The translations under genes were made by a program, and so were the position numbers. The notes under the pieces were generated by a model. The model saw only the letters and a list, made by a program, of their open reading frames with translations. It was not told where the DNA came from and ran no database searches. Of a DNA stretch of 64,000 bases, positions 1 through 64,000 are shown piece by piece. Position 1 is the first letter of the stretch; the number at the start of each line of letters is the position of its first letter. Source of the stretch: Eremomyces bilateralis CBS 781.70 (lineage: Eukaryota; Ascomycota; Dothideomycetes; Eremomycetales; Eremomycetaceae). The DNA lies in NCBI RefSeq assembly GCF_010015585.1, contig NW_022985102.1:115799-179798 (forward strand), in the 5' to 3' direction.

Positions 1-639
1 GTACGAATAGCAATACACCACAACTCAAAGCATTTTTCTGACTATCCAAGGCAGTGCCCCGCCGAAATGGTGTGCCTCAACCCCCCCGACCAGCACTGTT
101 ACCTTTAAGAGCCAGGACATATCGAACAGTTTCAATTCAAGGAAGGCCACTGCCAAGGACAAAAAATTGTAATATGATAAGGAGACATGTGAGTGTTGAT
201 GTTGGAAGTGTTTACTTAGCCCCTCTCGCGCCCTTCATTCAGGGGTAATCACGTGAGCCTCTCCCTAGCCCCTTTCGATCCCCCTCTTCATCGCCATAAG
301 CCCAAATCACTTTTCACTTGATGGCGCTCAAGCACGATCCCTCGAAGTACAGTGTGGGTTACTGCGGCGTCCTGGCATATGGTCTACGAAATGGAGACAT
401 CGACGTCCACTGCCAAGTCACTCGTTGAATCTCTCCATTCTGAAAGGACGAAATTGAATTCATGGCATGACGCTCTTGACACACCGCCCCAGCCTTCCTG
501 ACAGAAATCAACATGGCACGCGGGAACTCTTGATATCTAGGCCAGGTAAGATCTGGCATAGGGAATCGTGAACTTTCGAAGCTCTGGGGTATGCTTCCTT
601 ACACTTATTTTCGTCCACTATGGGTGCCACATCATCGAG

Positions 640-1128
640 TGATCCAACAACACCGGTAATGCTGCGGCTTCCAGAAGTCTGTTTTCAACGGGCATCCGAA
701 AATCCGCGTCGATCAGTTTATAATTCGAGACGTGCTTATCAAGAAATTAGCACCCATGATCCAAGTCCCTGCCGCCCAAGTGTTCACCGATTTCCAGGAG
801 ATTGCCGTGAAGTTGGGCTTGGGCGAGGACAACCACCAAGCTGAGTTAGAGGGCGGCATCAGAGCCATTGAGGGCAGTTTTAGAAAGCCTATCTCCAATA
901 TGGAGTAAACACGCGCTCCAGATGTCACAGGAAGTGGTACCAAGATCTAATGGTGAACGGCATGATCCGTACGACGAACTCAGCTTTGTCACTGACAATA
1001 TTACTGGAACGGAGCCGTCTTATCCTGTTGATGTTTCCAGCGAGTACAGGCTCCGTCACACCGTTAAATTCAAAGCAATCGGCCAGGCAGCCACTATGGC
1101 AGCCATTCGGTTTGACTCCATCCTAACT
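640..1128 (+). pseudogene. Possible decayed gene fragment next to the Tc1 element
   Basis: A protein-like reading runs from about 668 to 903 (begins KSVFNGHPKIRV, contains LIKKLAPMIQV and GIRAIEGSFRKPISNME) and ends at a TAA. The similarity-like flavour then continues in another frame from about 904 (HALQMSQEVV, DNITGTEPSYPVDVSSEYRL, ending FDSILT) up to the left end of the transposon. The frame change, the stop and the missing start suggest a relic. I do not recognise the family. It could also be two short exons of a real gene. Text after the transposon is even more broken. Confidence 0.3.
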
Positions 1129-2430
1129 TACTAAGCCAAAAGTCTGGGCACAGACCCCATTCTCACCTGAATATCTCTACACCCACCCCTTACTTTGACA
1201 ATCAATAACTTTACCAAAATGAGGTCTTTTGGCACAAAAATAAGTGGTAATCGAGGGCCTAATAAGGAGTTATCGGCCGCTTAAAGAGTTGGAATTGTTC
1301 AGGCTGCTGAAGATGGGAAACCAAAGACTGAAATCGCGCGGAACTTTCGCGTCTCTAGAAGCACGGTGCATGGGACTCTAGAGAGATGGGAAGAACATCA
1401 AACCACCGTATCTTTACCCCGTGAAGGGTGTCCCCATAAGCTATCACGCCCTGACGAACGGCATATCGTTCAAATCGCGCGTCGATTTCCTAAAATGGAG
1501 TATGGAGAGCTCCTCGCAGGTATTTCGTACCTCCGCATTTCTAGGAAGACTATCTACCGAACCCTTAAGAAATATCACCTTACGAAATGGCGAGCGAAGA
1601 AGAGGCCTTACCTGAAGCCCCACCACGCAAAAGTCCGCGTCCGATTTGCCCACGAATTTCTTGAATTCGACTTCTCCCGGACCCACTCCACGGACGAGTG
1701 CTCGTATGAGAAGGGGGCGGGCGGTAAGCAGGTATGGGTATGGCGACTGTACCACGAGGCATATGATCCGCAAATGGTCGAGCCTAAGACCTCTGGCAAG
1801 GCCATTTCACAGATGATATGGGGCTCAATCTCGCGTGATGGGAGGTCAGGCCTGGTGATCATGGACCGCGACGAAACCTCCGCAAGACAGGGCTATTCCG
1901 CGAAATCCTACATCGCTACGTTAGAGGAGGGACTTCTCCCTACGTACGAACCCGGGGATGTTGTTATCCAGGATAACGCAAGGATCCATACGGCTAAAAT
2001 CACCCAAGAATGGCTGGAGACGCACGGCATTTGGGTCATCGATTGGCCGGCCAATTCTCCAGACATCAACCCCATCGAGCACATATGGCATCTGTTGAAA
2101 TCAAAGGTCCTAGAGCTGCACCCCGAATTGAAGATGATGGGCGCCTCGGAGGAGGCACGGGAGGCCATGAATGCGGCGTTAAAGGAGGCGTGGTGGGCGA
2201 TCCCTCAGGAGACGATCCGAGAGCTGATCGACTCAATTCCGCGACGTCTACGGGCGGTAATCAAGGCAAAAGGGTGGCATACGAAATATTAGATATTTCC
2301 CAATTAAGAAATCAAAAAAGTAGACTGAATTTGCATTTGTATGTGTTTTGCAGCGTATCTCAAGATACGGTGTATAGCGATTAGATTTGGTGATTTTCGG
2401 GGGTGTGTGCAGACATTTGTCTACTTAGTG
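1129..2430 (+). mobile_element. Tc1/mariner-type DNA transposon
   Basis: A transposase frame is flanked by imperfect terminal inverted repeats. The left end near 1129-1168 reads CTAAG...GTCTG..CACAGACCCC. The right end near 2397-2430 reads, on the opposite strand, CACTAAG...GTCTGCACACACCCC. Both ends lie next to TA dinucleotides, as expected for TA-target Tc1/mariner insertion, but the exact outer edge on the left is unclear because the match frays there. The element is about 1.3 kb, normal for a one-gene Tc1-like transposon. Only one copy is seen in the window. Confidence 0.8.
1219..2292 (+). pseudogene. Tc1-like DD34E transposase, interrupted by one nonsense codon
   Basis: Reading from ATG 1219 gives a 357-codon frame that is intact except for TAA at 1282-1284 (codon 22), just before an N-terminal helix-turn-helix (KTEIARNFRVSRSTVHGTL). 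The catalytic DDE_3 core is complete: D in TDECSYE, D in VIQDNARIHTAK, and E in SPDINPIEHIW, with 34 residues between the second D and the E, the Tc1 signature. The stop is explained by a single CAA to TAA change, which is the CpA to TpA direction of repeat-induced point mutation. Without read-through, the next ATG downstream lies well past the first helix-turn-helix, so the copy is probably inactive for self-mobilisation. A GTG-initiated product from 1366 is less likely in a fungus. Confidence 0.85.
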
Positions 2431-4144
2431 TAGCTCTTGGTGGAGGCCCGTCCATGGCGCACAATATTCCTGAGCGTACGAGTCACTCTCAAGTGTAGCC
2501 GACGAGATCGGCCAGAAATCCAATCCACAAATGGTACTGTCGTGATGAATGTCCTCAAAGCCGTCAGTTAACTTTCCATTTTCGTCGTTGGCCGTATGTC
2601 GGAGTTTTTCAATGGTATTCTCAACCAGCCATTATCTTGTCAGGTTCAAATCAAGCTGAACAATGACACGAACAGTGACACGTTCAACGGGAAGATTGAT
2701 GGCATTTCTCGGTATTTCGAGCCAACCATGTCGAATCACTGCAGAGGATATTGGTCACATGGTGTCCAAGGACTTGCTGTTCGGATCAGCAGGAACCAAA
2801 AGCTTTTCGACAGGAACTGGTCTCTACCCGATCGATATTTGAACCGTCATGTCTAGACGGCTCCTCCAAATTTGTCGGAGAAATTGTCGATATATGTGTT
2901 GAGTTGGAGTATTTCATCAAGGAAATCTACAATGCCAAACACGGCAAATGGGACACTACGAAGCTAATGAGGTTCCGCTAGGTATGCCTACCATTTACGC
3001 ACGGAGCAGCTTGTTCGACGCGCCCGATTCGGCATCTCAACGACGACTTCGTTCCAATACCTCTCCCATCAGTGACGTCTTCCATCAGTGGTTCCTAAGC
3101 CATTCAGTGGAGTCCACTATACAGAACGTCGGGTAAGACTTTGGCCATTCGCACGATCAGGGTACACTCCCTGCGCTCGTGGGTGGGGGCAAGAAGTGTT
3201 GCTCGATGTCTAGGCATTGCGCAATTGTCATAAGAGCATGGACTTGACGGGGTCGGACGAGCCACGAATGCATTCTGAGCAGTGGAGAGCAACCTGTTGC
3301 AGTCATGCTCTCCGAGAAAATGATGTCACACAGCCACCTCCTCAGCTCGCATAATAGAATCAGGTAAGGCTTCTCTCGATCTACGTTTAATTGAAACGAT
3401 AGACCGCAGTCTAGAACATTCATTGCCTTCAATGTGGCTGAGGACGCGTCACGATAGCCTTGCGGCTAAATTTGGGCAACCGAGGAGTCAGTGATGAGCA
3501 GGGAAAGTCAACAGGACAGCACGCTTGCAAATGCGGCTATGCACGCCAGGTAACATCATCCTGAACCGAATAGGCAGTGTACTTATCGCAATATAGGGAC
3601 ATTCATTATGGTGTGGTTCGTTTGATACGCTATTCGTTGCACCCCCCCGTCGATTGCGGCAATGGTCTTGGCAGCTCGCTCGCTTCTATTAATTCACACT
3701 GGAGGGTACTGAGTAGCTGCCATTGGGTTTTCTTCATCGTTTGCAGTCGTGAGAAAACGGATAGAAGGTGGCCAACCCGTCAGGGCATCGAAATAAAGTT
3801 TGACTTGCATCATATGCAATGCGAGAGGGTGGCGCGGAGTGGCTTATGGACGTCGACCCAAGCTGGTGGAAGGCATTACGGTAAATGCTTAAGACTTGCC
3901 TAAACAGAGTTACTTTTTTCATGCGACCACTGCGTCCCGATTGCTCTATACTTCCTTTGCGTACCATAATGACGTAGAAAACCGTTGAAGGTCTTTATCA
4001 GGGCGTGAATTTTGTCCATATAAGTCGATTTCATCATACCCAGGCGTGATGGAATATTCTATCTATCCATTCAATCTCTGCTATTGTCCTGTCACATCTA
4101 TTGAATTGTGCCCGTTATTCATTTCGCCATATTAATTTCTCACA
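2431..4144. other. Intergenic, no supported gene; possible coding relics
   Basis: Short protein-like stretches occur at about 2596-2981 (for example ISRYFEPTMSNHC and VGEIVDICVELEYFIKEIY), but they change frame and contain stops. They may belong to the same decayed region as the sequence left of the transposon. Nothing else between here and the RING gene could be supported. Confidence 0.4.
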
Positions 4145-5055
4145 ATGACTTCCATCGACCTGCTAAGTCTCTTCAAGATACCTACTGGTAGCACACAACG
4201 ATGTATCGGATATGCGAGGAGCACCAGCGACGGCTCCTGTGGAAACCGCGTCAAGAGATATGGAGCAGAACAGATTATCGAGCAGTCCCTGGCCGAGCCT
4301 TTGTCCAAACAAAAGCTTCGCCAGGTGCTGGTATCTGTCGCTAAGGCCTCTCTCTGCGGTCGCTACCATAAAGATCAGGCCATCGGTATTGTATACAGAT
4401 GGGAAGCCCGTATCAGGATGCATTGCCCCGAGCTTATAGAGCACGACATTGATCGGGATACGTCTATTGATGCCGACGATGCTTCTGCTGATACCGTCTA
4501 TCAGTCAATCCCAAACGTAGTAGAACTTACCGTTCCTACCGGAGACCAAATCGATACCGTCACCGATATCCCAGCCGATACCTCTACCCAGCAGACACCT
4601 CTTGTATCACAATGCGGTGCCCACTGCCAGCGCCGCTCAACTGATGAGGATTGCCCTATCTGCACTTCACTCCTGGCAAACGCCCCTCTCTCGTCCTTGA
4701 CATGGTGCAAGGTCCAATGCGGCCACAACCTACACGCCGAGTGCATGGAAGAATGGCTAGGGTCACACAATAACGGTCCAAGCTGCGTCGTCTGGTAAGC
4801 TACTTGCCCTACAATGCACTGTTTTATTCCCGATCTATTCTGTGGTTACAACGCAATTCTAAGTTTGAAATTTATAGTCGTTCACCATGGTTACCACCTT
4901 GTGAACACGAGACTGCAGAGCCACCCTTCTCGATCTGGACTCAAGACGCAAGCGCATCTGGTCTCGCTCGGTTGTTTGATCCGAAGAATCACGGATTCAA
5001 TATCTGGAACGAGGATTGCCGAATGGAGTTTAGGCTCCTATTTAGCGAGGATTGA
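4145..5055 (+). CDS. RING-finger protein, two exons
   Basis: Exons 4145-4794 and 4878-5055, with an 83-nt intron (GTAAGC...TTATAG), give 275 residues. The uninterrupted frame stops at 4796-4798, in the middle of the RING. Splicing turns the terminal TGG into TGT and restores the last zinc-ligand pair, SCVVCR. The RING then reads C170-x2-C173, C192-G-H194, H197, C200, C214-x2-C217, spanning about residues 170-217. The N-terminal half (about residues 20-100) is alpha-helical-looking without a known domain, and a 60-residue tail follows the RING. RING proteins usually act as E3 ubiquitin ligases; the substrate is unknown. The start is ATG in context CACAATG. Confidence 0.8.
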
Positions 5056-5471
5056 CATCGAAGACAAGAGGCGGAATTGAGATGGAATAGCGTTTTATAA
5101 GAAGGAGAAGAGACTGATGGGTCGAATACTGCTTTCAATGTAGTGGATCCGCTTTATATGCCACTGCTTACAGTTGCGATATTGATCCTAGTCGGGATGA
5201 CTTTTTGATCCGGAGGTGCTTCGGTGTTTTGGGAAAATGGTTGGGCTGAACTTGTAGCGTTCTATTTACCTAAGAAGTGGATGCCTACGGAGTAATAGTA
5301 CCCATTCGGATTGCATGTACACTAGATTCTATCCTCATTTACCTATTGTCCAAATCTATAGCAATGTTTCATAAAATCACTAACCCATTCCTCTCGTTAG
5401 ACCCACAATGATTGAATATCATATTGGACACGCACTCGATCCAGTGAATCTGAATGATTTGGCATGATGAT

Positions 5472-6737
5472 TCATATCAGTTGTTCAGGAGGTCTATGTT
5501 CTTCGACGATGTCCTGCATTCCAGGCCAGACGCTCCCACCGTATCGTTCCGCAGCCATGAAGCACTTCGCGGCCTTCTTCTCATACTCCGCCCACAGTGC
5601 TGCGTTCGCTCCTTCGCGGTATCGATTGCATTCCAGATCGCCCACCCACAGCGCCACCATCCCTCTCAGCTCCCACAGTCCCGGCTGCTGGTCGTACGGA
5701 AAGGTACCCAGCGTCGAGTCCATCCGCATCGCCAGTTCTCGCGCCATCCTCAGTTCCCCCAGCTTGATGGCACGTCTTCTGGCGTCGAAGCCTTCGTCTT
5801 CTTCCGAATACGGTTGGATGGCCTTTTCACTTCTCCGCTGGATTTCGTAGATCCAGAGCGTGAACATCGGTTGGAAGAAGTCGCGAGCGTCGACTCGATC
5901 AGGTTGCTGGACGCGGTAGGGGTATTCGAGAATCAGTATGTCAAGCAGCTCTCGTGCTTTGCGGACTCCGTCTGGAGTGTATAGACCAGGGTTTCCGAGT
6001 CTGTGCCCTTCATGACGAACGTCACTCGTTCCATTGTCATCATCGTCGCTGGGGGTAGTCCGATGGGAATCCCCATCTCTACTACCTTCCGCTCCGCCAT
6101 CCTCTTCAACGTCGGTCCATTCGTCGTCACTGCCACGGGATTGTCGTGTTCGACGAGCGAGGATCTCCGCCGCGACGCCCCAGTAGTTGTTCGCCGTGAT
6201 ATCCGGGTAGTCCGGTCCAATCTTCGTCCGCAACAGCAATCCAAACGCTTTACTTGCACGATCTATATCTCCTTCCAAGAGCGAGTGGTGGAGGATATCA
6301 GACATGACAGCGAATTGATGCCGAGGAGCGAACTGTTCCTTTAAGGTGACACGTCTCGCGTCTCGCTGTGGTCGGATCGCAGGATCGAGGTCCGAGAATC
6401 CGCTCTCGGATTCCCCGATGTCGAGCCTTGGTCGCTTCCTCTCGCGCAGCGGTGCATGAGGAAACGGAGCCCCGGGGAAGGGTTCCCCTCTCTTCCAGTG
6501 AGCAGTTTCCAGCTCTTGAAGTTGAGCCGCAGTAAACTCCGTTCTCGGCGGCGTCTTCTTCCTCTCCTCGACATGGTCGACCTCACTCTCCTCCTCATCC
6601 GACGCCTGGCCGACCTCTCCCTTTCCCTTTTGACTGCGAGGCGATTTTTTCGCAGGGCCTTGGAGACGTCGAGCGCGCTGCTGCTTCGTGTGTTGCGATT
6701 GGCGGAGCGGTAACGCAAACGAATGACGCGATGCCAT
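5472..6737 (-). CDS. rrn11: RNA polymerase I transcription initiation factor Rrn11-like
   Basis: A single-exon protein of 421 residues. The first 120 residues are basic and acidic low-complexity sequence (KKSPRSQKGKG, DEEESEVDHVEERKK). The conserved core follows from about residue 140: RHQFAVMSDILHHSLLEGD, then DRASKAFGLLLRTKIG and NNYWGVAAEIL, resembling the TPR-like helical repeats of fungal Rrn11. Rrn11 is a subunit of the Pol I core factor (with Rrn6 and Rrn7) that binds the rDNA core promoter in the nucleolus. An acidic linker near residues 195-235 precedes a second helical region. The assignment rests on motif recognition by eye; the core is characteristic but the family is divergent. 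Confidence 0.7.
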   Translation of the reverse strand: MASRHSFALPLRQSQHTKQQRARRLQGPAKKSPRSQKGKGEVGQASDEEESEVDHVEERKKTPPRTEFTAAQLQELETAHWKRGEPFPGAPFPHAPLRERKRPRLDIGESESGFSDLDPAIRPQRDARRVTLKEQFAPRHQFAVMSDILHHSLLEGDIDRASKAFGLLLRTKIGPDYPDITANNYWGVAAEILARRTRQSRGSDDEWTDVEEDGGAEGSRDGDSHRTTPSDDDDNGTSDVRHEGHRLGNPGLYTPDGVRKARELLDILILEYPYRVQQPDRVDARDFFQPMFTLWIYEIQRRSEKAIQPYSEEDEGFDARRRAIKLGELRMARELAMRMDSTLGTFPYDQQPGLWELRGMVALWVGDLECNRYREGANAALWAEYEKKAAKCFMAAERYGGSVWPGMQDIVEEHRPPEQLI

Positions 6738-6851
6738 TGTGCATAAAAAGGCGAGAACCGGTGGCTGCTGACTGGTTCCAATAGTGCAGTGACAGCAGCG
6801 TGCAGCGGACGATAAAGTGAAACACCGCCACCGAGATCAGAATGCAGCGGT

Positions 6852-6875
6852 CAGACGGCCAGACGGTCAGACGGT
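6852..6875. repeat. 8-bp tandem repeat, three units, upstream of rrn11
   Basis: CAGACGG(C/T) occurs three times head to tail about 115 bp upstream of the rrn11 start codon, so within its probable promoter or 5' UTR. It could be a simple replication-slippage repeat or a clustered binding site. Confidence 0.7.
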
Positions 6876-7613
6876 CGTGCCTTTTGCATCGGACGCCTTT
6901 TTCGGCAGGCTGAGATGCTTAGGAAATGGGAGTCATCCAGGGAAGTATTTAAATATTATGATACTGGGATGATACTGGGGCAGGCGGTAAAAGACGATTA
7001 TCCCACGACTTCACCGCCTGATATTGAATGAATCAAACGGAGGTTGTCTTAAATAGCGTCTCGACTGGCCCAAGAGTACATTTGCCATGGTACCGCTGGA
7101 AGACCGCTGAGAAGTGATACGGAGGGTTTGGAGATGGAGCATGAGAGGAAGCCGATGGATGAGAAGCCGAGCTGGAGCTGGAAGCAAAAGTGGCTTCGTT
7201 GCAGAAATTTGGCATGAGAATTGATGGATCAAATGAATTCAACTTCTTTCTTGCTCACGCTGTATCTTCACAGCACCTACCAAGTACCTACTAGTATTAA
7301 TATTCGTGCACCTATGAATATTGGTGCATGAGGCGGTGGTCTAGTGGCGTTTCGCCTTCTCCCCAGCCGTCACTTCACCTCAACTCGTCATCTCGACATG
7401 AGCCCTGAATGATTCAGTTACCTATTCCTCAACTCCTCCGACCATCTCCTCATGAATCAACTATCCTATCTCTCCTGCTCCCCATTCTTACCTTTACCTA
7501 GATCCCACTGACCGCTTGTTATCCTCATCGTTTGTTATACCTTCGATCCGGGACCGGTCTCCCATCCGCCAGTCCCCGAGTTTGCCAGGCGCCTCCGCAA
7601 CCCTCCACCCGCG

Positions 7614-9626
7614 ATGGGCTCTGCAGCCTCAAGACAAGACTCTTCGGCGCCTTCGGGCCACGCGCGCCAGTATCGAAGATCCGTATTTCACCAACTGCCG
7701 TCGAGACTCTCGTTTCACCATGCCGCCCCTTCGTCCCAACATACCTTACCCACGTCCTCGACCCCCCGATCCCTATCACGATTGCTCCGGCGTCCTCGAC
7801 GGCCAGCGTCGCCCGCTCGACCGGACATGACGGACATTCGACGACACCACCGCTTTTCACTCGCCGGCACGGCTATCTCATCCGGGATTTCTGGTGCCTG
7901 GAGTCGAGTTGCACCACATAGAACACGCCGAACTAGCCTGAGCAACCGGTCTGCGACGCACGATGCTAGGCCGTCGGAAGAGTACCTCGACATTGAGATG
8001 CCGGACGTGGCATTCGACTTCGACGAGCTTTCAGGAACTATGGACACCGCTTCCCCGACCGTTTCACGGAATAGCTCAGATATGAGTCCGAACCTAGCCA
8101 GTTCGTTGCGGAGAAGGGGGCCGCCAATCGTGCGAGGCGAAGATCAAATCGCGATTCTTTCAAGACTATTGTCTGCAGCCGCGGCAATGACGGCGGAAAC
8201 ACTACTGGGCAGAGATCATAGAACCGTCACGTCCGATCGAGATGCGTCGGCTGCGGGCGAAGAGGGGTCCTTTGATAACTTCCTCCAATCACTTCGGAGT
8301 GGTCAAATCGCGTCCGCTCTCCGACAGAGTGCGAATGAAACGGATGGTGAAAGTGAGGGAAGCAATCCCGAACAACGCCCGCTGAACTTCTTTCGAATGT
8401 TCCGCTTTGGGTCAGCTGGGCGCCAGGGCAACGATAACGCTGAAGGGAGCCCGGAAGGACGAATGATACCCATCATCATCGTTGGGATTCGGTCTATATC
8501 TGGCGGAAATGACGAGCCGAACATAAATCCTTTTTTCGAAGCCCTATCTGCACATCCGCCCGCCCTACAAGCCCCGACCGACGATAGCTTCACCAGTCTA
8601 CGTCGTCAAACGCAGAACGGTCCTCGGGCACACAGTCATCGCCGAACGGCGTCCATGGGTGGCTTTAGGTCAACATCTGGCGCAACCGACTCGGATTCCC
8701 GTGACACCTCATATGAGCGGACCCGTGAAGGCACCCACATCCCCTTATCTCCGATCCCGCCGCCGTCAACTCCAGCAAACGGAGTCCTCCCCGAGCTCAC
8801 ACCCAGGACCTCAATCAACAATCCACCGTCTCAACTCCCGTCGGCACCATCCGCGAGTACCTCGTCCACCAGTGATGATTCTCGAAACTTGTCGGTCAGC
8901 AGCGACCACGGCATTGACGGCGACCGATTGGCGCCTCCCCCCTTCACCCGCCGACGACCCCGCGAACGCCCGCACAGCCAACCCGATTTCGGTCGATTCG
9001 GATCCGGGTCACCCCGGCGCAACGGTGTCATCGCGCCCGACAACCTCGACGAATCGCAATCTTCCCGAAGCTGGATCATCTACGTGTTGGGCGGTAGCTA
9101 TCCCGAGAACCATCCGATTCTGACCACCTCGAGCCTCTTCACCGACTCCCCTTCGTACGAGGACATGCTGCTTCTCACATCGTTGCTCGGCCCCGTCAAG
9201 CCTCCTGTTGCCAGCGCCGAAGACGTTGCCGCTGCTCCCGGCATCTTTCGCATCCAGGAGCGTCTTGGAACCCTGCACGCGATCGCGGTGGAAGGTAGCG
9301 ACATGATCCCAATCAACGCGGGCCAGCGATGCTTGGTGTGTCTGTGTGATTTTGCCATCGACGAGGAGTGCAGGCGACTCGTTGAGTGCAGCCACTTCTT
9401 CCACCGGGAGTGCATCGACCAGGTAAGTGTGATTTACGACTTCACGAACCGAATGAACGAATTAGTTTTGCTGACGATCTCTTCCCAGTGGCTCACGACC
9501 GGTCGGAACTCATGTCCGCTTTGCCGTGGGCGTGGAGTCGAAGAGACATCGCAGGCCGAGGAGGCTGGTCCGTCTCTAACCGGCGGCGGCGATGCGTCTG
9601 CCACAGCGTCGGCTTCTGCTGCTTAA
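7614..9626 (+). CDS. RING-H2 finger protein, probable membrane-anchored E3 ligase
   Basis: Exons 7614-9422 and 9489-9626 give 648 residues. The intron (GTAAGT...CCCAG, 66 nt) is a multiple of three and stop-free. The N-terminus MGSAASRQ fits the N-myristoylation consensus (Gly2, Ser6), which supports this start and suggests membrane attachment. A long Ser/Pro/Arg-rich, probably disordered region fills residues 20-480. A conserved block (WIIYVLGGSYPENHP, then SLLGPVKPPVASAEDV) precedes the C-terminal RING-H2: CLVCLCDF at about 573, then CSHFFHRECIDQWLT and CPLCRGRG. RING-H2 domains recruit E2 enzymes for ubiquitin transfer. Substrates are unknown. Confidence 0.85.
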   Translation: MGSAASRQDSSAPSGHARQYRRSVFHQLPSRLSFHHAAPSSQHTLPTSSTPRSLSRLLRRPRRPASPARPDMTDIRRHHRFSLAGTAISSGISGAWSRVAPHRTRRTSLSNRSATHDARPSEEYLDIEMPDVAFDFDELSGTMDTASPTVSRNSSDMSPNLASSLRRRGPPIVRGEDQIAILSRLLSAAAAMTAETLLGRDHRTVTSDRDASAAGEEGSFDNFLQSLRSGQIASALRQSANETDGESEGSNPEQRPLNFFRMFRFGSAGRQGNDNAEGSPEGRMIPIIIVGIRSISGGNDEPNINPFFEALSAHPPALQAPTDDSFTSLRRQTQNGPRAHSHRRTASMGGFRSTSGATDSDSRDTSYERTREGTHIPLSPIPPPSTPANGVLPELTPRTSINNPPSQLPSAPSASTSSTSDDSRNLSVSSDHGIDGDRLAPPPFTRRRPRERPHSQPDFGRFGSGSPRRNGVIAPDNLDESQSSRSWIIYVLGGSYPENHPILTTSSLFTDSPSYEDMLLLTSLLGPVKPPVASAEDVAAAPGIFRIQERLGTLHAIAVEGSDMIPINAGQRCLVCLCDFAIDEECRRLVECSHFFHRECIDQVSVIYDFTNRMNELVLLTISSQWLTTGRNSCPLCRGRGVEETSQAEEAGPSLTGGGDASATASASAA

Positions 9627-11106
9627 GCGGAGTCTTCGATGCGAAACGAACTGGAGGGATGAACTCTCCCCTTCGCTACGATCCCCTTATATGACTCAAA
9701 AGACCTGATATTTGTTGCGCACCTAAAAGCTCAAATTACGATTTCCTCATGCTCCAGCTCTGGGTTGGCTTTTCACAACAACCTAACTCTCATGTCGAGA
9801 GATTGGAGCGGCTTTATCCCCTAACGGCCAAGACATTGTTTCTGCAAGGCGTCAAACGGTGGAATCTCATGCGCCTTGCACCGATCTCGAATTGAGCAAT
9901 CTTGCTCTCCCTGCCTCCTACTCATTCCTTTGAATTGATTCTCTGTTTAATTGCTCCGTGACGTTGTATTCACCGCGAGTCGTTTAATGAGAGCGAGGAA
10001 CATTGCGCCTCTGAATCTACGGACGACCGTTACGACTCTTATGTTTTGATTCCCCCTCGGCTGCTTCTTGATCATCATGACACTGGTCCGGATCGAGGGG
10101 GAATGGAAGGCTGGCGTCGGTGTTTATTGTATTTGTTGCCATGTCTTTCGATTCAAGACACCTTTCATTGTTCTTATAAGTCTTCTCAAATTGTACCTGC
10201 TTCGCGGCACCTTCGTTGGGGTCATCGTTGGGTGGACTGCCTCACGGAGGGAACACTGTAGCCTCGAGAATCGGATTGGTGCGGACAGCACCCTAACCAG
10301 ACTGGAATCGGAGGGGCGGATATCTGTACTATGGTAGATACATGTACCGAGCCTTAGAGGAGCTCTTCCAAATTCCAATCCTGTCTCTATCTCAAACTCG
10401 ACCTCCACCTTCGCACGTGTTTCATATTGCTTAATCATGTGCTCACGTGGCATGTTCCATGTTCATGCTGTTTGTCTTCGTCGCAGCCCAGCCTGAGCTA
10501 CAGCTGCAGGCGCAAGTAGGAATGGGACGTCTTTCTGCATGCCCTGCATGGCGACCAGCGTGGGGCATACAGACCGGCATCTGGACGACTATCTTTACTA
10601 CCTATTTGTGCAGCCAGGCTATCACGTCTATCTAGCGCAAGTTCTAGAACCAGCAGCGACAGCGCATTGCATTTCTGTGCTGTGATAGACCCAGTATGAT
10701 TGCAAGGCACACCATATCACTCTACATTACATGCTATGGAGTTCCAGGCCTTTGAGGACACGGGGAGACACTTCCGCAATTTGCGGCGGGCTACCACCAC
10801 ACGGTTGAACGGCATACATATTATGGTATTTCTGCATCCAGGACGACTCATGTGCCGCTCTGCCAGCATGAGGCAACGCCCTGCCTGCACGGTAGCCTCG
10901 CCAGAACCGTCCGCTCGGGATTTGCTGTCCAACGTGCCACTAATCCAGCTACCCACGTAGTGGCACTAGTCGTGAAAGTCGGTCTAGCAAGGGTTTCCAC
11001 CCCCAGCTTACGGATCATACCATCATGGATGCGTTGGACTCCTGCGCAAGTGGGCAATGGGCATTGCTGATTGCATGCTAGGAGCCCCTCAGTCTTCCGT
11101 GATCGT

Positions 11107-11140
11107 GGACTCTAGCCCGCGGACTCTAGCCCGCGGACTA
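11107..11140. repeat. 14-bp tandem repeat (GGACTCTAGCCCGC)
   Basis: Two perfect 14-bp units followed by a partial third (GGACTA), within the gene-poor region. Confidence 0.85.
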
Positions 11141-14035
11141 GCTTTACCCGTCTCGACTCTCGACCGTCTCGGACGCCGTCAGTGGGCAGAGAAAAGGGAA
11201 GGGTTAGGGGTACGTGATAACTCCCAGTCTGTCATTGGTTGAACGCGGAAAAGGTACGAGCAGGTTGGACAATCTGAATTCTGACAAGAATGACACGCGT
11301 GATATGCAGTAATTAGGACCCGCTACAGGGAGAGGATTAAACTTTTTCTCCCGCATGTACTAGTATGTATATTTCCTCATTTGCTACCCCCATCACCCAT
11401 GAGACATCAATCCCTCTACTGAAACTCCATTACTGTCGCAGTCTCGTAGGAGAATCGGCGACTTTGAGAGTCGGTTTCATGTGGAAATGATGTGTATCCA
11501 CACTCCCAGTCACCGATTTGCCTTCCATGTAGTTTCCTCGTTCTGGTATACGCCGTCATGCAACCATCCGCCCACGAAAGCCTGGCCGGTGAACACGGGA
11601 GAGTGACGACAACGCGATGCTGAACGGCCCGCAGATTGGCGTCGTGAAACGGTGGGCTAGACGTGTGGTTTACAAATGCTCTCGGAATCTTTGCTCGAGA
11701 AAGTCAAGGGGACCGTATTCCTTGGCAAGTTGACATCCTTGTTAGGTCTCCGGAGTGGCTTGACGACAATTACCTATTCCAGTCATTAGGGGCGGTCGAG
11801 ACCCCTCATTTTGATTTGTGGGTTGTGTCATTGTGCTAGGAATTGGAAATACTAGTTATTATTAATTACAAGATGACTAGTTAGTCCGAGCCTAAGTGGT
11901 GATCTGGAAGGTCGTTCAAGTGCCTTAAGATGCTGGTATTGTAACTATGGGCGGAGGCGGCACATAGTCATGCCGATGATACCTTCAACCCCTTGTTGGA
12001 CTACCCTCCTGGTTTGGTTTATCAAAGAGTGAGCTGCAGAGCTGGGCCTTGGTAGACTGACCTCATGGCGCAGAAGATGGACATTGTGGTTAAATTACGA
12101 GTCCTCATTCTATATACAACCGCAGACATTCTTCCCTTTTGGAGCGAGTTGCAGTTCATTCTGACTATTGTGAATCAGTTCCGCTCGTAAATGCTGTATC
12201 TCCGATCTTGTCGAAGCCTGTGCGTGCCTTGGACTTGTCCCTTGACGCCCTTCAGTCTATTCTTAAACGGTGGGCCATTGGGCCTAACTTAACTGCTTAA
12301 CATTATTTCAATCGTACTCGCCCCATATATCAAATTCGATGGACTACAGAATATAAACCAATTATCAGGGTCATGCCGCCAGGGTAGAAAATGTACCTTG
12401 TACTCCGTACAGAGTACGATATCCTGGCATTTGCTGAATCATTGCCGATTGTGGATGATGTCGATGCGGCGTCGGAAGTTCGGTCATCAGACCAACACTC
12501 AATATGCTGACTCCCACAGATGCACACTTGCTGCAGTGAAACTTATGACTCTGTGGGGCGCAAATATGATGGCAAATGTTGACTTGAATTTTCAGAATCG
12601 CTCGACGATCAGGTGGACGGCTGGGCGTGGACTGTGGACTGTGGATGCTTAGCCCGCTCCCCATACGAAAGCTGGCCGTGTCCAATTTGATCGACGATTT
12701 GCTCCATGTCTCGGAGGTATTGCTATTTTTGGTATAGGAGATATCCCCAAATCCAACCTCAATGGCTCCTGCGGTGCTTGACTCTTGTGGCTCGTCGTTT
12801 CGCATTTGCTTCATTGGTTGAACGAGTGTAAGATCAACCGGATCAGGGACGTGGAGGTTCCGTCGCCATAAGGGTAGGAAGAACCCTGGCATTGAGGAAA
12901 GGATTCCTTTGCTTGGATTCCGTCGCATCAACCCAAATCAGTTGCGGAGCCTCATGAGAGTGCGTTCCTGGATACTATTCTCAACTCTCAACCGTCTAGT
13001 GTATAGGTGACGTCGCAAACACGATGCACTGTTGCGGGATTAGCCTCCGGTCAGGACATCCCACTTCGCAGTTTGCAGGAGAGGTTGAATCAATGGTCGT
13101 TTTTGAAGTTGTGCTCGGAAGAATGGCATGGTGTTTGAGTGCTGATTCGAGATGATATGTGACGGTAGATTTCTGAACCATTGATACTGGACAGCCATGC
13201 AACATGAACACGCATGACAGGCTGCCCCTGTATCGTTCCCTGCACTTCAACCAGCATGGTGTTCCTTGGGGCTGCCGGCCCCTCCGTGCAACGGTGCAAG
13301 TACTGGGGTCTGGGGGTCCATCGGTGTGAAAGTGAATGCAGGTGAGAAGATCCACAACTGTTGGTGTGTCAGTGCTTGGAGCAGTAGTGAGCTCTCATTT
13401 CTCATCTCTTGACTCTACTATGTACTACTACGTATGTACGGAATATCGATTGGAGATATGCTGCTCTCTGATGCCAACACAGAGATTGTCGTTCAGCGTG
13501 CGCCTCCGGATTGCGAGGACCTCTGTGCCAAAGAGGACGCCCAAGGCATAGCACTTGACGGTGATGCCATGGATCGTTGGAGAGGGGATGAAGGTTCTCG
13601 GTGTCGTATTAATAGAGCTCTGGTATAGGCAATCTCCCGTTCATTTCTAGTTTCCTCGTTTGGCGCCCACTAGCCCCCTGGAGTATGGGAGTCTGGAGAC
13701 TGGTGTTGCAGTGACAGTTGCACTGTTGCTGCCATTGGTGCCAATATACGTAAACAACCTTCAGTGTAATCCGTCATTAGACTACGATAGAACACCATAA
13801 GGGATATCTGCGGAAAAGTGTGAGGATTTCAGCTTTTCGGCGAACATGAAAGTTCTAGTATTACACCTGGAGCCCAACTGATAGCCTAGGACTGGACGGT
13901 ACCAGGCGAACAGCAGTGCTCCCCCAGCTCGTCAAATTCGAATTATTCCGGGTATAGGCCAGATGCAATCTGCACGCAGTCATATAGGCTACATCACGAC
14001 GATTCCGAAATTGCTATGTTGTTGGCTTGTTGATA

Positions 14036-14093
14036 GCTGTTGATAGTTGACAGCTGTTGATAGTTGATCCTAATGATATGATCCTAATGATAG
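14036..14093. repeat. Two adjacent short tandem repeats
   Basis: A 17-bp unit (GCTGTTGATAGTTGACA) is present twice from 14036, with the second copy slightly different at its end. A 14-bp unit (GATCCTAATGATAT) directly follows and is also duplicated (14066-14093). Confidence 0.8.
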
Positions 14094-15893
14094 AGACAGG
14101 GAAGAAGCTTGCAGACACCACGTGGCTCCAGGTGTGGCCTTGCCTGCTCAGGCAAATCATATCAAATCCTCCTGTATCAGAATTCCGAATTTACAGATAC
14201 CTGGATGGATTCAATCTTCAATCAACCTTCCATCACCTTCCTGGGGCCGAAATCTCGAGATCGCCACCCTACATCCAGTCGTGAGTAACCTCCAGTCAAA
14301 GATACGCTCCACTCCTGTGATATATCATGTACTATGTATGGACTGAGAGCAGGGCCTCTGAATGGGATACGTATACCATGCAATTTCAAGGTTCAGAGAT
14401 GCTTAGTGCGATGTATACATTTACTTACATTCGCAACTTCCCGCACGGCTTGATCATCTGCCGGCAGTCAACAGGCCTTGCTCACTGTACGCAGTGAGCC
14501 ACTCCAATGGCAACCCACGCCACTGCTGATCCCTCTTGAATCTCGGGCGCAAGGTTGGACTCCCTAGAGAAGGATAATACCAAACCTTGAGCAAGTCAAA
14601 AAGTTCCCAAAGGCCACCAGGCGCGCGGCTGTGTTGCCTAACCTGGTACACGCTCTTGACACCTCTGTCTACCATACAGCCGGGCATATGTCTCATCACT
14701 TCACCTGTTTCACCACGGATTAAGTCACACAACAATACGCAAAATTAGGACCATCGTACCATGCCTGCAGATGCAAATTTCGAGTATCCAAAGCCCGAAA
14801 TTATGGCCGAGACAGGTCGAGGCAGGTCGAGACACACGGAATCTCTGGGAACGAGATCATGGGGCGGATGACTGCAGATATTGCACTTCGACCAACCAGA
14901 CTATCATTGCATCTTACACATGTCCTCCATCAAGTCCCAACAACCGGGTGCCCATCTCGGCGCTTATCAAGTCGCGAACTCTTTGCTGCTTGAAGTCGAT
15001 TGGACATGAGAATGCGATTCACGAGGAGCCGATTAATTGCCCATATCAGGATCCCAGTCGCTCAAGTTGACGATCTGCGTGGGAGCGTCGGCCAAAGCCG
15101 TGATCGACAGCATTATTCCGTCATGCTACTTGGATATCGAGTATTCAGATGTTCCCGAATTTGGGATATCAGGATGCACTTCTCCCGTTCTCAACCACTT
15201 CAATTGCCGGACTTGCGTTCGGTCGTTGAAGCGGAGCCTAGGGCAGGGAATATCAACTAGCCTTGCAAGAAAGAGGCAAGGATTCCACTCGCTCGTTCAA
15301 GACGGGCCGCAGTACTCCGCACACTCCGCAGTCCGCACAGGACGGAAAAGACGCAGGCACGGCTCGCGATTGCGCAAGCCACCAGTACCCGGCATTTCTT
15401 GTCAAACTGACCTCGAATCCCTGAATAATAGCCTCTTCTTCCCCTTTGAAAGCCGTGCTGGCTATCACCGATCACAACATCATGTTCGGATTCTTACAGA
15501 CAGGGCTATGGACCGGGATTTCGAGGTCTCGGAAGTTCGGCCAACAAGGGACCCTCCATTTTAACGCTACCAGTACGATAGGTCATAGGTACTCCGTATT
15601 ACCCTGCTGGATGTCATGGCGAGATCTGGAAGAAGCAAAGAAAGTTGACGGTTGCCAAGCACTAATGGCGCCTTTACAGTTTAATGTCTGCCTTTATGCC
15701 CTCAGAGACATTGACATACTATATATATTCGACGACGAGTCTGTTGTTTGGCCGTACCGTTATCATCTCCGATCATGGTTGATGAAGTCGATTGCGATGT
15801 CGGCGAAGTTTGTTTGATGGTTGTCGTCCGTTGCACATAATAAAATGTGCTCGTATCAGCCATCCAGTCTTGGGCGCTTGCGTGGAACTGGAA

Positions 15894-15932
15894 CCCACAT
15901 TCCGGGGATGGGCACCCACATTCCGGGGATGG
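15894..15932. repeat. 21-bp tandem duplication
   Basis: CCCACATTCCGGGGATGG is repeated with a 21-bp period (15894 and 15915), identical over 18 bp. Confidence 0.85.
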
Positions 15933-17863
15933 CAACATCAAGGCTGCTGAAAATGGCTCTCGATTCTCAACGAAGACAAGAGTATACCCTCCAAAGGGAC
16001 TCTAAAGGACTGACGCATGAAGGCATGTACCCTAGAACTGTTTTCTGCACCAGAAAACGCGACAGAGACAGTTATAATTGGCACACTTGAGTTCCAGACC
16101 GACTGCCCTCCGCTAGCAGTTGCCTGAGAACAGATATCTCCTTAAACAGTCTCAGCTATCACCATGTATGCACGGTAACATGTGCTCTGTATGAGAACTT
16201 ACGAGGCAAACATCAGACATGGATAGGCGACCAAGGACTTGGAGAGGTGTGCAATCCTTGCAAGCTTCAAAAGACATGAACCCACCGTCCCGCACAATCG
16301 ACTGACCGAGTCCAAATCCTGCCAGTGGTTGACGCTCCTGATTCCTGAATCAGATCAATCACCAAATGATGGGGGCAATGAGCTTCGTCCCCACATCAGA
16401 CTTAACCACCGACGGATGACTGGTGAGTTATAACTTGTGCAGCAACTAATCCCAAACATGTCAATTACAAGGTCTCTAATATGCAGGACTAAACTAGGAA
16501 CTAATCCAAGCATCGTTGCATTCTGCAAAATTGCAATCCAGCAGGCAGCACCGCAATGACGGAGCGCCATTCCGTAAGTGGCCATGGGAAACACGAGGTT
16601 CCTGACTTGTGAGGAGGTGGACCGCTCAAAATGATGCGCTCATTGCCCACTCGGAGCCTGTCGGAGATAATGGAGAGCCTCCTATTCAGTTGCCCCGACA
16701 GAGTGGGCATATCATCACCCAATCCACTCGCAATCCTTACAAGTTACAACAAATGCTGCTGGCCTGTTGCTCATCACTCCAGTACGGCGGAACGCCCCTT
16801 GCCCATGCAAAAACGGACGCTAACCCAAGGGACTTTTCATCCAGGTAGTTCAGCCACACATTGTTCAGTTGATGGCATTCGTCGGCCTGTGCTTCCTGTC
16901 ATGCTGTATTCACTATTCAGTATTCCTAATTCCCTGCACTCAGGTGCTGGGAAGTGGGAAGGAGATCCAGGTCCCCCAGTGGGGTGGGGTCCCCAAATAT
17001 CATCCACCAAGCATAGGCGTTGCTGGCAGTCCATTTTCGGGGCAGTTGAACACAATTCATTATTCAGTTCCCGCCGATAAGGCACAAGATCCCAGCCATG
17101 AGCTTCTCCCGCGAACCCGCCCCAGACAGCGAACTGTGCTTGAAGCCGTCCGCATATCCGTGTAACGACCCAGACTCTCGGGAAGGCGCACTAGAAACGA
17201 GAAGTCACGGAGCACTGAAGTCTGAAGGTCAGTCAGACCAGAAATGAGAAAGCATGCTGATTGCTGAAGAATTAAGCACATCAATCGGACTTGCGCCAGG
17301 GATTAAGCAGGCCATCAATCGATGCGGAAACGTACGGCTGCCATGCTCTTAGTCCAGGGTCAAAGTTGTGCAAGGGACTCAAGTACAGAAACTCCCCCGC
17401 TGGCTTCGGCTGGCAACTTTTGTTGAGTATTATCATTGTTGCTTTAATACTGTTGTGTATATTTAGACTGTGCTTCATAGCCAGTGAAGGCATGAGTTCC
17501 CTTTACCTTAGAGATCCGTCATCACATACCTCTCCTTTAAATCCCTTGGTTCCCTGTTCGTCGACCTTGTCGCGGATCAAACTCAACCAGCATCAGGTGC
17601 TCTTTCATATCTTCTCGGACATCGCTGTGACAACCATTTTACTTCCTCAACATCAAGTCTCCCTTCCTAATCGGGAATCTTATCTACTCGGCAATTATTA
17701 ATCATCCGTGCTCATCCCCGCCCCTTCGCTTCTCCCAGCTGTCGATCGTTCTTCACGGAAAGGTGTCTAATGGCATAGAGTAGAATTCTGTTCTATTGAG
17801 CCGACTCACTCACTGGCTGGTTTTTTTCTTCTATTTCGATCCTTCGTCCTGCTAAGCGAGAAC

Positions 17864-20212
17864 ATGGCTGGGCATTATCCATATCCCCATGGTGCTCCAT
17901 CCTACCATATGAACAGTGGTCGGCCTGTCTACCAACAAGAAAGCTTCATTCCTGGCCTACAGCCATACCCAACCGTATCGTCCAGACATCGCAGCTATGT
18001 CGAGTTCGAAGATGGCGCGAGGGGGCTTTATGCTCCGCAAAACTCTGGCCGGAGTAGGAGAAGAGTCGGGGCTGGTGGGGAGCATGTCAAGCATCGCAGA
18101 ACCCGCAGCGGTTGTTTCACTTGTCGACATAGACGAGTAAAGGTAAGATCCCACTGATTCATTCCCGGAGCACTGTGCAGTATTGACAGTCTCCGAACAG
18201 TGCGATGAGATACACCCAGTATGCGACCGTAAGTAGAGACAGATTACTTCGCTGTAGTTTTGCAGCCACTGACTGCTCCCGGCACAGGATGCAGGAAAGG
18301 CAACCGAGAGTGCAAATGGCCCGAAGCTAGTTCATCGTCCAAGTTCCGGCGAGGCTCCCGATCAAAGGTATCTTCCGAGAAGGAGAGCGGGTCGTCCGGC
18401 GAGGACGCGGAGCATGAGGAAGTGGACGTTGAAGGCCTTCCAACCATCAAAGACGAGGATGATGGTGCTGAAGAGTCTTCTCGGACCTTGGCCGACTCTG
18501 GTGATGTATGGGCGTTACCCGAAATCCTGCGGGATGGCTCCAACACACCGTCACTGACGCACGACAAGAGTCCTACGCCTTCGACCGAAGGCTCGACGAT
18601 GGCCAGCTCAAAATCGCCGCTAAAACGAGCCAGCCTAAGCAGCAGTAGCATCAGTCTGTCAGAAAGATGGACGCAGTTACCGGAAGACATGCAGTTCTTT
18701 TTGGACTACCACCAGAAGAATATAAACTTCAACCATTACGCCTTCCTCTTCGACGCCACCTTTTTGAAAACGAAGTATTTAGAAATTGCGCTGCACCATC
18801 CGCCTTTAATGAACGCCGTGGCCGGATTCGCAGCCTATCACCATACTGTCAGCGAAGGAGAAGGCAGGGTAGAAGACTTTTTGTGTTACTACAACAGATC
18901 AGTTACTTTACTGAGACAGTCATTGGAGCAAAGCACGAGACACTCCAATGCAACGTTGCTGACCATCCTCCAGCTAGCTTCCACAGAGGTATGTTGATTG
19001 TCTTGTATCATTGCACGGAGCTGACGATGCTCGCTAATAGGAGTTCCTCGGCGACTGGGTCAACTTGATGGGACACCAAAGGGCAGCTTTTGAAATCATT
19101 ACAGAGCTGTACACGCCGGAAACTATCATGCAGACCGATACGTTGCGAGTTATCATCACCTGGTATATTCGCTTCGACCTTTTTGCAGGCCTCCTTTCTG
19201 GGAACGGGTCTTGTCTCAACACCGAATGGTTTGATGCCTATTACAACTACTACCTTCAACAAATGAGAGATCATCCCGGTGACCTGAAATGCTTGTTCGA
19301 GGAGAGATTTGCATTCCAAAAGCTCCTGGGAGCGCATATGGCCATTGCTTTTGCTCGGAAAAAGAACGGTACGATATCCGACAAGGAGTTCGATCGAATT
19401 ACCGATGACTTGAATGAAAAGATCAACAATTGGGATGCGAACCTCGACCCTTTCCTGACCGACAAGACGAAGATGATCAACGACTTTTCTGGGGCACCTC
19501 CGCGTGATCCGAGCGAGATCTTCGACCCCTACGAACCTGGCTACTTGCATAGTGGCGAGTTCTTCCCGATCAACTTCCTCCGCATAAGCATGTGGAGTGT
19601 ACAGCTCGTGTTCGCTCGGCACATCGCTGAAATCCACCAGAAACCTCTGCCCCCTGGGATTCATCAGATTGCCCTGGACACATGCAAAATGTTTTTAGCA
19701 ATGCAACGGTGTCCTCAGAGTCCCCCAGGCACGGTGCTAGGGATCCAGGCTAGCTTCGCCGTCGCAGTTGTAGTGATCCAAAGGGAGCCGTATGTTAGTT
19801 GGATACTTAGGAAGATGGCAGAAGTCGAAGCGATGGGGTGAGTTGACTTGCATCTCGCATACTCTGTAATGGCTAACCGAAGCGTTTTAGGTACAGTTAT
19901 CCTGTCATGCTTCGTTTCCAGCTAACTGAAAGCCTCGGGATTGATGTTCGTCACTGGTGGCTGCCGAACAACGAGGGCTTTCCTCCGATTATGCAAGCAG
20001 TTCGACAATTTGTCACCGAGCGGACAGCAACACCTCGATCGCCTGCTGCGGAGGACCTACATTCCTTGAAAGGTATCTTCAAATCACTGAGTCTACACGA
20101 GGATGGCCAGCATAGTACCGGCGGTGCAGAGCCAAAGATTGCTGGAAACTCCACGCTCTACGGCGAAAGTCAACATTTCGCCCACGACTACGGTAGCCAG
20201 TATTCTCGATGA
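17864..20212 (+). CDS. Zn2Cys6 transcription factor, Upc2-like
   Basis: Five exons (17864-18142, 18201-18228, 18288-18988, 19041-19837, 19891-20212) give 708 residues. The zinc cluster at about residues 86-113 is split by two introns around a 28-nt exon. Spliced, it reads CFTCRHRRVKCDE, VCDRC, then RKGNREC, the canonical C-x2-C-x6-C-x6-C-x2-C-x6-C spacing. A Ser/acidic linker follows. The regulatory half begins near QFFLDYHQKNINFNHYAFL and continues through HHPPLMNAVAGFAAYHH, a pattern seen in Upc2/sterol-uptake-type fungal regulators. It should bind DNA in the nucleus as an activator or repressor. The target genes cannot be told from the sequence; the nearest metabolic genes (P450, thiolase) are 37 kb away. 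Confidence 0.9.
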
Positions 20213-23001
20213 TACTCACGATTGCATCCTCGCCATTCAACACTCCGCAAACATGAAACCATGCGGAGGAAGCAACATTTCCGCCAAACCTGTTCTTGGA
20301 GATGTGCGTTATGAAGCGGATAAATTGAATCTGGCACCACGGGTGAATTCCATGGTACCGGAAATGAGCTGGTTACTGTACCGTCTGGGATGGCGAATCA
20401 TCGTTGCGGACCCTCATGCCAATAAATCCTCCTTGCTGGAACATGGAAGCCATTAGGTATCTCGAAGTCTCGAGGGCTTACAGTAGTTCATGGTGCTGAT
20501 GGTGGCCAAGGGATCCCGTCCTAGTTTCGAGCTATTATCGGGAGATCCAGTTCGATATTTGCTCTCCGTTGTCGGCTTAGGTGCCTGTAATTCAACTTTC
20601 CACTTCATGTTTTCATTTCGAATCCGATCTTCCCACGGCGCATGTTTACCTTTCTTAGTATACCCTAGTAGTTTCAGTCTTATTAGCCGTATTTCTACGC
20701 ATCTCTACGGCGAACATGCTCGGTCGCCATTTATTCAGCTATAGGAGAAACGAGATTCGCATGGTTGATGAGATTCTTTCGGATCTGGAGCCACAGTTGA
20801 TAGCTGCCATGATCCGCTTCCATGTATTCTTTGGTTATGGATTAAAATATACGGCATACAGAGCTTGGTTGATGGGGTCCAAACAACGACTGCGAAACCA
20901 TTGCCGAGATTGTCTCCAATCGGCGAGCGGCGCCCATGTTAGAGCAATATGATTATTTCTCTGTTTATGTTTTTTCTCCATTGTTATCCATTCTGCGCAT
21001 ATGGCATACTCGTAACATACCATTGGCTTTGCATTGTCGTGGCTGTGTGCTTTGAACATCCACACGTATATCCGCTATCACCTCTATCACGAACTCCAAA
21101 GCATCTGAACCTGATATGCTGTGAATACGTCAGGATACGCTCCATCACTACATCCGATATGCCTCGTATACGAAGAGCCAACCTATGTATTGCACCTTTC
21201 CGCTGCTCAACCACGGGAGAGATGTACTTGACCTGTGGCACAGTATCTAATCTGGTGTTTCAATTGTCGTTGTCGCCGTTCCGCTATCCGCATCTTCGGG
21301 TCGTACGATCCGCTTCGCACCACCTGACAGTTGTTCTCTCCCATGGCTGTGACAGAGGCCATGAGTTGCCGACATTTGGCGGCTGTGGATGTACTTGTTA
21401 ATGATTAGCGGTGGAAATCATTACCAGCGGTGATTGACACGTCGATCTCGCCTGTATGCAAGCACGCGAGCGATGTTGGATCCCATGTGGTGGGTATTCT
21501 CGGACTGATGATAAAATATGTGTCCAATGGTCCAGACACCAGTCGCACTTCACCATTCTACTATGCATATTACCCCAGCTTTTCTAGGCCGTATTCGACC
21601 CCTCCCGTGATGTCATTGCTGTGAAGTGCCCTCGAAGTGGGAATGAGATCCCAGCCTCGCATTGACTGATATGCATATCGCGGATCCTGTCTCAGCCCTC
21701 CACGATCCTGCCCGCAGTCCTATGTCTCCGTGTAACGCTTGCTGTGTGACTGTAATCCGCATCCATGACATTCCTTTCCGCATGGCTCACGTTACACATA
21801 TTACAGAACCGTGCATGTACTCGATAAATAGCACCAATTGATGTCCCACCGGGCTCGTGCATGGCGGGAGTGGGTGTTTGAGTTAGAGTTCCCGATTCGT
21901 GCAATCACACGATCTTCTCGATGGCACAAACTTCGCTGCTCGGGTTAACAAGTACCGATTGAATTTCTCTGTGCAATGAACGTGTTGGTTGGCGTATTGG
22001 ATGCGGGAGTGAACCGTCGAACGAGAGTTTGGACACTTGGTCATTTTGGTGGATTCCCCATCCCTACTATCAGTGAGGCAAGCCATCGTAGCGCTATGAT
22101 TCTGAAGGAGCACGTATATACGGGGTCGTGAGAAGCTCATGTTCTTGATATGGTATCAAGAACAGAAGACTAGCTTGAAGTGACGTGTGCGGTCCGGTGT
22201 CCAAAGAATCGGGAGGTAGGAACGGGAGATTGCGTTCGTGCTATGTCAGAATGCGCACCGCAAGCCGCATTTTCACGGCCTGCTGCAAGGCGAGATCATA
22301 TTCCTCGTTCGCTCACCAACGGTTTGCGGAAACTATTGCTAAATCTTAGAAGTGCACCGATGTCCACGGCTTGCCTCCCCATGGCGAAACCCACGGCGAC
22401 CCACGTTCCCTCTTCCATATTACATATTTAGGAAAACATGCAAAAATCAGTAAGGTCTTCTCGGCGATGTATATGCGCCAAGGTGTGGATACCTGGTCTT
22501 GAGCCTCTCCATGGCATAACATATGTATTGTTGACTGAAGTTTGCTGTATTAGTTCTCGGGTAGTCAATCAACAATGCGTATTAAGTACTCATCGTCGAG
22601 TCCAAGCGGAGAAATCGAGGGCAGGGCAACGGCGTACGAGGATGATACATCACTTTCATGACGTTCGACAAGGGAATTTCCCAGTAGAACAGACAGACAC
22701 GGACAGGGAGGAACCATATGCAGAAAATATTCCCGGTAACATTTGATAATTGGCTTGGCTCTTGCAAGGAAAATCCGCCTAATTACTGACAACAAAGATC
22801 CAATCCGGTCGCCCACTCTGGCAGACGCCTCCGAGAGCGGGTTGACAAACTTTCAATAAACGCCAGAACCTATGAAAATCTGCAGGCAGCCTCGGTGAAT
22901 GTCGAGGTTTGCCTTGCGGTTGATAGTTGCCCATTGCGCTGGTATTGAGCCAGGACACTTACGATGGTAGTATTCCCACCAAGATAGTACATCACTGGCA
23001 T
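20213..23001. other. Intergenic, no supported gene
   Basis: About 2.8 kb between the Zn2Cys6 regulator and the convergent BAR gene. Open frames are short and not protein-like. I see no RNA gene or mobile element. Confidence 0.5.
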
Positions 23002-24296
23002 CTATGCACCTTCACGACTCTGCCTGTAGCTCGCCTGTGTGGTTGTTCAGCAAGTGCACCCTTGTGGATGGAAGGACAGCGGAAACTTACCTCCTGTTCA
23101 ACTTGGAGCTGGTCAACAAGCGGGCCGAGTTCAGAAAGGATCTCATACGCCTTCTTGTGATATTCAATTTGAGCCGCAATCAGGTCAGCAAGATTCCGCA
23201 GAGGCTCCGGGGTATCAAGGACCTGCCAAACTGTTAGCTAACATCGCCTCGTGAATATCGCTCAGAATCGGCAGCGAAATAATCAGATGCTCGCCCAACC
23301 GGTTAGATTTGTACTCACATTCTTCATAACCCCCACCGCCTCCTCCGTCTGTCCCACAAACTCATCCTCTGCAGCCTCGATCTGGGCCCTCGCCTCCTCC
23401 GACAGCGGCTCATCATCCAACGCGGCCTCCTTCTTCGGTCCTCCTATCCCAAACGGTCCGCTCTTCACCTTCGCCTTCGTCGCATCGAGGCTCAAGCGCG
23501 AATTCTCGACCTGCTTCCGCGCGCGCGTCGCGAAGTTCAGCGACGTGTTGAGCGTCGTGCTCCAGCCGGCGAGGAACCGCGCCTGGATCGCGGCGTCCTG
23601 CGTCAACCGCGCCTCGCCGACTTTCTCGGACGCGATCGCGTACTTCTCGAGTGCCGAGGCTAGGGGGTCTTGGGTGCCGGAGCCGGCGCCGTCGGCCTGG
23701 CGGAGAGACTGGGAGCTGGAGATGGAGGCGCGGGCGATGGCGTGCGAGAAGGTCTTGGGCTGGGGCTTCGCTTGGGGCGGGGCGGTCATGGCGGCGGCGG
23801 CTTCGGTGGCGGAGTGGGCTTGGGAGAGGAGGTTGACCTTCTCGGAGACGGTGCGGCCCAGGTCGTTGAAGGACTCGCGGAGATTGGCAGGGTAGTCGTA
23901 GGCTTCGTGGGAGTATTGAGATCTAGGCGATGGAGGTCAGGAGGTGGGCGGAGCTGCCGTGGTTTCGGTAACGTACGTGACCTGCAGCATCTGCTGATGG
24001 ACTTGCTTAAGCGCATCGACGCGCTTCTCCAACTCGATGTAGTCCGGGGGGAGCTCAGTCTGGCTCAGGAGTCAGGTGAACCGTCGACTCTGCAATTCCA
24101 GATGATGATCAGGTGTAGACATACCTTATCGTCCACCTGGCCGAGTTGTTCCCTCACATATTGCGATGTCCTGTTAAACTGCGGCATCACCGCCGCCCTA
24201 TACGAGCCTGTGTCAGCACGCGGGGCGTTCAAACGGAGGATTGGGAAGGCCGGAGACTCACGAGAAATTCTTCCCGAATGCTTGGAACTTGTCCAT
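23002..24296 (-). CDS. BAR-domain protein, Gvp36-like
   Basis: Six exons on the minus strand (24262-24296, 24125-24197, 23977-24059, 23319-23922, 23091-23222, 23002-23034) join in frame to 319 residues. The start is MDKFQAFGKNF and the end is SYRQSREGA. The protein is almost entirely helical: ELPPDYIELEKRVDALKQVH and SEKVNLLSQAHSATEA, an Ala/Pro linker, then KYAIASEKVGEARLTQDA and ARKQVENSRLSLDATKAKV, and a final helix LIAAQIEYHKKAYEILSEL. This matches fungal BAR proteins of the Gvp36 type, which dimerise into curved membrane-binding modules in Golgi and endocytic traffic. The 11-codon terminal exon is inferred from splice sites and frame. Confidence 0.85.
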
Positions 24297-25447
24297 CTTT
24301 AGTATGCTAGATGTCCGGAGATTGGTGTGGGAATATCGGAATATCGGAATGTTTTGGATGCTAAGGTTGGTGGAGGCGATGATGGTTGGCGGTTGAGCTG
24401 TAGTTGGACGGAGACACGAGCAACGTGAACTGTTGCACTGGCGCTGATGCACGTGCTTGCCCTGTATCTGATTGGTGCCTCGATGCCTTAATTATTTTAT
24501 TATTTAGACAGGAGACGTGAGGACTTTCAATTCACGTGCTCCAACCAACCCCCTGATCCAGATCCCTGCAACCCTTCCATCCCTCAGCACTCCAACAGTC
24601 AGTCACACTGAGCAGTCAGCTTGGTCGATCGTCATCAAATGGATTCAATCCCCAACCACTTTTCGCCCTTTTGGGTTATCTATTGATATCAGCAATCAAT
24701 GCTATCAAATGTTAGCCGACCATTGCTACTCCGTAGCCTTGACATAATTGCAATTTGCTTGCTGCTGCTGGTTCTGGGGAAGTCTTGGACGCTCTGGGCG
24801 AGAGGAAGTCAGGGCCAATCGAGGACGAGACCTTAGTTAAAGGGACTGGTAATAATCGCTACCTTGGGTTATCGAGGGTTAGCTCCCGAGTCAGCGATTA
24901 CCGTTTGGTGCTCCTGTTGTTAGTAAGTTGGTGAAACTTGGTCGTATACTAAAGGACGTCAAGCGTGCAGTGTCATTTATCTCGTCTTCCGATGGTTGAG
25001 ACAAAATGGAATATCAGGTTAGTTGAGATATTGGTCGGACATCACAAGTAGAATAATGGACATGATCATATACAACTCTCTCAAATTTATCGACATCTCC
25101 AAATCTAGTAGATATTCACCAACTAGATCGACTAGTTCCTATTTTCGAATCCAAAAGGAACCCAATCCTTGCTGTCGTTTTATCATAGCCGCACCATTTG
25201 CGAACTCTATTGTGCCACGCCTGCCGATGGGACCATGTAACGAATGGTCAACCAAGGCAGGCCGCGAAGTTAATATGGACATCTGCCGACGCGACCACTA
25301 ACGAATGAATGGTCAACCAGGGCAGCGTGCCTGGAAGCGAAAGAAACACCGAGAACACCAGCTGGTGAGGCATGCCAACCCAATGCATGAACGAATGAAG
25401 CACAGGTTTGCAGTATTGTTCAACCGAAAACGACCCGGGCACACCAT
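24297..25447. other. Intergenic between BAR gene promoter and BYS1 gene 3' end
   Basis: No gene supported. One copy of TACTCCGTA lies at 24727-24735. A TTTGTTGAG-poor, AT-rich stretch near 25070-25140 contains repeated ACTAGT/TCTAGT-type hexamers of no clear meaning. Confidence 0.4.
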
Positions 25448-26245
25448 TTAGTGGCCGCCACGTCGGTGGTGCACATGCCTCGCGGCATGGCGGGCGGGGA
25501 ACTGGTACTCCTCCGTCGTGGTCGACGTCTCGGTGACAGTGGTGACGACGGTCTCGACATGCTCGGGCGCAGGAGTCGGGGCCGGGCTGGGCGCGACGTT
25601 ATTGCCTTGGGCTTCGGCGGCCTTCACGGCCGGCTGGAAGGTCTGGGCAGGGACACTCTCGAAGGCAAGAGGCTCACCCGCGGACGGAGTGGGCACATCG
25701 GACGGAGACTGGATAGGCTTCTGCTCTCCACCGCCGTTGGCGGAGTCGGCACAGAGGTAGAGATGGATGTCCGCTCCCTCAGGGCAGGAGCGGGACGCCC
25801 AGTCGTCATTCCACTTGTTGTATGCACCGGCGCACACTTCGTGGGCGGCGCACTTGACCTCGGGGCAGCCTTCCCCGCTGTTCATGTACATGGGGTACTT
25901 CATCCATGGGCAGTCGTCGTTCTGGCAGTCGACGAAGGAAAGATCATACCACAGGTGACCGGCCATTTCACCACCGACGGTGTACTCGAACTGGGCGATT
26001 TGCCCGGCAAGCTGGTCTTCTTTGTTGATCTTGATTGAGACACCGCCGGCTTCGGGTGAGCGGCACTCTTCGTTGTAGTCGCCGCCGCTTTCGATCTGGG
26101 TCGAATCACCCGGGGCCTTATCTGTATCCACCGACCAAACGTGGACTGGGAAGTCACACTTGTTGTGAACGTAGGCCTTGGAGGCCTGGGCCACAGGTGC
26201 GGCGGCAGCAAGGAAAGCTGCTGCGGAGATGATTGAACTGCGCAT
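25448..26245 (-). CDS. Secreted BYS1/thaumatin-like protein
   Basis: A single-exon protein of 265 residues. Residues 1-21 form a signal peptide (MRSSIISAAAFLAAAAPVAQA, cut here at 20: cleavage after AQA). The body (SKAYVHNKCDFPVHVWSVD, then FEYTVGG and HLWYDLSFVDCQ) matches the BYS1/antigenic thaumatin-like fold, with about ten cysteines likely in disulfides. After about residue 165 a Pro/Ala/Thr-rich tail, probably O-glycosylated, ends in a His/Arg-rich stretch (HAARHVHHRRGGH) that could bind metal ions. Related proteins are yeast-phase or cell-wall associated antigens in other fungi. The function is unknown. Confidence 0.85.
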   Translation of the reverse strand: MRSSIISAAAFLAAAAPVAQASKAYVHNKCDFPVHVWSVDTDKAPGDSTQIESGGDYNEECRSPEAGGVSIKINKEDQLAGQIAQFEYTVGGEMAGHLWYDLSFVDCQNDDCPWMKYPMYMNSGEGCPEVKCAAHEVCAGAYNKWNDDWASRSCPEGADIHLYLCADSANGGGEQKPIQSPSDVPTPSAGEPLAFESVPAQTFQPAVKAAEAQGNNVAPSPAPTPAPEHVETVVTTVTETSTTTEEYQFPARHAARHVHHRRGGH

Positions 26246-29200
26246 GATGTTGGATTGGGTGGTTGGCTGGTAGTAAAGGAGTGTCTTAGAAACGATAGGA
26301 CTGAGTTGGAATAAAGCCGATTGAGTCGAAGGTCGATCGATGAACCTGATGAAGCAAGAGAGAGTGATTGCTTTGCAGGTGAACGTAAGTCAAAGAGTGA
26401 CTTTCTGTATGTTGGAATGTGTTACAGAATGAATGAATGTTGGTCCGTTGCGGTTGGAGGGAAATCAGGAGTCGGATCAGGGGCACTTATAAACCACGCT
26501 ACTGGCCACCACAGGGAAGACTTTTTGCCAAGTGGGTCATGGAGGGTCGATAAGCCGCTGGGCGACCGCGTCAGAGGAACCAAATCTCGGGGCTGGCGAG
26601 GAACGCCAATGAAATTTCTCGAAGGGGGCGATCGCGCTGCAAGCCTGAATTCAGGGCACCTGGGCCGTCCAATCAGGACGACATTGGAGATTGGTTTGAA
26701 CCAGGGAGACTGTGGCTCCAATCCAGGAACATCCAGGAACGCTGTATCGGGCGGATTTCGAAACAGAGTGGTTTCCAATTCAATATGCCAGTTGCCATTT
26801 TGATTCTTCATGTGCAGTGCAATTAGGCCAAATCTGTCCATATTGCATGTTGGCAGGGAAAAAAACCACAAGATCTGAGGCCTGAGGGTCGTTTAAGCCC
26901 CATGGGGACGGTTTAACTTACGTAGTGAAGACATTCTGGCCGCTGCATGATCGCACCAACAATACTGCGTTATTTTAAAGACAAGGAGCAGTTATGTAAT
27001 CGTATTTACGGTAAGCCGAATGTTTGATTTGGCATTGATTCCCTCCATGAGGACCATGACTCCCATCACAAATTTGCGATGTGGCGGAGCCGTTAAAGTT
27101 CGCCAAGTCGCTCAACAGTCAATAGAGTGAACGGACGCACTGAGGTAAAGTAAGGTTACGGCCCCCAGCGCCCAGTGACTGCGACGAACGTGTCCGCACA
27201 ACGTCCTCTTGGCTCCGGCAGATCGTACAGCAATATCACCATTCACCAACATTTGGCGCGACTGGTTGGAGATGATGAGTGACACGCCAGCTGGAGAGCG
27301 ACTACGGGGCGTTCCGAGGTTGGCTCCAAGGGGGCTCCACAGCAGGATCGGTTCCGGATTTGCGACATACATGTCGAATCAAGATAATAGACTTGGACGA
27401 TAAGAATGGACTTGCACTAGGATTTCCGCTGGGATTCAAGAATAACATCGAAAGCAAGAAACCCAAACTCCGTGTATGAAAGTGGTTCTCACCTGTCGCG
27501 GAGCTGGCCACTCGCCTCGATGGACGGAAATCGTCGAGGCGTGACATGCAGGCGACCCTGGGCTGTCAATTGTCATCCCCGCCTGAATGGCCCCTCAGCC
27601 TTACAGTGCTGTTGGTCGGTCATTGGTGGCTTGGGACCCCCATCTTGCTCTCGTACCGCTTTTGGCCACCCGGTTCGCCCACGCCCCAGATTTCCCCAGA
27701 AATGCTTAAGGCGAGCTCATTTCTCGATGTTTCGAAGTTGAACATACGAAGATTCCGAATCGCGATGTTCTGTTAAGGTTGGCGTTTGTGCGACGAAGGC
27801 GACTGAGTGAGGCGACTGCTCGAGGCGACGGGAGGTACCTGTGTCTTGGGCCCTGGAGTCACGTGCCAAATATGCCCCATGCTGTAGTGCCGTACGGGAT
27901 TCTTGATCTTTCACATTGCCTGCGATTCTATTTTGCCATCCACCCTCTTTTCTATCAAGATGTTCCATTTGTTCTTGCCTCGTTGTCAAGTCCCTTTTAT
28001 TGATGGCGAGTGATCATGTTGCCTTGCTGGTAGGAAGCGAAGTCTGTAACAGCTATCGAGGTAATGAAGTTATGAGGATGTGACAGCTCACGATCTCCTC
28101 GTGCGACAGAACCACGATGACAGGACTTATCGATTCCCAGCCACCCTGTCCGTGGCTAATTCTGCTGTTGTGCTACAATCCTAAAACCTTAGGATATAGT
28201 ACCTATTCTGCCATACATAGATTTGTGGATGCTCGGGATCCAATGACTGCCCAGCATCCTGCTTTGCTGGCAAGATACCATTGGATTGATATCACATCCC
28301 TTATGCGGTATTGCCTGTCTGTCATTCTCTAGTCTCCCCCTTTCATCTCAGCAGTAATACTTCCATTCAGTAATTCTCGCATCTGTGAAACCGAGTGATG
28401 GATCAGATTTCATTGGTATGTTTTCGAAAACCCATGCGAGATGCTCGAGATCAGGGCATCGATCTCGTTTTTTCGCTGGTCGTGCTTTGATTTCAGCTGG
28501 ATTTTTGCAAGTCTCTACCTGCGCTGCGAATATCATTTGCGAGAGACGTTGGCCGTCCCATGGTGACCGTCTATCCTGCCAATACCAATTTCCACCCTCA
28601 AATGTTTCTCCTTGTTTCTCAGTGAGTAAAGATCATGGGCAAGCCTGGCAAGGCGCATGTTTCAAGAGGAGATCGCACGCACATTAGCGCATCATTGATC
28701 GACCCGAGAGTGATACCAGCATTGGAGATCAAGCAGAACGTCGAGGAACTTGCAGGGTCCGGGATGGTCAAGGTGTTCCGACAGCTGGCAGCCGGAAATC
28801 CGCGATACGAATACTAGGTCGTGGCATATTCGGCAGACCGAAAGAGTGATGCGCTGTCCAAGTCGTTTCCGTTTCATCTATAACTTGCAGGCCTGATAAA
28901 GGTCTCCACCAGTTCTTCTTCTGGAATTGTTCTGTCTTCGGTGGGTTGGAGTTCGTTCAATGCTTCTATTAAGGAGCTCCGAAGTCTAGAACAGATAGGT
29001 CTCAGCAGAATTTCCTCTTATACCTTCCATGCTGTCCACAAGACTCTCGAGCCTATCGACAGTCACCGACTTGTATAACCTATCACGAGAAACACGACTG
29101 GGCTAATCATGGCACTTTCCTAGAACACCATGCCAAATCCACACAGGAGGTTGAATCATTCAAAGTGATCGTCTCATTCTGAATAAGCGATCGCGGTTGA

Positions 29201-29411
29201 GCGATTTATGCTAGATTAATTCCGAAACCGGGCACATCGTACCGTTTCTCGTGGACATAATCATGCTGCATGACAAGACCGTGACTATACCGAACACCTC
29301 CCAGGCTGGCAGTAAAGCTCTGCCCATTACTCAGAATCACGTCCGTATTAATGTGAAGAATCGCCATGGTGTCGGAGGTACGGGGATCGACCCCTTCACG
29401 ATGCTGGTCGT
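26246..29411. other. Intergenic, one doubtful small ORF
   Basis: Contains the BYS1 promoter (a TTTATAAG box on the minus strand near 26487-26494, about 250 bp upstream of the start codon) and 3 kb without convincing genes. A 60-codon frame at 28635-28817 is listed separately. Confidence 0.45.
28635..28817 (+). CDS. Possible small ORF or terminal exon, unknown
   Basis: A 60-codon frame (MGKPGKAHVSRGDRTH...FRQLAAGNPRYEY) has protein-like composition, more so than its surroundings. A CTCAG acceptor-like site lies just upstream near 28620, so it could be the last exon of a spliced gene. No upstream exon could be defined and no family is recognised. Confidence 0.2.
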   Translation: MGKPGKAHVSRGDRTHISASLIDPRVIPALEIKQNVEELAGSGMVKVFRQLAAGNPRYEY

Positions 29412-29994
29412 CTAGGCCGTCTTGTCATCAATACCTTTGAGGGTGACGTCACTATAATTCTCATCAGCTCAAGGATTCTATCAAGGTACTCGCTGGGATG
29501 GCTCACAAGATCAATGTTGCGTTCGGAGGGATGAGGCCGGGAAATCCCCTATCGCCATATGCATAGTCGCTTGATGATCCGTCAGCATCGTCCGGTCAAG
29601 AAAAATAACTCGTTCATACCCAGTGATGGTCAAGGTCGACTTTTCGCCCAGAGACATTCCCTCTGTGCTCGCGGTTCCAATGATCCCCTCATCCCAGCCT
29701 ATCATCAATGTCAACTTGCTAGCTTAACAGTGTGAGTCTAGTGGCCTTGACCTTTGATAACCCTTCCGATCCCGATCTGTGTCTTGAACACGCCCCGGTT
29801 CTCGGTGGAGTCAAAGCTGGTCAAATTCAGTGTCCGCACATTCCGCTTCAGCAATGGCATCCTCACACGTCGCCCTTGTTGTCGGGCTTGCTTGGATCGT
29901 AAAGGAAGCCCTTGTATTCCATGGCGACAATCTGGCCCTTTGAAGGTCGATCGACGCCATTCCCCGCCTGCTGGACTTGTTTGGTCACACCCAT
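29412..29994 (-). CDS. FKBP-type peptidyl-prolyl cis-trans isomerase
   Basis: Five exons (29867-29994, 29752-29816, 29620-29698, 29507-29569, 29412-29451), with introns of 50-55 nt, join in frame to 124 residues. The start is MGVTKQVQQAGNGVDRPSKG and the end is GIDDKTA. FKBP active-site residues are present: Tyr in VAMEYKGFLYDPSKP, FDST, FKTQIGIG, the VIKGWDEG floor with Val, Ile and Trp, DYAYGDRGFPGLIPP, and Phe in TLIFDVTL. It should catalyse prolyl isomerisation and could bind FK506. An extra GTASTE segment between WDEGII and MSLGEK makes it longer than canonical 108-residue FKBP12, so it is probably a paralogue. The donor GTCAAG of intron 2 is non-consensus. Confidence 0.88.
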
Positions 29995-32900
29995 GTTGCT
30001 CGGATGGAAGAAGGTTGGAAGGTTGTGTCAAGCGATGAGATCGACACAATCAGGATGGTGGTCTGGTAGAACGACACGAATTCCGTCAGTTGCAATCGGA
30101 GGGGGTGTTGGTAGGTTTAAAACACGAATTTCCAAACCTTTGAATTGAAAAGTGAAAAGTGATGATGAAATCGAGATGCCACGTCCTGTTTCAGCTGGCG
30201 GTGCGGAGAGGTGGGAGAATTATAACCGCAAACGCCGTCGTTGGTGAGACATTGCGCCTGCCAATCCCCTAGCGATTGCGTCTTGCCTAATCAACACTCC
30301 ATTCTCGTCTCTTATTACAAAACAAATGTGATTAGCGCTACAGTATGGTCAAGGAGGGGGGGTTTGGTGGCTGCGGAGCGAGTGCGACTACTGCGCGTAG
30401 CAACGGAACATCCACCAGCCTAGACCATCTTCCGACTGGCATGGAACTATCGAACTAGGCCCAAGACCGGACAAGAATCGCAAGTTGACTCGCCGACTGG
30501 ACAGGTCGTCCGGTCCCGATACTATTAATGAGCCATGGCTTCCTCGCAGCTGTCGCAGGGTGCTTCAGAGTTCAGACAGACCAGCACTCGAAGTCTCCAA
30601 TCTCCATCCGAGTTGTGCGCCAGATGCGCCATCCGAGAAAAGCCACTCAACTCAACGTCGTGGGATTTCGAGATCAAATTCATCGCGATGACATGGTTCT
30701 TCCAATACTCATTACCCTATTCATTGTGGGGAACCGCGGGCCTCTCTCCCTCGTGCTCGACTGGACCGTCCTGGGGGCTTGAAGGTCAAATCGACCAAAG
30801 CGTGAATCGACTCCAAAGACAACCGCGTGAGGGGCGTCGAATACACTATTTGGGAAATCCAAGTGTCCAGTCATCTAGTCGTCTAGTTGAGAAGCATTTC
30901 TGCGCCACGTTCGCCAGCATGGGTTTCTACGCTTCGATTGAATGTATCCAAATGCTGCATCGGGTGCATCCATTGGTTCAGACTCCACACGTTGTGGAAA
31001 ATACGGTGTTCCACATGAACGGCGCCCGGTCTTACTACGTAGTATGCGTTGTCCCGGATGCCGCGAGATTCGGTGTACGCTACTCATGCACTGTAGAATA
31101 CTTGGCTGGAGCTGGTGCGACCTTGGGTTGGTACTTGGTAAGGGACTACGTACTCCGTAAGGGCAGCATTATTGCTACCAACGGTGGATACAGTATACGC
31201 ATAGAATGACGATGATAGTGTGGGCACTGGGCAGTTCGCCACGACTAACAATGGGCTTTGAAGCTATACTACGTATGCCCCACCGAAGTCCTCGGTCATC
31301 CGACTTGATTCTACGAGGCCGAGCTCGTAGTGACGCCGCCACTCCGTGAGACTCCGCGAGACAGTGGATGGATGGCTACTCTCTCGACTCTCCAGGACCC
31401 GAATCCTGGCTATCAGCTATGGCAAGGCGTGAGTGGAGACTCCATTCCTATCCCGATCCCAGAATGCAACAAACCAGGGAAACTATGCGTTGGAATTGGA
31501 CGTTGGGACTTTTGGAGTCCACCCTTTGAACCACTGGCTAACCATCGGCAGATCTCGGAAAGGAAGCCACCTAATAACGATCCTCCGTCGACCTTGGACC
31601 GAAGCCGATATGATTGACAAGGCAGACAGATCCTCACGCACGATCGGCCTCCAATATGGCCGGCGATTGCCCACGACAGCAACAATATGTAATATCTGAC
31701 GGTTCCACTTGATCGGCAGTTTAAATGATTATCCAAGAAATCAAGAACCAAGATCTACACTAGTGTTTTCTGCAGCTACAGAGGGAAACTCTGTTGAGCG
31801 ACTTAGGTGCTTGTCCAAGGCTCAAAGGTCATGCATGACATGGGATCCGTAGTAATGCTAATAACTATCAACAGACCAGAGTTGTATCCGTCTATAGACT
31901 AGGTCGATCCCAGACTTCGGGTTCGGTATTGCTTTGCCATCTTTGGTACGCTGGCTCAGGAGTTACGCATGAAGCCCTGGGCATATGCATCCTGGATTAA
32001 CTATTGCTGCGTCGACTCTCAACCATACCTTATACCTGTAATATTACGGAGTCTTGCATTGTGGCAAAACAAACATGATATGCATGCGACCATGTCGACA
32101 GCATTCAACTGATGGCAGCTCTTGTCCACCTTGAAACCTGAGCAATTAGCACTTGGGAATCCGTTCAGACAGTTAGGGTCAGATCATCCGCCCCGAGAAC
32201 TTTGCAGTACATTGATCATGAGAACATATTCAAACCATTCTGAACAACCCCGCTATGCACGGCGGTACATGGACTCCACAGATCTGGAAAGAGAGTATTG
32301 TCAGGACTCGGGACTCGACGAGAAAGGATTGTCGGGATCCACTACCTCCAATTGCGCGATTCCCCAATTGGCATCTGCCGGCGACATTTTTATACGACGA
32401 ACAGGGGCAGATAGACTACAATTGGATTAAAGCTATTGCTCCGCGCATATAGCCTTCGTGCATAAGGGCAAGAATTGAAGTTGTAAAGCTGACATGAGAC
32501 ATCCTTCGAATGGCGCTTAACGCGCCTTGTCGTACAGGCAGAGTCCTGGACGAGTACGAGTAGTGGCCATACAAGCTTATAGTACACAACGCAAAGGGCC
32601 TGTAGCATGCGAACTTGCGGAGCCGCAACTACAGTTCCGACTTGAGAGAAGTCAAGGAGGGACAGCTTCAAGCTCTCTCCTGTAATTCCTGGAGCTACGG
32701 TACGACATCAGGTCAGTTAATAATATACATGCGCCGACGTAGTCAACTTGTCGCGAGTGGCCGGTCGACTGTCGCCAGATATTCAGATCGAACTTGTCCG
32801 GTTACAAATGGCCGGCATCGATACCTTGGACTTGGGATTCCTGTCGTGACTCAGTATCCCGCTTATTTCACAGCACTGCGTCTCACTAACCCCCGACCCG

Positions 32901-33808
32901 AATCTCGTTAAGCTCTGGGGGACCGTACCTTCGACGTACATGTATCAGTACAGGTCCCCACTCATTCCTTGATTTTCCTAAACAGGTCGGTAGGATGATT
33001 GTCGCATGTCAATCTAGGTTGAACCGGTGTGAACACCCTCTGCATACGGGACGTGGGGGATTGACATGGTTCTAGCATACGTAGTAGGGTTGGATTATGA
33101 CCTGAGAAAGAGGACCTGGAGGTATCCCCTTGATGTCCAACTTTTAAGACCAGAAGCTCACTCATACGTCTTATCTCGAGTCACCTCCGTCCAAGTTACT
33201 CAATCCACATCGACTCGCATTTATGATTTTATCGATCAGTCAAGCATTCGAGTCTCCGAGCCTGCCGCGAGCCGTTCATATGTAGATAGTTGACGCGAAG
33301 GTCGCTTGCGTCAACTGAATCTGATATTGGGCAAGGTATCCATATACAGTGCTCCAGGCGTAGAATACCAAAGTTCCAGTCCACACAAGTCTATACTCCA
33401 GACGTCCATTGCAAGCAAACCCGTACAAGAAGCAATTGGTGCTGTTGGAATGGATTGAATGGACGTTGCAATTGTTTCATGTTTGAGGGTCGAATGATGA
33501 ATGATGAATCACAATAATGTGAGAACTGACCAAGTGCTCCGATAACGTGTCCTGATTGGGTAATCTGCCTGCGCCGAATCTCAGGCAGTGATCGCCAATT
33601 CGTCATTCATTCTACGGATATGAGAAGTTACCAGATAACAGAAGCGCTGAACTCCGAGACTCGAAATCGTTCTCTTTGATCTTGTTGAGGATTGAGTCAT
33701 CTCCCTTCTTCCATCGTTGCATCGTGTCTTCATTTAGGCACGCCTTCGGTTCCTTCAGTATCTTCCTCCTTCCATCCCGGAGCAGCCACGAAACGTAATT
33801 CGGACACA
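29995..33808. other. Intergenic, no supported gene
   Basis: 3.8 kb. The longest frame (30535-31209 plus, 224 codons) has random-looking composition and no recognised motif. One TACTCCGTA copy is at 31151-31159, plus CTACGTAG-like palindromes near 31034 and 31268. Confidence 0.45.
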
Positions 33809-34924
33809 ATGACCCCCCAGGGCCCCATCCTCCGCACTCTCCCTTCCGAGGAGATCGAAGCATGGACTCAGCAAACCGCTGCGGCATTATCCTCCTTCAG
33901 CATTACGGAACCTCCACGCGTCACGGGCGTCTCCCTGTCGATTCCCCTCGATGACGCGACCCAAGCGAATGTGACCGCCGAAGAGCGCCGGCGCACATCC
34001 ACGGCCCAAACCCCAAGGCCTCGAACTTCTGGCGACACACGTCCGAGGGTGCCCGTTCGCCGCGATAGCCTCAAGCGCCGAGAGGCCTTGTTGCGAGGCA
34101 ACGAGGGGAGCCGACGACGACAGCGATGGGAGAATGGTACGTTCTGACAGCGATTGCAGCTTTCGAACGACCACATGAGCGGTTTGTTCGTGTTCCTGAC
34201 TTTCTCGAACTCACAGACCGGCTCTTGAACAACCCGTACGCTCAGCCACCGCTCCCTACCGACTGGGAGGTCCGTCCCACGTATCCGGTTCATGCGGTGC
34301 CATATTACCTCGCGCCGTTGTGGGACGCGCGTTTCGCCGCGGAGAACGCGACGAGGACGGCGAAGGCCCGCGTATCGACGCGTACAGAAGGCCAGACCGA
34401 TGCGGATACCGTTGGCAAGATTCCCAAGGAGCTTCGGCAGAAGTTGAAGAAAGCCAAGGGCGCGAAGACCCTACTCCAAACGCTCGAGAAAGAAGTGCGC
34501 GTGTTCATCCGCGACTGGGAAGCGAACCGGGTGACGTCGACGAGAGACGAGTTCGGCGACATCGACTCCGAGGAAGAGGAGATTGTCTTCGTAGGCCGGT
34601 CGGGCGACATGAGCGACATGAGGGACCCGCGAGTGTCCGAGGAGCTGGAGCGGGCTATGCTGGTGCTCAATAGCCCAGCGGATGATCTCAGCGCGAGCTT
34701 TGGGTACGTTGACGCTTCCTTCCCCATGGGCCGAGTGATACTAATCATGCAGACGTTGGCTGGTGCATTCCATTGGCTCTTATTACGGCCTTCGCACCTG
34801 GTCGGTCACCGTTGGCGATCCGGCTCGACGAGAAGCCTATGTCGGCATCAAAGATGTCCCTGTGAAAACAAGCACAAGTCGACAACCCGACACCCTTCCC
34901 CGTCCTCTGTGGGGACTTGTTTAA
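33809..34924 (+). CDS. R3H-associated / R3H-domain protein
   Basis: Exons 33809-34136, 34217-34703 and 34753-34924 give 328 residues. Introns are 80 and 49 nt (GTACGT donors, CACAG and TGCAG acceptors). The N-terminus has a Thr/Arg-rich linker. A conserved block follows from NDRLLNNPYAQPPLPTDW to PYYLAPLWDARF, typical of the R3H-associated N-terminal domain. A basic coiled segment (KELRQKLKKAKGAK) and an acidic patch (DIDSEEEEIVFVG) come next. The last exon encodes RWLVHSIGSYYGLRTWSVTV, matching an R3H single-strand nucleic-acid-binding helix with R-x3-H. The role is probably RNA or ssDNA binding; no specific pathway is known. Confidence 0.82.
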
Positions 34925-37009
34925 TTTCTTATAGCATGGTCCTTACATTTGGAGGCAAGGTGACGGGGTTGGAAATTTGGATGTCGCTCACCGCGCATCG
35001 AATATAGACTACACTGTTACAATCTTGCTTGTGGCATGTAGACATCTGTAATAGAATTTGTCCATTATTGCTGCGAACATCTTTCATATCATTCTCGTAA
35101 TCTTACACATGCCTCTGCAGACAGTTCTACTATTGGGACCTCGACGCGGCCATACCTTGCTTCTACTATTTGGAACCTCGACGCGGCCATACCTTGCTTC
35201 TACTATTTGGAACCTTTCCTTCATTCATCCGTGTGGATTCCGTAAATGAACGGCATATATTCTTTCATATTCATGCAACTTGATTGAAGTCTGTTACATT
35301 ATTTTGTATTTCTGTTTGAACGAGTCTCTTGCGTCACCATGTCCTTCATTCATGCTATATGTTCTACAGTATTGCGAGAGCCGCATTTGCCATGATATAC
35401 TGCCCGGGACCACAGAACTAAGTGTTCATTGAACCGTCAACGCTGGCCGTATATGCTGTGGAGTGTCCTGTCAGCATGCCTCGCCTGCCAGGAGCGTGTT
35501 CCCAAAATTGGAAGTGAGAAGCAGAGCCGGAGCCGACACGGCTAAACATCTCCCATCGAAAGACCAAGTCGATCCGATCTACACGCAAGCTTTTATCATG
35601 ATATAACCCTCTCAACCTTTTCCTCTAAACAAAGGATTCGGTTTACACTGACCCTCAACAAAGTTCGACTGAAGACAAGGTCGGTGTACGGGCAGAACAC
35701 AGCACTCTCGTCCCTTCACACTGCCTACCCATGCCGGATACAAACCGCCCTCTCCCGATAGGACTGACATCCGCCTCTGCTGGCATCTACCCCCCGAGTT
35801 CCATCCACAGCAAGGCTACCTACTGTGCCCTCCGCTCCGAGATGTTCAGCCACGTCGGGTGGAAATTCGACTTTAGGGGCAACGCCGAGCGGTCACGGCT
35901 CCCTCTCGTATGTACCGCGCCAGATTCACACCAATGGACGGGAAAACGCCAGTGAACTGTCTAGATGGAGCTTTGGGTTCCGCACAATGGCTCAGGGACC
36001 AATTCAGTATCCGAACGAAACGCCCTGTTACAGGATATACCCCTGGATCTTTCGGCTGTGCTCTGAATATTCTACAGCATAGGATCGAGTGTGGTTTCCC
36101 GGACGCTTTCAACTCAAATGTTTTGTCCTGGTACCAAAGGTTCCGTTTTTAGGTCAGAGTCAACGTTCGAGTTGTATTGTCATACGTATTTCACATTCTA
36201 CCCGTACATAACCCTATTCCTCCATTTAAGGTGGACGAAGTTGATACTCCTGAATCATCCCTCCAGAGGTTCAAGAACTCTGCTGAGAGGTATGATTCTC
36301 TATATGATATCTTGCCTTGCCTAGAGCTCATCAGGCCGTGTTGGCATGCTTATTTTGGTGTTTGATTACGTCAGATATGTTTTGCCGTCGGCTGCTTACT
36401 GCACAGGTTAGTTTGTTTATCCCATCACTCCTTGCAAACGCTCAACTCATCATCTTTTCCTCTACATGGTTGCAATTCGTCATTACTACTCGTAAATTCC
36501 TCTCCTAATAGAGCTGCAATGTGAGTACTGCCACAACCAATGATGAAGTCTTTGTGGAGCCGAGTTCTGAATCCCAACTATATATTTGCGTTTCACTTCC
36601 CAAACTTTCAAAATTTCTTACCATCCATCCAAAAACATCCACCCCCCAACCATAAAAGTTCATCGTTTCAAGGTTCACCTTGATTAATATTCTGCTTCAA
36701 TACAATCTAGTTACTTGCATTCGATATCATTCAAAGAAACTGTCCCTTCCAACTCTCATCCGGAAAAGGTCATCCACAAAAACGATATTGTGCTCAAGCC
36801 AAAGCTTGAAGTTGGACTGAGATACACCCAAACCTTCGGGATGCAGTCAGTTGTTTGGAGCAAGAATGAATATCTAAGTCGCTTGCCTATGCCCGCGTGC
36901 TTATAATTTGATTCAAACAGCTGCTGTGATTTCGCTCATTTGACATAGGACATAACAACTGACTTTATATTGTGTTCTCTCTCCTATATTCCTTATATCT
37001 CTCCTAGAC
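34925..37009. other. Intergenic with a tandem repeat
   Basis: No gene supported. Open frames are below 85 codons. The 3' side of the R3H gene holds a 35-37 bp tandem repeat (listed separately). Confidence 0.5.
35126..35215. repeat. 35-37 bp tandem repeat, about 2.5 units
   Basis: The unit starts TTCTACTATT and contains CCTCGACGCGGCCATACC. It occurs at 35126-35160 and 35161-35197, followed by a partial third at 35198-35215. The first two units differ by a few positions and a 2-bp indel. Confidence 0.85.
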
Positions 37010-37628
37010 TTGGAAGGGAACCTGGGTAGCCGGATTGAGCGAATGGTGTGCGACGAGGCCAGTGAGATCTGCCATATAAATCTTACATGGCGCACTAGTG
37101 ATAACAGGACTCCTGACCGAGCTGCGGCGCCCTGCCTAACCCCGCAACCACCAACGTTAAAGGGTGTTGGGTGGCCGTTATCGTGGCTCCTCGCAACAAG
37201 AGACCGCACGTTGGCCTACGCCCGGCCATCCAGAGGCGAAATTCGAAAGGGTTACCTCTCTGGGCACGAAATACGGTGATAGGAGGCTGCAACCTCAGTT
37301 TGTACATTGGTTGGCGGTGAGAGCGTGGCAATCGGATAGAAACATTCTGCGGATGTGCTCGCAAGTGGACGACCGTTTTGAGGTTTCGCACTTATGTCAT
37401 GAAGCCAAATGTTTCCAACCAGACCACCTGGCGGTGGAGCCCCACAGTGTGAATGAGAAGCGAAAGGGGTGTCCTCGTGGGAAACCGTATATGTGTGTAC
37501 ACCTCATTTACCTAATGAAAGCCCTGCAGGGCGACAGCGTTTCTTCTGAACGGAGCTGGAGACTTCGATGCTTACGAGAAAGTGGCCAAAAGGCCTACGC
37601 TTCTGACACGGATGGACATCAGGATTGA
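37010..37628 (+). pseudogene. His-Me finger (I-PpoI-like His-Cys box) nuclease remnant
   Basis: The downstream frame (to 37628) encodes FEVSHLCHEAKCFQPDHL and then VNEKRKGCPRGKPYMCVH. This is the zinc-binding loop of His-Cys box homing endonucleases: SHLCH with the catalytic His, C-x4-C-x4-H, and the metal-binding Asn in VNEKRKGC. The upstream part (GSRIERMVCDEASEICHINL to PPTLKGVGWPLSWLLATRDR) reads in a different frame up to the TGA at about 37277. The two frames must be joined by a one-base shift near 37230-37265, with no plausible intron there. A CTCCTAG acceptor-like site at about 37001-37007 suggests an earlier exon that I cannot find. Fungal genomes carry stand-alone relatives of this domain; this copy seems broken. 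Confidence 0.7.
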
Positions 37629-38037
37629 GACACGGCCTTCCACAGTGCGTTGATAGCGATAGCGTCTTGCGTTGCTTTGGCTCGCCACTCTGGGGGAGCT
37701 GATGGCTGGGATGGTGGATATTACGTGGTTAGGTCTCTGACCTCGAAACAGTTTGTCTACCGTGTAACTAATCCAACTTCATCGACGTTCTTTGAAAAGA
37801 CTTCCACCTGTAAAGTTGGATTACGTGTATCACCGTATCGGTGTTTATAGATAGTCAAATCAATATCCAAGATTCCGTCCGCCACTATTGCGAAACAAAG
37901 TGATGACGTGAGTGAGCTCAAAGCAAGCCATTCATGAACATGTATCATTGAGGTATCTTCGAGGTATCCAGCTTCGAAAATACCTTCCTAATAAACATGA
38001 CCACGCTCCGTATATACAAGAAATGAACGAAGTATCA

Positions 38038-39305
38038 TCAAAACTTCGCGAAAGCCAGCTCGTACGCAAACCCAAGTGTTAGCCTCGCGTGCTGCAGCAT
38101 GTGGTCAAAAGAAAGAAACTCGATCTTGTCTTCTGTCGTGTGGATCTTCTTATCGGAGTACTGGGAAACGGTTAGTCTCATCCACACTAAAACCGCCGAC
38201 TCAAGCTCACCTTGAAGTCACTCTCGATCACAAATGCCGACGGATATCCCGCCTTACTCGCACTCGCATGATCCGAGCATGCATACCCACACTTCGTCAA
38301 CACATACGGAATCTCGCAGTACTCCGTTACCACCTCCTTGATAAACTCCGTCAACCCGGGATCTACAAAGTCGGTGATCACGCCTACGCTCTCCGGCTCG
38401 CCGGCATCTAGCGTATTCTGCACATAACCCGTCATATCCTGCTGCAGCATGGCCTTGACGAGCCGTCCCTCTTTCTGATACTGCTGGAAGATCGCCTGCG
38501 AGCCCAGCAGCCCACCTTCCTCCGCCGAGTACCAGTGGAACTCGACCGTGTTCTCCGCCTGGCCTTCCAGGATATCCGTCGACGTCAGCAGGACCCGCAG
38601 CGCTTCCAGGATCGTGACCGTGCCACTGCCGTCGTCGTCGGCGCCCGGGGCGGCAAGGAAGGACGGGAGGAACAGATTGATACTGTCCTGGTGGGCGCCG
38701 ATGACGACGGTGTTCTTGGTCTTGCCTGGGATGCTCACGATGATGCTGTGCTGGCCCCACGGGTGAGTGAACCACTTGGCGGTGGTGCCTGTCGCATGCG
38801 CACCTGCTGCGGCGACTGTGGCGTTGACTCGTTGGAGGAGCCAGGCGCTGGACTCGGCGCCATAGTGGGACTTGTAGTAGCGGGTGTGGAAGGAGGTGAG
38901 GCCCTCGAGGGACTGGCGCATGTTTGTCTTGGAGAGCTGGGAGAGCATAGGCGCGACCGCTTTGCTGTAGGCCGGCTTTTCTGGGTATTTCACCGTGATG
39001 CTAGAGGCGGTGATGTCGGCGCCGAGGTCTTGGGTGTCGGTGATGTCCATGAAGTTGATGCCTTGCTGTAGCGGCAGTTAGTCTTTGCGCAGGTTGAACC
39101 AGTTGCATGGTCGACGTAATACCCTTCGGAGGCTCCATTTCTCATCTTCCGTTACCCACAGCGTCTCGCCGGGGCTGACTTCGATCAGGAACTGTTCATT
39201 CTCGCCGGATGCAAGCGGGGCCTGCTGATTGATGGGGCTCGAAACGGCGGGGTTAAGAATGGACAAGAGGAGAGTAGAAACAGGGAAGAATGAAAACGAT
39301 TTCAT
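38038..39305 (-). CDS. lap1: Secreted leucine aminopeptidase (peptidase M28)
   Basis: Exons 39123-39305, 38211-39065 and 38038-38160 give 386 residues, the normal length of Aspergillus Lap1. A signal peptide ([20 protein letters not shown]) is followed by a propeptide ([19 protein letters not shown]). The M28 zinc ligands are all present: His in VIGAHQDS, Asp in GADDDGSGT, the Glu pair in SAEEGG, Asp in QQDMTGY, and His in KKIHTTEDK from the third exon. Cysteines in [18 protein letters not shown] are likely disulfide-bonded. The enzyme would remove N-terminal residues, preferably leucine, from peptides outside the cell after secreted endoproteases have acted. Confidence 0.92.
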
Positions 39306-39805
39306 CTTTGGCCGTCAAAAGCAAAATCGGATAGGAATATAGGAAAGGATTACTGGTGTTTAGACGAGGTATTTGTACCTTTGCAGTTTATAGATAGGCA
39401 AGTTGTACGGACAGGCAGCCTGGTGGTGACTGGTGAGCTGTGCCACATACCGTATCAGTACTTAGACGGAGGGCTGTAAGTTCAAGGGTCCGCCCGCCTG
39501 GGTAGACAACCAATCTGATGACGATGACTTTCCTGGAGCCGAGATCCCGAACCAGGGTTGCCTGGTTGGTTTCTATGGAGCGCAAGGACCTGGCAACAAC
39601 TTCGACAATCAGATTGTAGAATCGATTAACTATTCTGAGTTACAATTATGAATTAATGTATCCCAACACGAGTGGTTCACATTTGACAGCTATTTGTCAT
39701 CGCTTAGAGTTGGCGACATGGGAAAAGTCATCGCCGTTGACCTTCCATAGAAAACACTACTCGTACATCACTAGGGTACCCTTCTGCAGCACCTCCTTCA
39801 TCCTC

Positions 39806-41954
39806 TCAGGCAGCTTGCGGATAGGAAGACTCAGGCACCATGATAGGGCTGGCATGAATGGAGCCGTCTTCTTGATCTGCATTAACCTGCCTGCTATCGT
39901 TACCTTCATCTTCAGGGTCCTCCCATATGTGTATCGCCGGACCCGAGCGCCGATTCTCGAAAAGGAAACTGTGCGCTTTACCTGCTTCACTCGGCAATCC
40001 CGGCGCAGACGAAGGTATTGGAGCGACTGCCCTGTGGAGGATAGAATCTTGTACATGGCGGCGGAGAGGCAATGCTTGAGAAGATTTTACAGGTAAAGAC
40101 ATTGGTAGGGAACTGGGATGGCTGCCTTCGGCGTCATGGTTCACAACTTGAGCCTGAGGATGTCCAGAGGACGGCTGGTTGAATTGCCCTATCATCTCGA
40201 CAGCGGCGTTTGATGGCAGTCGGCTCCGACACGGTTCGATCACCTTTTCGTAAAGCGTGTTGATCATCGGGAGGTACCTTTCGTCGGCAAGCCAATCATG
40301 CTGCAATGCTTCTTCGGCGTCGACGCGCTTGGTTTCGTCCTCGTGGAGGAGTGCGGCTAAGAAGCTTTTCGCTTTTCGAGACAATCCTGCGGAGGACATG
40401 ATCTTCCGGATGGAAGTTGCGCTTCGAAGAGACAGCGCGTGGCTGAGATCGGATCCGCGTAGAGGTACCTCCTTGTCGCGAACATTTGTGAAAGGCAAGG
40501 AATCGAGCAACAAGGATAGCGCTATACATCCGATTGCCCATATATCGATCGCCTTGGTGTATGAAACCGGCCCAGGCCCGCCTTTGGTATTGTGAAAATA
40601 CGCCTGGATAAGCTCCCTATTCACCCAAGTCAGCGAGCTTATTTCCTAACCAGGCGGTTGTGTACTTACGGAGCGGCATATTCTTCTGTTCCTTTCGGCG
40701 AACAGCATCGCTGCTGGTCACTACCTGCGTCACCTAAATTCGTCGAGAGCTTCTTGGCATGGCCAAAGTCCGTAATCACGACTCTGCCGATCGGAGAACG
40801 GTTTGTTAAGAGAATATTCTCCAGTTTCAGGTCTCGATGAATGACCCTGTGGTCGTGGAGGTACTTGACCCCTTCAAGGATCTGTCTTACGATCATGATG
40901 GCTTCAAAATCATGCAACGGTCGTCGTTTGAACTCCATGAGGGAGTCAAGATCTCCACCGGTAAGAAGCTCTTGAAAAATAAACCTTATAAAATCAGATG
41001 CGTTGCAAAAAAACAACTACCTTAGTACGCACATTGTGTTTTCGCTTTTGAACACTTGCTCGATCTGGATGATGTTTGGCTGCAACAGATCAGATTGTTA
41101 TGTCTCCCTGAATACAGTACTTTCTGACTTACATGATTCAGGCCATGCACGCATTCATACTCGCGGAATATCCTCTGCAATATAGTCTCTGCCTCTTCAG
41201 CGTTGTTAGACCTGTGCCGATATTGCTTGAGGTCGACGATCTTGCAGGCGACGTGGCGCTTCGACGGGACATAGACACCGACGAAGACTCTGCCGTGAGC
41301 ACCATCACCCAATTGGCGGTCTGTGATGGCATATCTGTCACTGAATGCCTATATCGGTAGGATCTCAGCCGCCATGAATCAGTCGTGCTGGGGCTCCATG
41401 GGACAATACCATTTCCTCCCCAGTCCGAACACAACCAAGTGCTGGAACCTGTGAACCTGGGCCATCAATTTGAACAACAAGGACAATCGAAGCGCCGAGA
41501 AATAACAGATCGCAGTCATTGAGAAGAACAGGACCAGTACGTTTGCTGAGAGGATAGGACGGACTTGGAGAACAGGAACGCTGTAGCCAGGTACCGTTCG
41601 TTGAGACATCATGGACGTACACGAGCGATTCAATTTCCTGATCGCGGTAGGAAATGCCTAGAGAGATACTTTTGATTTGAACATGCTCGTTGGATATTGT
41701 GAAGTCCTCGGCTGATTGAGCATCGCTAGAGGAGGATTAGTTCCGTAACGCGTAATCGATAGACCTTGTGCAACCGACCAGAAGTCATATCGGCCCAATT
41801 GAAACTCTTCGTCTTCGTACAATGTCCTGGAGAATAGGAATCGAGAATGCTGTGTCAATTCTGCGTAGGTGATAGGCGGCCTTGCCTTTGAATTTAGAAG
41901 GACGCGAAAAGCGAGGACCTGCGCTGCCACCGACAGCTGACTACTACTGGCCAT
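39806..41954 (-). CDS. FHA-domain Ser/Thr protein kinase, Mek1/Chk2-like
   Basis: Six exons (41779-41954, 41410-41725, 41133-41348, 41033-41079, 40670-40984, 39806-40616) give 626 residues. An in-frame upstream ATG at 41981 would add nine, but ATG 41954 has the better ACCATGG context. The FHA domain (about 40-125) is [25 protein letters not shown], then [13 protein letters not shown]. The kinase domain has [12 protein letters not shown], the ATP-binding Lys in [26 protein letters not shown] and EEYAAPE. The layout (N-terminal phosphothreonine-binding FHA plus CAMK-type kinase) is that of Rad53/Cds1/Mek1 kinases of the DNA damage or meiotic checkpoint. The C-terminal 180 residues are Ser/Pro-rich. 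Intron 1 uses an unusual GTCGGT donor, chosen because it alone restores the FHA core. Confidence 0.85.
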
Positions 41955-42314
41955 GGTGCATACTTGAATACCTATACTCATAGAAATGTTCCGATTGACT
42001 TCTCTCTTCGGCTAGATAGTCGTGGGAGGAAGCATGACTTAGAGTAGTGGTTCTGATTCCATGGGACGAAATCGAATGAAGCTGTTTCAGCAGACTACAG
42101 AGCCCAACACTGGCACTGAATATCGGCATCTGATTGGATGAAGTCGGGGTGGAGATGCAGGGAGCAACAGTAGTCACATGACGTTGTTATGATGCCACCT
42201 TTCCACTTCGGGGCTAGTGGAGTTGAAGCGAGCACAACTTAAATTATCCACCTCTTCAAACCTCTTTCTTCTCTCAACTTCACACCTGCAACAACTCATT
42301 CTCTCACCCGAAAT

Positions 42315-42481
42315 GTAAGTCCGATTTTTCGTCATACCCATTATTAGAGCGATCTCAGCGGTGCTCAATCATCAATTCAACGGCGACTGAGCCAATTGAC
42401 GACGGGAACCATGATGACATCACTGCACAAGCTCACACCGTCACACACATTGAATCCATCAGCTAACAGTGAGCTTCTCAG
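42315..42481 (+). other. Probable 5' UTR intron of the eL41 gene
   Basis: A consensus donor (GTAAGTCC) starts at 42315, and a CTAAC branch-like sequence at 42463 precedes the acceptor TTCTCAG ending at 42481. Fungal ribosomal protein genes commonly have such leader introns. Acceptors at 42469 and 42498 are alternatives. The last would join AT to G and add one Met codon before the eL41 start. Confidence 0.5.
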
Positions 42482-42499
42482 CAACCCTCGAGTGTCAGG

Positions 42500-42630
42500 A
42501 TGAGAGCCAAGTGGAGAAAGAAGAGAGTTCGACGCCTCAAGCGTAAGAGGAGGAAGACGAGGGCGAGGAGGTTTGTTCGACCGATTCGATGACTTGGAAC
42601 CGACACTGACTTTGACATCACAGCAAGTAA
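42500..42630 (+). CDS. rpl41: Ribosomal protein eL41 (25 residues)
   Basis: Exon 42500-42570 encodes MRAKWRKKRVRRLKRKRR followed by KTRAR. A 53-nt intron (GTTTGT...CACAG) and a 7-nt last exon (42624-42630, C AAG TAA) add Ser-Lys and the stop, ending in the family signature RARSK. The product is 25 residues, the exact eL41 length, and nearly all Arg/Lys. eL41 is a single-helix large-subunit protein sitting at the subunit interface. The gene lies head to head with the FHA kinase, whose start is 0.5 kb away, so they may share a promoter. Confidence 0.93.
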
Positions 42631-43071
42631 ACACCTCGCTATCGACAGCAACCTTCCCTCCTCCATCAACCCTCAACGTTACCAAAGGGACAACAGACGT
42701 CTCGGACAACATCGAACACCGAAGACATTGAGTGAATCCCAGTCAGCCATCGAAGGACGAGATTGGACGTGAAGGATGACGGAATCTCACCACGGGCATT
42801 TCGGAAGCATTGTGGGGCCGGGGAGGTTATGCAATGCAATGGAGGTTGCACCATGTTGAAGCAATGAAGGGTGGTTTACAAGATCACACCACGCAGATAG
42901 CTCTAACACCGGCAATTGCCTTTGAGCGGTCTAGCTACCAAAAACTACATGTCAAGCTGTATCAAAAATAGTGGAATCCGAATGGTCGTTTCTACAAACC
43001 AAGGTTTTTTGATCCGTGATATCCACTATCCGCTACCCGTGAACGTATTGTTATATTCCCCTCGTTGCCCC

Positions 43072-44261
43072 TCATTGGCCTATCTTCTCCAGCAAAAACT
43101 GCTTGATAAACTCCTTTCCCTGGGCGGACGCTTCCACCAGCTCCGGCGGGAATGCAATAAAGCCGTGAGGTGCGCCAGGGAATATTTTCACTATTCCTTC
43201 TGCACCGGCCATCATCCACTTCGCGCTCATCATCACCGTATCATCTAGAAGGGGATCCTCCGTTCCACACATGAATAATGCAGGCGGCAGCTTCAAACCT
43301 CGTAGATTTTCGTAGAACGGCGAGACCATCGGGTTTGTCCGATCATCGACGCTGGTGTTCGGTAGGAAAGCATTTGAGAAGGCGCCCATGATTTTGTGGT
43401 CCAATATCAGAGTCTTATCGAAATTCACGACCGATGGGAACCAGTGAGCGAGATTGAAGGCCCCGTAGAGATAGACCAGTCCTCTCAAGCTAAAGTTAGG
43501 GCGTGACTTCAGAAGCTGGAGTCCGGCAACCGCAGTGAGGTGCCCGCCCGCAGACTGTTGTATCATCAGTTTAAATGATACTCAGCATGATGTGGCACGG
43601 CACCACTTACATCGCCGCCAATGAACATCAGCTCGCCGCCAAACTTGTCTTGAGAATTATCCACAAGATACTCGGCAGCATCGATGCAGTCTTCGGGTCC
43701 CTGAGGAAAGGGATGCTCCGGCGCAAGGCGGTATCCAACAGAAATGACCGCCAAATCACAATTATCTGCTACAAATTTGAGATACAAATCGTAACTAAAC
43801 CGCTCGTTAGTGTCCAATCGTAGGAATGCAGTCGACGAGACCGTCCAAAGACGATAAGTACTCACTCACTCTCGCTCATGAGCACCCATCCTCCGCCATG
43901 AATGAATAGGTACGTCCCTTTTACCGTCCCGCTGCTGGGCAGCATCAATCGGCATGGGATATTCCTCCCCGCCTCTCGCGAAGGGATCTCAATGTTCTTG
44001 CCTTCAGGGAGACGACGGGGAGCTGGGAAGGCCGTTTGTCCCTTCTCCCGCATCTCCCGATACTTCGGTGCTCCAACCTATAGGACTATCTCAGCATTTT
44101 TTCTAGTGAAAGCCTTCTCACTCGGGAAACCTTACCTCGAACCAATACGGCGTCTTTGACATCAGGTCCTGAATCCCCTTGTTGGTCTCATACGTCTTGG
44201 CTGGCCCGGCATCGGGAGCGAATTTGGACGCGTCGAGCGTGATGTCACTTGTTAATGGCAT
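43072..44261 (-). CDS. Alpha/beta hydrolase, hormone-sensitive-lipase type
   Basis: Exons 44136-44261, 43866-44077, 43611-43794 and 43072-43554 give 334 residues. The oxyanion motif is LFIHGGGWVLMSES. The nucleophile motif GGDSAGGHL is formed only after splicing of intron 3 (GTAAGT...CAACAG). SVGYRLAPEHPFP is typical of the HSL/carboxylesterase group. The likely acid and His are in CGTEDPLLDD and PGAPHGFIAFP. There is no signal peptide, so it is likely a cytosolic ester hydrolase acting on small acyl esters. Intron 2 was placed using the CACTAAC branch point and frame. The natural substrate is unknown. Confidence 0.88.
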
Positions 44262-44734
44262 TTTGAGCGTTGCGATGGCTCTGAACTTTAACAATAATAC
44301 ACTGGTATTGGGATCTTATATGTGCCTGCCACATCTTAGATATCTTAGTACGTACCTCTCTACTTATACTCCACTAGCATACATGGGATGACAATTCCTG
44401 GGGCAGCCAAGTTCCCGGAGCGGGGAATGCCCGGTAACGCCGAATTCGCCGGATGGATGAAGCGGCATGTGCGAGGGGCGCTTAGAGACGCGATGGTTTG
44501 GGTATGAAGCTACATACTTGTGTGGCATCCTAATGGAGTAGATGAAATCATACTGAATAGAAATGATATGGTCGGGTATCTTGCCAAACCATCCACACCA
44601 GGAAAGACGAGAAGACAGCATTAACATTACGTAGCTAGCTATAGAATATATAAAGAATGCCCACAGGTGGTATCTCAAGATGTGCAGTCCCATATCTAGT
44701 AGAACTCCGGCCAAAGAAACGTCAATAAATGGCA

Positions 44735-46206
44735 CTACCGCTTTGACTGGCGCGTCATAACACGATGCGAGCCAATACCAGGCACTTCTCCTTTCCGCTT
44801 CCCTCCTTTCATCTGGTCCTGTTGACGCCCTGAAATGCGGTCAAATAAATAAGACACCGAGACATTGAGCATTTGCAATGGATACATGAAGATGGATCGC
44901 AAAACGTGAATGGGCATCATGATCGCGGATGCCACTCCGTGCACAACGCCAGTGACTAGGCCAGGTCTTTGTCCGCTCTCCGCGGCGGCAGCGGCAAGAG
45001 AGATGGCGTCTCTTAAGCGCAACTCCAGATCCTGCAGCCGCGCCTCCGTCTGGATGGTCTGGGTTGTGGCACGCTTCTCGTACCGGCGCACAGCGCGGGT
45101 CAGGGCATCGAGTTGTGGCTGGATGTTGGAGTAGACGTCATCAGCGATATCTGTCGCGTTCCACTCGGGTTGGGATCCCTTCGATTCATGGTCTCCTGGG
45201 GTTCCTGCGGCTTGCAGTTCTAGAGAAGTGATGCGCGACAGAAGGTCTTCGGAAGATGAAGGCGGAAGAGATGTGTCGCCGTGGGATTGGACGATGCGTT
45301 GGAGGTGGAGCGTCTGTGTCTGGATCATCTTGATCAAATGAGAGCATGGTCGCAGTTCGGACACGAGGAGGAATATTGTGAGGTTGTAGTTTGAGACGAG
45401 ACCTTCGGAAGGCCGGGAGAGTTGACCACGGATGGTGTGGAGGAGGTATGCCCCCAATAGAGGTCCAGAAAAGCAGGCACCCAGCGCCAACAGCTCGCGC
45501 TTCCGCAACTCTTGTGATGCTGCTTGGGCGGCGTGATTCGACTGGTCGTCCGTTCTCGGAGGCTGTTCCTTAGGGGGTTTCTTGGCTTTGGGTTCACCAG
45601 ATTGGTCTAGAGACTCAATCTCATCATCCTCTTCCTCGATGATTGTGTCTGATGGTGGAGCTATCGGCGGAGGTTCAAGGTACTGAACGGCTTGTGCAGA
45701 GTAATACCAGTGCCTTGGGCGTGTATTAGTTTGGTTTCCAACACGTATAAACAGCTTCAAACCCACCATGGCAACCTGACAAACCAATTCAGGAATATGG
45801 CTGCCAGTCCCAGCAACAAGATATCGGTTACAAATGCACTTCCATTCTTGAACAGCAACCCTCCAACTGCCGGAAGGAGGCCAAAAGCCAACGGCGCCGA
45901 ATGCCAATGCGATGGTTCTTCATGCGTTGTATGCTCAATCCGCGACCTGGTCTTATTCGCACGGGGAAGTAGTAAATTATCCGTGGATGATCGGAGTGAG
46001 GTTGTCGCTTCATCGAGGGAGAAGTCAGAGAGAAGCGAGCTTCTCCGTCTCAACATCGGCGGTGACCGTTCTGTTGATGAACTACGCGTATAGTTTCTCC
46101 CTCCCATCCTCTGCCATTGCATGGAGGCACGCTGCACGCCTGACGATACGGCGATGGTTTCCGCACGAGTGATGCCAGGCGGGGGAGGGGGCGGTTCTTG
46201 CGTCAT
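44735..46206 (-). CDS. Conserved fungal membrane protein, unknown function
   Basis: Exons 45767-46206 and 44735-45713 (intron 53 nt, GTGGGT...CCAAG) give 472 residues. After a Ser-rich N-terminus, hydrophobic segments appear at about 120-145 (FVTDILLLGLAAIFLNWFV), near 225-250 (LLALGACFSGPLLGAYLLH, then YNLTIFLLVSEL), and near 405-430 (GVASAIMMPIHVLRSIFMYP). Between them lie an acidic Pro-rich linker (IIEEEDDEIESLD) and a coiled-coil-like region (LDALTRAVRRYEKRATTQTI). The C-terminus is basic. No domain is recognised. The organisation suggests an organelle or ER membrane protein. Confidence 0.75.
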
Positions 46207-47387
46207 GAGTATTCCGCTTGGGTAGGTGGATAAGGAATTGTATAGGTACGATATGGCACCGTCGACATCAATCTGGGATTAGGCGACGCCGTGGAGAATG
46301 ACGGCGGCCTTTGTGATCGCCATCCATTTGAGCAGTAGGAGTGTAGTCGAAGTTCTGGAGCTACGGCAGTGGGTGAAACTCAATCTGATGGCATGGACGT
46401 CACCACTGGACTCCTCCTGCTTCCTAGCCACCGTAGATCCGGTAATAATCCCGCGTTATGCTTGAGGATGAGCGCTGGGTGAGAAATGACGCTGCGACCT
46501 TACTTCAATTGTTGCCTTGTGGCCTCAGGCCTCAAATCGACCAAATCCCAAGCCTTGCTGCCTGAGGCTTGTACTTTTTTTCCTCTTCATCCTTACTCCA
46601 ACTTGGACTTTGACTCCTCCCCATCACGCACCTTTTCGGAAATGGAACTACAGGTTTAATTAATTTAAATATGGAGATGATACTGTTGGTCTCCAATATG
46701 GTTCAGTCGAGTTGAGCAGCTGATTCGGGGCTGAGCGACGAACTTGTCGACTCTTTCGTGCCCACGATGATCCACAAGAGCAGAGCTTAGAATCTTGGAG
46801 TACAGTACAACCCCCCCCCCTATTACTGTAGTGATGGCTGATCTTGCAAAAGTTCGAAAACCCTTTCAAACTACATTAAACATATGATATATTATTCAAA
46901 GTCACAAATGGTAGCGTCAAGATTCAAGCCTCGGGTCATTCTCCCATTTCCACTGTTTCATCATGTCTTGCTTATTGAGCCCCAAAAATGGACATCAACA
47001 GCGAGGTGGCACCGAGACTGCTCAATCCGCGACCACTGGTCTCTTAAGCCAGTTTTATTCAGCAGTGAACGGCGGTCCATCATGAGTCCATGTTTCTACC
47101 CCTTATTGAGAGTCTCAATAGCCTCAATAAGGTACCCGTACTCAAAAGACACCATGAAGGAAATAAAAGTCCACATAAATCGTACTCTGTGCTCTATCTT
47201 TCCGTCTTCGTTTTCAGATATCCTCTTCTATGATCGCAGACCGTCTAATTCCCACGTCAGACCTTCTTTCGCCCTGTTCATCTCCTGTTGGCAGGAAGAA
47301 TCCCAGCTTAACCAGTCGTTGATGGCCCAATCCTAATACGATCAATCAGCACACGGTCGTTTCCCTCAACATCTCGAATCCTTCACT
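46207..47387. other. Intergenic, divergent promoters
   Basis: Upstream region of both the membrane-protein gene (minus) and the STE3-like receptor gene (plus). It contains a run of ten C at 46811-46820 and pyrimidine-rich sequence. No further gene is supported. Confidence 0.5.
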
Positions 47388-48882
47388 ATGGACCACCCTG
47401 AGTTTCTCCCTCGTTCTCATCAGAACCTTACTATCGAGCCCCTCTATCCTGCGGCTGTCCTGATTGCAATCTTCTCCTTCATGGCCGTCGTCCTTGACAT
47501 TGCCCCCTTCTACTGGCATCTCAAGCATCGGAACACCGGAGCATACTGTCTCATCATGTGGTTCATCGTGCTGAATATCTTCAACGTGATAAATGCTATG
47601 GTCTGGCCTCGAGACAACATCGCAGACTGGTGGAGTGGCGTTGGGTTGTGCGATGTGGAAATTCGCGTGATCACGGGAAGTGGAGTGGGCATTCCCTGTT
47701 CACTCATCATTATCCTGAGCGCCCTCGCTAGAGTGCTCGATACTGATAACACGGTGGTTGTCCCATCTCGAAAAGACCGTATCCGACGGATAGTGAAGGA
47801 GCTACTTCTCTGCTTTGGCGTGCCGGTTCTGCATATCGTTCTCTCCTATGTTGTTCAAGCGAATAGGTTCTACGTCTTCGGAATCGCTGGGTGCTACTTC
47901 TCCCATGATTGGTCATGGCTGGCCATCGTTTTAGTAACGTCGTGGCCCATTATTGCGACGCTAGTGGCCTCATACTATGCAGGTATGTGATTCGGGGAAA
48001 ATAAAGAGAACTCGCGCTGACATAGAGAAAGTGTTGGTGATTTACCGTATTTATCGGTATCGGCAAGGATTCGCCAGCGTCCTTCGAGCAGCCGAGACGT
48101 CCAAATCGCGATTCATCCGTCTTTATTTGATGGCTGGCGTCTGCATCCTGGTTGTTCTTCCAATCTACACCTACCTTCTCGTCTTCTACCTCACCATGGG
48201 CGTTAGTCCATACTCCTGGGAACGAGCTCACGAAGACATCACCAGAATCCACATGGTGCCGAGCCAGGGAACAATCCCAGTCGACCGCTATGCTCAACTT
48301 GTGGGCGGCTACCTGACGTTCTTCATCTTCGGACTTGGGCAGGATGCCGTGCAGCTTTATAGCTCATGGTACCACAAATCTGGACTGGATAGAGTGGTAC
48401 CCGACATGCGGCGGCTGAAAAGCATCACGTCATCTCTTCGCACCAGGTCGTCGTTCAGCAGCATGGCAAAGTCTGTCAGCAGGAAGTTTAGCACACAGGG
48501 AGATATCCATGTCACATGTTCTTGGTATTTTCTCTATTTAATCTGGGTATTGAGACGCTTACTAATTAGAGCGTACAGGTCAGTTACTGAAACCACACAA
48601 CCTGCGGGTTCTCCGGAGCATCCTCGAGCGCAAACCGGCGGCGACAAGTTCCATTGGTCATTTGATGAGGAGATGGGAGGAAACTATAATGTCGGGAGCA
48701 TGCGCTGGACGAACGCGTTCCAGTTCTTTAGTCGATTCAGGAATCGATCGTCGGGGGCTGGCGGACCAACTCCGCCACCGAAGGAAGTCCCGCGACTTGA
48801 TATCCAGCGTTTCTCTCAAGACGCGGCCTGTGAGACGGATCTTTCTCCGATGACGAAGGAGGCTGCGAATGCGCACCTCTGA
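47388..48882 (+). CDS. preA: STE3-type pheromone receptor (GPCR)
   Basis: Exons 47388-47982, 48026-48524 and 48579-48882 give 465 residues. Seven hydrophobic segments are seen, for example LYPAAVLIAIFSFMAVVLDI, AYCLIMWFIVLNIFNVI and WSWLAIVLVTSWPIIATLV. Family-typical sequences include NTGAYCLIMW, VWPRDN near helix 2-3, FYVFGIAGC, and YRYRQGF in the third cytoplasmic loop. This is the fungal a-factor-type receptor that couples to a heterotrimeric G protein during mating or chemotropism. The Ser-rich C-terminal tail fits a desensitisation tail. Intron 2 (48525-48578) is 54 nt and stop-free, so the unspliced frame stays open. I remove it because of its donor, TTACTAAT branch and acceptor. Confidence 0.9.
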
Positions 48883-49018
48883 TAACACACAGGCTTGGCT
48901 GGGGAGGGAAACAGAAGGTGCAATGCAGATAATTTGATTCGAGCTTATTTATACAAATTTTCATGGGTGTCGAGAACGCGGTCGGTTGTCTGGGGCTGTA
49001 GTATGAAAGGAGGCTTCA

Positions 49019-50734
49019 TCAATTGTATAATTGACCTGCTTCTCCATCGCCTTTGTCCCTTCCGATTCTACGCCGTCTCAAATTCTTCTTCTTCCCCTTG
49101 TGCTCCTCTTTCTTCACCCGTAGGGTCTCCCGTCGCTTATCCTGGCCTTTTCTGTTCTTGTCATTTTGGAACCATCTCATGTTCAATTTCGACCAGTGAT
49201 CCACCCGTTGAGCGCCCGCAAGGATGTTGTATTTCTCCAATGCCACCTTTATCTCCCGAACCCTCTTACTCGTGTAGTTCCCCATCGGACACGGTGCAGG
49301 GACCCACGGGTGCGTCGCATTTTGTCGCATGTTTCCCTTCCCATCCACTTCCCACACACAGTTGAACCGGATTTGCTCAGCAGACAACTTATCGATAGCG
49401 TGCATCTCTGACTTCGTCACCGTCCCCCCCTGCCTTCGCTTGTCGACGGATAACTTCCCATGTTCCTGCCGATAGCGTTGCATGGCAGTGCTCATGCAAT
49501 TCAACATCCCTCGGATATCTTTCGGATCCTCCTTACTCCAGTCGATGTCGTGCATTCGATCGATGAGGTCTGTGGGTCCAATGCGAGGGTCGATGTCTTG
49601 AAGCATCACAAGATACCAGGCCGGTGCTTCTTTCTTGATCCTGTCGGGGATTCGAGGGTCGAATTGGTTGAGTTTGCGACCGCTAGGTACTGTCAGGGGT
49701 TGGTCGATTCCGACTAGCTTTAAAGTGACTCTGTCAAGGTGGCTCGTGTCGTGTTCCATAACTGCGCATTCAGGGGGCAGGTGGTTCTCGTGGTACTTCC
49801 GGAGAAACGAGGGAGAGGGTGTTGGCTGAAGTGCTTCCTGGTGTGGTTGGAGTGTCAACGGATGACCCAGCAATCGAGCCTCATAGTCTGTAGCGGGAGC
49901 TAAGAATGAAAGTTTCTCGTCGTCTGGGAGATTGGTGTCGGGAAACCATTGCGGGTGGGTGTCGTCAACCCATCCTCCCCATTCCTCATTGGGTTGCGGC
50001 CGGAACATGAGAGATTGTTCGTTCTCTTTCTTGAGCGCATAGAAAGGCCCCTCGCTATACCCCTGTGCGGGGTATTCTAGGCCCGCGAAAATAGAGTCTG
50101 GTGGTTCCGATTCACGAGAAGGCGTGAAATGAGGAGGTAAAGGATTTGTGAATCCAGTGATAGGATCGGCACTGAGTCTAGGCCACTGATATCCGAAAGA
50201 GATGGATGATTGAGGAGTAGACGGTGTTTCGGTGATTGGAGTATTCATGCCATCCTGAACGAGGAGAGCGGGATCGACAAAGTCGTCTGGCACCAATGCT
50301 TCTTCCTGAATTCCAAATTCCGGGTCAAAAATGTGCATATCCACATTTGGCTCTCCTGGAGCCGCTCGGTTATCCAAACCAAACTGAGTATGGAAGGGCA
50401 GGTTTTGCTTGGTCTCTGGATTCGACACTCGGAGTGATCCATCATAATCACCAGGCTGGTATTGATGACCGTCAAGAGACTGAAAGAGGATGTCTGGCCG
50501 ATTATCATTGGTAGTTTCAGTCAACAAATCTTGTCCCGCACCGGGCAGCATAGGATTGTAGTATCGAGGAGCTTGACCATAATCATTCTCCTGAACAACT
50601 TGTCTAAGATCCGCCGGTATGGTAGGGTCATCGTGGAGGTATTCCTGTAAGGCTCGTCGGAACTCCTCGTCTCGCGATTCCTCCTCTTCCCCTGAGCCGA
50701 AATCCTGGCCTGGAATGATACCAAATCCCGACAT
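49019..50734 (-). CDS. Unknown protein with basic C-terminus
   Basis: An intact single-exon frame of 571 codons. The first 300 residues are acidic, Pro/Gln-rich and probably disordered. A more structured part follows from about residue 320 (DTSHLDRVTLKLVGIDQPLT, then APAWYLVMLQDIDPRIGPTD and RFNCVWEVDG). The last 60 residues are strongly basic (KNRKGQDKRRETL, KKEEHKGKKKNLRRRRIG), a probable nuclear localisation or nucleic-acid-binding tail. I do not recognise a domain. Length, composition and absence of stops support a real gene. Confidence 0.75.
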   Translation of the reverse strand: MSGFGIIPGQDFGSGEEEESRDEEFRRALQEYLHDDPTIPADLRQVVQENDYGQAPRYYNPMLPGAGQDLLTETTNDNRPDILFQSLDGHQYQPGDYDGSLRVSNPETKQNLPFHTQFGLDNRAAPGEPNVDMHIFDPEFGIQEEALVPDDFVDPALLVQDGMNTPITETPSTPQSSISFGYQWPRLSADPITGFTNPLPPHFTPSRESEPPDSIFAGLEYPAQGYSEGPFYALKKENEQSLMFRPQPNEEWGGWVDDTHPQWFPDTNLPDDEKLSFLAPATDYEARLLGHPLTLQPHQEALQPTPSPSFLRKYHENHLPPECAVMEHDTSHLDRVTLKLVGIDQPLTVPSGRKLNQFDPRIPDRIKKEAPAWYLVMLQDIDPRIGPTDLIDRMHDIDWSKEDPKDIRGMLNCMSTAMQRYRQEHGKLSVDKRRQGGTVTKSEMHAIDKLSAEQIRFNCVWEVDGKGNMRQNATHPWVPAPCPMGNYTSKRVREIKVALEKYNILAGAQRVDHWSKLNMRWFQNDKNRKGQDKRRETLRVKKEEHKGKKKNLRRRRIGRDKGDGEAGQLYN

Positions 50735-51310
50735 CGGTAAGGACAGGACGGTCCAATGAGCACAGTAATGACAGTAGGATAGTTGGGCAAATTAAGTTGG
50801 AACACAGCGCTGGATTGCAACAAGAGCAGAGTGAGAGGAAAAGAGGATAGGGTGTTGATGAGGGAGTGAAATGGTCCGTCCACATGCACAATAAAGGATT
50901 GTGCGAATTTAAAAGTGTTCCAACGGAACGTGGCAGAGAGGCCTGGATTCGAGACAGAATGAAGCTCATGAAAGGGCTGCATAGCCAGACACTGAATTCG
51001 CGACTTTTCCATGGCTTGGGGCTGTTACAACCCTTTGCGCACACTCCACAATGGGATTTCCACCATCTAGACAACCGCATGTTCGAGAAGTTCCTTCGTG
51101 GAGAAAGTGTTCGCAGACTCCATTGCTTTGTCAAACAAAGGGGAAAGGTTACACATTTGTCTTGCACTTCGACAACTCATCGTTGACCACAAAGCAGGCT
51201 GCTTTGGACAAAGACCATTGATATCTCTGGAAAGACTCTCTTCTGTCGATGGACATCTGCCTGATCTTCATGTCTTCTTCTGCCAAACGCAACACGCATC
51301 TCAGGCCCCC

Positions 51311-52279
51311 CTAAGGGGCCTCATACATGGGACCGCCGTGAAATCTTGCGTCTGGTCGTGTCGGGTGAGTTTTCAGTTCAGGGGTATTTAGCTGCGGGGT
51401 TGGAGTCTGCATTTCATAATATCCTTGGGGAAAACTGGGCTGATATGGAGGGGCAGAGGCTTCCAACTGCGCCACACCAGGATTGGCTGCCGGTGAGTAT
51501 TCATACTTGGCTGGTGGAACCACAGGTTGACCTGCTAATTCGGGTTTCATAGGATCATCTGGCAACGAAATCCCTCTGGCAGCGGTCTGCTTCTTCTTGC
51601 GTCGAAATAGGCAAAATCCGAGAAAAGCCAGCGCGATAACCAAAACTCCGACCCCGACGCCCACACCAGCTGCGATAGCAATATTCGACGAGCCCGAGGT
51701 CGCTGAAGACGTTGACGCTGGGGTACCATCGGCCCCTGTTGTTCCCGGGCGAATCGAGGAGGAGGCGGTCGATGCGGACTGGCTCGGAAAGATGCCCTGT
51801 TGGGAAGCCGTTCGAAAAGAAGCAGGAGGGGCCGTAGACCGGGAGAAAGGATCAATCGTGGCAAAGTCGAATATGATCTCAGGGCTCCCTATATTGAATT
51901 TTAACTCCTGCTTCGCGCAGCAGTCGTCGTCGTCGCTGCTCATACAACAGTATTCCGTACCACCACAATTGGTTAGTACCTCATAGGAGTTCTTCGAGTC
52001 TGCAGGTCCATTAGAATGAAGGTTGCTTTGAGCAAAAGTCCACTTACATTCTTTGCAAAACTGCGGACAATTGGGGTCTTTCCAAGTTTGGTCGGTGCAA
52101 GCTGCTCGATAAGTATATGCCCCAGGGACATTGCAAAGTCCATTGCTCAGACATTGGTCTTGCTGGCTTGGGAGGCAACATGACGAATGGGTGTCGCCTG
52201 AACACGGATAGTACTGATAGTCAGTTGCATTCGAACCGTCCGGAAGATAGCAGGAACGTAGTTCAGGGTATGCCGCCAT
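51311..52279 (-). CDS. Cysteine-rich single-pass membrane protein, Wsc/Mid2-like layout
   Basis: Exons 52048-52279 and 51311-51999 give 306 residues. The 48-nt intron (GTAAGT...CTGCAG) is stop-free and a multiple of three. The N-terminal 110 residues hold many cysteines (SCYLPDGS, SSCCLPSQQDQC, NCGGTEYCC, DDDDCCAK). A Ser/Thr-rich stretch (about 130-180) is followed by one membrane helix (IAAGVGVGVGVLVIALAFLG), RRKKK, and a Pro/Tyr-rich cytoplasmic tail. This is the layout of fungal cell-wall sensors. From this ATG the protein lacks a signal peptide. A signal-like sequence from ATG 52360 is in frame but interrupted by TGA 52295-52297 (see findings), so the gene may be damaged. Confidence 0.75.
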   Translation of the reverse strand: MAAYPELRSCYLPDGSNATDYQYYPCSGDTHSSCCLPSQQDQCLSNGLCNVPGAYTYRAACTDQTWKDPNCPQFCKECKWTFAQSNLHSNGPADSKNSYEVLTNCGGTEYCCMSSDDDDCCAKQELKFNIGSPEIIFDFATIDPFSRSTAPPASFRTASQQGIFPSQSASTASSSIRPGTTGADGTPASTSSATSGSSNIAIAAGVGVGVGVLVIALAFLGFCLFRRKKKQTAARGISLPDDPMKPELAGQPVVPPAKYEYSPAANPGVAQLEASAPPYQPSFPQGYYEMQTPTPQLNTPELKTHPTRPDARFHGGPMYEAP

Positions 52280-52360
52280 TGCAAGAAGACAGATTCAGGA
52301 CCAAAAGACTAACGATATAATAGCACGAAGAGTTTTCAAGCGACACGATGTCAAAAACAT

Positions 52361-53141
52361 CACGATATTCACACCACTAGATACTTCTGGGTATTTATTC
52401 CGCTGTCCTAGGGACATCCAATGGTCCAACCACCAAGCAAGGTACACTCACCTTTTAGGGAGGATGGAGGATTACCCGCACATGAAAAGTACAGATGCGC
52501 GTATAGTCAACTCGATGGTATCTCGTTGCTGCAACGTCATTGGCTTGCTAGACCATTTCTCGTATCTCGATTCGACGATTCTATTTCTATTCGTGTTCGG
52601 AGATTGCAGGGCGTGGGGCACCGATACGTCGTCTCATGGCTCATGCTGCTCTAGTTCAGCACAGGAGGGACAGAGCACTCACGGCTGGAGAGCGAGCACA
52701 TTACGAAGACATCGTAGTTTAGTTCTTGAAGGTGTCAACTGTCAAGTGTAAACGGGTGTTTTCATTTCATTTTCTTGAGTTCTTGGAGTGTGTTAGTGAG
52801 AGAGGTTGAAGAATATGAAACGATTGCTGCGACGTTGACATTGATGAAGTCTCCCTTTCATTGGCTGGGTTCACCGAACATCTTCGCCGAGAATTCCGTC
52901 CGGAATTTTTGCAACGTTTATCATTTCTGCATGGGTCTCGACGACGTTAGCTTTCTCTCAATAAAATCATTTGGTAGACGCTTTCTTTGACGGACTTGCA
53001 TCGAAGCTGTACCAATTCTTTTCTGTATTTCTCGGTTTACTTGTTGTCCGAAGGGTTTCCTCGAGTCTGCACCCAGCCTTCACAGCCAGTATCCATTCCA
53101 CCGCCGAGTGTGCAGAAAAATAGTCTCCATGTGAAGTGGAA
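52361..53141. other. Intergenic, nothing recognised
   Basis: No supported gene or element. Confidence 0.5.
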
Positions 53142-53899
53142 ATGATTCAAACGGATACTTGCGTTGAGCGTATGCCAATCAGCGATGCGATTCTCCAGGG
53201 CATATATCATTCAGACCAGTCCATGTACCCTGCGCCCTTGACTTACAAGCAGCTGCAAAGCTGGGTACGCGCATGTCCTCAGTCTTGCCTTGCTTACGCT
53301 ATGTCGAGGGATGGACAGCCGTCATCTCACATGGAAACTGTAGGGGCAGTCATTTTCCTTCCAGTTAAGCAAGCATACTGGAAACAGTTGATCGTTGGCA
53401 AAGTCAAAGAGACTGAAATAGACGCTAGCGCCATGTTGTCAACAGCTTCTGGATATAAAATCGGGTTGCACTGCTTCCATATCGAGAAGTTCGAAAACTG
53501 GGGTGGTCAAAGCAGAAAGTCGCTTTTCCACAGTATGTGATGGCAGACGTGGACCAAGTCGCCTAAGACAATGGCTGGGCCGTTGTTGGTTAAAGTACTA
53601 GTTAACTACTAACTTACTTGTACTCTGGTATGTGGAACCCATCGTGAGATATACAATACTTTAGCTAATGGGAAGACCTAGCCTTAACTGCCACAACTGC
53701 AGGGAAAAAGACATTCCTCAAACTTGGCTTTACGCCGTCTGATTACCAGGAGGTCTTTGTGCAGTCTACTAATGACCTGATCAAAGAGGTCAAACTGATC
53801 CGCGTCCATCCTGGAGACTCACCCCCATCTTATGAACCGGGCCAAGATGACCAAATCATCATTGATACGTGTATGATGGTCCATTGTAATGATACATAG
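53142..53899 (+). pseudogene. GNAT-like acetyltransferase pseudogene
   Basis: The first part (ATG 53142, MPISDAILQGIYHSDQSMYP, then GLHCFHIEKFENW) reads in one frame to about 53510. The sequence then makes sense only after a one-base shift (QKVAFPQYVMADVDQVA), meets TAA at 53564-53566, continues DNGWAVVG, and resumes near 53670 as LALTATTAGKKTFLKLGFTP and DYQEVFVQSTNDL to TAG 53899. The order matches the C-terminal half of fungal GNAT-type N-acetyltransferases. One intron is probable between 53588 and 53665, but the shift and the TAA are not explained by splicing. Two independent lesions favour a pseudogene. Confidence 0.6.
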
Positions 53900-54462
53900 T
53901 TACTTGCAAAAGAAACTGGGCATTGGCTGTTTGGAGCTACTCGTTTCTGTTTTGTAGCATAGTATTTGGTATGTATCGGACATACCCCGTCCAGGATTTG
54001 GGGAATCATTTTATGAATCTGCAGGAATAATATGAGGGCAATGTGAAGCGGTTCTTCATCGGTAGGCATTGTTGTCTAAAATTTACAAGTGGTAATATTC
54101 CAAGTTCCATTCAGGATCATCAGTAGTTCGTCCAACCCAAGATGCTCATGTACATTTTTTCGCCGGCCTGCAGCTTGATGTGCTAGGCCAGCGATCTCTC
54201 TGTACAATCGAATCCTTCAAGTCACCTACCAACTCCCACTTGTCCTGTGAACTCATGACGACACGATTGCCTGGTCGGTCATGAAAAGATCCTGGAGCCT
54301 AGATTCTCCCCGGATCATGAGGGCCTTTTCATCAGAACCCTTGGGTGGAACGCCAAGTTTTCCGCCACGTCCCAAGTCCACAGCACGCGCCTTTGTACAG
54401 TTGACGACGCTAAAACGAAGCACCTAAACGCCCTCAAACAATATTTTCCAAGGGCAAGCAAC

Positions 54463-55847
54463 TCATGACACATGACCGTGAGGCCCACGGATGTCAGTCC
54501 GAATATCGGTTTGAATATCGGTTCGGAAAACCCACTCCTGGCTCTCGTCGTCGCTTATATTCCCCAATGTTCTCGTCTTCACTGGCGCTGGGGATGCCTT
54601 CATCTCCACGTCCCGTGTGACATGGATGTCCCGGTATCCAGCCCGGTGGCTCTGGTGGGACGAGAGAGGACCGCCATAGGTGAGATCCGTGTGTCGACGG
54701 GAATTCAGTGCGCCACTGCGATTGTCGGTGGAGTGCACGAGGCCGGGGAAGCATTTGCGCATAGCCGGACGGATCCCGGGGAGGCAGCCGCAGATGATTC
54801 CGAGGCCAGTTTCAACGTCGGTAATTACGTAGATGATAGTGCCGATGTCTATATGGTATGGTCAGCGCCGAGGTCGTGTGAAAGGGGTCTAGTGTTGGCC
54901 TTTGACGTACGTGTTACGTCCCAGGTGTCAAAATATTTAACTATATATCCAATCCGAACGATACTCACTATACAGACGCTAAACCAAGTCAGCAACGGGT
55001 GGAATGAATGATTTGGCACTACTGACATGACTCCTAGGCTGAAAGATAGGATCAGCCCAACCCGCTTATTAAGGCTCAGTTTGACCTTCCAGAGATAATG
55101 TACCGGCCAGAGGAAGACCAAACAATCCGTGAAGGCGTTCACGGCTGTCATAGCAATACTAAATGGCTCAAGATTCATGCATTTCCTGTCGACCTTGAAA
55201 TAGTCCCAAGCGTCTTTAATAGGCCTAGAGAATGTCAGACTTGGATACGCACAGTCCCGGCAGTGACCGGTACAGACGGATTGCTTCTTACCAACATTGG
55301 AATATCGGCGGTAGAGCCCAGGCGAGTCCGGTTGCAATCAAAAGGACGATACAGACATAGTTGAACCGTGAATTTGTGCGGGATGGAAATATGCGGAGGT
55401 ATGTCAAGCAGACGGAGATCTTTGTCAACGCGGATGTTGGGCCAAACAAAACTTGTGTGGCGACAGCCATTTTGGCGATGGTTGGTACCCATTCCAACTT
55501 GACGTCGTAGAGATGTCGACCAACGCCCACATCCAACTCGACTATATGTAATATCGCAGTTGCCACCGCGCATACCTGATATCCTGTCAGCATTTGCTTC
55601 AGGGGGGTCGTCGATGTGGACCAATATCTGGACTCACATATGCCATTAACATGGTCCAATCGTCCATTCCCAGCGCATTGCGAATGATTATGATTCGTGA
55701 ATAGAACCGGCATACGATGAATATCGTGGTCAGAACTATCAAAGTGATATCCACTCCCCAAACCAGTGGATCGAGCACATCGCGCGGGTTCTCGTAGTCC
55801 GGAGTTGGCCAGCTGAGGACGACATCGAGTGTCGGTAGTTGTGACAT
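54463..55847 (-). CDS. Rhodopsin-like (SAT4/fungal rhodopsin domain) membrane protein
   Basis: Exons 55638-55847, 55292-55575, 54911-55224 and 54463-54848 give 397 residues. Seven hydrophobic segments are visible, including DPLVWGVDITLIVLTTIFIV, VCAVATAILHIVELDV, NYVCIVLLIATGLAWALP and SIAMTAVNAFTDCLVFLWPV. Family hallmarks are MDDWTMLMAY after helix 2, GVGRHLYDV, KISVCLTYLRIFPS, CIVSIVRIGYIVKY, then IGTIIYVITDVETGLGIIC and CLPGIRPAM. These describe the fungal extracellular-membrane rhodopsin-like domain often adjacent to transport or secondary-metabolism genes. Its function is unknown. A segment in exon 3 (MSVVPNHSFHPLL) looks inserted, but removing it as an intron would break the frame. Confidence 0.85.
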
Positions 55848-57751
55848 GATCGACTAGACTCAAAGAACAATGGTGAATCAATGCAGGCTCAAGACTCTTG
55901 AAGACGTTGAAGATTGCTCCGAAGGGACATAATCATTTTTGGGTTTCCACCTAAGACAAGTTGCCTCGCGGATGAGTTTGCATATAGGAAATTGAATTGA
56001 TATCCAAGGTCAGATCCGATCGGACTAAGGTGGGCACCGCTAGGAGGTATATCATTTATCAAGGGTCCGTCAACGTCTGGGGTGGTGAGGACGAGAACCA
56101 TTATTACTCCATTGCAGCCACTACACCCACAGACTCTGTTTTGCGGCGAGCATGAGGCAGGGCTGGTATGGATGAACGCCTCGGGCACTCGACCATACAA
56201 TACTGCATTCTGGCCTCTGGGTGCGGTACGTCGTGTCAGGGAGGGGGTAAGGATCAAGGCAGAATAGAGGCCGCTGTACGGAGTATCCCGACCATTACCA
56301 GTGAACTTTGAGCATTCGAGGTGTCTGGGGAAGAGTGCGTAGTTGGTTGCTCTCCACTTCCCCGGATACACTAGTGGCGCCATATGCCCTAGCCCCTAAG
56401 ATTCAGTCGTGGCCAGGCATGCAGCGTCCATAGCATTTGGCCCTTGGCAGCGCGTCCATGCTCCAATGGAATAGCTAGGAATATTGGAGAAATTGTTACC
56501 AGCTAGTACGATTTAGGAGGGCTGGAGGGGGTCTTGGATCTGACACGGATCGCAAATGTTTCGGATTTCGGTCCACAGTGCAGGAAAGTAGCGACCATGT
56601 CGAATTCCGGGGGTATTAATATGTGATCAACCTGCAAGTACATGGGGTATACCTGTAACGAGTGCAGGACTTGACGGAAGAAACCAAAGGCATTCCGAGT
56701 TTCCGACAGGTGACAAACTGAAAATGTCATTTCGGTAGCGGCTTAACCTTGTATCCGTTACCTGATGGCGAAGCCTTTTCGTCGAGGAGGAAACCGTTGA
56801 ATACTCGAGGTACAGGTACGCCCAGAGTTTGGAGCAGCGGAAAGGGAATTCAATATTTTCCCCACCTTATGGATGATGATTTACATAGTATGGTCCCATC
56901 AGTGAACAGTCGGTCCTTTTGAGCGGAATTTCCCTAGATACGAACCCTGCGACTTGCGAGGTACCTCTTCCTGACGGGTGTGTTGATCATTGGTGGCACC
57001 GTAATTACTCCAGTTTTAACTCCACTGTCTCCATAGGCTCCATAGCGGGAATGACCCGAGGTCTAGCCCAGTCCGGCATCGTTCAATTTTCCACGCACAG
57101 TCGCCCTCGGGATGAAGATCAGACGCTGAGAAGATGGCGTTTTCGAGCTGTTGATCTTCGTTCTAGTTGCTATTCTAGGTTGACAAGATTGAGTCGGAAA
57201 ATCAGATCACTTCGGTCCCGATTTGTGTTGGACGATACTCTGTTGGGTCCATGTTTAATTTAACAGCATATTGAATTTGAACCTTGGGACCGCTGGGAGG
57301 CGCTGCGTCGTGTCGCCCTACGATGTAGTCCATAGAGGCTTGGGCGGCTGGAGCCTGGAGGGCAGAACAGAGCCAGACTCGAGCGCTACTGCCTTTGGGC
57401 ATTCCGGTAATACATAGTAGTAAGGATGGAGTACTCCATACATGATTCAGTATTGGTACTATTACACGGTGCTAAGGCTAAAAGTGTTGTGGTTCGTCTC
57501 ACTTTCAGCAGTTATTCCCGTCTGTTGCTACTCACGCCACGCGTGCCCGTGAATCCGCAGCTCCATGGGCTTGTGGCATGAATAGGTACTGGTACGGAGT
57601 ATGGTATCCATGGCGTATTTCCAAACGCCGACTAAAAGTAATATGGAAGAGTATGTACCCAATCTCGGTTCCCTCCACCTGCACTCTTCACGCTTCTCTA
57701 TCGGGTTACAACCATTTACGGGATTCACACTAAGTTCAGCTCCCCTTTTTT
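55848..57751. other. Intergenic, no supported gene
   Basis: A 164-codon frame at 55889-56383 (minus) is not protein-like enough to call. Two TACGGAGTA copies are at 56277-56285 and 57593-57601. Confidence 0.45.
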
Positions 57752-59696
57752 TCAATTCTTCACTCCGTCCCTGGGAGCCAGGGATATCTTTGCGTGCAAC
57801 GGTCCCTTCGCCCACAGCACATAGACCTTCTGATCGTTCCAATCTTCACTCTCTGGCAGGAGTTGGAATTCGAAGTTCCAAATTAGGCGGGCAACAATAA
57901 GCCTCATTTCTAGATACGCGATGCTTCCAAGAAAGTCAGTGATTGCCAAAAGTCGATCCTGATCGTCCTATGATTTTGTCCTGAAAGGGGCTAGCGACGA
58001 CAATCTCTGCGGCAAGGAGTCTCTCCATCTGCGACGAAGACGAGAAATTATGGGATGGACCACTTACTTCTTTCCAATGCAATTCCTTGGTCCCATGCTA
58101 AACGGATGCAGAACATCAAAGCGATCGTTTTTGTATCGCTCGTCTCCGAGGAATCTCTCCGGCACGAACTCGTATGGGTCACGGAAGTTGGTGTCGGAAT
58201 GGTACGACGCCCTTGATCAATCAGTCAAAATAAATCTGAGGAGCAGCTGCCTGTCGCAAAAGGGGAAAACATACCAATGCGAAACGCCCACCACCGTTCC
58301 GCCAGGAATCCATATGCCGTCGATGTACTCGCCTTCGCCAGGGACCACACGACCCAATGATGTCGGTATTGGGGGATAAATCCGCAGAGACTCCTCCAGC
58401 ACAGCGGTCATGTACCGACACTTGCTGACGTTATCGTAGCTGATGTCCGCTTCATTCTTGAAAGTCCCACGGATCTCCTTGACCAATTTCCGATAGACTC
58501 TCGGGGTCCGTAACAGGTAATAGAAGCATCCCGATAACAGAGTCGCGGTAGTTTCGCTGCCCGCGATAATAAGCACCTCGGAATTCGCCTCCATCTCCGA
58601 AACCGACAACCCTTCGGGATCTCCCATTGTCTCTAAAATCTCGCCCATGAAGTCCGGTCGTGAGGTCTCCATGTGGATTCGTTTCTGGACTTTCGCCGTC
58701 GTTAGTGCGATATGGTCATCCCTACCTTTCTTGATCTTGGGCGGCAAAACAGCGTTCAGAAGCCAGAGTGCCCCTGGGATCAGCCGAAGACATTGGACGA
58801 CCACCACTGCGCGAAGAAAGTCGAACGTGAGTTTGATCCATGGGTGCAAATTGGCGTTCTCAAGGCACCCGAACGACTCGCCATACGCAAGGTCTCCGAT
58901 GACGTCGAAAGTGGTATAGTTCATCCAGGCCGCTAGGTCGACCTTCTGCCCTACCCGCTCTTTCAGTCGGATAACCAGAAGGTCAACGTAGCGCATTATC
59001 ATTGGCTCCTGACCCCTGAGGCTTTTTTCAGAGAACGATGGACTGAACAGCTTTCGAAGCCGCGAATGCATAGGACTTGGTGCATTTAGAATGCTCCAAT
59101 CTCTCCCAGGTTGTCTCTCATATTGATCGGGATCCTACTGTCCGTCAACTGAGGTGTCTGGAGAATACCAACACATTCGGGCCTTCATCGAACCTTTTCC
59201 ATCTGGGAATATCGATGGCCACTCCGATACCCGTATATCTCGTGCCAGGCGCCAGGCGAATTGAAACTCAAGAGATTGATACCCACCCGCACAACCGGCC
59301 CATATTTTTTATGAAGCTTGGCATATTCGAACACCAGGTCGCCATGGAAGTTTCTGTAGTGGTGCACGAAAGGGGTCGCATTTCGAAACCTGGGTCCAGG
59401 GAACTTGGCGAGCGGATGGAAGTAGGCATTGTAAATCGCTTTGGAGATCAAGTAGATCAACGACTGCAAGCTTCCGTGTCAGTCCAAGCTTTCCAAGATC
59501 CTTCTCTTTTGCGATTTCATCTCCATCCCAAGCGCCGTTTCGAGGAGTTCAAGGCATAAAGCCGTTCAGACCATCACCGCTCCATTGTGAGAGCGAAAAG
59601 GGAAGGCTGGGTACGCACCGCAAGGATAGCCACCAAGGCCACACTGCCAGGTCGCATGGAATTCACCTGTGCAATCTGCGCCAATAAGCCAGCCAT
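57752..59696 (-). CDS. Cytochrome P450 monooxygenase
   Basis: Five exons (59619-59696, 59194-59463, 58275-59134, 58068-58211, 57752-57923) give 507 residues, the standard microsomal P450 length. The N-terminus ([19 protein letters not shown]) is the membrane anchor, followed by the hinge [12 protein letters not shown]. The I-helix reads [12 protein letters not shown], the K-helix ExxR is EESLR, the PERF motif is VPERFLGDE, and the heme loop is [12 protein letters not shown] with the ligand Cys. The pattern [14 protein letters not shown] resembles trichothecene-pathway-type (isotrichodermin hydroxylase-like) P450s. It probably oxidises a lipophilic metabolite in the ER. The exon 4-5 join (AA|C giving Asn) restores the conserved [10 protein letters not shown]. 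Confidence 0.9.
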
Positions 59697-60958
59697 CAGG
59701 GAGTTTCCAGATGTCGTGCAATAGTTTCAAATAAAGTAGCGGGCACACCTGACGCCCATAACAGTCGAGATAGAGGTTGTGCAAACCGACACGGATTTCT
59801 TTATGGTTCAGTGCGACATACTTTTAACCTTCCCAATTCGATGGTAGAATTAGCCTTTCGTCCCCAATTAATTAGGTATAAAATGTGTGGGACCAACCCT
59901 GGTGGTACGTTCTTGGATTTCTCGACAGCATTGCTTTGCTGCATGAGTCGCGGAGCGAGCAGGCTATCGTGGGATTGGACTCAATGCAGTCTTGGAAGTT
60001 AAACACCACCTACTCCAGCATCCAGCTTCTAACCCTTGCCAAACTCAAATTAGAAGATTTCTAGAAGCTGGTCGACGGAATGTTCCATATGACCAGATGC
60101 TGCACGTCGAAGGTTGGACCGCAGGAGTGACCACTGCATTCATCGGGGCTGGGAGCATCGGCCCATGTAGCCACCCAGTATTAAATTCATACCGCGATTG
60201 GACATCTCCTTCTGCCACCATTCCGTGATCGGAGCGTTTTACGGAGTAGGGCCATTAGTGACCCGAAGACTGAAGGGGATTGAGAATTTGAGATCATCCT
60301 TGACTCTTGGGTGTGAACATTGACAGTTGACAGGAGCAGCATTGCGTCGACATTCGATGCACGGCGGACCACCCTGTCTTACGATGCTTGTCGAACCCGG
60401 GAACAGGCCCGATGTCCCTATCGGCGGATTCCACAGTTCGCCCAACAGCCACAGAACGAAATGGAGATTCATGCTGCCACTTTGCGAGCCAGTGGACTGG
60501 TTGTAACTAGTTCCACCACACCGGCTCGCTCCGTAGAAGTGATGCCAAATAGACAATGGGGCAGTGGGGTCCCATGTATGATGTACATACTATGTAGTAG
60601 CTTTCGCGTGGCAGCAGTTACTCCATCGACCTGGATGAGCTAGACTGGTCCTTGGAGCAGGATTCGCTTCACAAAGGCTCCAATATCCATTGCGGTCGAC
60701 ACCGAATAAGAATGGTCGGTGGAGTTTCCTTGGTTTCGTTCTTCAGTTCTTGTGTCAATCCTTGTCCAATTGGGGGAAATAAATAATAGATCGGATTAAC
60801 CGACATGGTTGCACAGCAAGACAGTCGCAAAAATTGCTTGAATTTCTCCAGACGAACAATCAAACTAAATATGTACAGTTGAATGACGCTTCTCAAATTG
60901 TCTTGACGTTAAATTTCTTCACGGCTTCTTCGCTGTAAGGCACCGGCTTTCCAGCACT
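59697..60958. other. Intergenic between P450 promoter and thiolase 3' end
   Basis: No gene supported. One TACGGAGTA copy at 60240-60248. Confidence 0.5.
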
Positions 60959-62530
60959 CTACAATCGTGCCTCGATCAGGTCAATAGTGTTGTCGGTAGC
61001 AAATGCGCAAGGAGCCTTTTTGCTCATCACAGTCTCAGCCTGAGCCCGGGTGATGTATCTGGCTGCCGTCGCCGGGTTGTAACCAAGACCGCTGCGTTTC
61101 GCGATCGTAGCCTCGTCGATCGGAATATCGGTGTTCTTCTTGCCATCAGCACGCTTGTAGACGGTGATGACGACGCAGCCGCCCAAGCCCAGGTTATGTT
61201 GCAGCGCAACGTCGATGTCCTTGACGAGACGACCGTTGTTGGCCCATCCTCGCAACTGCCAGGTCAGTTCGGCGCACTGCGCAAGACCGGTGGCACCGAG
61301 AGGGTGTCCCTTGGAGATCAGTCCACCGGAGGGGTTGACGACGACTCGGCCTCCGTAGGTGATGTCTCCGTTGCGGACCAGGTGGTGGGCCTTACCCTTC
61401 TCGCAGAGGCCTAGCCCTTCCAAAGTGATCAATTCGTTGGTGGAGAAGCAGTCGTGCAACTCAACCACCTTCACATCGTCGATAGAGACCTTGGCTTCGT
61501 TCAACGCGGCCTTCGCAGCACGGCCAGTCATGTCATAGCCGACAAGAGACATCGCGGAGCGATTGTAGTGCTCGGGAGTGTCGGTTGCCAGGGACTGGCC
61601 AGCCATCAGGACGGCATGAGCCTTCAATTCCGGCCGGGCATCCAGGAATTTTTGGGAAACAATAACAGCGGCACCAGCTCCGTCGGAGGTGGGTGAGCAT
61701 TGCAGCTTGGTGATCGGGTAGTAGATCATCGGTGACTGCTCAATCTGCTCGAGCGTGTACACGTCCTGGAACTGCGCGTACGGGTTTCGGGACGAGTGCT
61801 CATGTGATACTCTTGCGATCTCAGCGAAATCCCTGGCTGTGGCTCCATACCTATAGGAAAAGGTCAGCATATGTGAGACTGAGCAGGACTTGTCCAATAT
61901 ATAATGTCTCTGGAAGGAAATTCGCGTCGAACCCCCAGTCTCCCATCTTTTTATGAATAGGCGAAAGGCTGACTTACTTCTCCATGTACTCCACTCCGGC
62001 ATTGCCGAATTGTTGGGGGTTTGGAGGCGCCTGCTTCAAGCCGTGGGTCTCCGACAGCATCTTAATCCTCAGATCACCCGAATTTGGCATTTTCGGCGCA
62101 CCCGTCACGTTCCCACCAAGTGGTCCCGGTTGCATCTGCTCAAAACCAATGACCAGCACGCAGTCATGGATCCCGCCCTTCACGAAGTTGCGGGCCATGT
62201 TCAAGCCTGTGGAGCCGGTTGCGCATGCGTTGTTGGTGTTATACATGGGAATACCCGTCATTCCAAACTGGTAGAAGCAGCGCTGGGCACGGCAGGTGTC
62301 TGAATCGGTCAATTTCGAGTCGGTCAGACCGGGTTTCTTCGCAGGAACTTACCTCCGACACAGAAGCATCCAATACCAGCCTGAACATCGTCATAGGTGA
62401 CCCCAGCATCCAGCATGGCCTTTACACCGGCTTCGAAGGCCATCTCAGTGTAGAATCGGGTAAGACGGGGCTTGAGGAATTTACACATCCCCACCCCAAG
62501 GACGTAGACATTGTTCTGATTGGACGACAT
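60959..62530 (-). CDS. SCP-x type peroxisomal thiolase
   Basis: Exons 62353-62530, 61978-62299 and 60959-61850 give 463 residues. The start ATG 62530 is in context CACCATGTCG. Thiolase features are NVYVLGVGMCKF, the nucleophile Cys in NNACATGSTGLN, VELHDCFSTNELI, GGLISKGHPLGATG and QHNLGLGGCVV. This matches the thiolase half of sterol carrier protein x; no SCP2 domain follows. The C-terminal ARL fits the PTS1 peroxisomal signal, and peroxisomal action in beta-oxidation of branched or sterol side-chain acyl-CoAs is inferred. The 127-nt second intron is longer than most here. Confidence 0.9.
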
Positions 62531-62704
62531 GGTGATAGCTACAAAGCTTGAACACACTTGATAGAGGCAGAGAAGGGTTTCTTAGAGACCAAACTTGAAG
62601 AACCAAACTTGACGATAATAATTAGAAAGCGGCAAATTATGGAAGATCCAAACTCGCTGAAATATGAGAATGTATGCGCTGACTTAGACTGTCGTTGCTG
62701 CGGT

Positions 62705-62755
62705 GTTGCCCCATTGCCGGGGTTGCTCCATTGCCGGTCTTACTCCATTGCCGAG
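62705..62755. repeat. 17-bp tandem repeat, three units, in the thiolase upstream region
   Basis: The units share (C/T)CCATTGCCG at a 17-bp period, starting about 175 bp upstream of the thiolase start codon. The ATTGCCGG core is reminiscent of a clustered binding site. Confidence 0.8.
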
Positions 62756-63226
62756 CTCGGTTGAGATGGCTGACAGCTGGTGTGGAGTGTGGAGTGTGGA
62801 GCGATCGTAGAGTTCGCAGATCCGAGGTCAGGGAAGATCTCCAGTATGTTCGCCAACCACTCAAAGCTAGTTAATGGGGTAGATTACTCATATTGGAGCT
62901 ATCAGTAAACAACTTTCGTGAACAACTTTGATGAACACAGTTCTTGAATGATCTCTTGAGCTTTCTGGGTGATTTGTCGTCCTTCATGATCATTCCCTTT
63001 GGCTCACGTTTGGTGGCTGGGATTTCGCAGGCATCGGCCGAGAAAGTTCCTGGGCATTAGCGGTAGACGTTTCCGTTTAAGCTCATATTTTCAAGGCTTT
63101 CATTCCCAGTCACATAATTATGGGGATATCACCATGAACATAATTAGATCAAACCCAGAGAAGAACTGGTTTCGACCAAATTGGCTGTTCAGGAAGACAT
63201 TTAATTAACATCGTGAGTGGAAGCCA

Positions 63227-63334
63227 CACGTGACACACACGTGGCTCTAAGTCACGTGCATCAGCTTGATCCATCATCAACTGTCGTGACTACAGTTCGG
63301 CTGACCTCGAAAAAGGTTCGGCTGACCTCACGTG
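63227..63334. promoter_or_regulatory. Cluster of four CACGTG boxes with a duplicated 14-mer
   Basis: CACGTG occurs at 63227, 63238, 63253 and 63329. A perfect 14-bp direct repeat (GTTCGGCTGACCTC) occurs at 63295 and 63316, 21 bp apart. CACGTG is the classic bHLH target. The cluster lies about 0.7 kb upstream of the thiolase start and downstream of the edge ORF. Binding is inferred, not shown. Confidence 0.5.
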
Positions 63335-63501
63335 ACCCATTTCATCACCTAGAAAGTTCATCTAACCAAATTCGGAGGTCAGTTGAGCTTCATCAACAAA
63401 TCCTATACTAAGATTTAATATATCACTATTGTTAGCTCCTTCGACTGAAGTTTGAAGCGTATCTCGATGTCTTGTCCAATTTATGAGTCAAAGCATATAT
63501 T

Positions 63502-64000
63502 CTACTGACGTCGCTGTCTCTTGTGCGGGCTAAGTCCTTTCCAAGCATTTGAAGCCCTCTCTGCTGCAGCCCTCTTCGGACGCTGTCTGCGCACATCCTG
63601 AGACCTAGAAATAAAATTTTGAGCACCGACTTGTGCAAATCTTTCGGCGTAGAAATCATTCATATCTCCAAAGTGATAATTCCATGCCATTGTTGGAGTG
63701 CAGGAAGTATACACTCCCCTTGTAGCGAGAGCCATATTCCGTGCTTCCATCAGTTCTATCGGGTCATTTTCCTGCCCCGTCTCTGCCAAAAAATTGGTCA
63801 CTGTGCCAAAGTTACTACAGTTATATAGTACAGGCTGAAGCCGTCGACGTTCGATATCAGTAAAGAACTCTTCTAACGACGGAGGTTGCCAAGTAGGCTG
63901 TAGAGGGGATCGAGCCATAGGAATAGGCACAGTAACAGAGACTGGTAAAGACGAATAAGATAGAATAGGGGAAGATATAGGGGCAGGTGTAGGGGTCAAC
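63502..64000 (-). CDS. Hypothetical protein, 5' end beyond the window
   Basis: The frame is open to the window edge with no ATG at its apparent start, so only the C-terminal about 165 residues are here. A Pro/Ser/Thr-rich segment leads into LEEFFTDIERRRLQPVLY and ARNMALATRGVYTSCTPTMA, and the protein ends with a basic tail (RRQRPKRAAAERASNAW, SPHKRQRRQ) that could be a nuclear localisation signal. I do not recognise a domain. Confidence 0.45.
   Translation of the reverse strand, partial: LTPTPAPISSPILSYSSLPVSVTVPIPMARSPLQPTWQPPSLEEFFTDIERRRLQPVLYNCSNFGTVTNFLAETGQENDPIELMEARNMALATRGVYTSCTPTMAWNYHFGDMNDFYAERFAQVGAQNFISRSQDVRRQRPKRAAAERASNAWKGLSPHKRQRRQ

Follow-up and report, generated by a model that had tools for sequence, protein, structure and literature searches.

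A nine-letter intergenic word of Eremomyces bilateralis as a probable host binding-site core and Starship target

We analysed a 64,000-nucleotide stretch of the Eremomyces bilateralis genome (the window), in which the 9-mer TACGGAGTA recurs. The sequence evidence suggests that this word probably forms the core of a site bound by a host protein and also targeted by Tardis-type Starships, and that the window copies are unoccupied. The word is in excess genome-wide, shows an intergenic bias over 264 kb, extends into its flanks, and has left ends of elements sitting on it elsewhere in the genome. The fuller form of the site would be GTACTCCGTAC / GTACGGAGTAC, with TACGTAGTA and TACATAGTA as relatives, and host sites would number several hundred, most of them intergenic. 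SomA leads the candidates for the factor, or else a C6 zinc-cluster protein whose site is similar; we infer that SomA or another such factor binds the window copies. A Starship recombinase would insert its element beside the same word, and the eight window copies would be vacant binding and target sites. An unexplained repeated word is thereby tied to a published regulatory motif, and termini of giant transposons are seen to sit on that word in this genome.

All eight copies claimed in the original prediction are present at their coordinates, four on each strand. Together with their related forms they are as follows (gene boundaries are predicted); Rfam and tRNA scans over the window gave no matches.

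5286..5294, plus strand: TACGGAGTA, in the gap between two converging genes: a RING-finger gene ending at 4798, 488 bp away, and an Rrn11-like gene whose 3' end (5472) is 178 bp away
12401..12409, minus strand: TACGGAGTA, paired head to head with TACAGAGTA and forming the left half (pair at C36:128199-128214)
12408..12416, plus strand: TACAGAGTA, right half of that pair, TACTCCGTACAGAGTA
13416..13424, minus strand: related form TACATAGTA
13426..13434, minus strand: related form TACGTAGTA
14330..14338, minus strand: related form TACATAGTA
15590..15598, minus strand: TACGGAGTA, in a stretch free of predicted genes on the 5' side of a Fungal_trans_2 gene (17997-20212, plus)
19860..19868, minus strand: related form TACAGAGTA, inside an intron predicted for the Fungal_trans_2 gene
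24727..24735, minus strand: TACGGAGTA, upstream of a BAR-domain gene (23002-24296, minus), 431 bp from its predicted start
31033..31044, no strand: palindrome TACTACGTAGTA, two overlapping TACGTAGTA (C36:146831-146842)
31151..31159, minus strand: TACGGAGTA, within an open frame (30535-31209, plus) of weak coding score
31267..31275, minus strand: related form TACGTAGTA
33078..33086, plus strand: TACGTAGTA, upstream of an R3H-associated gene (33809-34924, plus), 723 bp from its predicted start
56277..56285, plus strand: TACGGAGTA, 5' of a gene with a fungal rhodopsin domain (minus; Pfam matches within 54466-55932)
56882..56890, plus strand: related form TACATAGTA
57411..57419, plus strand: related form TACATAGTA
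57593..57601, plus strand: TACGGAGTA, in the space that separates the rhodopsin-domain gene from the 3' end of a P450 gene (predicted 58064-58996, minus)
60240..60248, plus strand: TACGGAGTA, 5' of the P450 gene, with the 3' end of a thiolase gene (60959-62530, minus) 711 bp away
60588..60596, minus strand: related form TACATAGTA

The claimed excess in the window is borne out by 100 dinucleotide shuffles, which hold a mean of 0.22 copies and a maximum of 1; when a single mismatch is allowed, the 24 copies found compare with a shuffle mean of 7.19 and maximum of 16. The suggested genome-wide count gives 691 copies over 26.63 Mb, 354 of them forward and 337 reverse, whereas the reversed word has 223, so that the excess is a feature of the whole genome. 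A 200-kb sample of C1 likewise holds five copies where a Markov model expects 0.72. The genome-wide count thus refutes a chance or compositional origin, to which we give practically no credence, even though the word ranks only 69th of 7678 non-coding 9-mers in the C1 sample (TACGTAGTA 11th, TACATAGTA 478th). Within the predicted non-coding DNA of the window, TACGGAGTA, TACGTAGTA and TACATAGTA take ranks 1, 2 and 3 of 865 ranked 9-mers, and outside it TACGGAGTA occurs four times in predicted non-coding DNA for 0.42 expected. The low C1 rank means that the first place of TACGGAGTA in the pooled non-coding ranking is owed mainly to the window; in the C1 sample the word is enriched, yet it is no top intergenic word. 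A strong local hot spot is not needed to explain the window. The genome-wide mean is 1.66 copies per 64 kb, and when 691 sites were scattered uniformly some 64-kb stretch reached at least eight in 50% of 2000 simulations. Mild local enrichment may nevertheless be present, since TACATAGTA is about fivefold denser in the window (5 versus 0.95, p 0.003).

The claim that the word occurs only between genes stands in so far as crude gene models place none of the eight window copies in coding sequence, but it is doubtful for the copy at 31151. It is located close to the end of an open frame of 224 codons, which scores weakly for coding (4.9) and gave no Pfam match, so that the non-coding status of this copy is uncertain. 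Predicted coding sequence holds one of the five copies in the 200-kb sample of C1. Over 264 kb and on predicted gene models, the four-word family falls in coding sequence in 1 of 34 cases, compared to 194 of 562 for 300 permuted words less the 9-mer itself (351 intergenic, 194 coding, 17 intronic; Fisher p 3.5e-5). For TACGGAGTA alone (1 of 13) the test is weak, with p 0.07, or p 0.04 when all 5040 distinct permutations serve as control, the other words' copies then being coding in 3303 of 9594 cases. Among these permutations TACGGAGTA ties for second place with 13 copies, behind CGATGATGA with 18.

An RNA-level signal, for example a transcript-end or processing element, had also been offered as an explanation, and the copy at 5286, which sits between two converging 3' ends, would suit it. 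Between co-oriented predicted genes, however, the word is in sense orientation in four of ten cases and antisense in six (one of the ten lies inside predicted coding sequence), and because the orientation is mixed we reject the transcript-end signal. Distances to predicted gene ends also vary, from 178 bp to several kb, and the genome-wide strands are balanced, although that balance by itself says nothing on orientation to genes. An RNA-level role is accordingly very improbable.

The binding-site option has fared better, and the word is a candidate site on the strength of its intergenic bias and its match to the published SomA motif. The copy at 5286 speaks against this reading, as it sits outside any promoter, where two genes converge. 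The longer flanking consensus that had been suggested exists: TACGGAGTA extends to GTACGGAGTAC, the reverse complement of GTACTCCGTAC, at 112 places in the genome compared to 23 for the reversed control and 46 expected with independent flanks. Related CTACGTAG-type forms, also noticed at the outset, proved real, with the palindrome TACTACGTAGTA at 35 places genome-wide (control 3) and TACATAGTA at 394 (control 221). The palindrome was not met as a described fungal motif among the papers listed by a literature search. Head-to-head pairs of the word show a modest excess (11 places versus 4), and a tandem 7-base repeat of it shows none (23 versus 20). TACGGAGTA contains a CGG triplet, whereas TACGTAGTA and TACATAGTA do not.

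For fks1, the 2.87 kb that precede its predicted start hold no exact TACGGAGTA. The exact word is also absent between two divergent chitin-synthase genes, which we take to be a chsE/chsF-like pair and whose 2.8-kb gap holds one TACGTAGTA and TACGGCGTA. Both absences count against SomA as the factor, since fks1, chsE and chsF are named as SomA targets in the available part of the literature. A second, partial glucan-synthase match lies at the C14 edge. As a further SomA target, stuA was set aside: the two KilA-N matches look Mbp1/Swi4-like by eye.

The factor could instead be a C6 zinc-cluster protein that recruits SomA indirectly; this is a version of the preferred explanation and not exclusive of it, and we regard it as a serious contender, if somewhat short of an even chance. 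SomA is a LisH/Flo8-type protein, which favours such an arrangement, as do the CGG in TACGGAGTA and the missing exact word upstream of the SomA targets examined here. The available text of PMC12153272 adds an overlap of the word with the JASPAR C6 profile UN0291.2 of A. nidulans. Against it, CGG would be expected in every enriched form of a C6 zinc-cluster site, and TACATAGTA and TACTACGTAGTA are enriched without it; TACGTAGTA lacks it too. In addition, an EMSA of recombinant Aspergillus fumigatus SomA with a mutant probe is reported in the available text of PMC7667024, as is the motif GTACTCCGTAC in 119 of 476 shared ChIP-seq peaks. The string UN0291 in PMC6167834 proved to be part of unrelated gene labels. 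The word was also seen within primer sequences in papers on Coccidioides, A. carbonarius, A. flavus, A. fumigatus (abcG1 promoter) and Fusarium, occurrences to which we give no weight.

Outside the window, an element left end in which TAC[G/A]NA[G/A]TA adjoins ACGTTNNGNG is matched at 10 places in the genome. The pattern TACNNNNTAACGTTNNGNG matched at these 10 places (control 2), and TAC[G/A]NA[G/A]TA is found in all of them; six of the left ends sit on exact TACGGAGTA and four on one-letter variants. Six of the ten had defined the search pattern, and the four new ones comprise two exact words and two one-letter variants. In nine left ends that were aligned, the inward sequence is homologous and the outer flanks look unalike by eye. 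A DUF3435 captain match lies 0.6-3.0 kb inside five of the ten, the other five being without one among the matches listed, and such left ends occur in 5 of 16 captain upstream stretches. The right edge, sought as an inverted copy of the left, gave two matches against three for the control, and no right end was found. In A. fumigatus, according to the available text of PMC12153272, the Tardis Starship target is TACGGAGTAG, direct repeats of the word lie at Tardis edges, and CTACGGAGTA is over-represented in Af293, the last point bearing on the option of a mark of this lineage.

These ends lend partial support to the earlier mobile-element option, as the word would be a Tardis-type landing site elsewhere in the genome, but no window copy is joined to that element end. 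The end ACGTTNNGTG is missing after all eight window copies, whose 25-base flanks do not appear to resemble one another, and no DUF3435 captain is found on C36, the contig of the window, among the matches listed; we therefore read the copies as unoccupied sites. That they are themselves footprints or ends of mobile elements, with the word spread by transposition, is largely refuted on the same grounds and is very unlikely. A Tc1/mariner-type transposase frame at 1285-2292 of the window speaks for it, and the available text of PMC5063351 gives an A. fumigatus SINE sequence that includes the word, so that some copies may lie in repeats. However, only 10 element ends of the searched pattern face 691 word copies, and when the window was compared by BLASTN (E 1e-5) with itself and with the other loci examined, repeats were found only within 63406-63955. 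A dispersed-repeat reading of the window copies is disfavoured.

With the word preferred as a host binding-site core, we tentatively suggest that a host regulator and the Starship recombinase read the same degenerate word, with TACGGAGTA, TACGTAGTA and TACAGAGTA serving both as intergenic and as landing sites and TACTACGTAGTA as a two-fold form for dimer binding. A transposon that had adopted an abundant regulatory site for its own attachment would land beside genes and rarely break them. If factor and recombinase share the site, factor occupancy could influence where a Starship inserts.

Compared to known systems, the SomA motif GTACTCCGTAC (available text of PMC7667024) includes TACTCCGTA, the reverse complement of the 9-mer, and its 11-letter form is enriched in the Eremomyces bilateralis genome. 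It differs in that binding is known from A. fumigatus whereas the case here is made from sequence, and in that TACTACGTAGTA and TACATAGTA are not named with the published motif in that text. The likeness to the C6 profile UN0291.2 is the overlap reported in the available part of PMC12153272. Unlike in the published Tardis elements, the ends here share the inner start ACGTTNNGNGCTAC and sit also on one-letter variants, and the window copies are unoccupied. What is shared with Tardis is the word at the element edge, where five of the ten ends have a captain match inside, and the over-representation of the word, which is published for A. fumigatus too.

The 9-mer TACGGAGTA occurs eight times in the window, four times on each strand, compared to 0.22 copies expected on average from dinucleotide shuffles and 0.28 from a second-order Markov model. 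The excess seen in the original prediction is real, but its size, given as roughly 16-fold, was too low: the window value is about 29- to 36-fold. No other 9-mer of the window is as over-represented as TACGGAGTA and its relatives TACGTAGTA and TACATAGTA. In the whole genome (26.63 Mb in 62 contigs; window at C36:115799-179798) there are 691 copies against 223 of the reversed word, a threefold excess, and a separate sample of contig C1 (200 kb, as 20 stretches of 10 kb) holds 5 copies versus 0.72 expected. With its 8 copies the window is rich, the genome averaging 1.66 per 64 kb. When 691 sites were placed randomly, however, the best 64-kb stretch held at least 8 copies in 50% of 2000 simulations; the highest count is 6 on C1 and, among the matches listed, 5 on C2. 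As the window is likewise dense in TACATAGTA (5 versus 0.95, p 0.003; genome-wide 394 versus 221 for its control), the word family may be mildly enriched locally.

The bases flanking TACGGAGTA genome-wide are preferentially G and C. A longer consensus emerges: GTACGGAGTAC has 112 copies, compared to 23 for the control and 46 under independent flanks. The palindrome TACTACGTAGTA is found at 35 genome places (control 3), 34 of them outside the window and one within it:

Window 31033-31044: palindrome TACTACGTAGTA

In place of an annotation we used gene models from a simple gene finder of our own, with long open frames from the window and the C1 sample as its training set. By our count they overlap 14 of the 15 window genes with a clear Pfam match, and they miss a rhodopsin-domain gene near 55 kb. 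The window also contains a Tc1/mariner-type transposase open frame (1285-2292; DDE_3, HTH_Tnp_Tc3_2), an STE3-type pheromone receptor gene (47388-48882) and a tandem repeat (35125-35215; period 37, 2.5 copies). In the combined 264 kb, 12 of 13 exact copies are intergenic and one is in predicted CDS, by itself weak as a test of CDS avoidance (p 0.07 or 0.04 in two versions). The family including TACGTAGTA, TACATAGTA and TACAGAGTA (n=34: 31 intergenic, 2 intron, 1 CDS) differs from permuted control words (n=562: 351, 17 and 194, respectively) with p 3.5e-5. Probably none of the window copies is in a coding exon; the doubtful one is copy 31151, which falls within an open frame:

Window 30535-31209: 224-codon open frame, weak coding score, no Pfam match, containing copy 31151

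Orientation relative to co-oriented predicted neighbour genes is mixed (4 of 10 sense, 6 of 10 antisense).

In 147 kb of pooled predicted non-coding DNA, TACGGAGTA ranks first (12 versus 0.65 expected), TACGTAGTA second (9 versus 0.33) and TACATAGTA fourth (8 versus 0.54), third place going to a simple AG repeat. This top ranking is driven by the window, where the three rank 1, 2 and 3 among 865 non-coding 9-mers; among 7678 in the C1 sample their ranks are 69 (4 versus 0.42), 11 (4 versus 0.21) and 478 (3 versus 0.37). Also in the pooled list is GCCTGAGGC, which forms the core of a motif, CTGCCTGAGGCA, reported for an SltA homologue from A. niger footprints (PMC8419926); this hints that such a ranking captures real sites.

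TACGGAGTA is most likely a host binding site, for SomA or a C6 factor, that also serves as a landing site for Starship giant transposons of the Tardis type, with the window copies unoccupied; the window-driven ranking and the low C1 ranks lowered our confidence marginally. The A. fumigatus SomA motif GTACTCCGTAC is the reverse complement of the extended word in this genome. According to PMC7667024 it is present in 119 of 476 shared ChIP-seq peaks and is bound in EMSA, binding being lost on mutation; PMC10900910 repeats the EMSA for meaB. In PMC12153272, CTACGGAGTA exceeds the 99.99th percentile among Af293 k-mers, a transcription factor site is suggested, and overlap with a C6 zinc-cluster profile is noted. 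Here, the 2.87 kb preceding the predicted start of fks1 (PF02364, C14) contain no TACGGAGTA copy. On C12, two divergent chitin-synthase genes that we take to be chsE/chsF-like lack the exact word and have only TACGTAGTA and TACGGCGTA. These absences weaken the idea that SomA controls the same gene set in this genome; they leave untouched the reading of the word as a binding site. At locus L021 (C13:559000-565500), a KilA-N (APSES) gene that by eye appears Mbp1/Swi4-like has TACGGAGTACGGAATA (3254-3269) about 95-110 bp before its predicted start.

The predicted target of Tardis, a Starship of A. fumigatus, is TACGGAGTAG in the same paper (PMC12153272). A search for the captain recombinase domain DUF3435 (PF11917) gave 46 matches, none on C36, grouped by eye into 21 places. 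Upstream stretches at 16 of these contain exact TACGGAGTA in six cases and the word followed by ACGTTNNGNG in five (3 exact, 2 one-letter variants). Leaving the four central target letters open, the word followed by ACGTTNNGNG occurs at 10 genome places (control 2). The pattern had been derived with the help of six of these; the other four comprise 2 exact words and 2 one-letter variants.

Tardis-like left ends, TAC[G/A]NA[G/A]TA (exactly TACGGAGTA in 6 of 10) then ACGTTNNGNG; in the first five the captain match starts 0.6-3.0 kb further inside
C3:972202
C5:1105200
C17:208045
C20:285912
C32:12511
C1:2389303
C5:1412626
C13:360132
C15:213562
C42:4452

Nine of the ten could be aligned (one over 118 bases only) and are homologous inward of the word, starting ACGTTNNGNGCTAC, with outer flanks unrelated by eye. 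A varying word beside a conserved inner end is as expected of a target site. No right end was found when modelled as an inverted copy of the left end (2 matches, control 3), so target duplication is not demonstrated in this genome. None of the eight window copies adjoins this inner end. A repeat at window 63406-63955 is 79-83% identical to stretches beside two captain matches (loci L040 and L036).

The essentials are already in the A. fumigatus literature: the motif has been published, as have both its roles, binding site and Starship target. The present analysis extends them to this genome and adds the palindrome, the related words, and element left ends that sit on variants within the word family.
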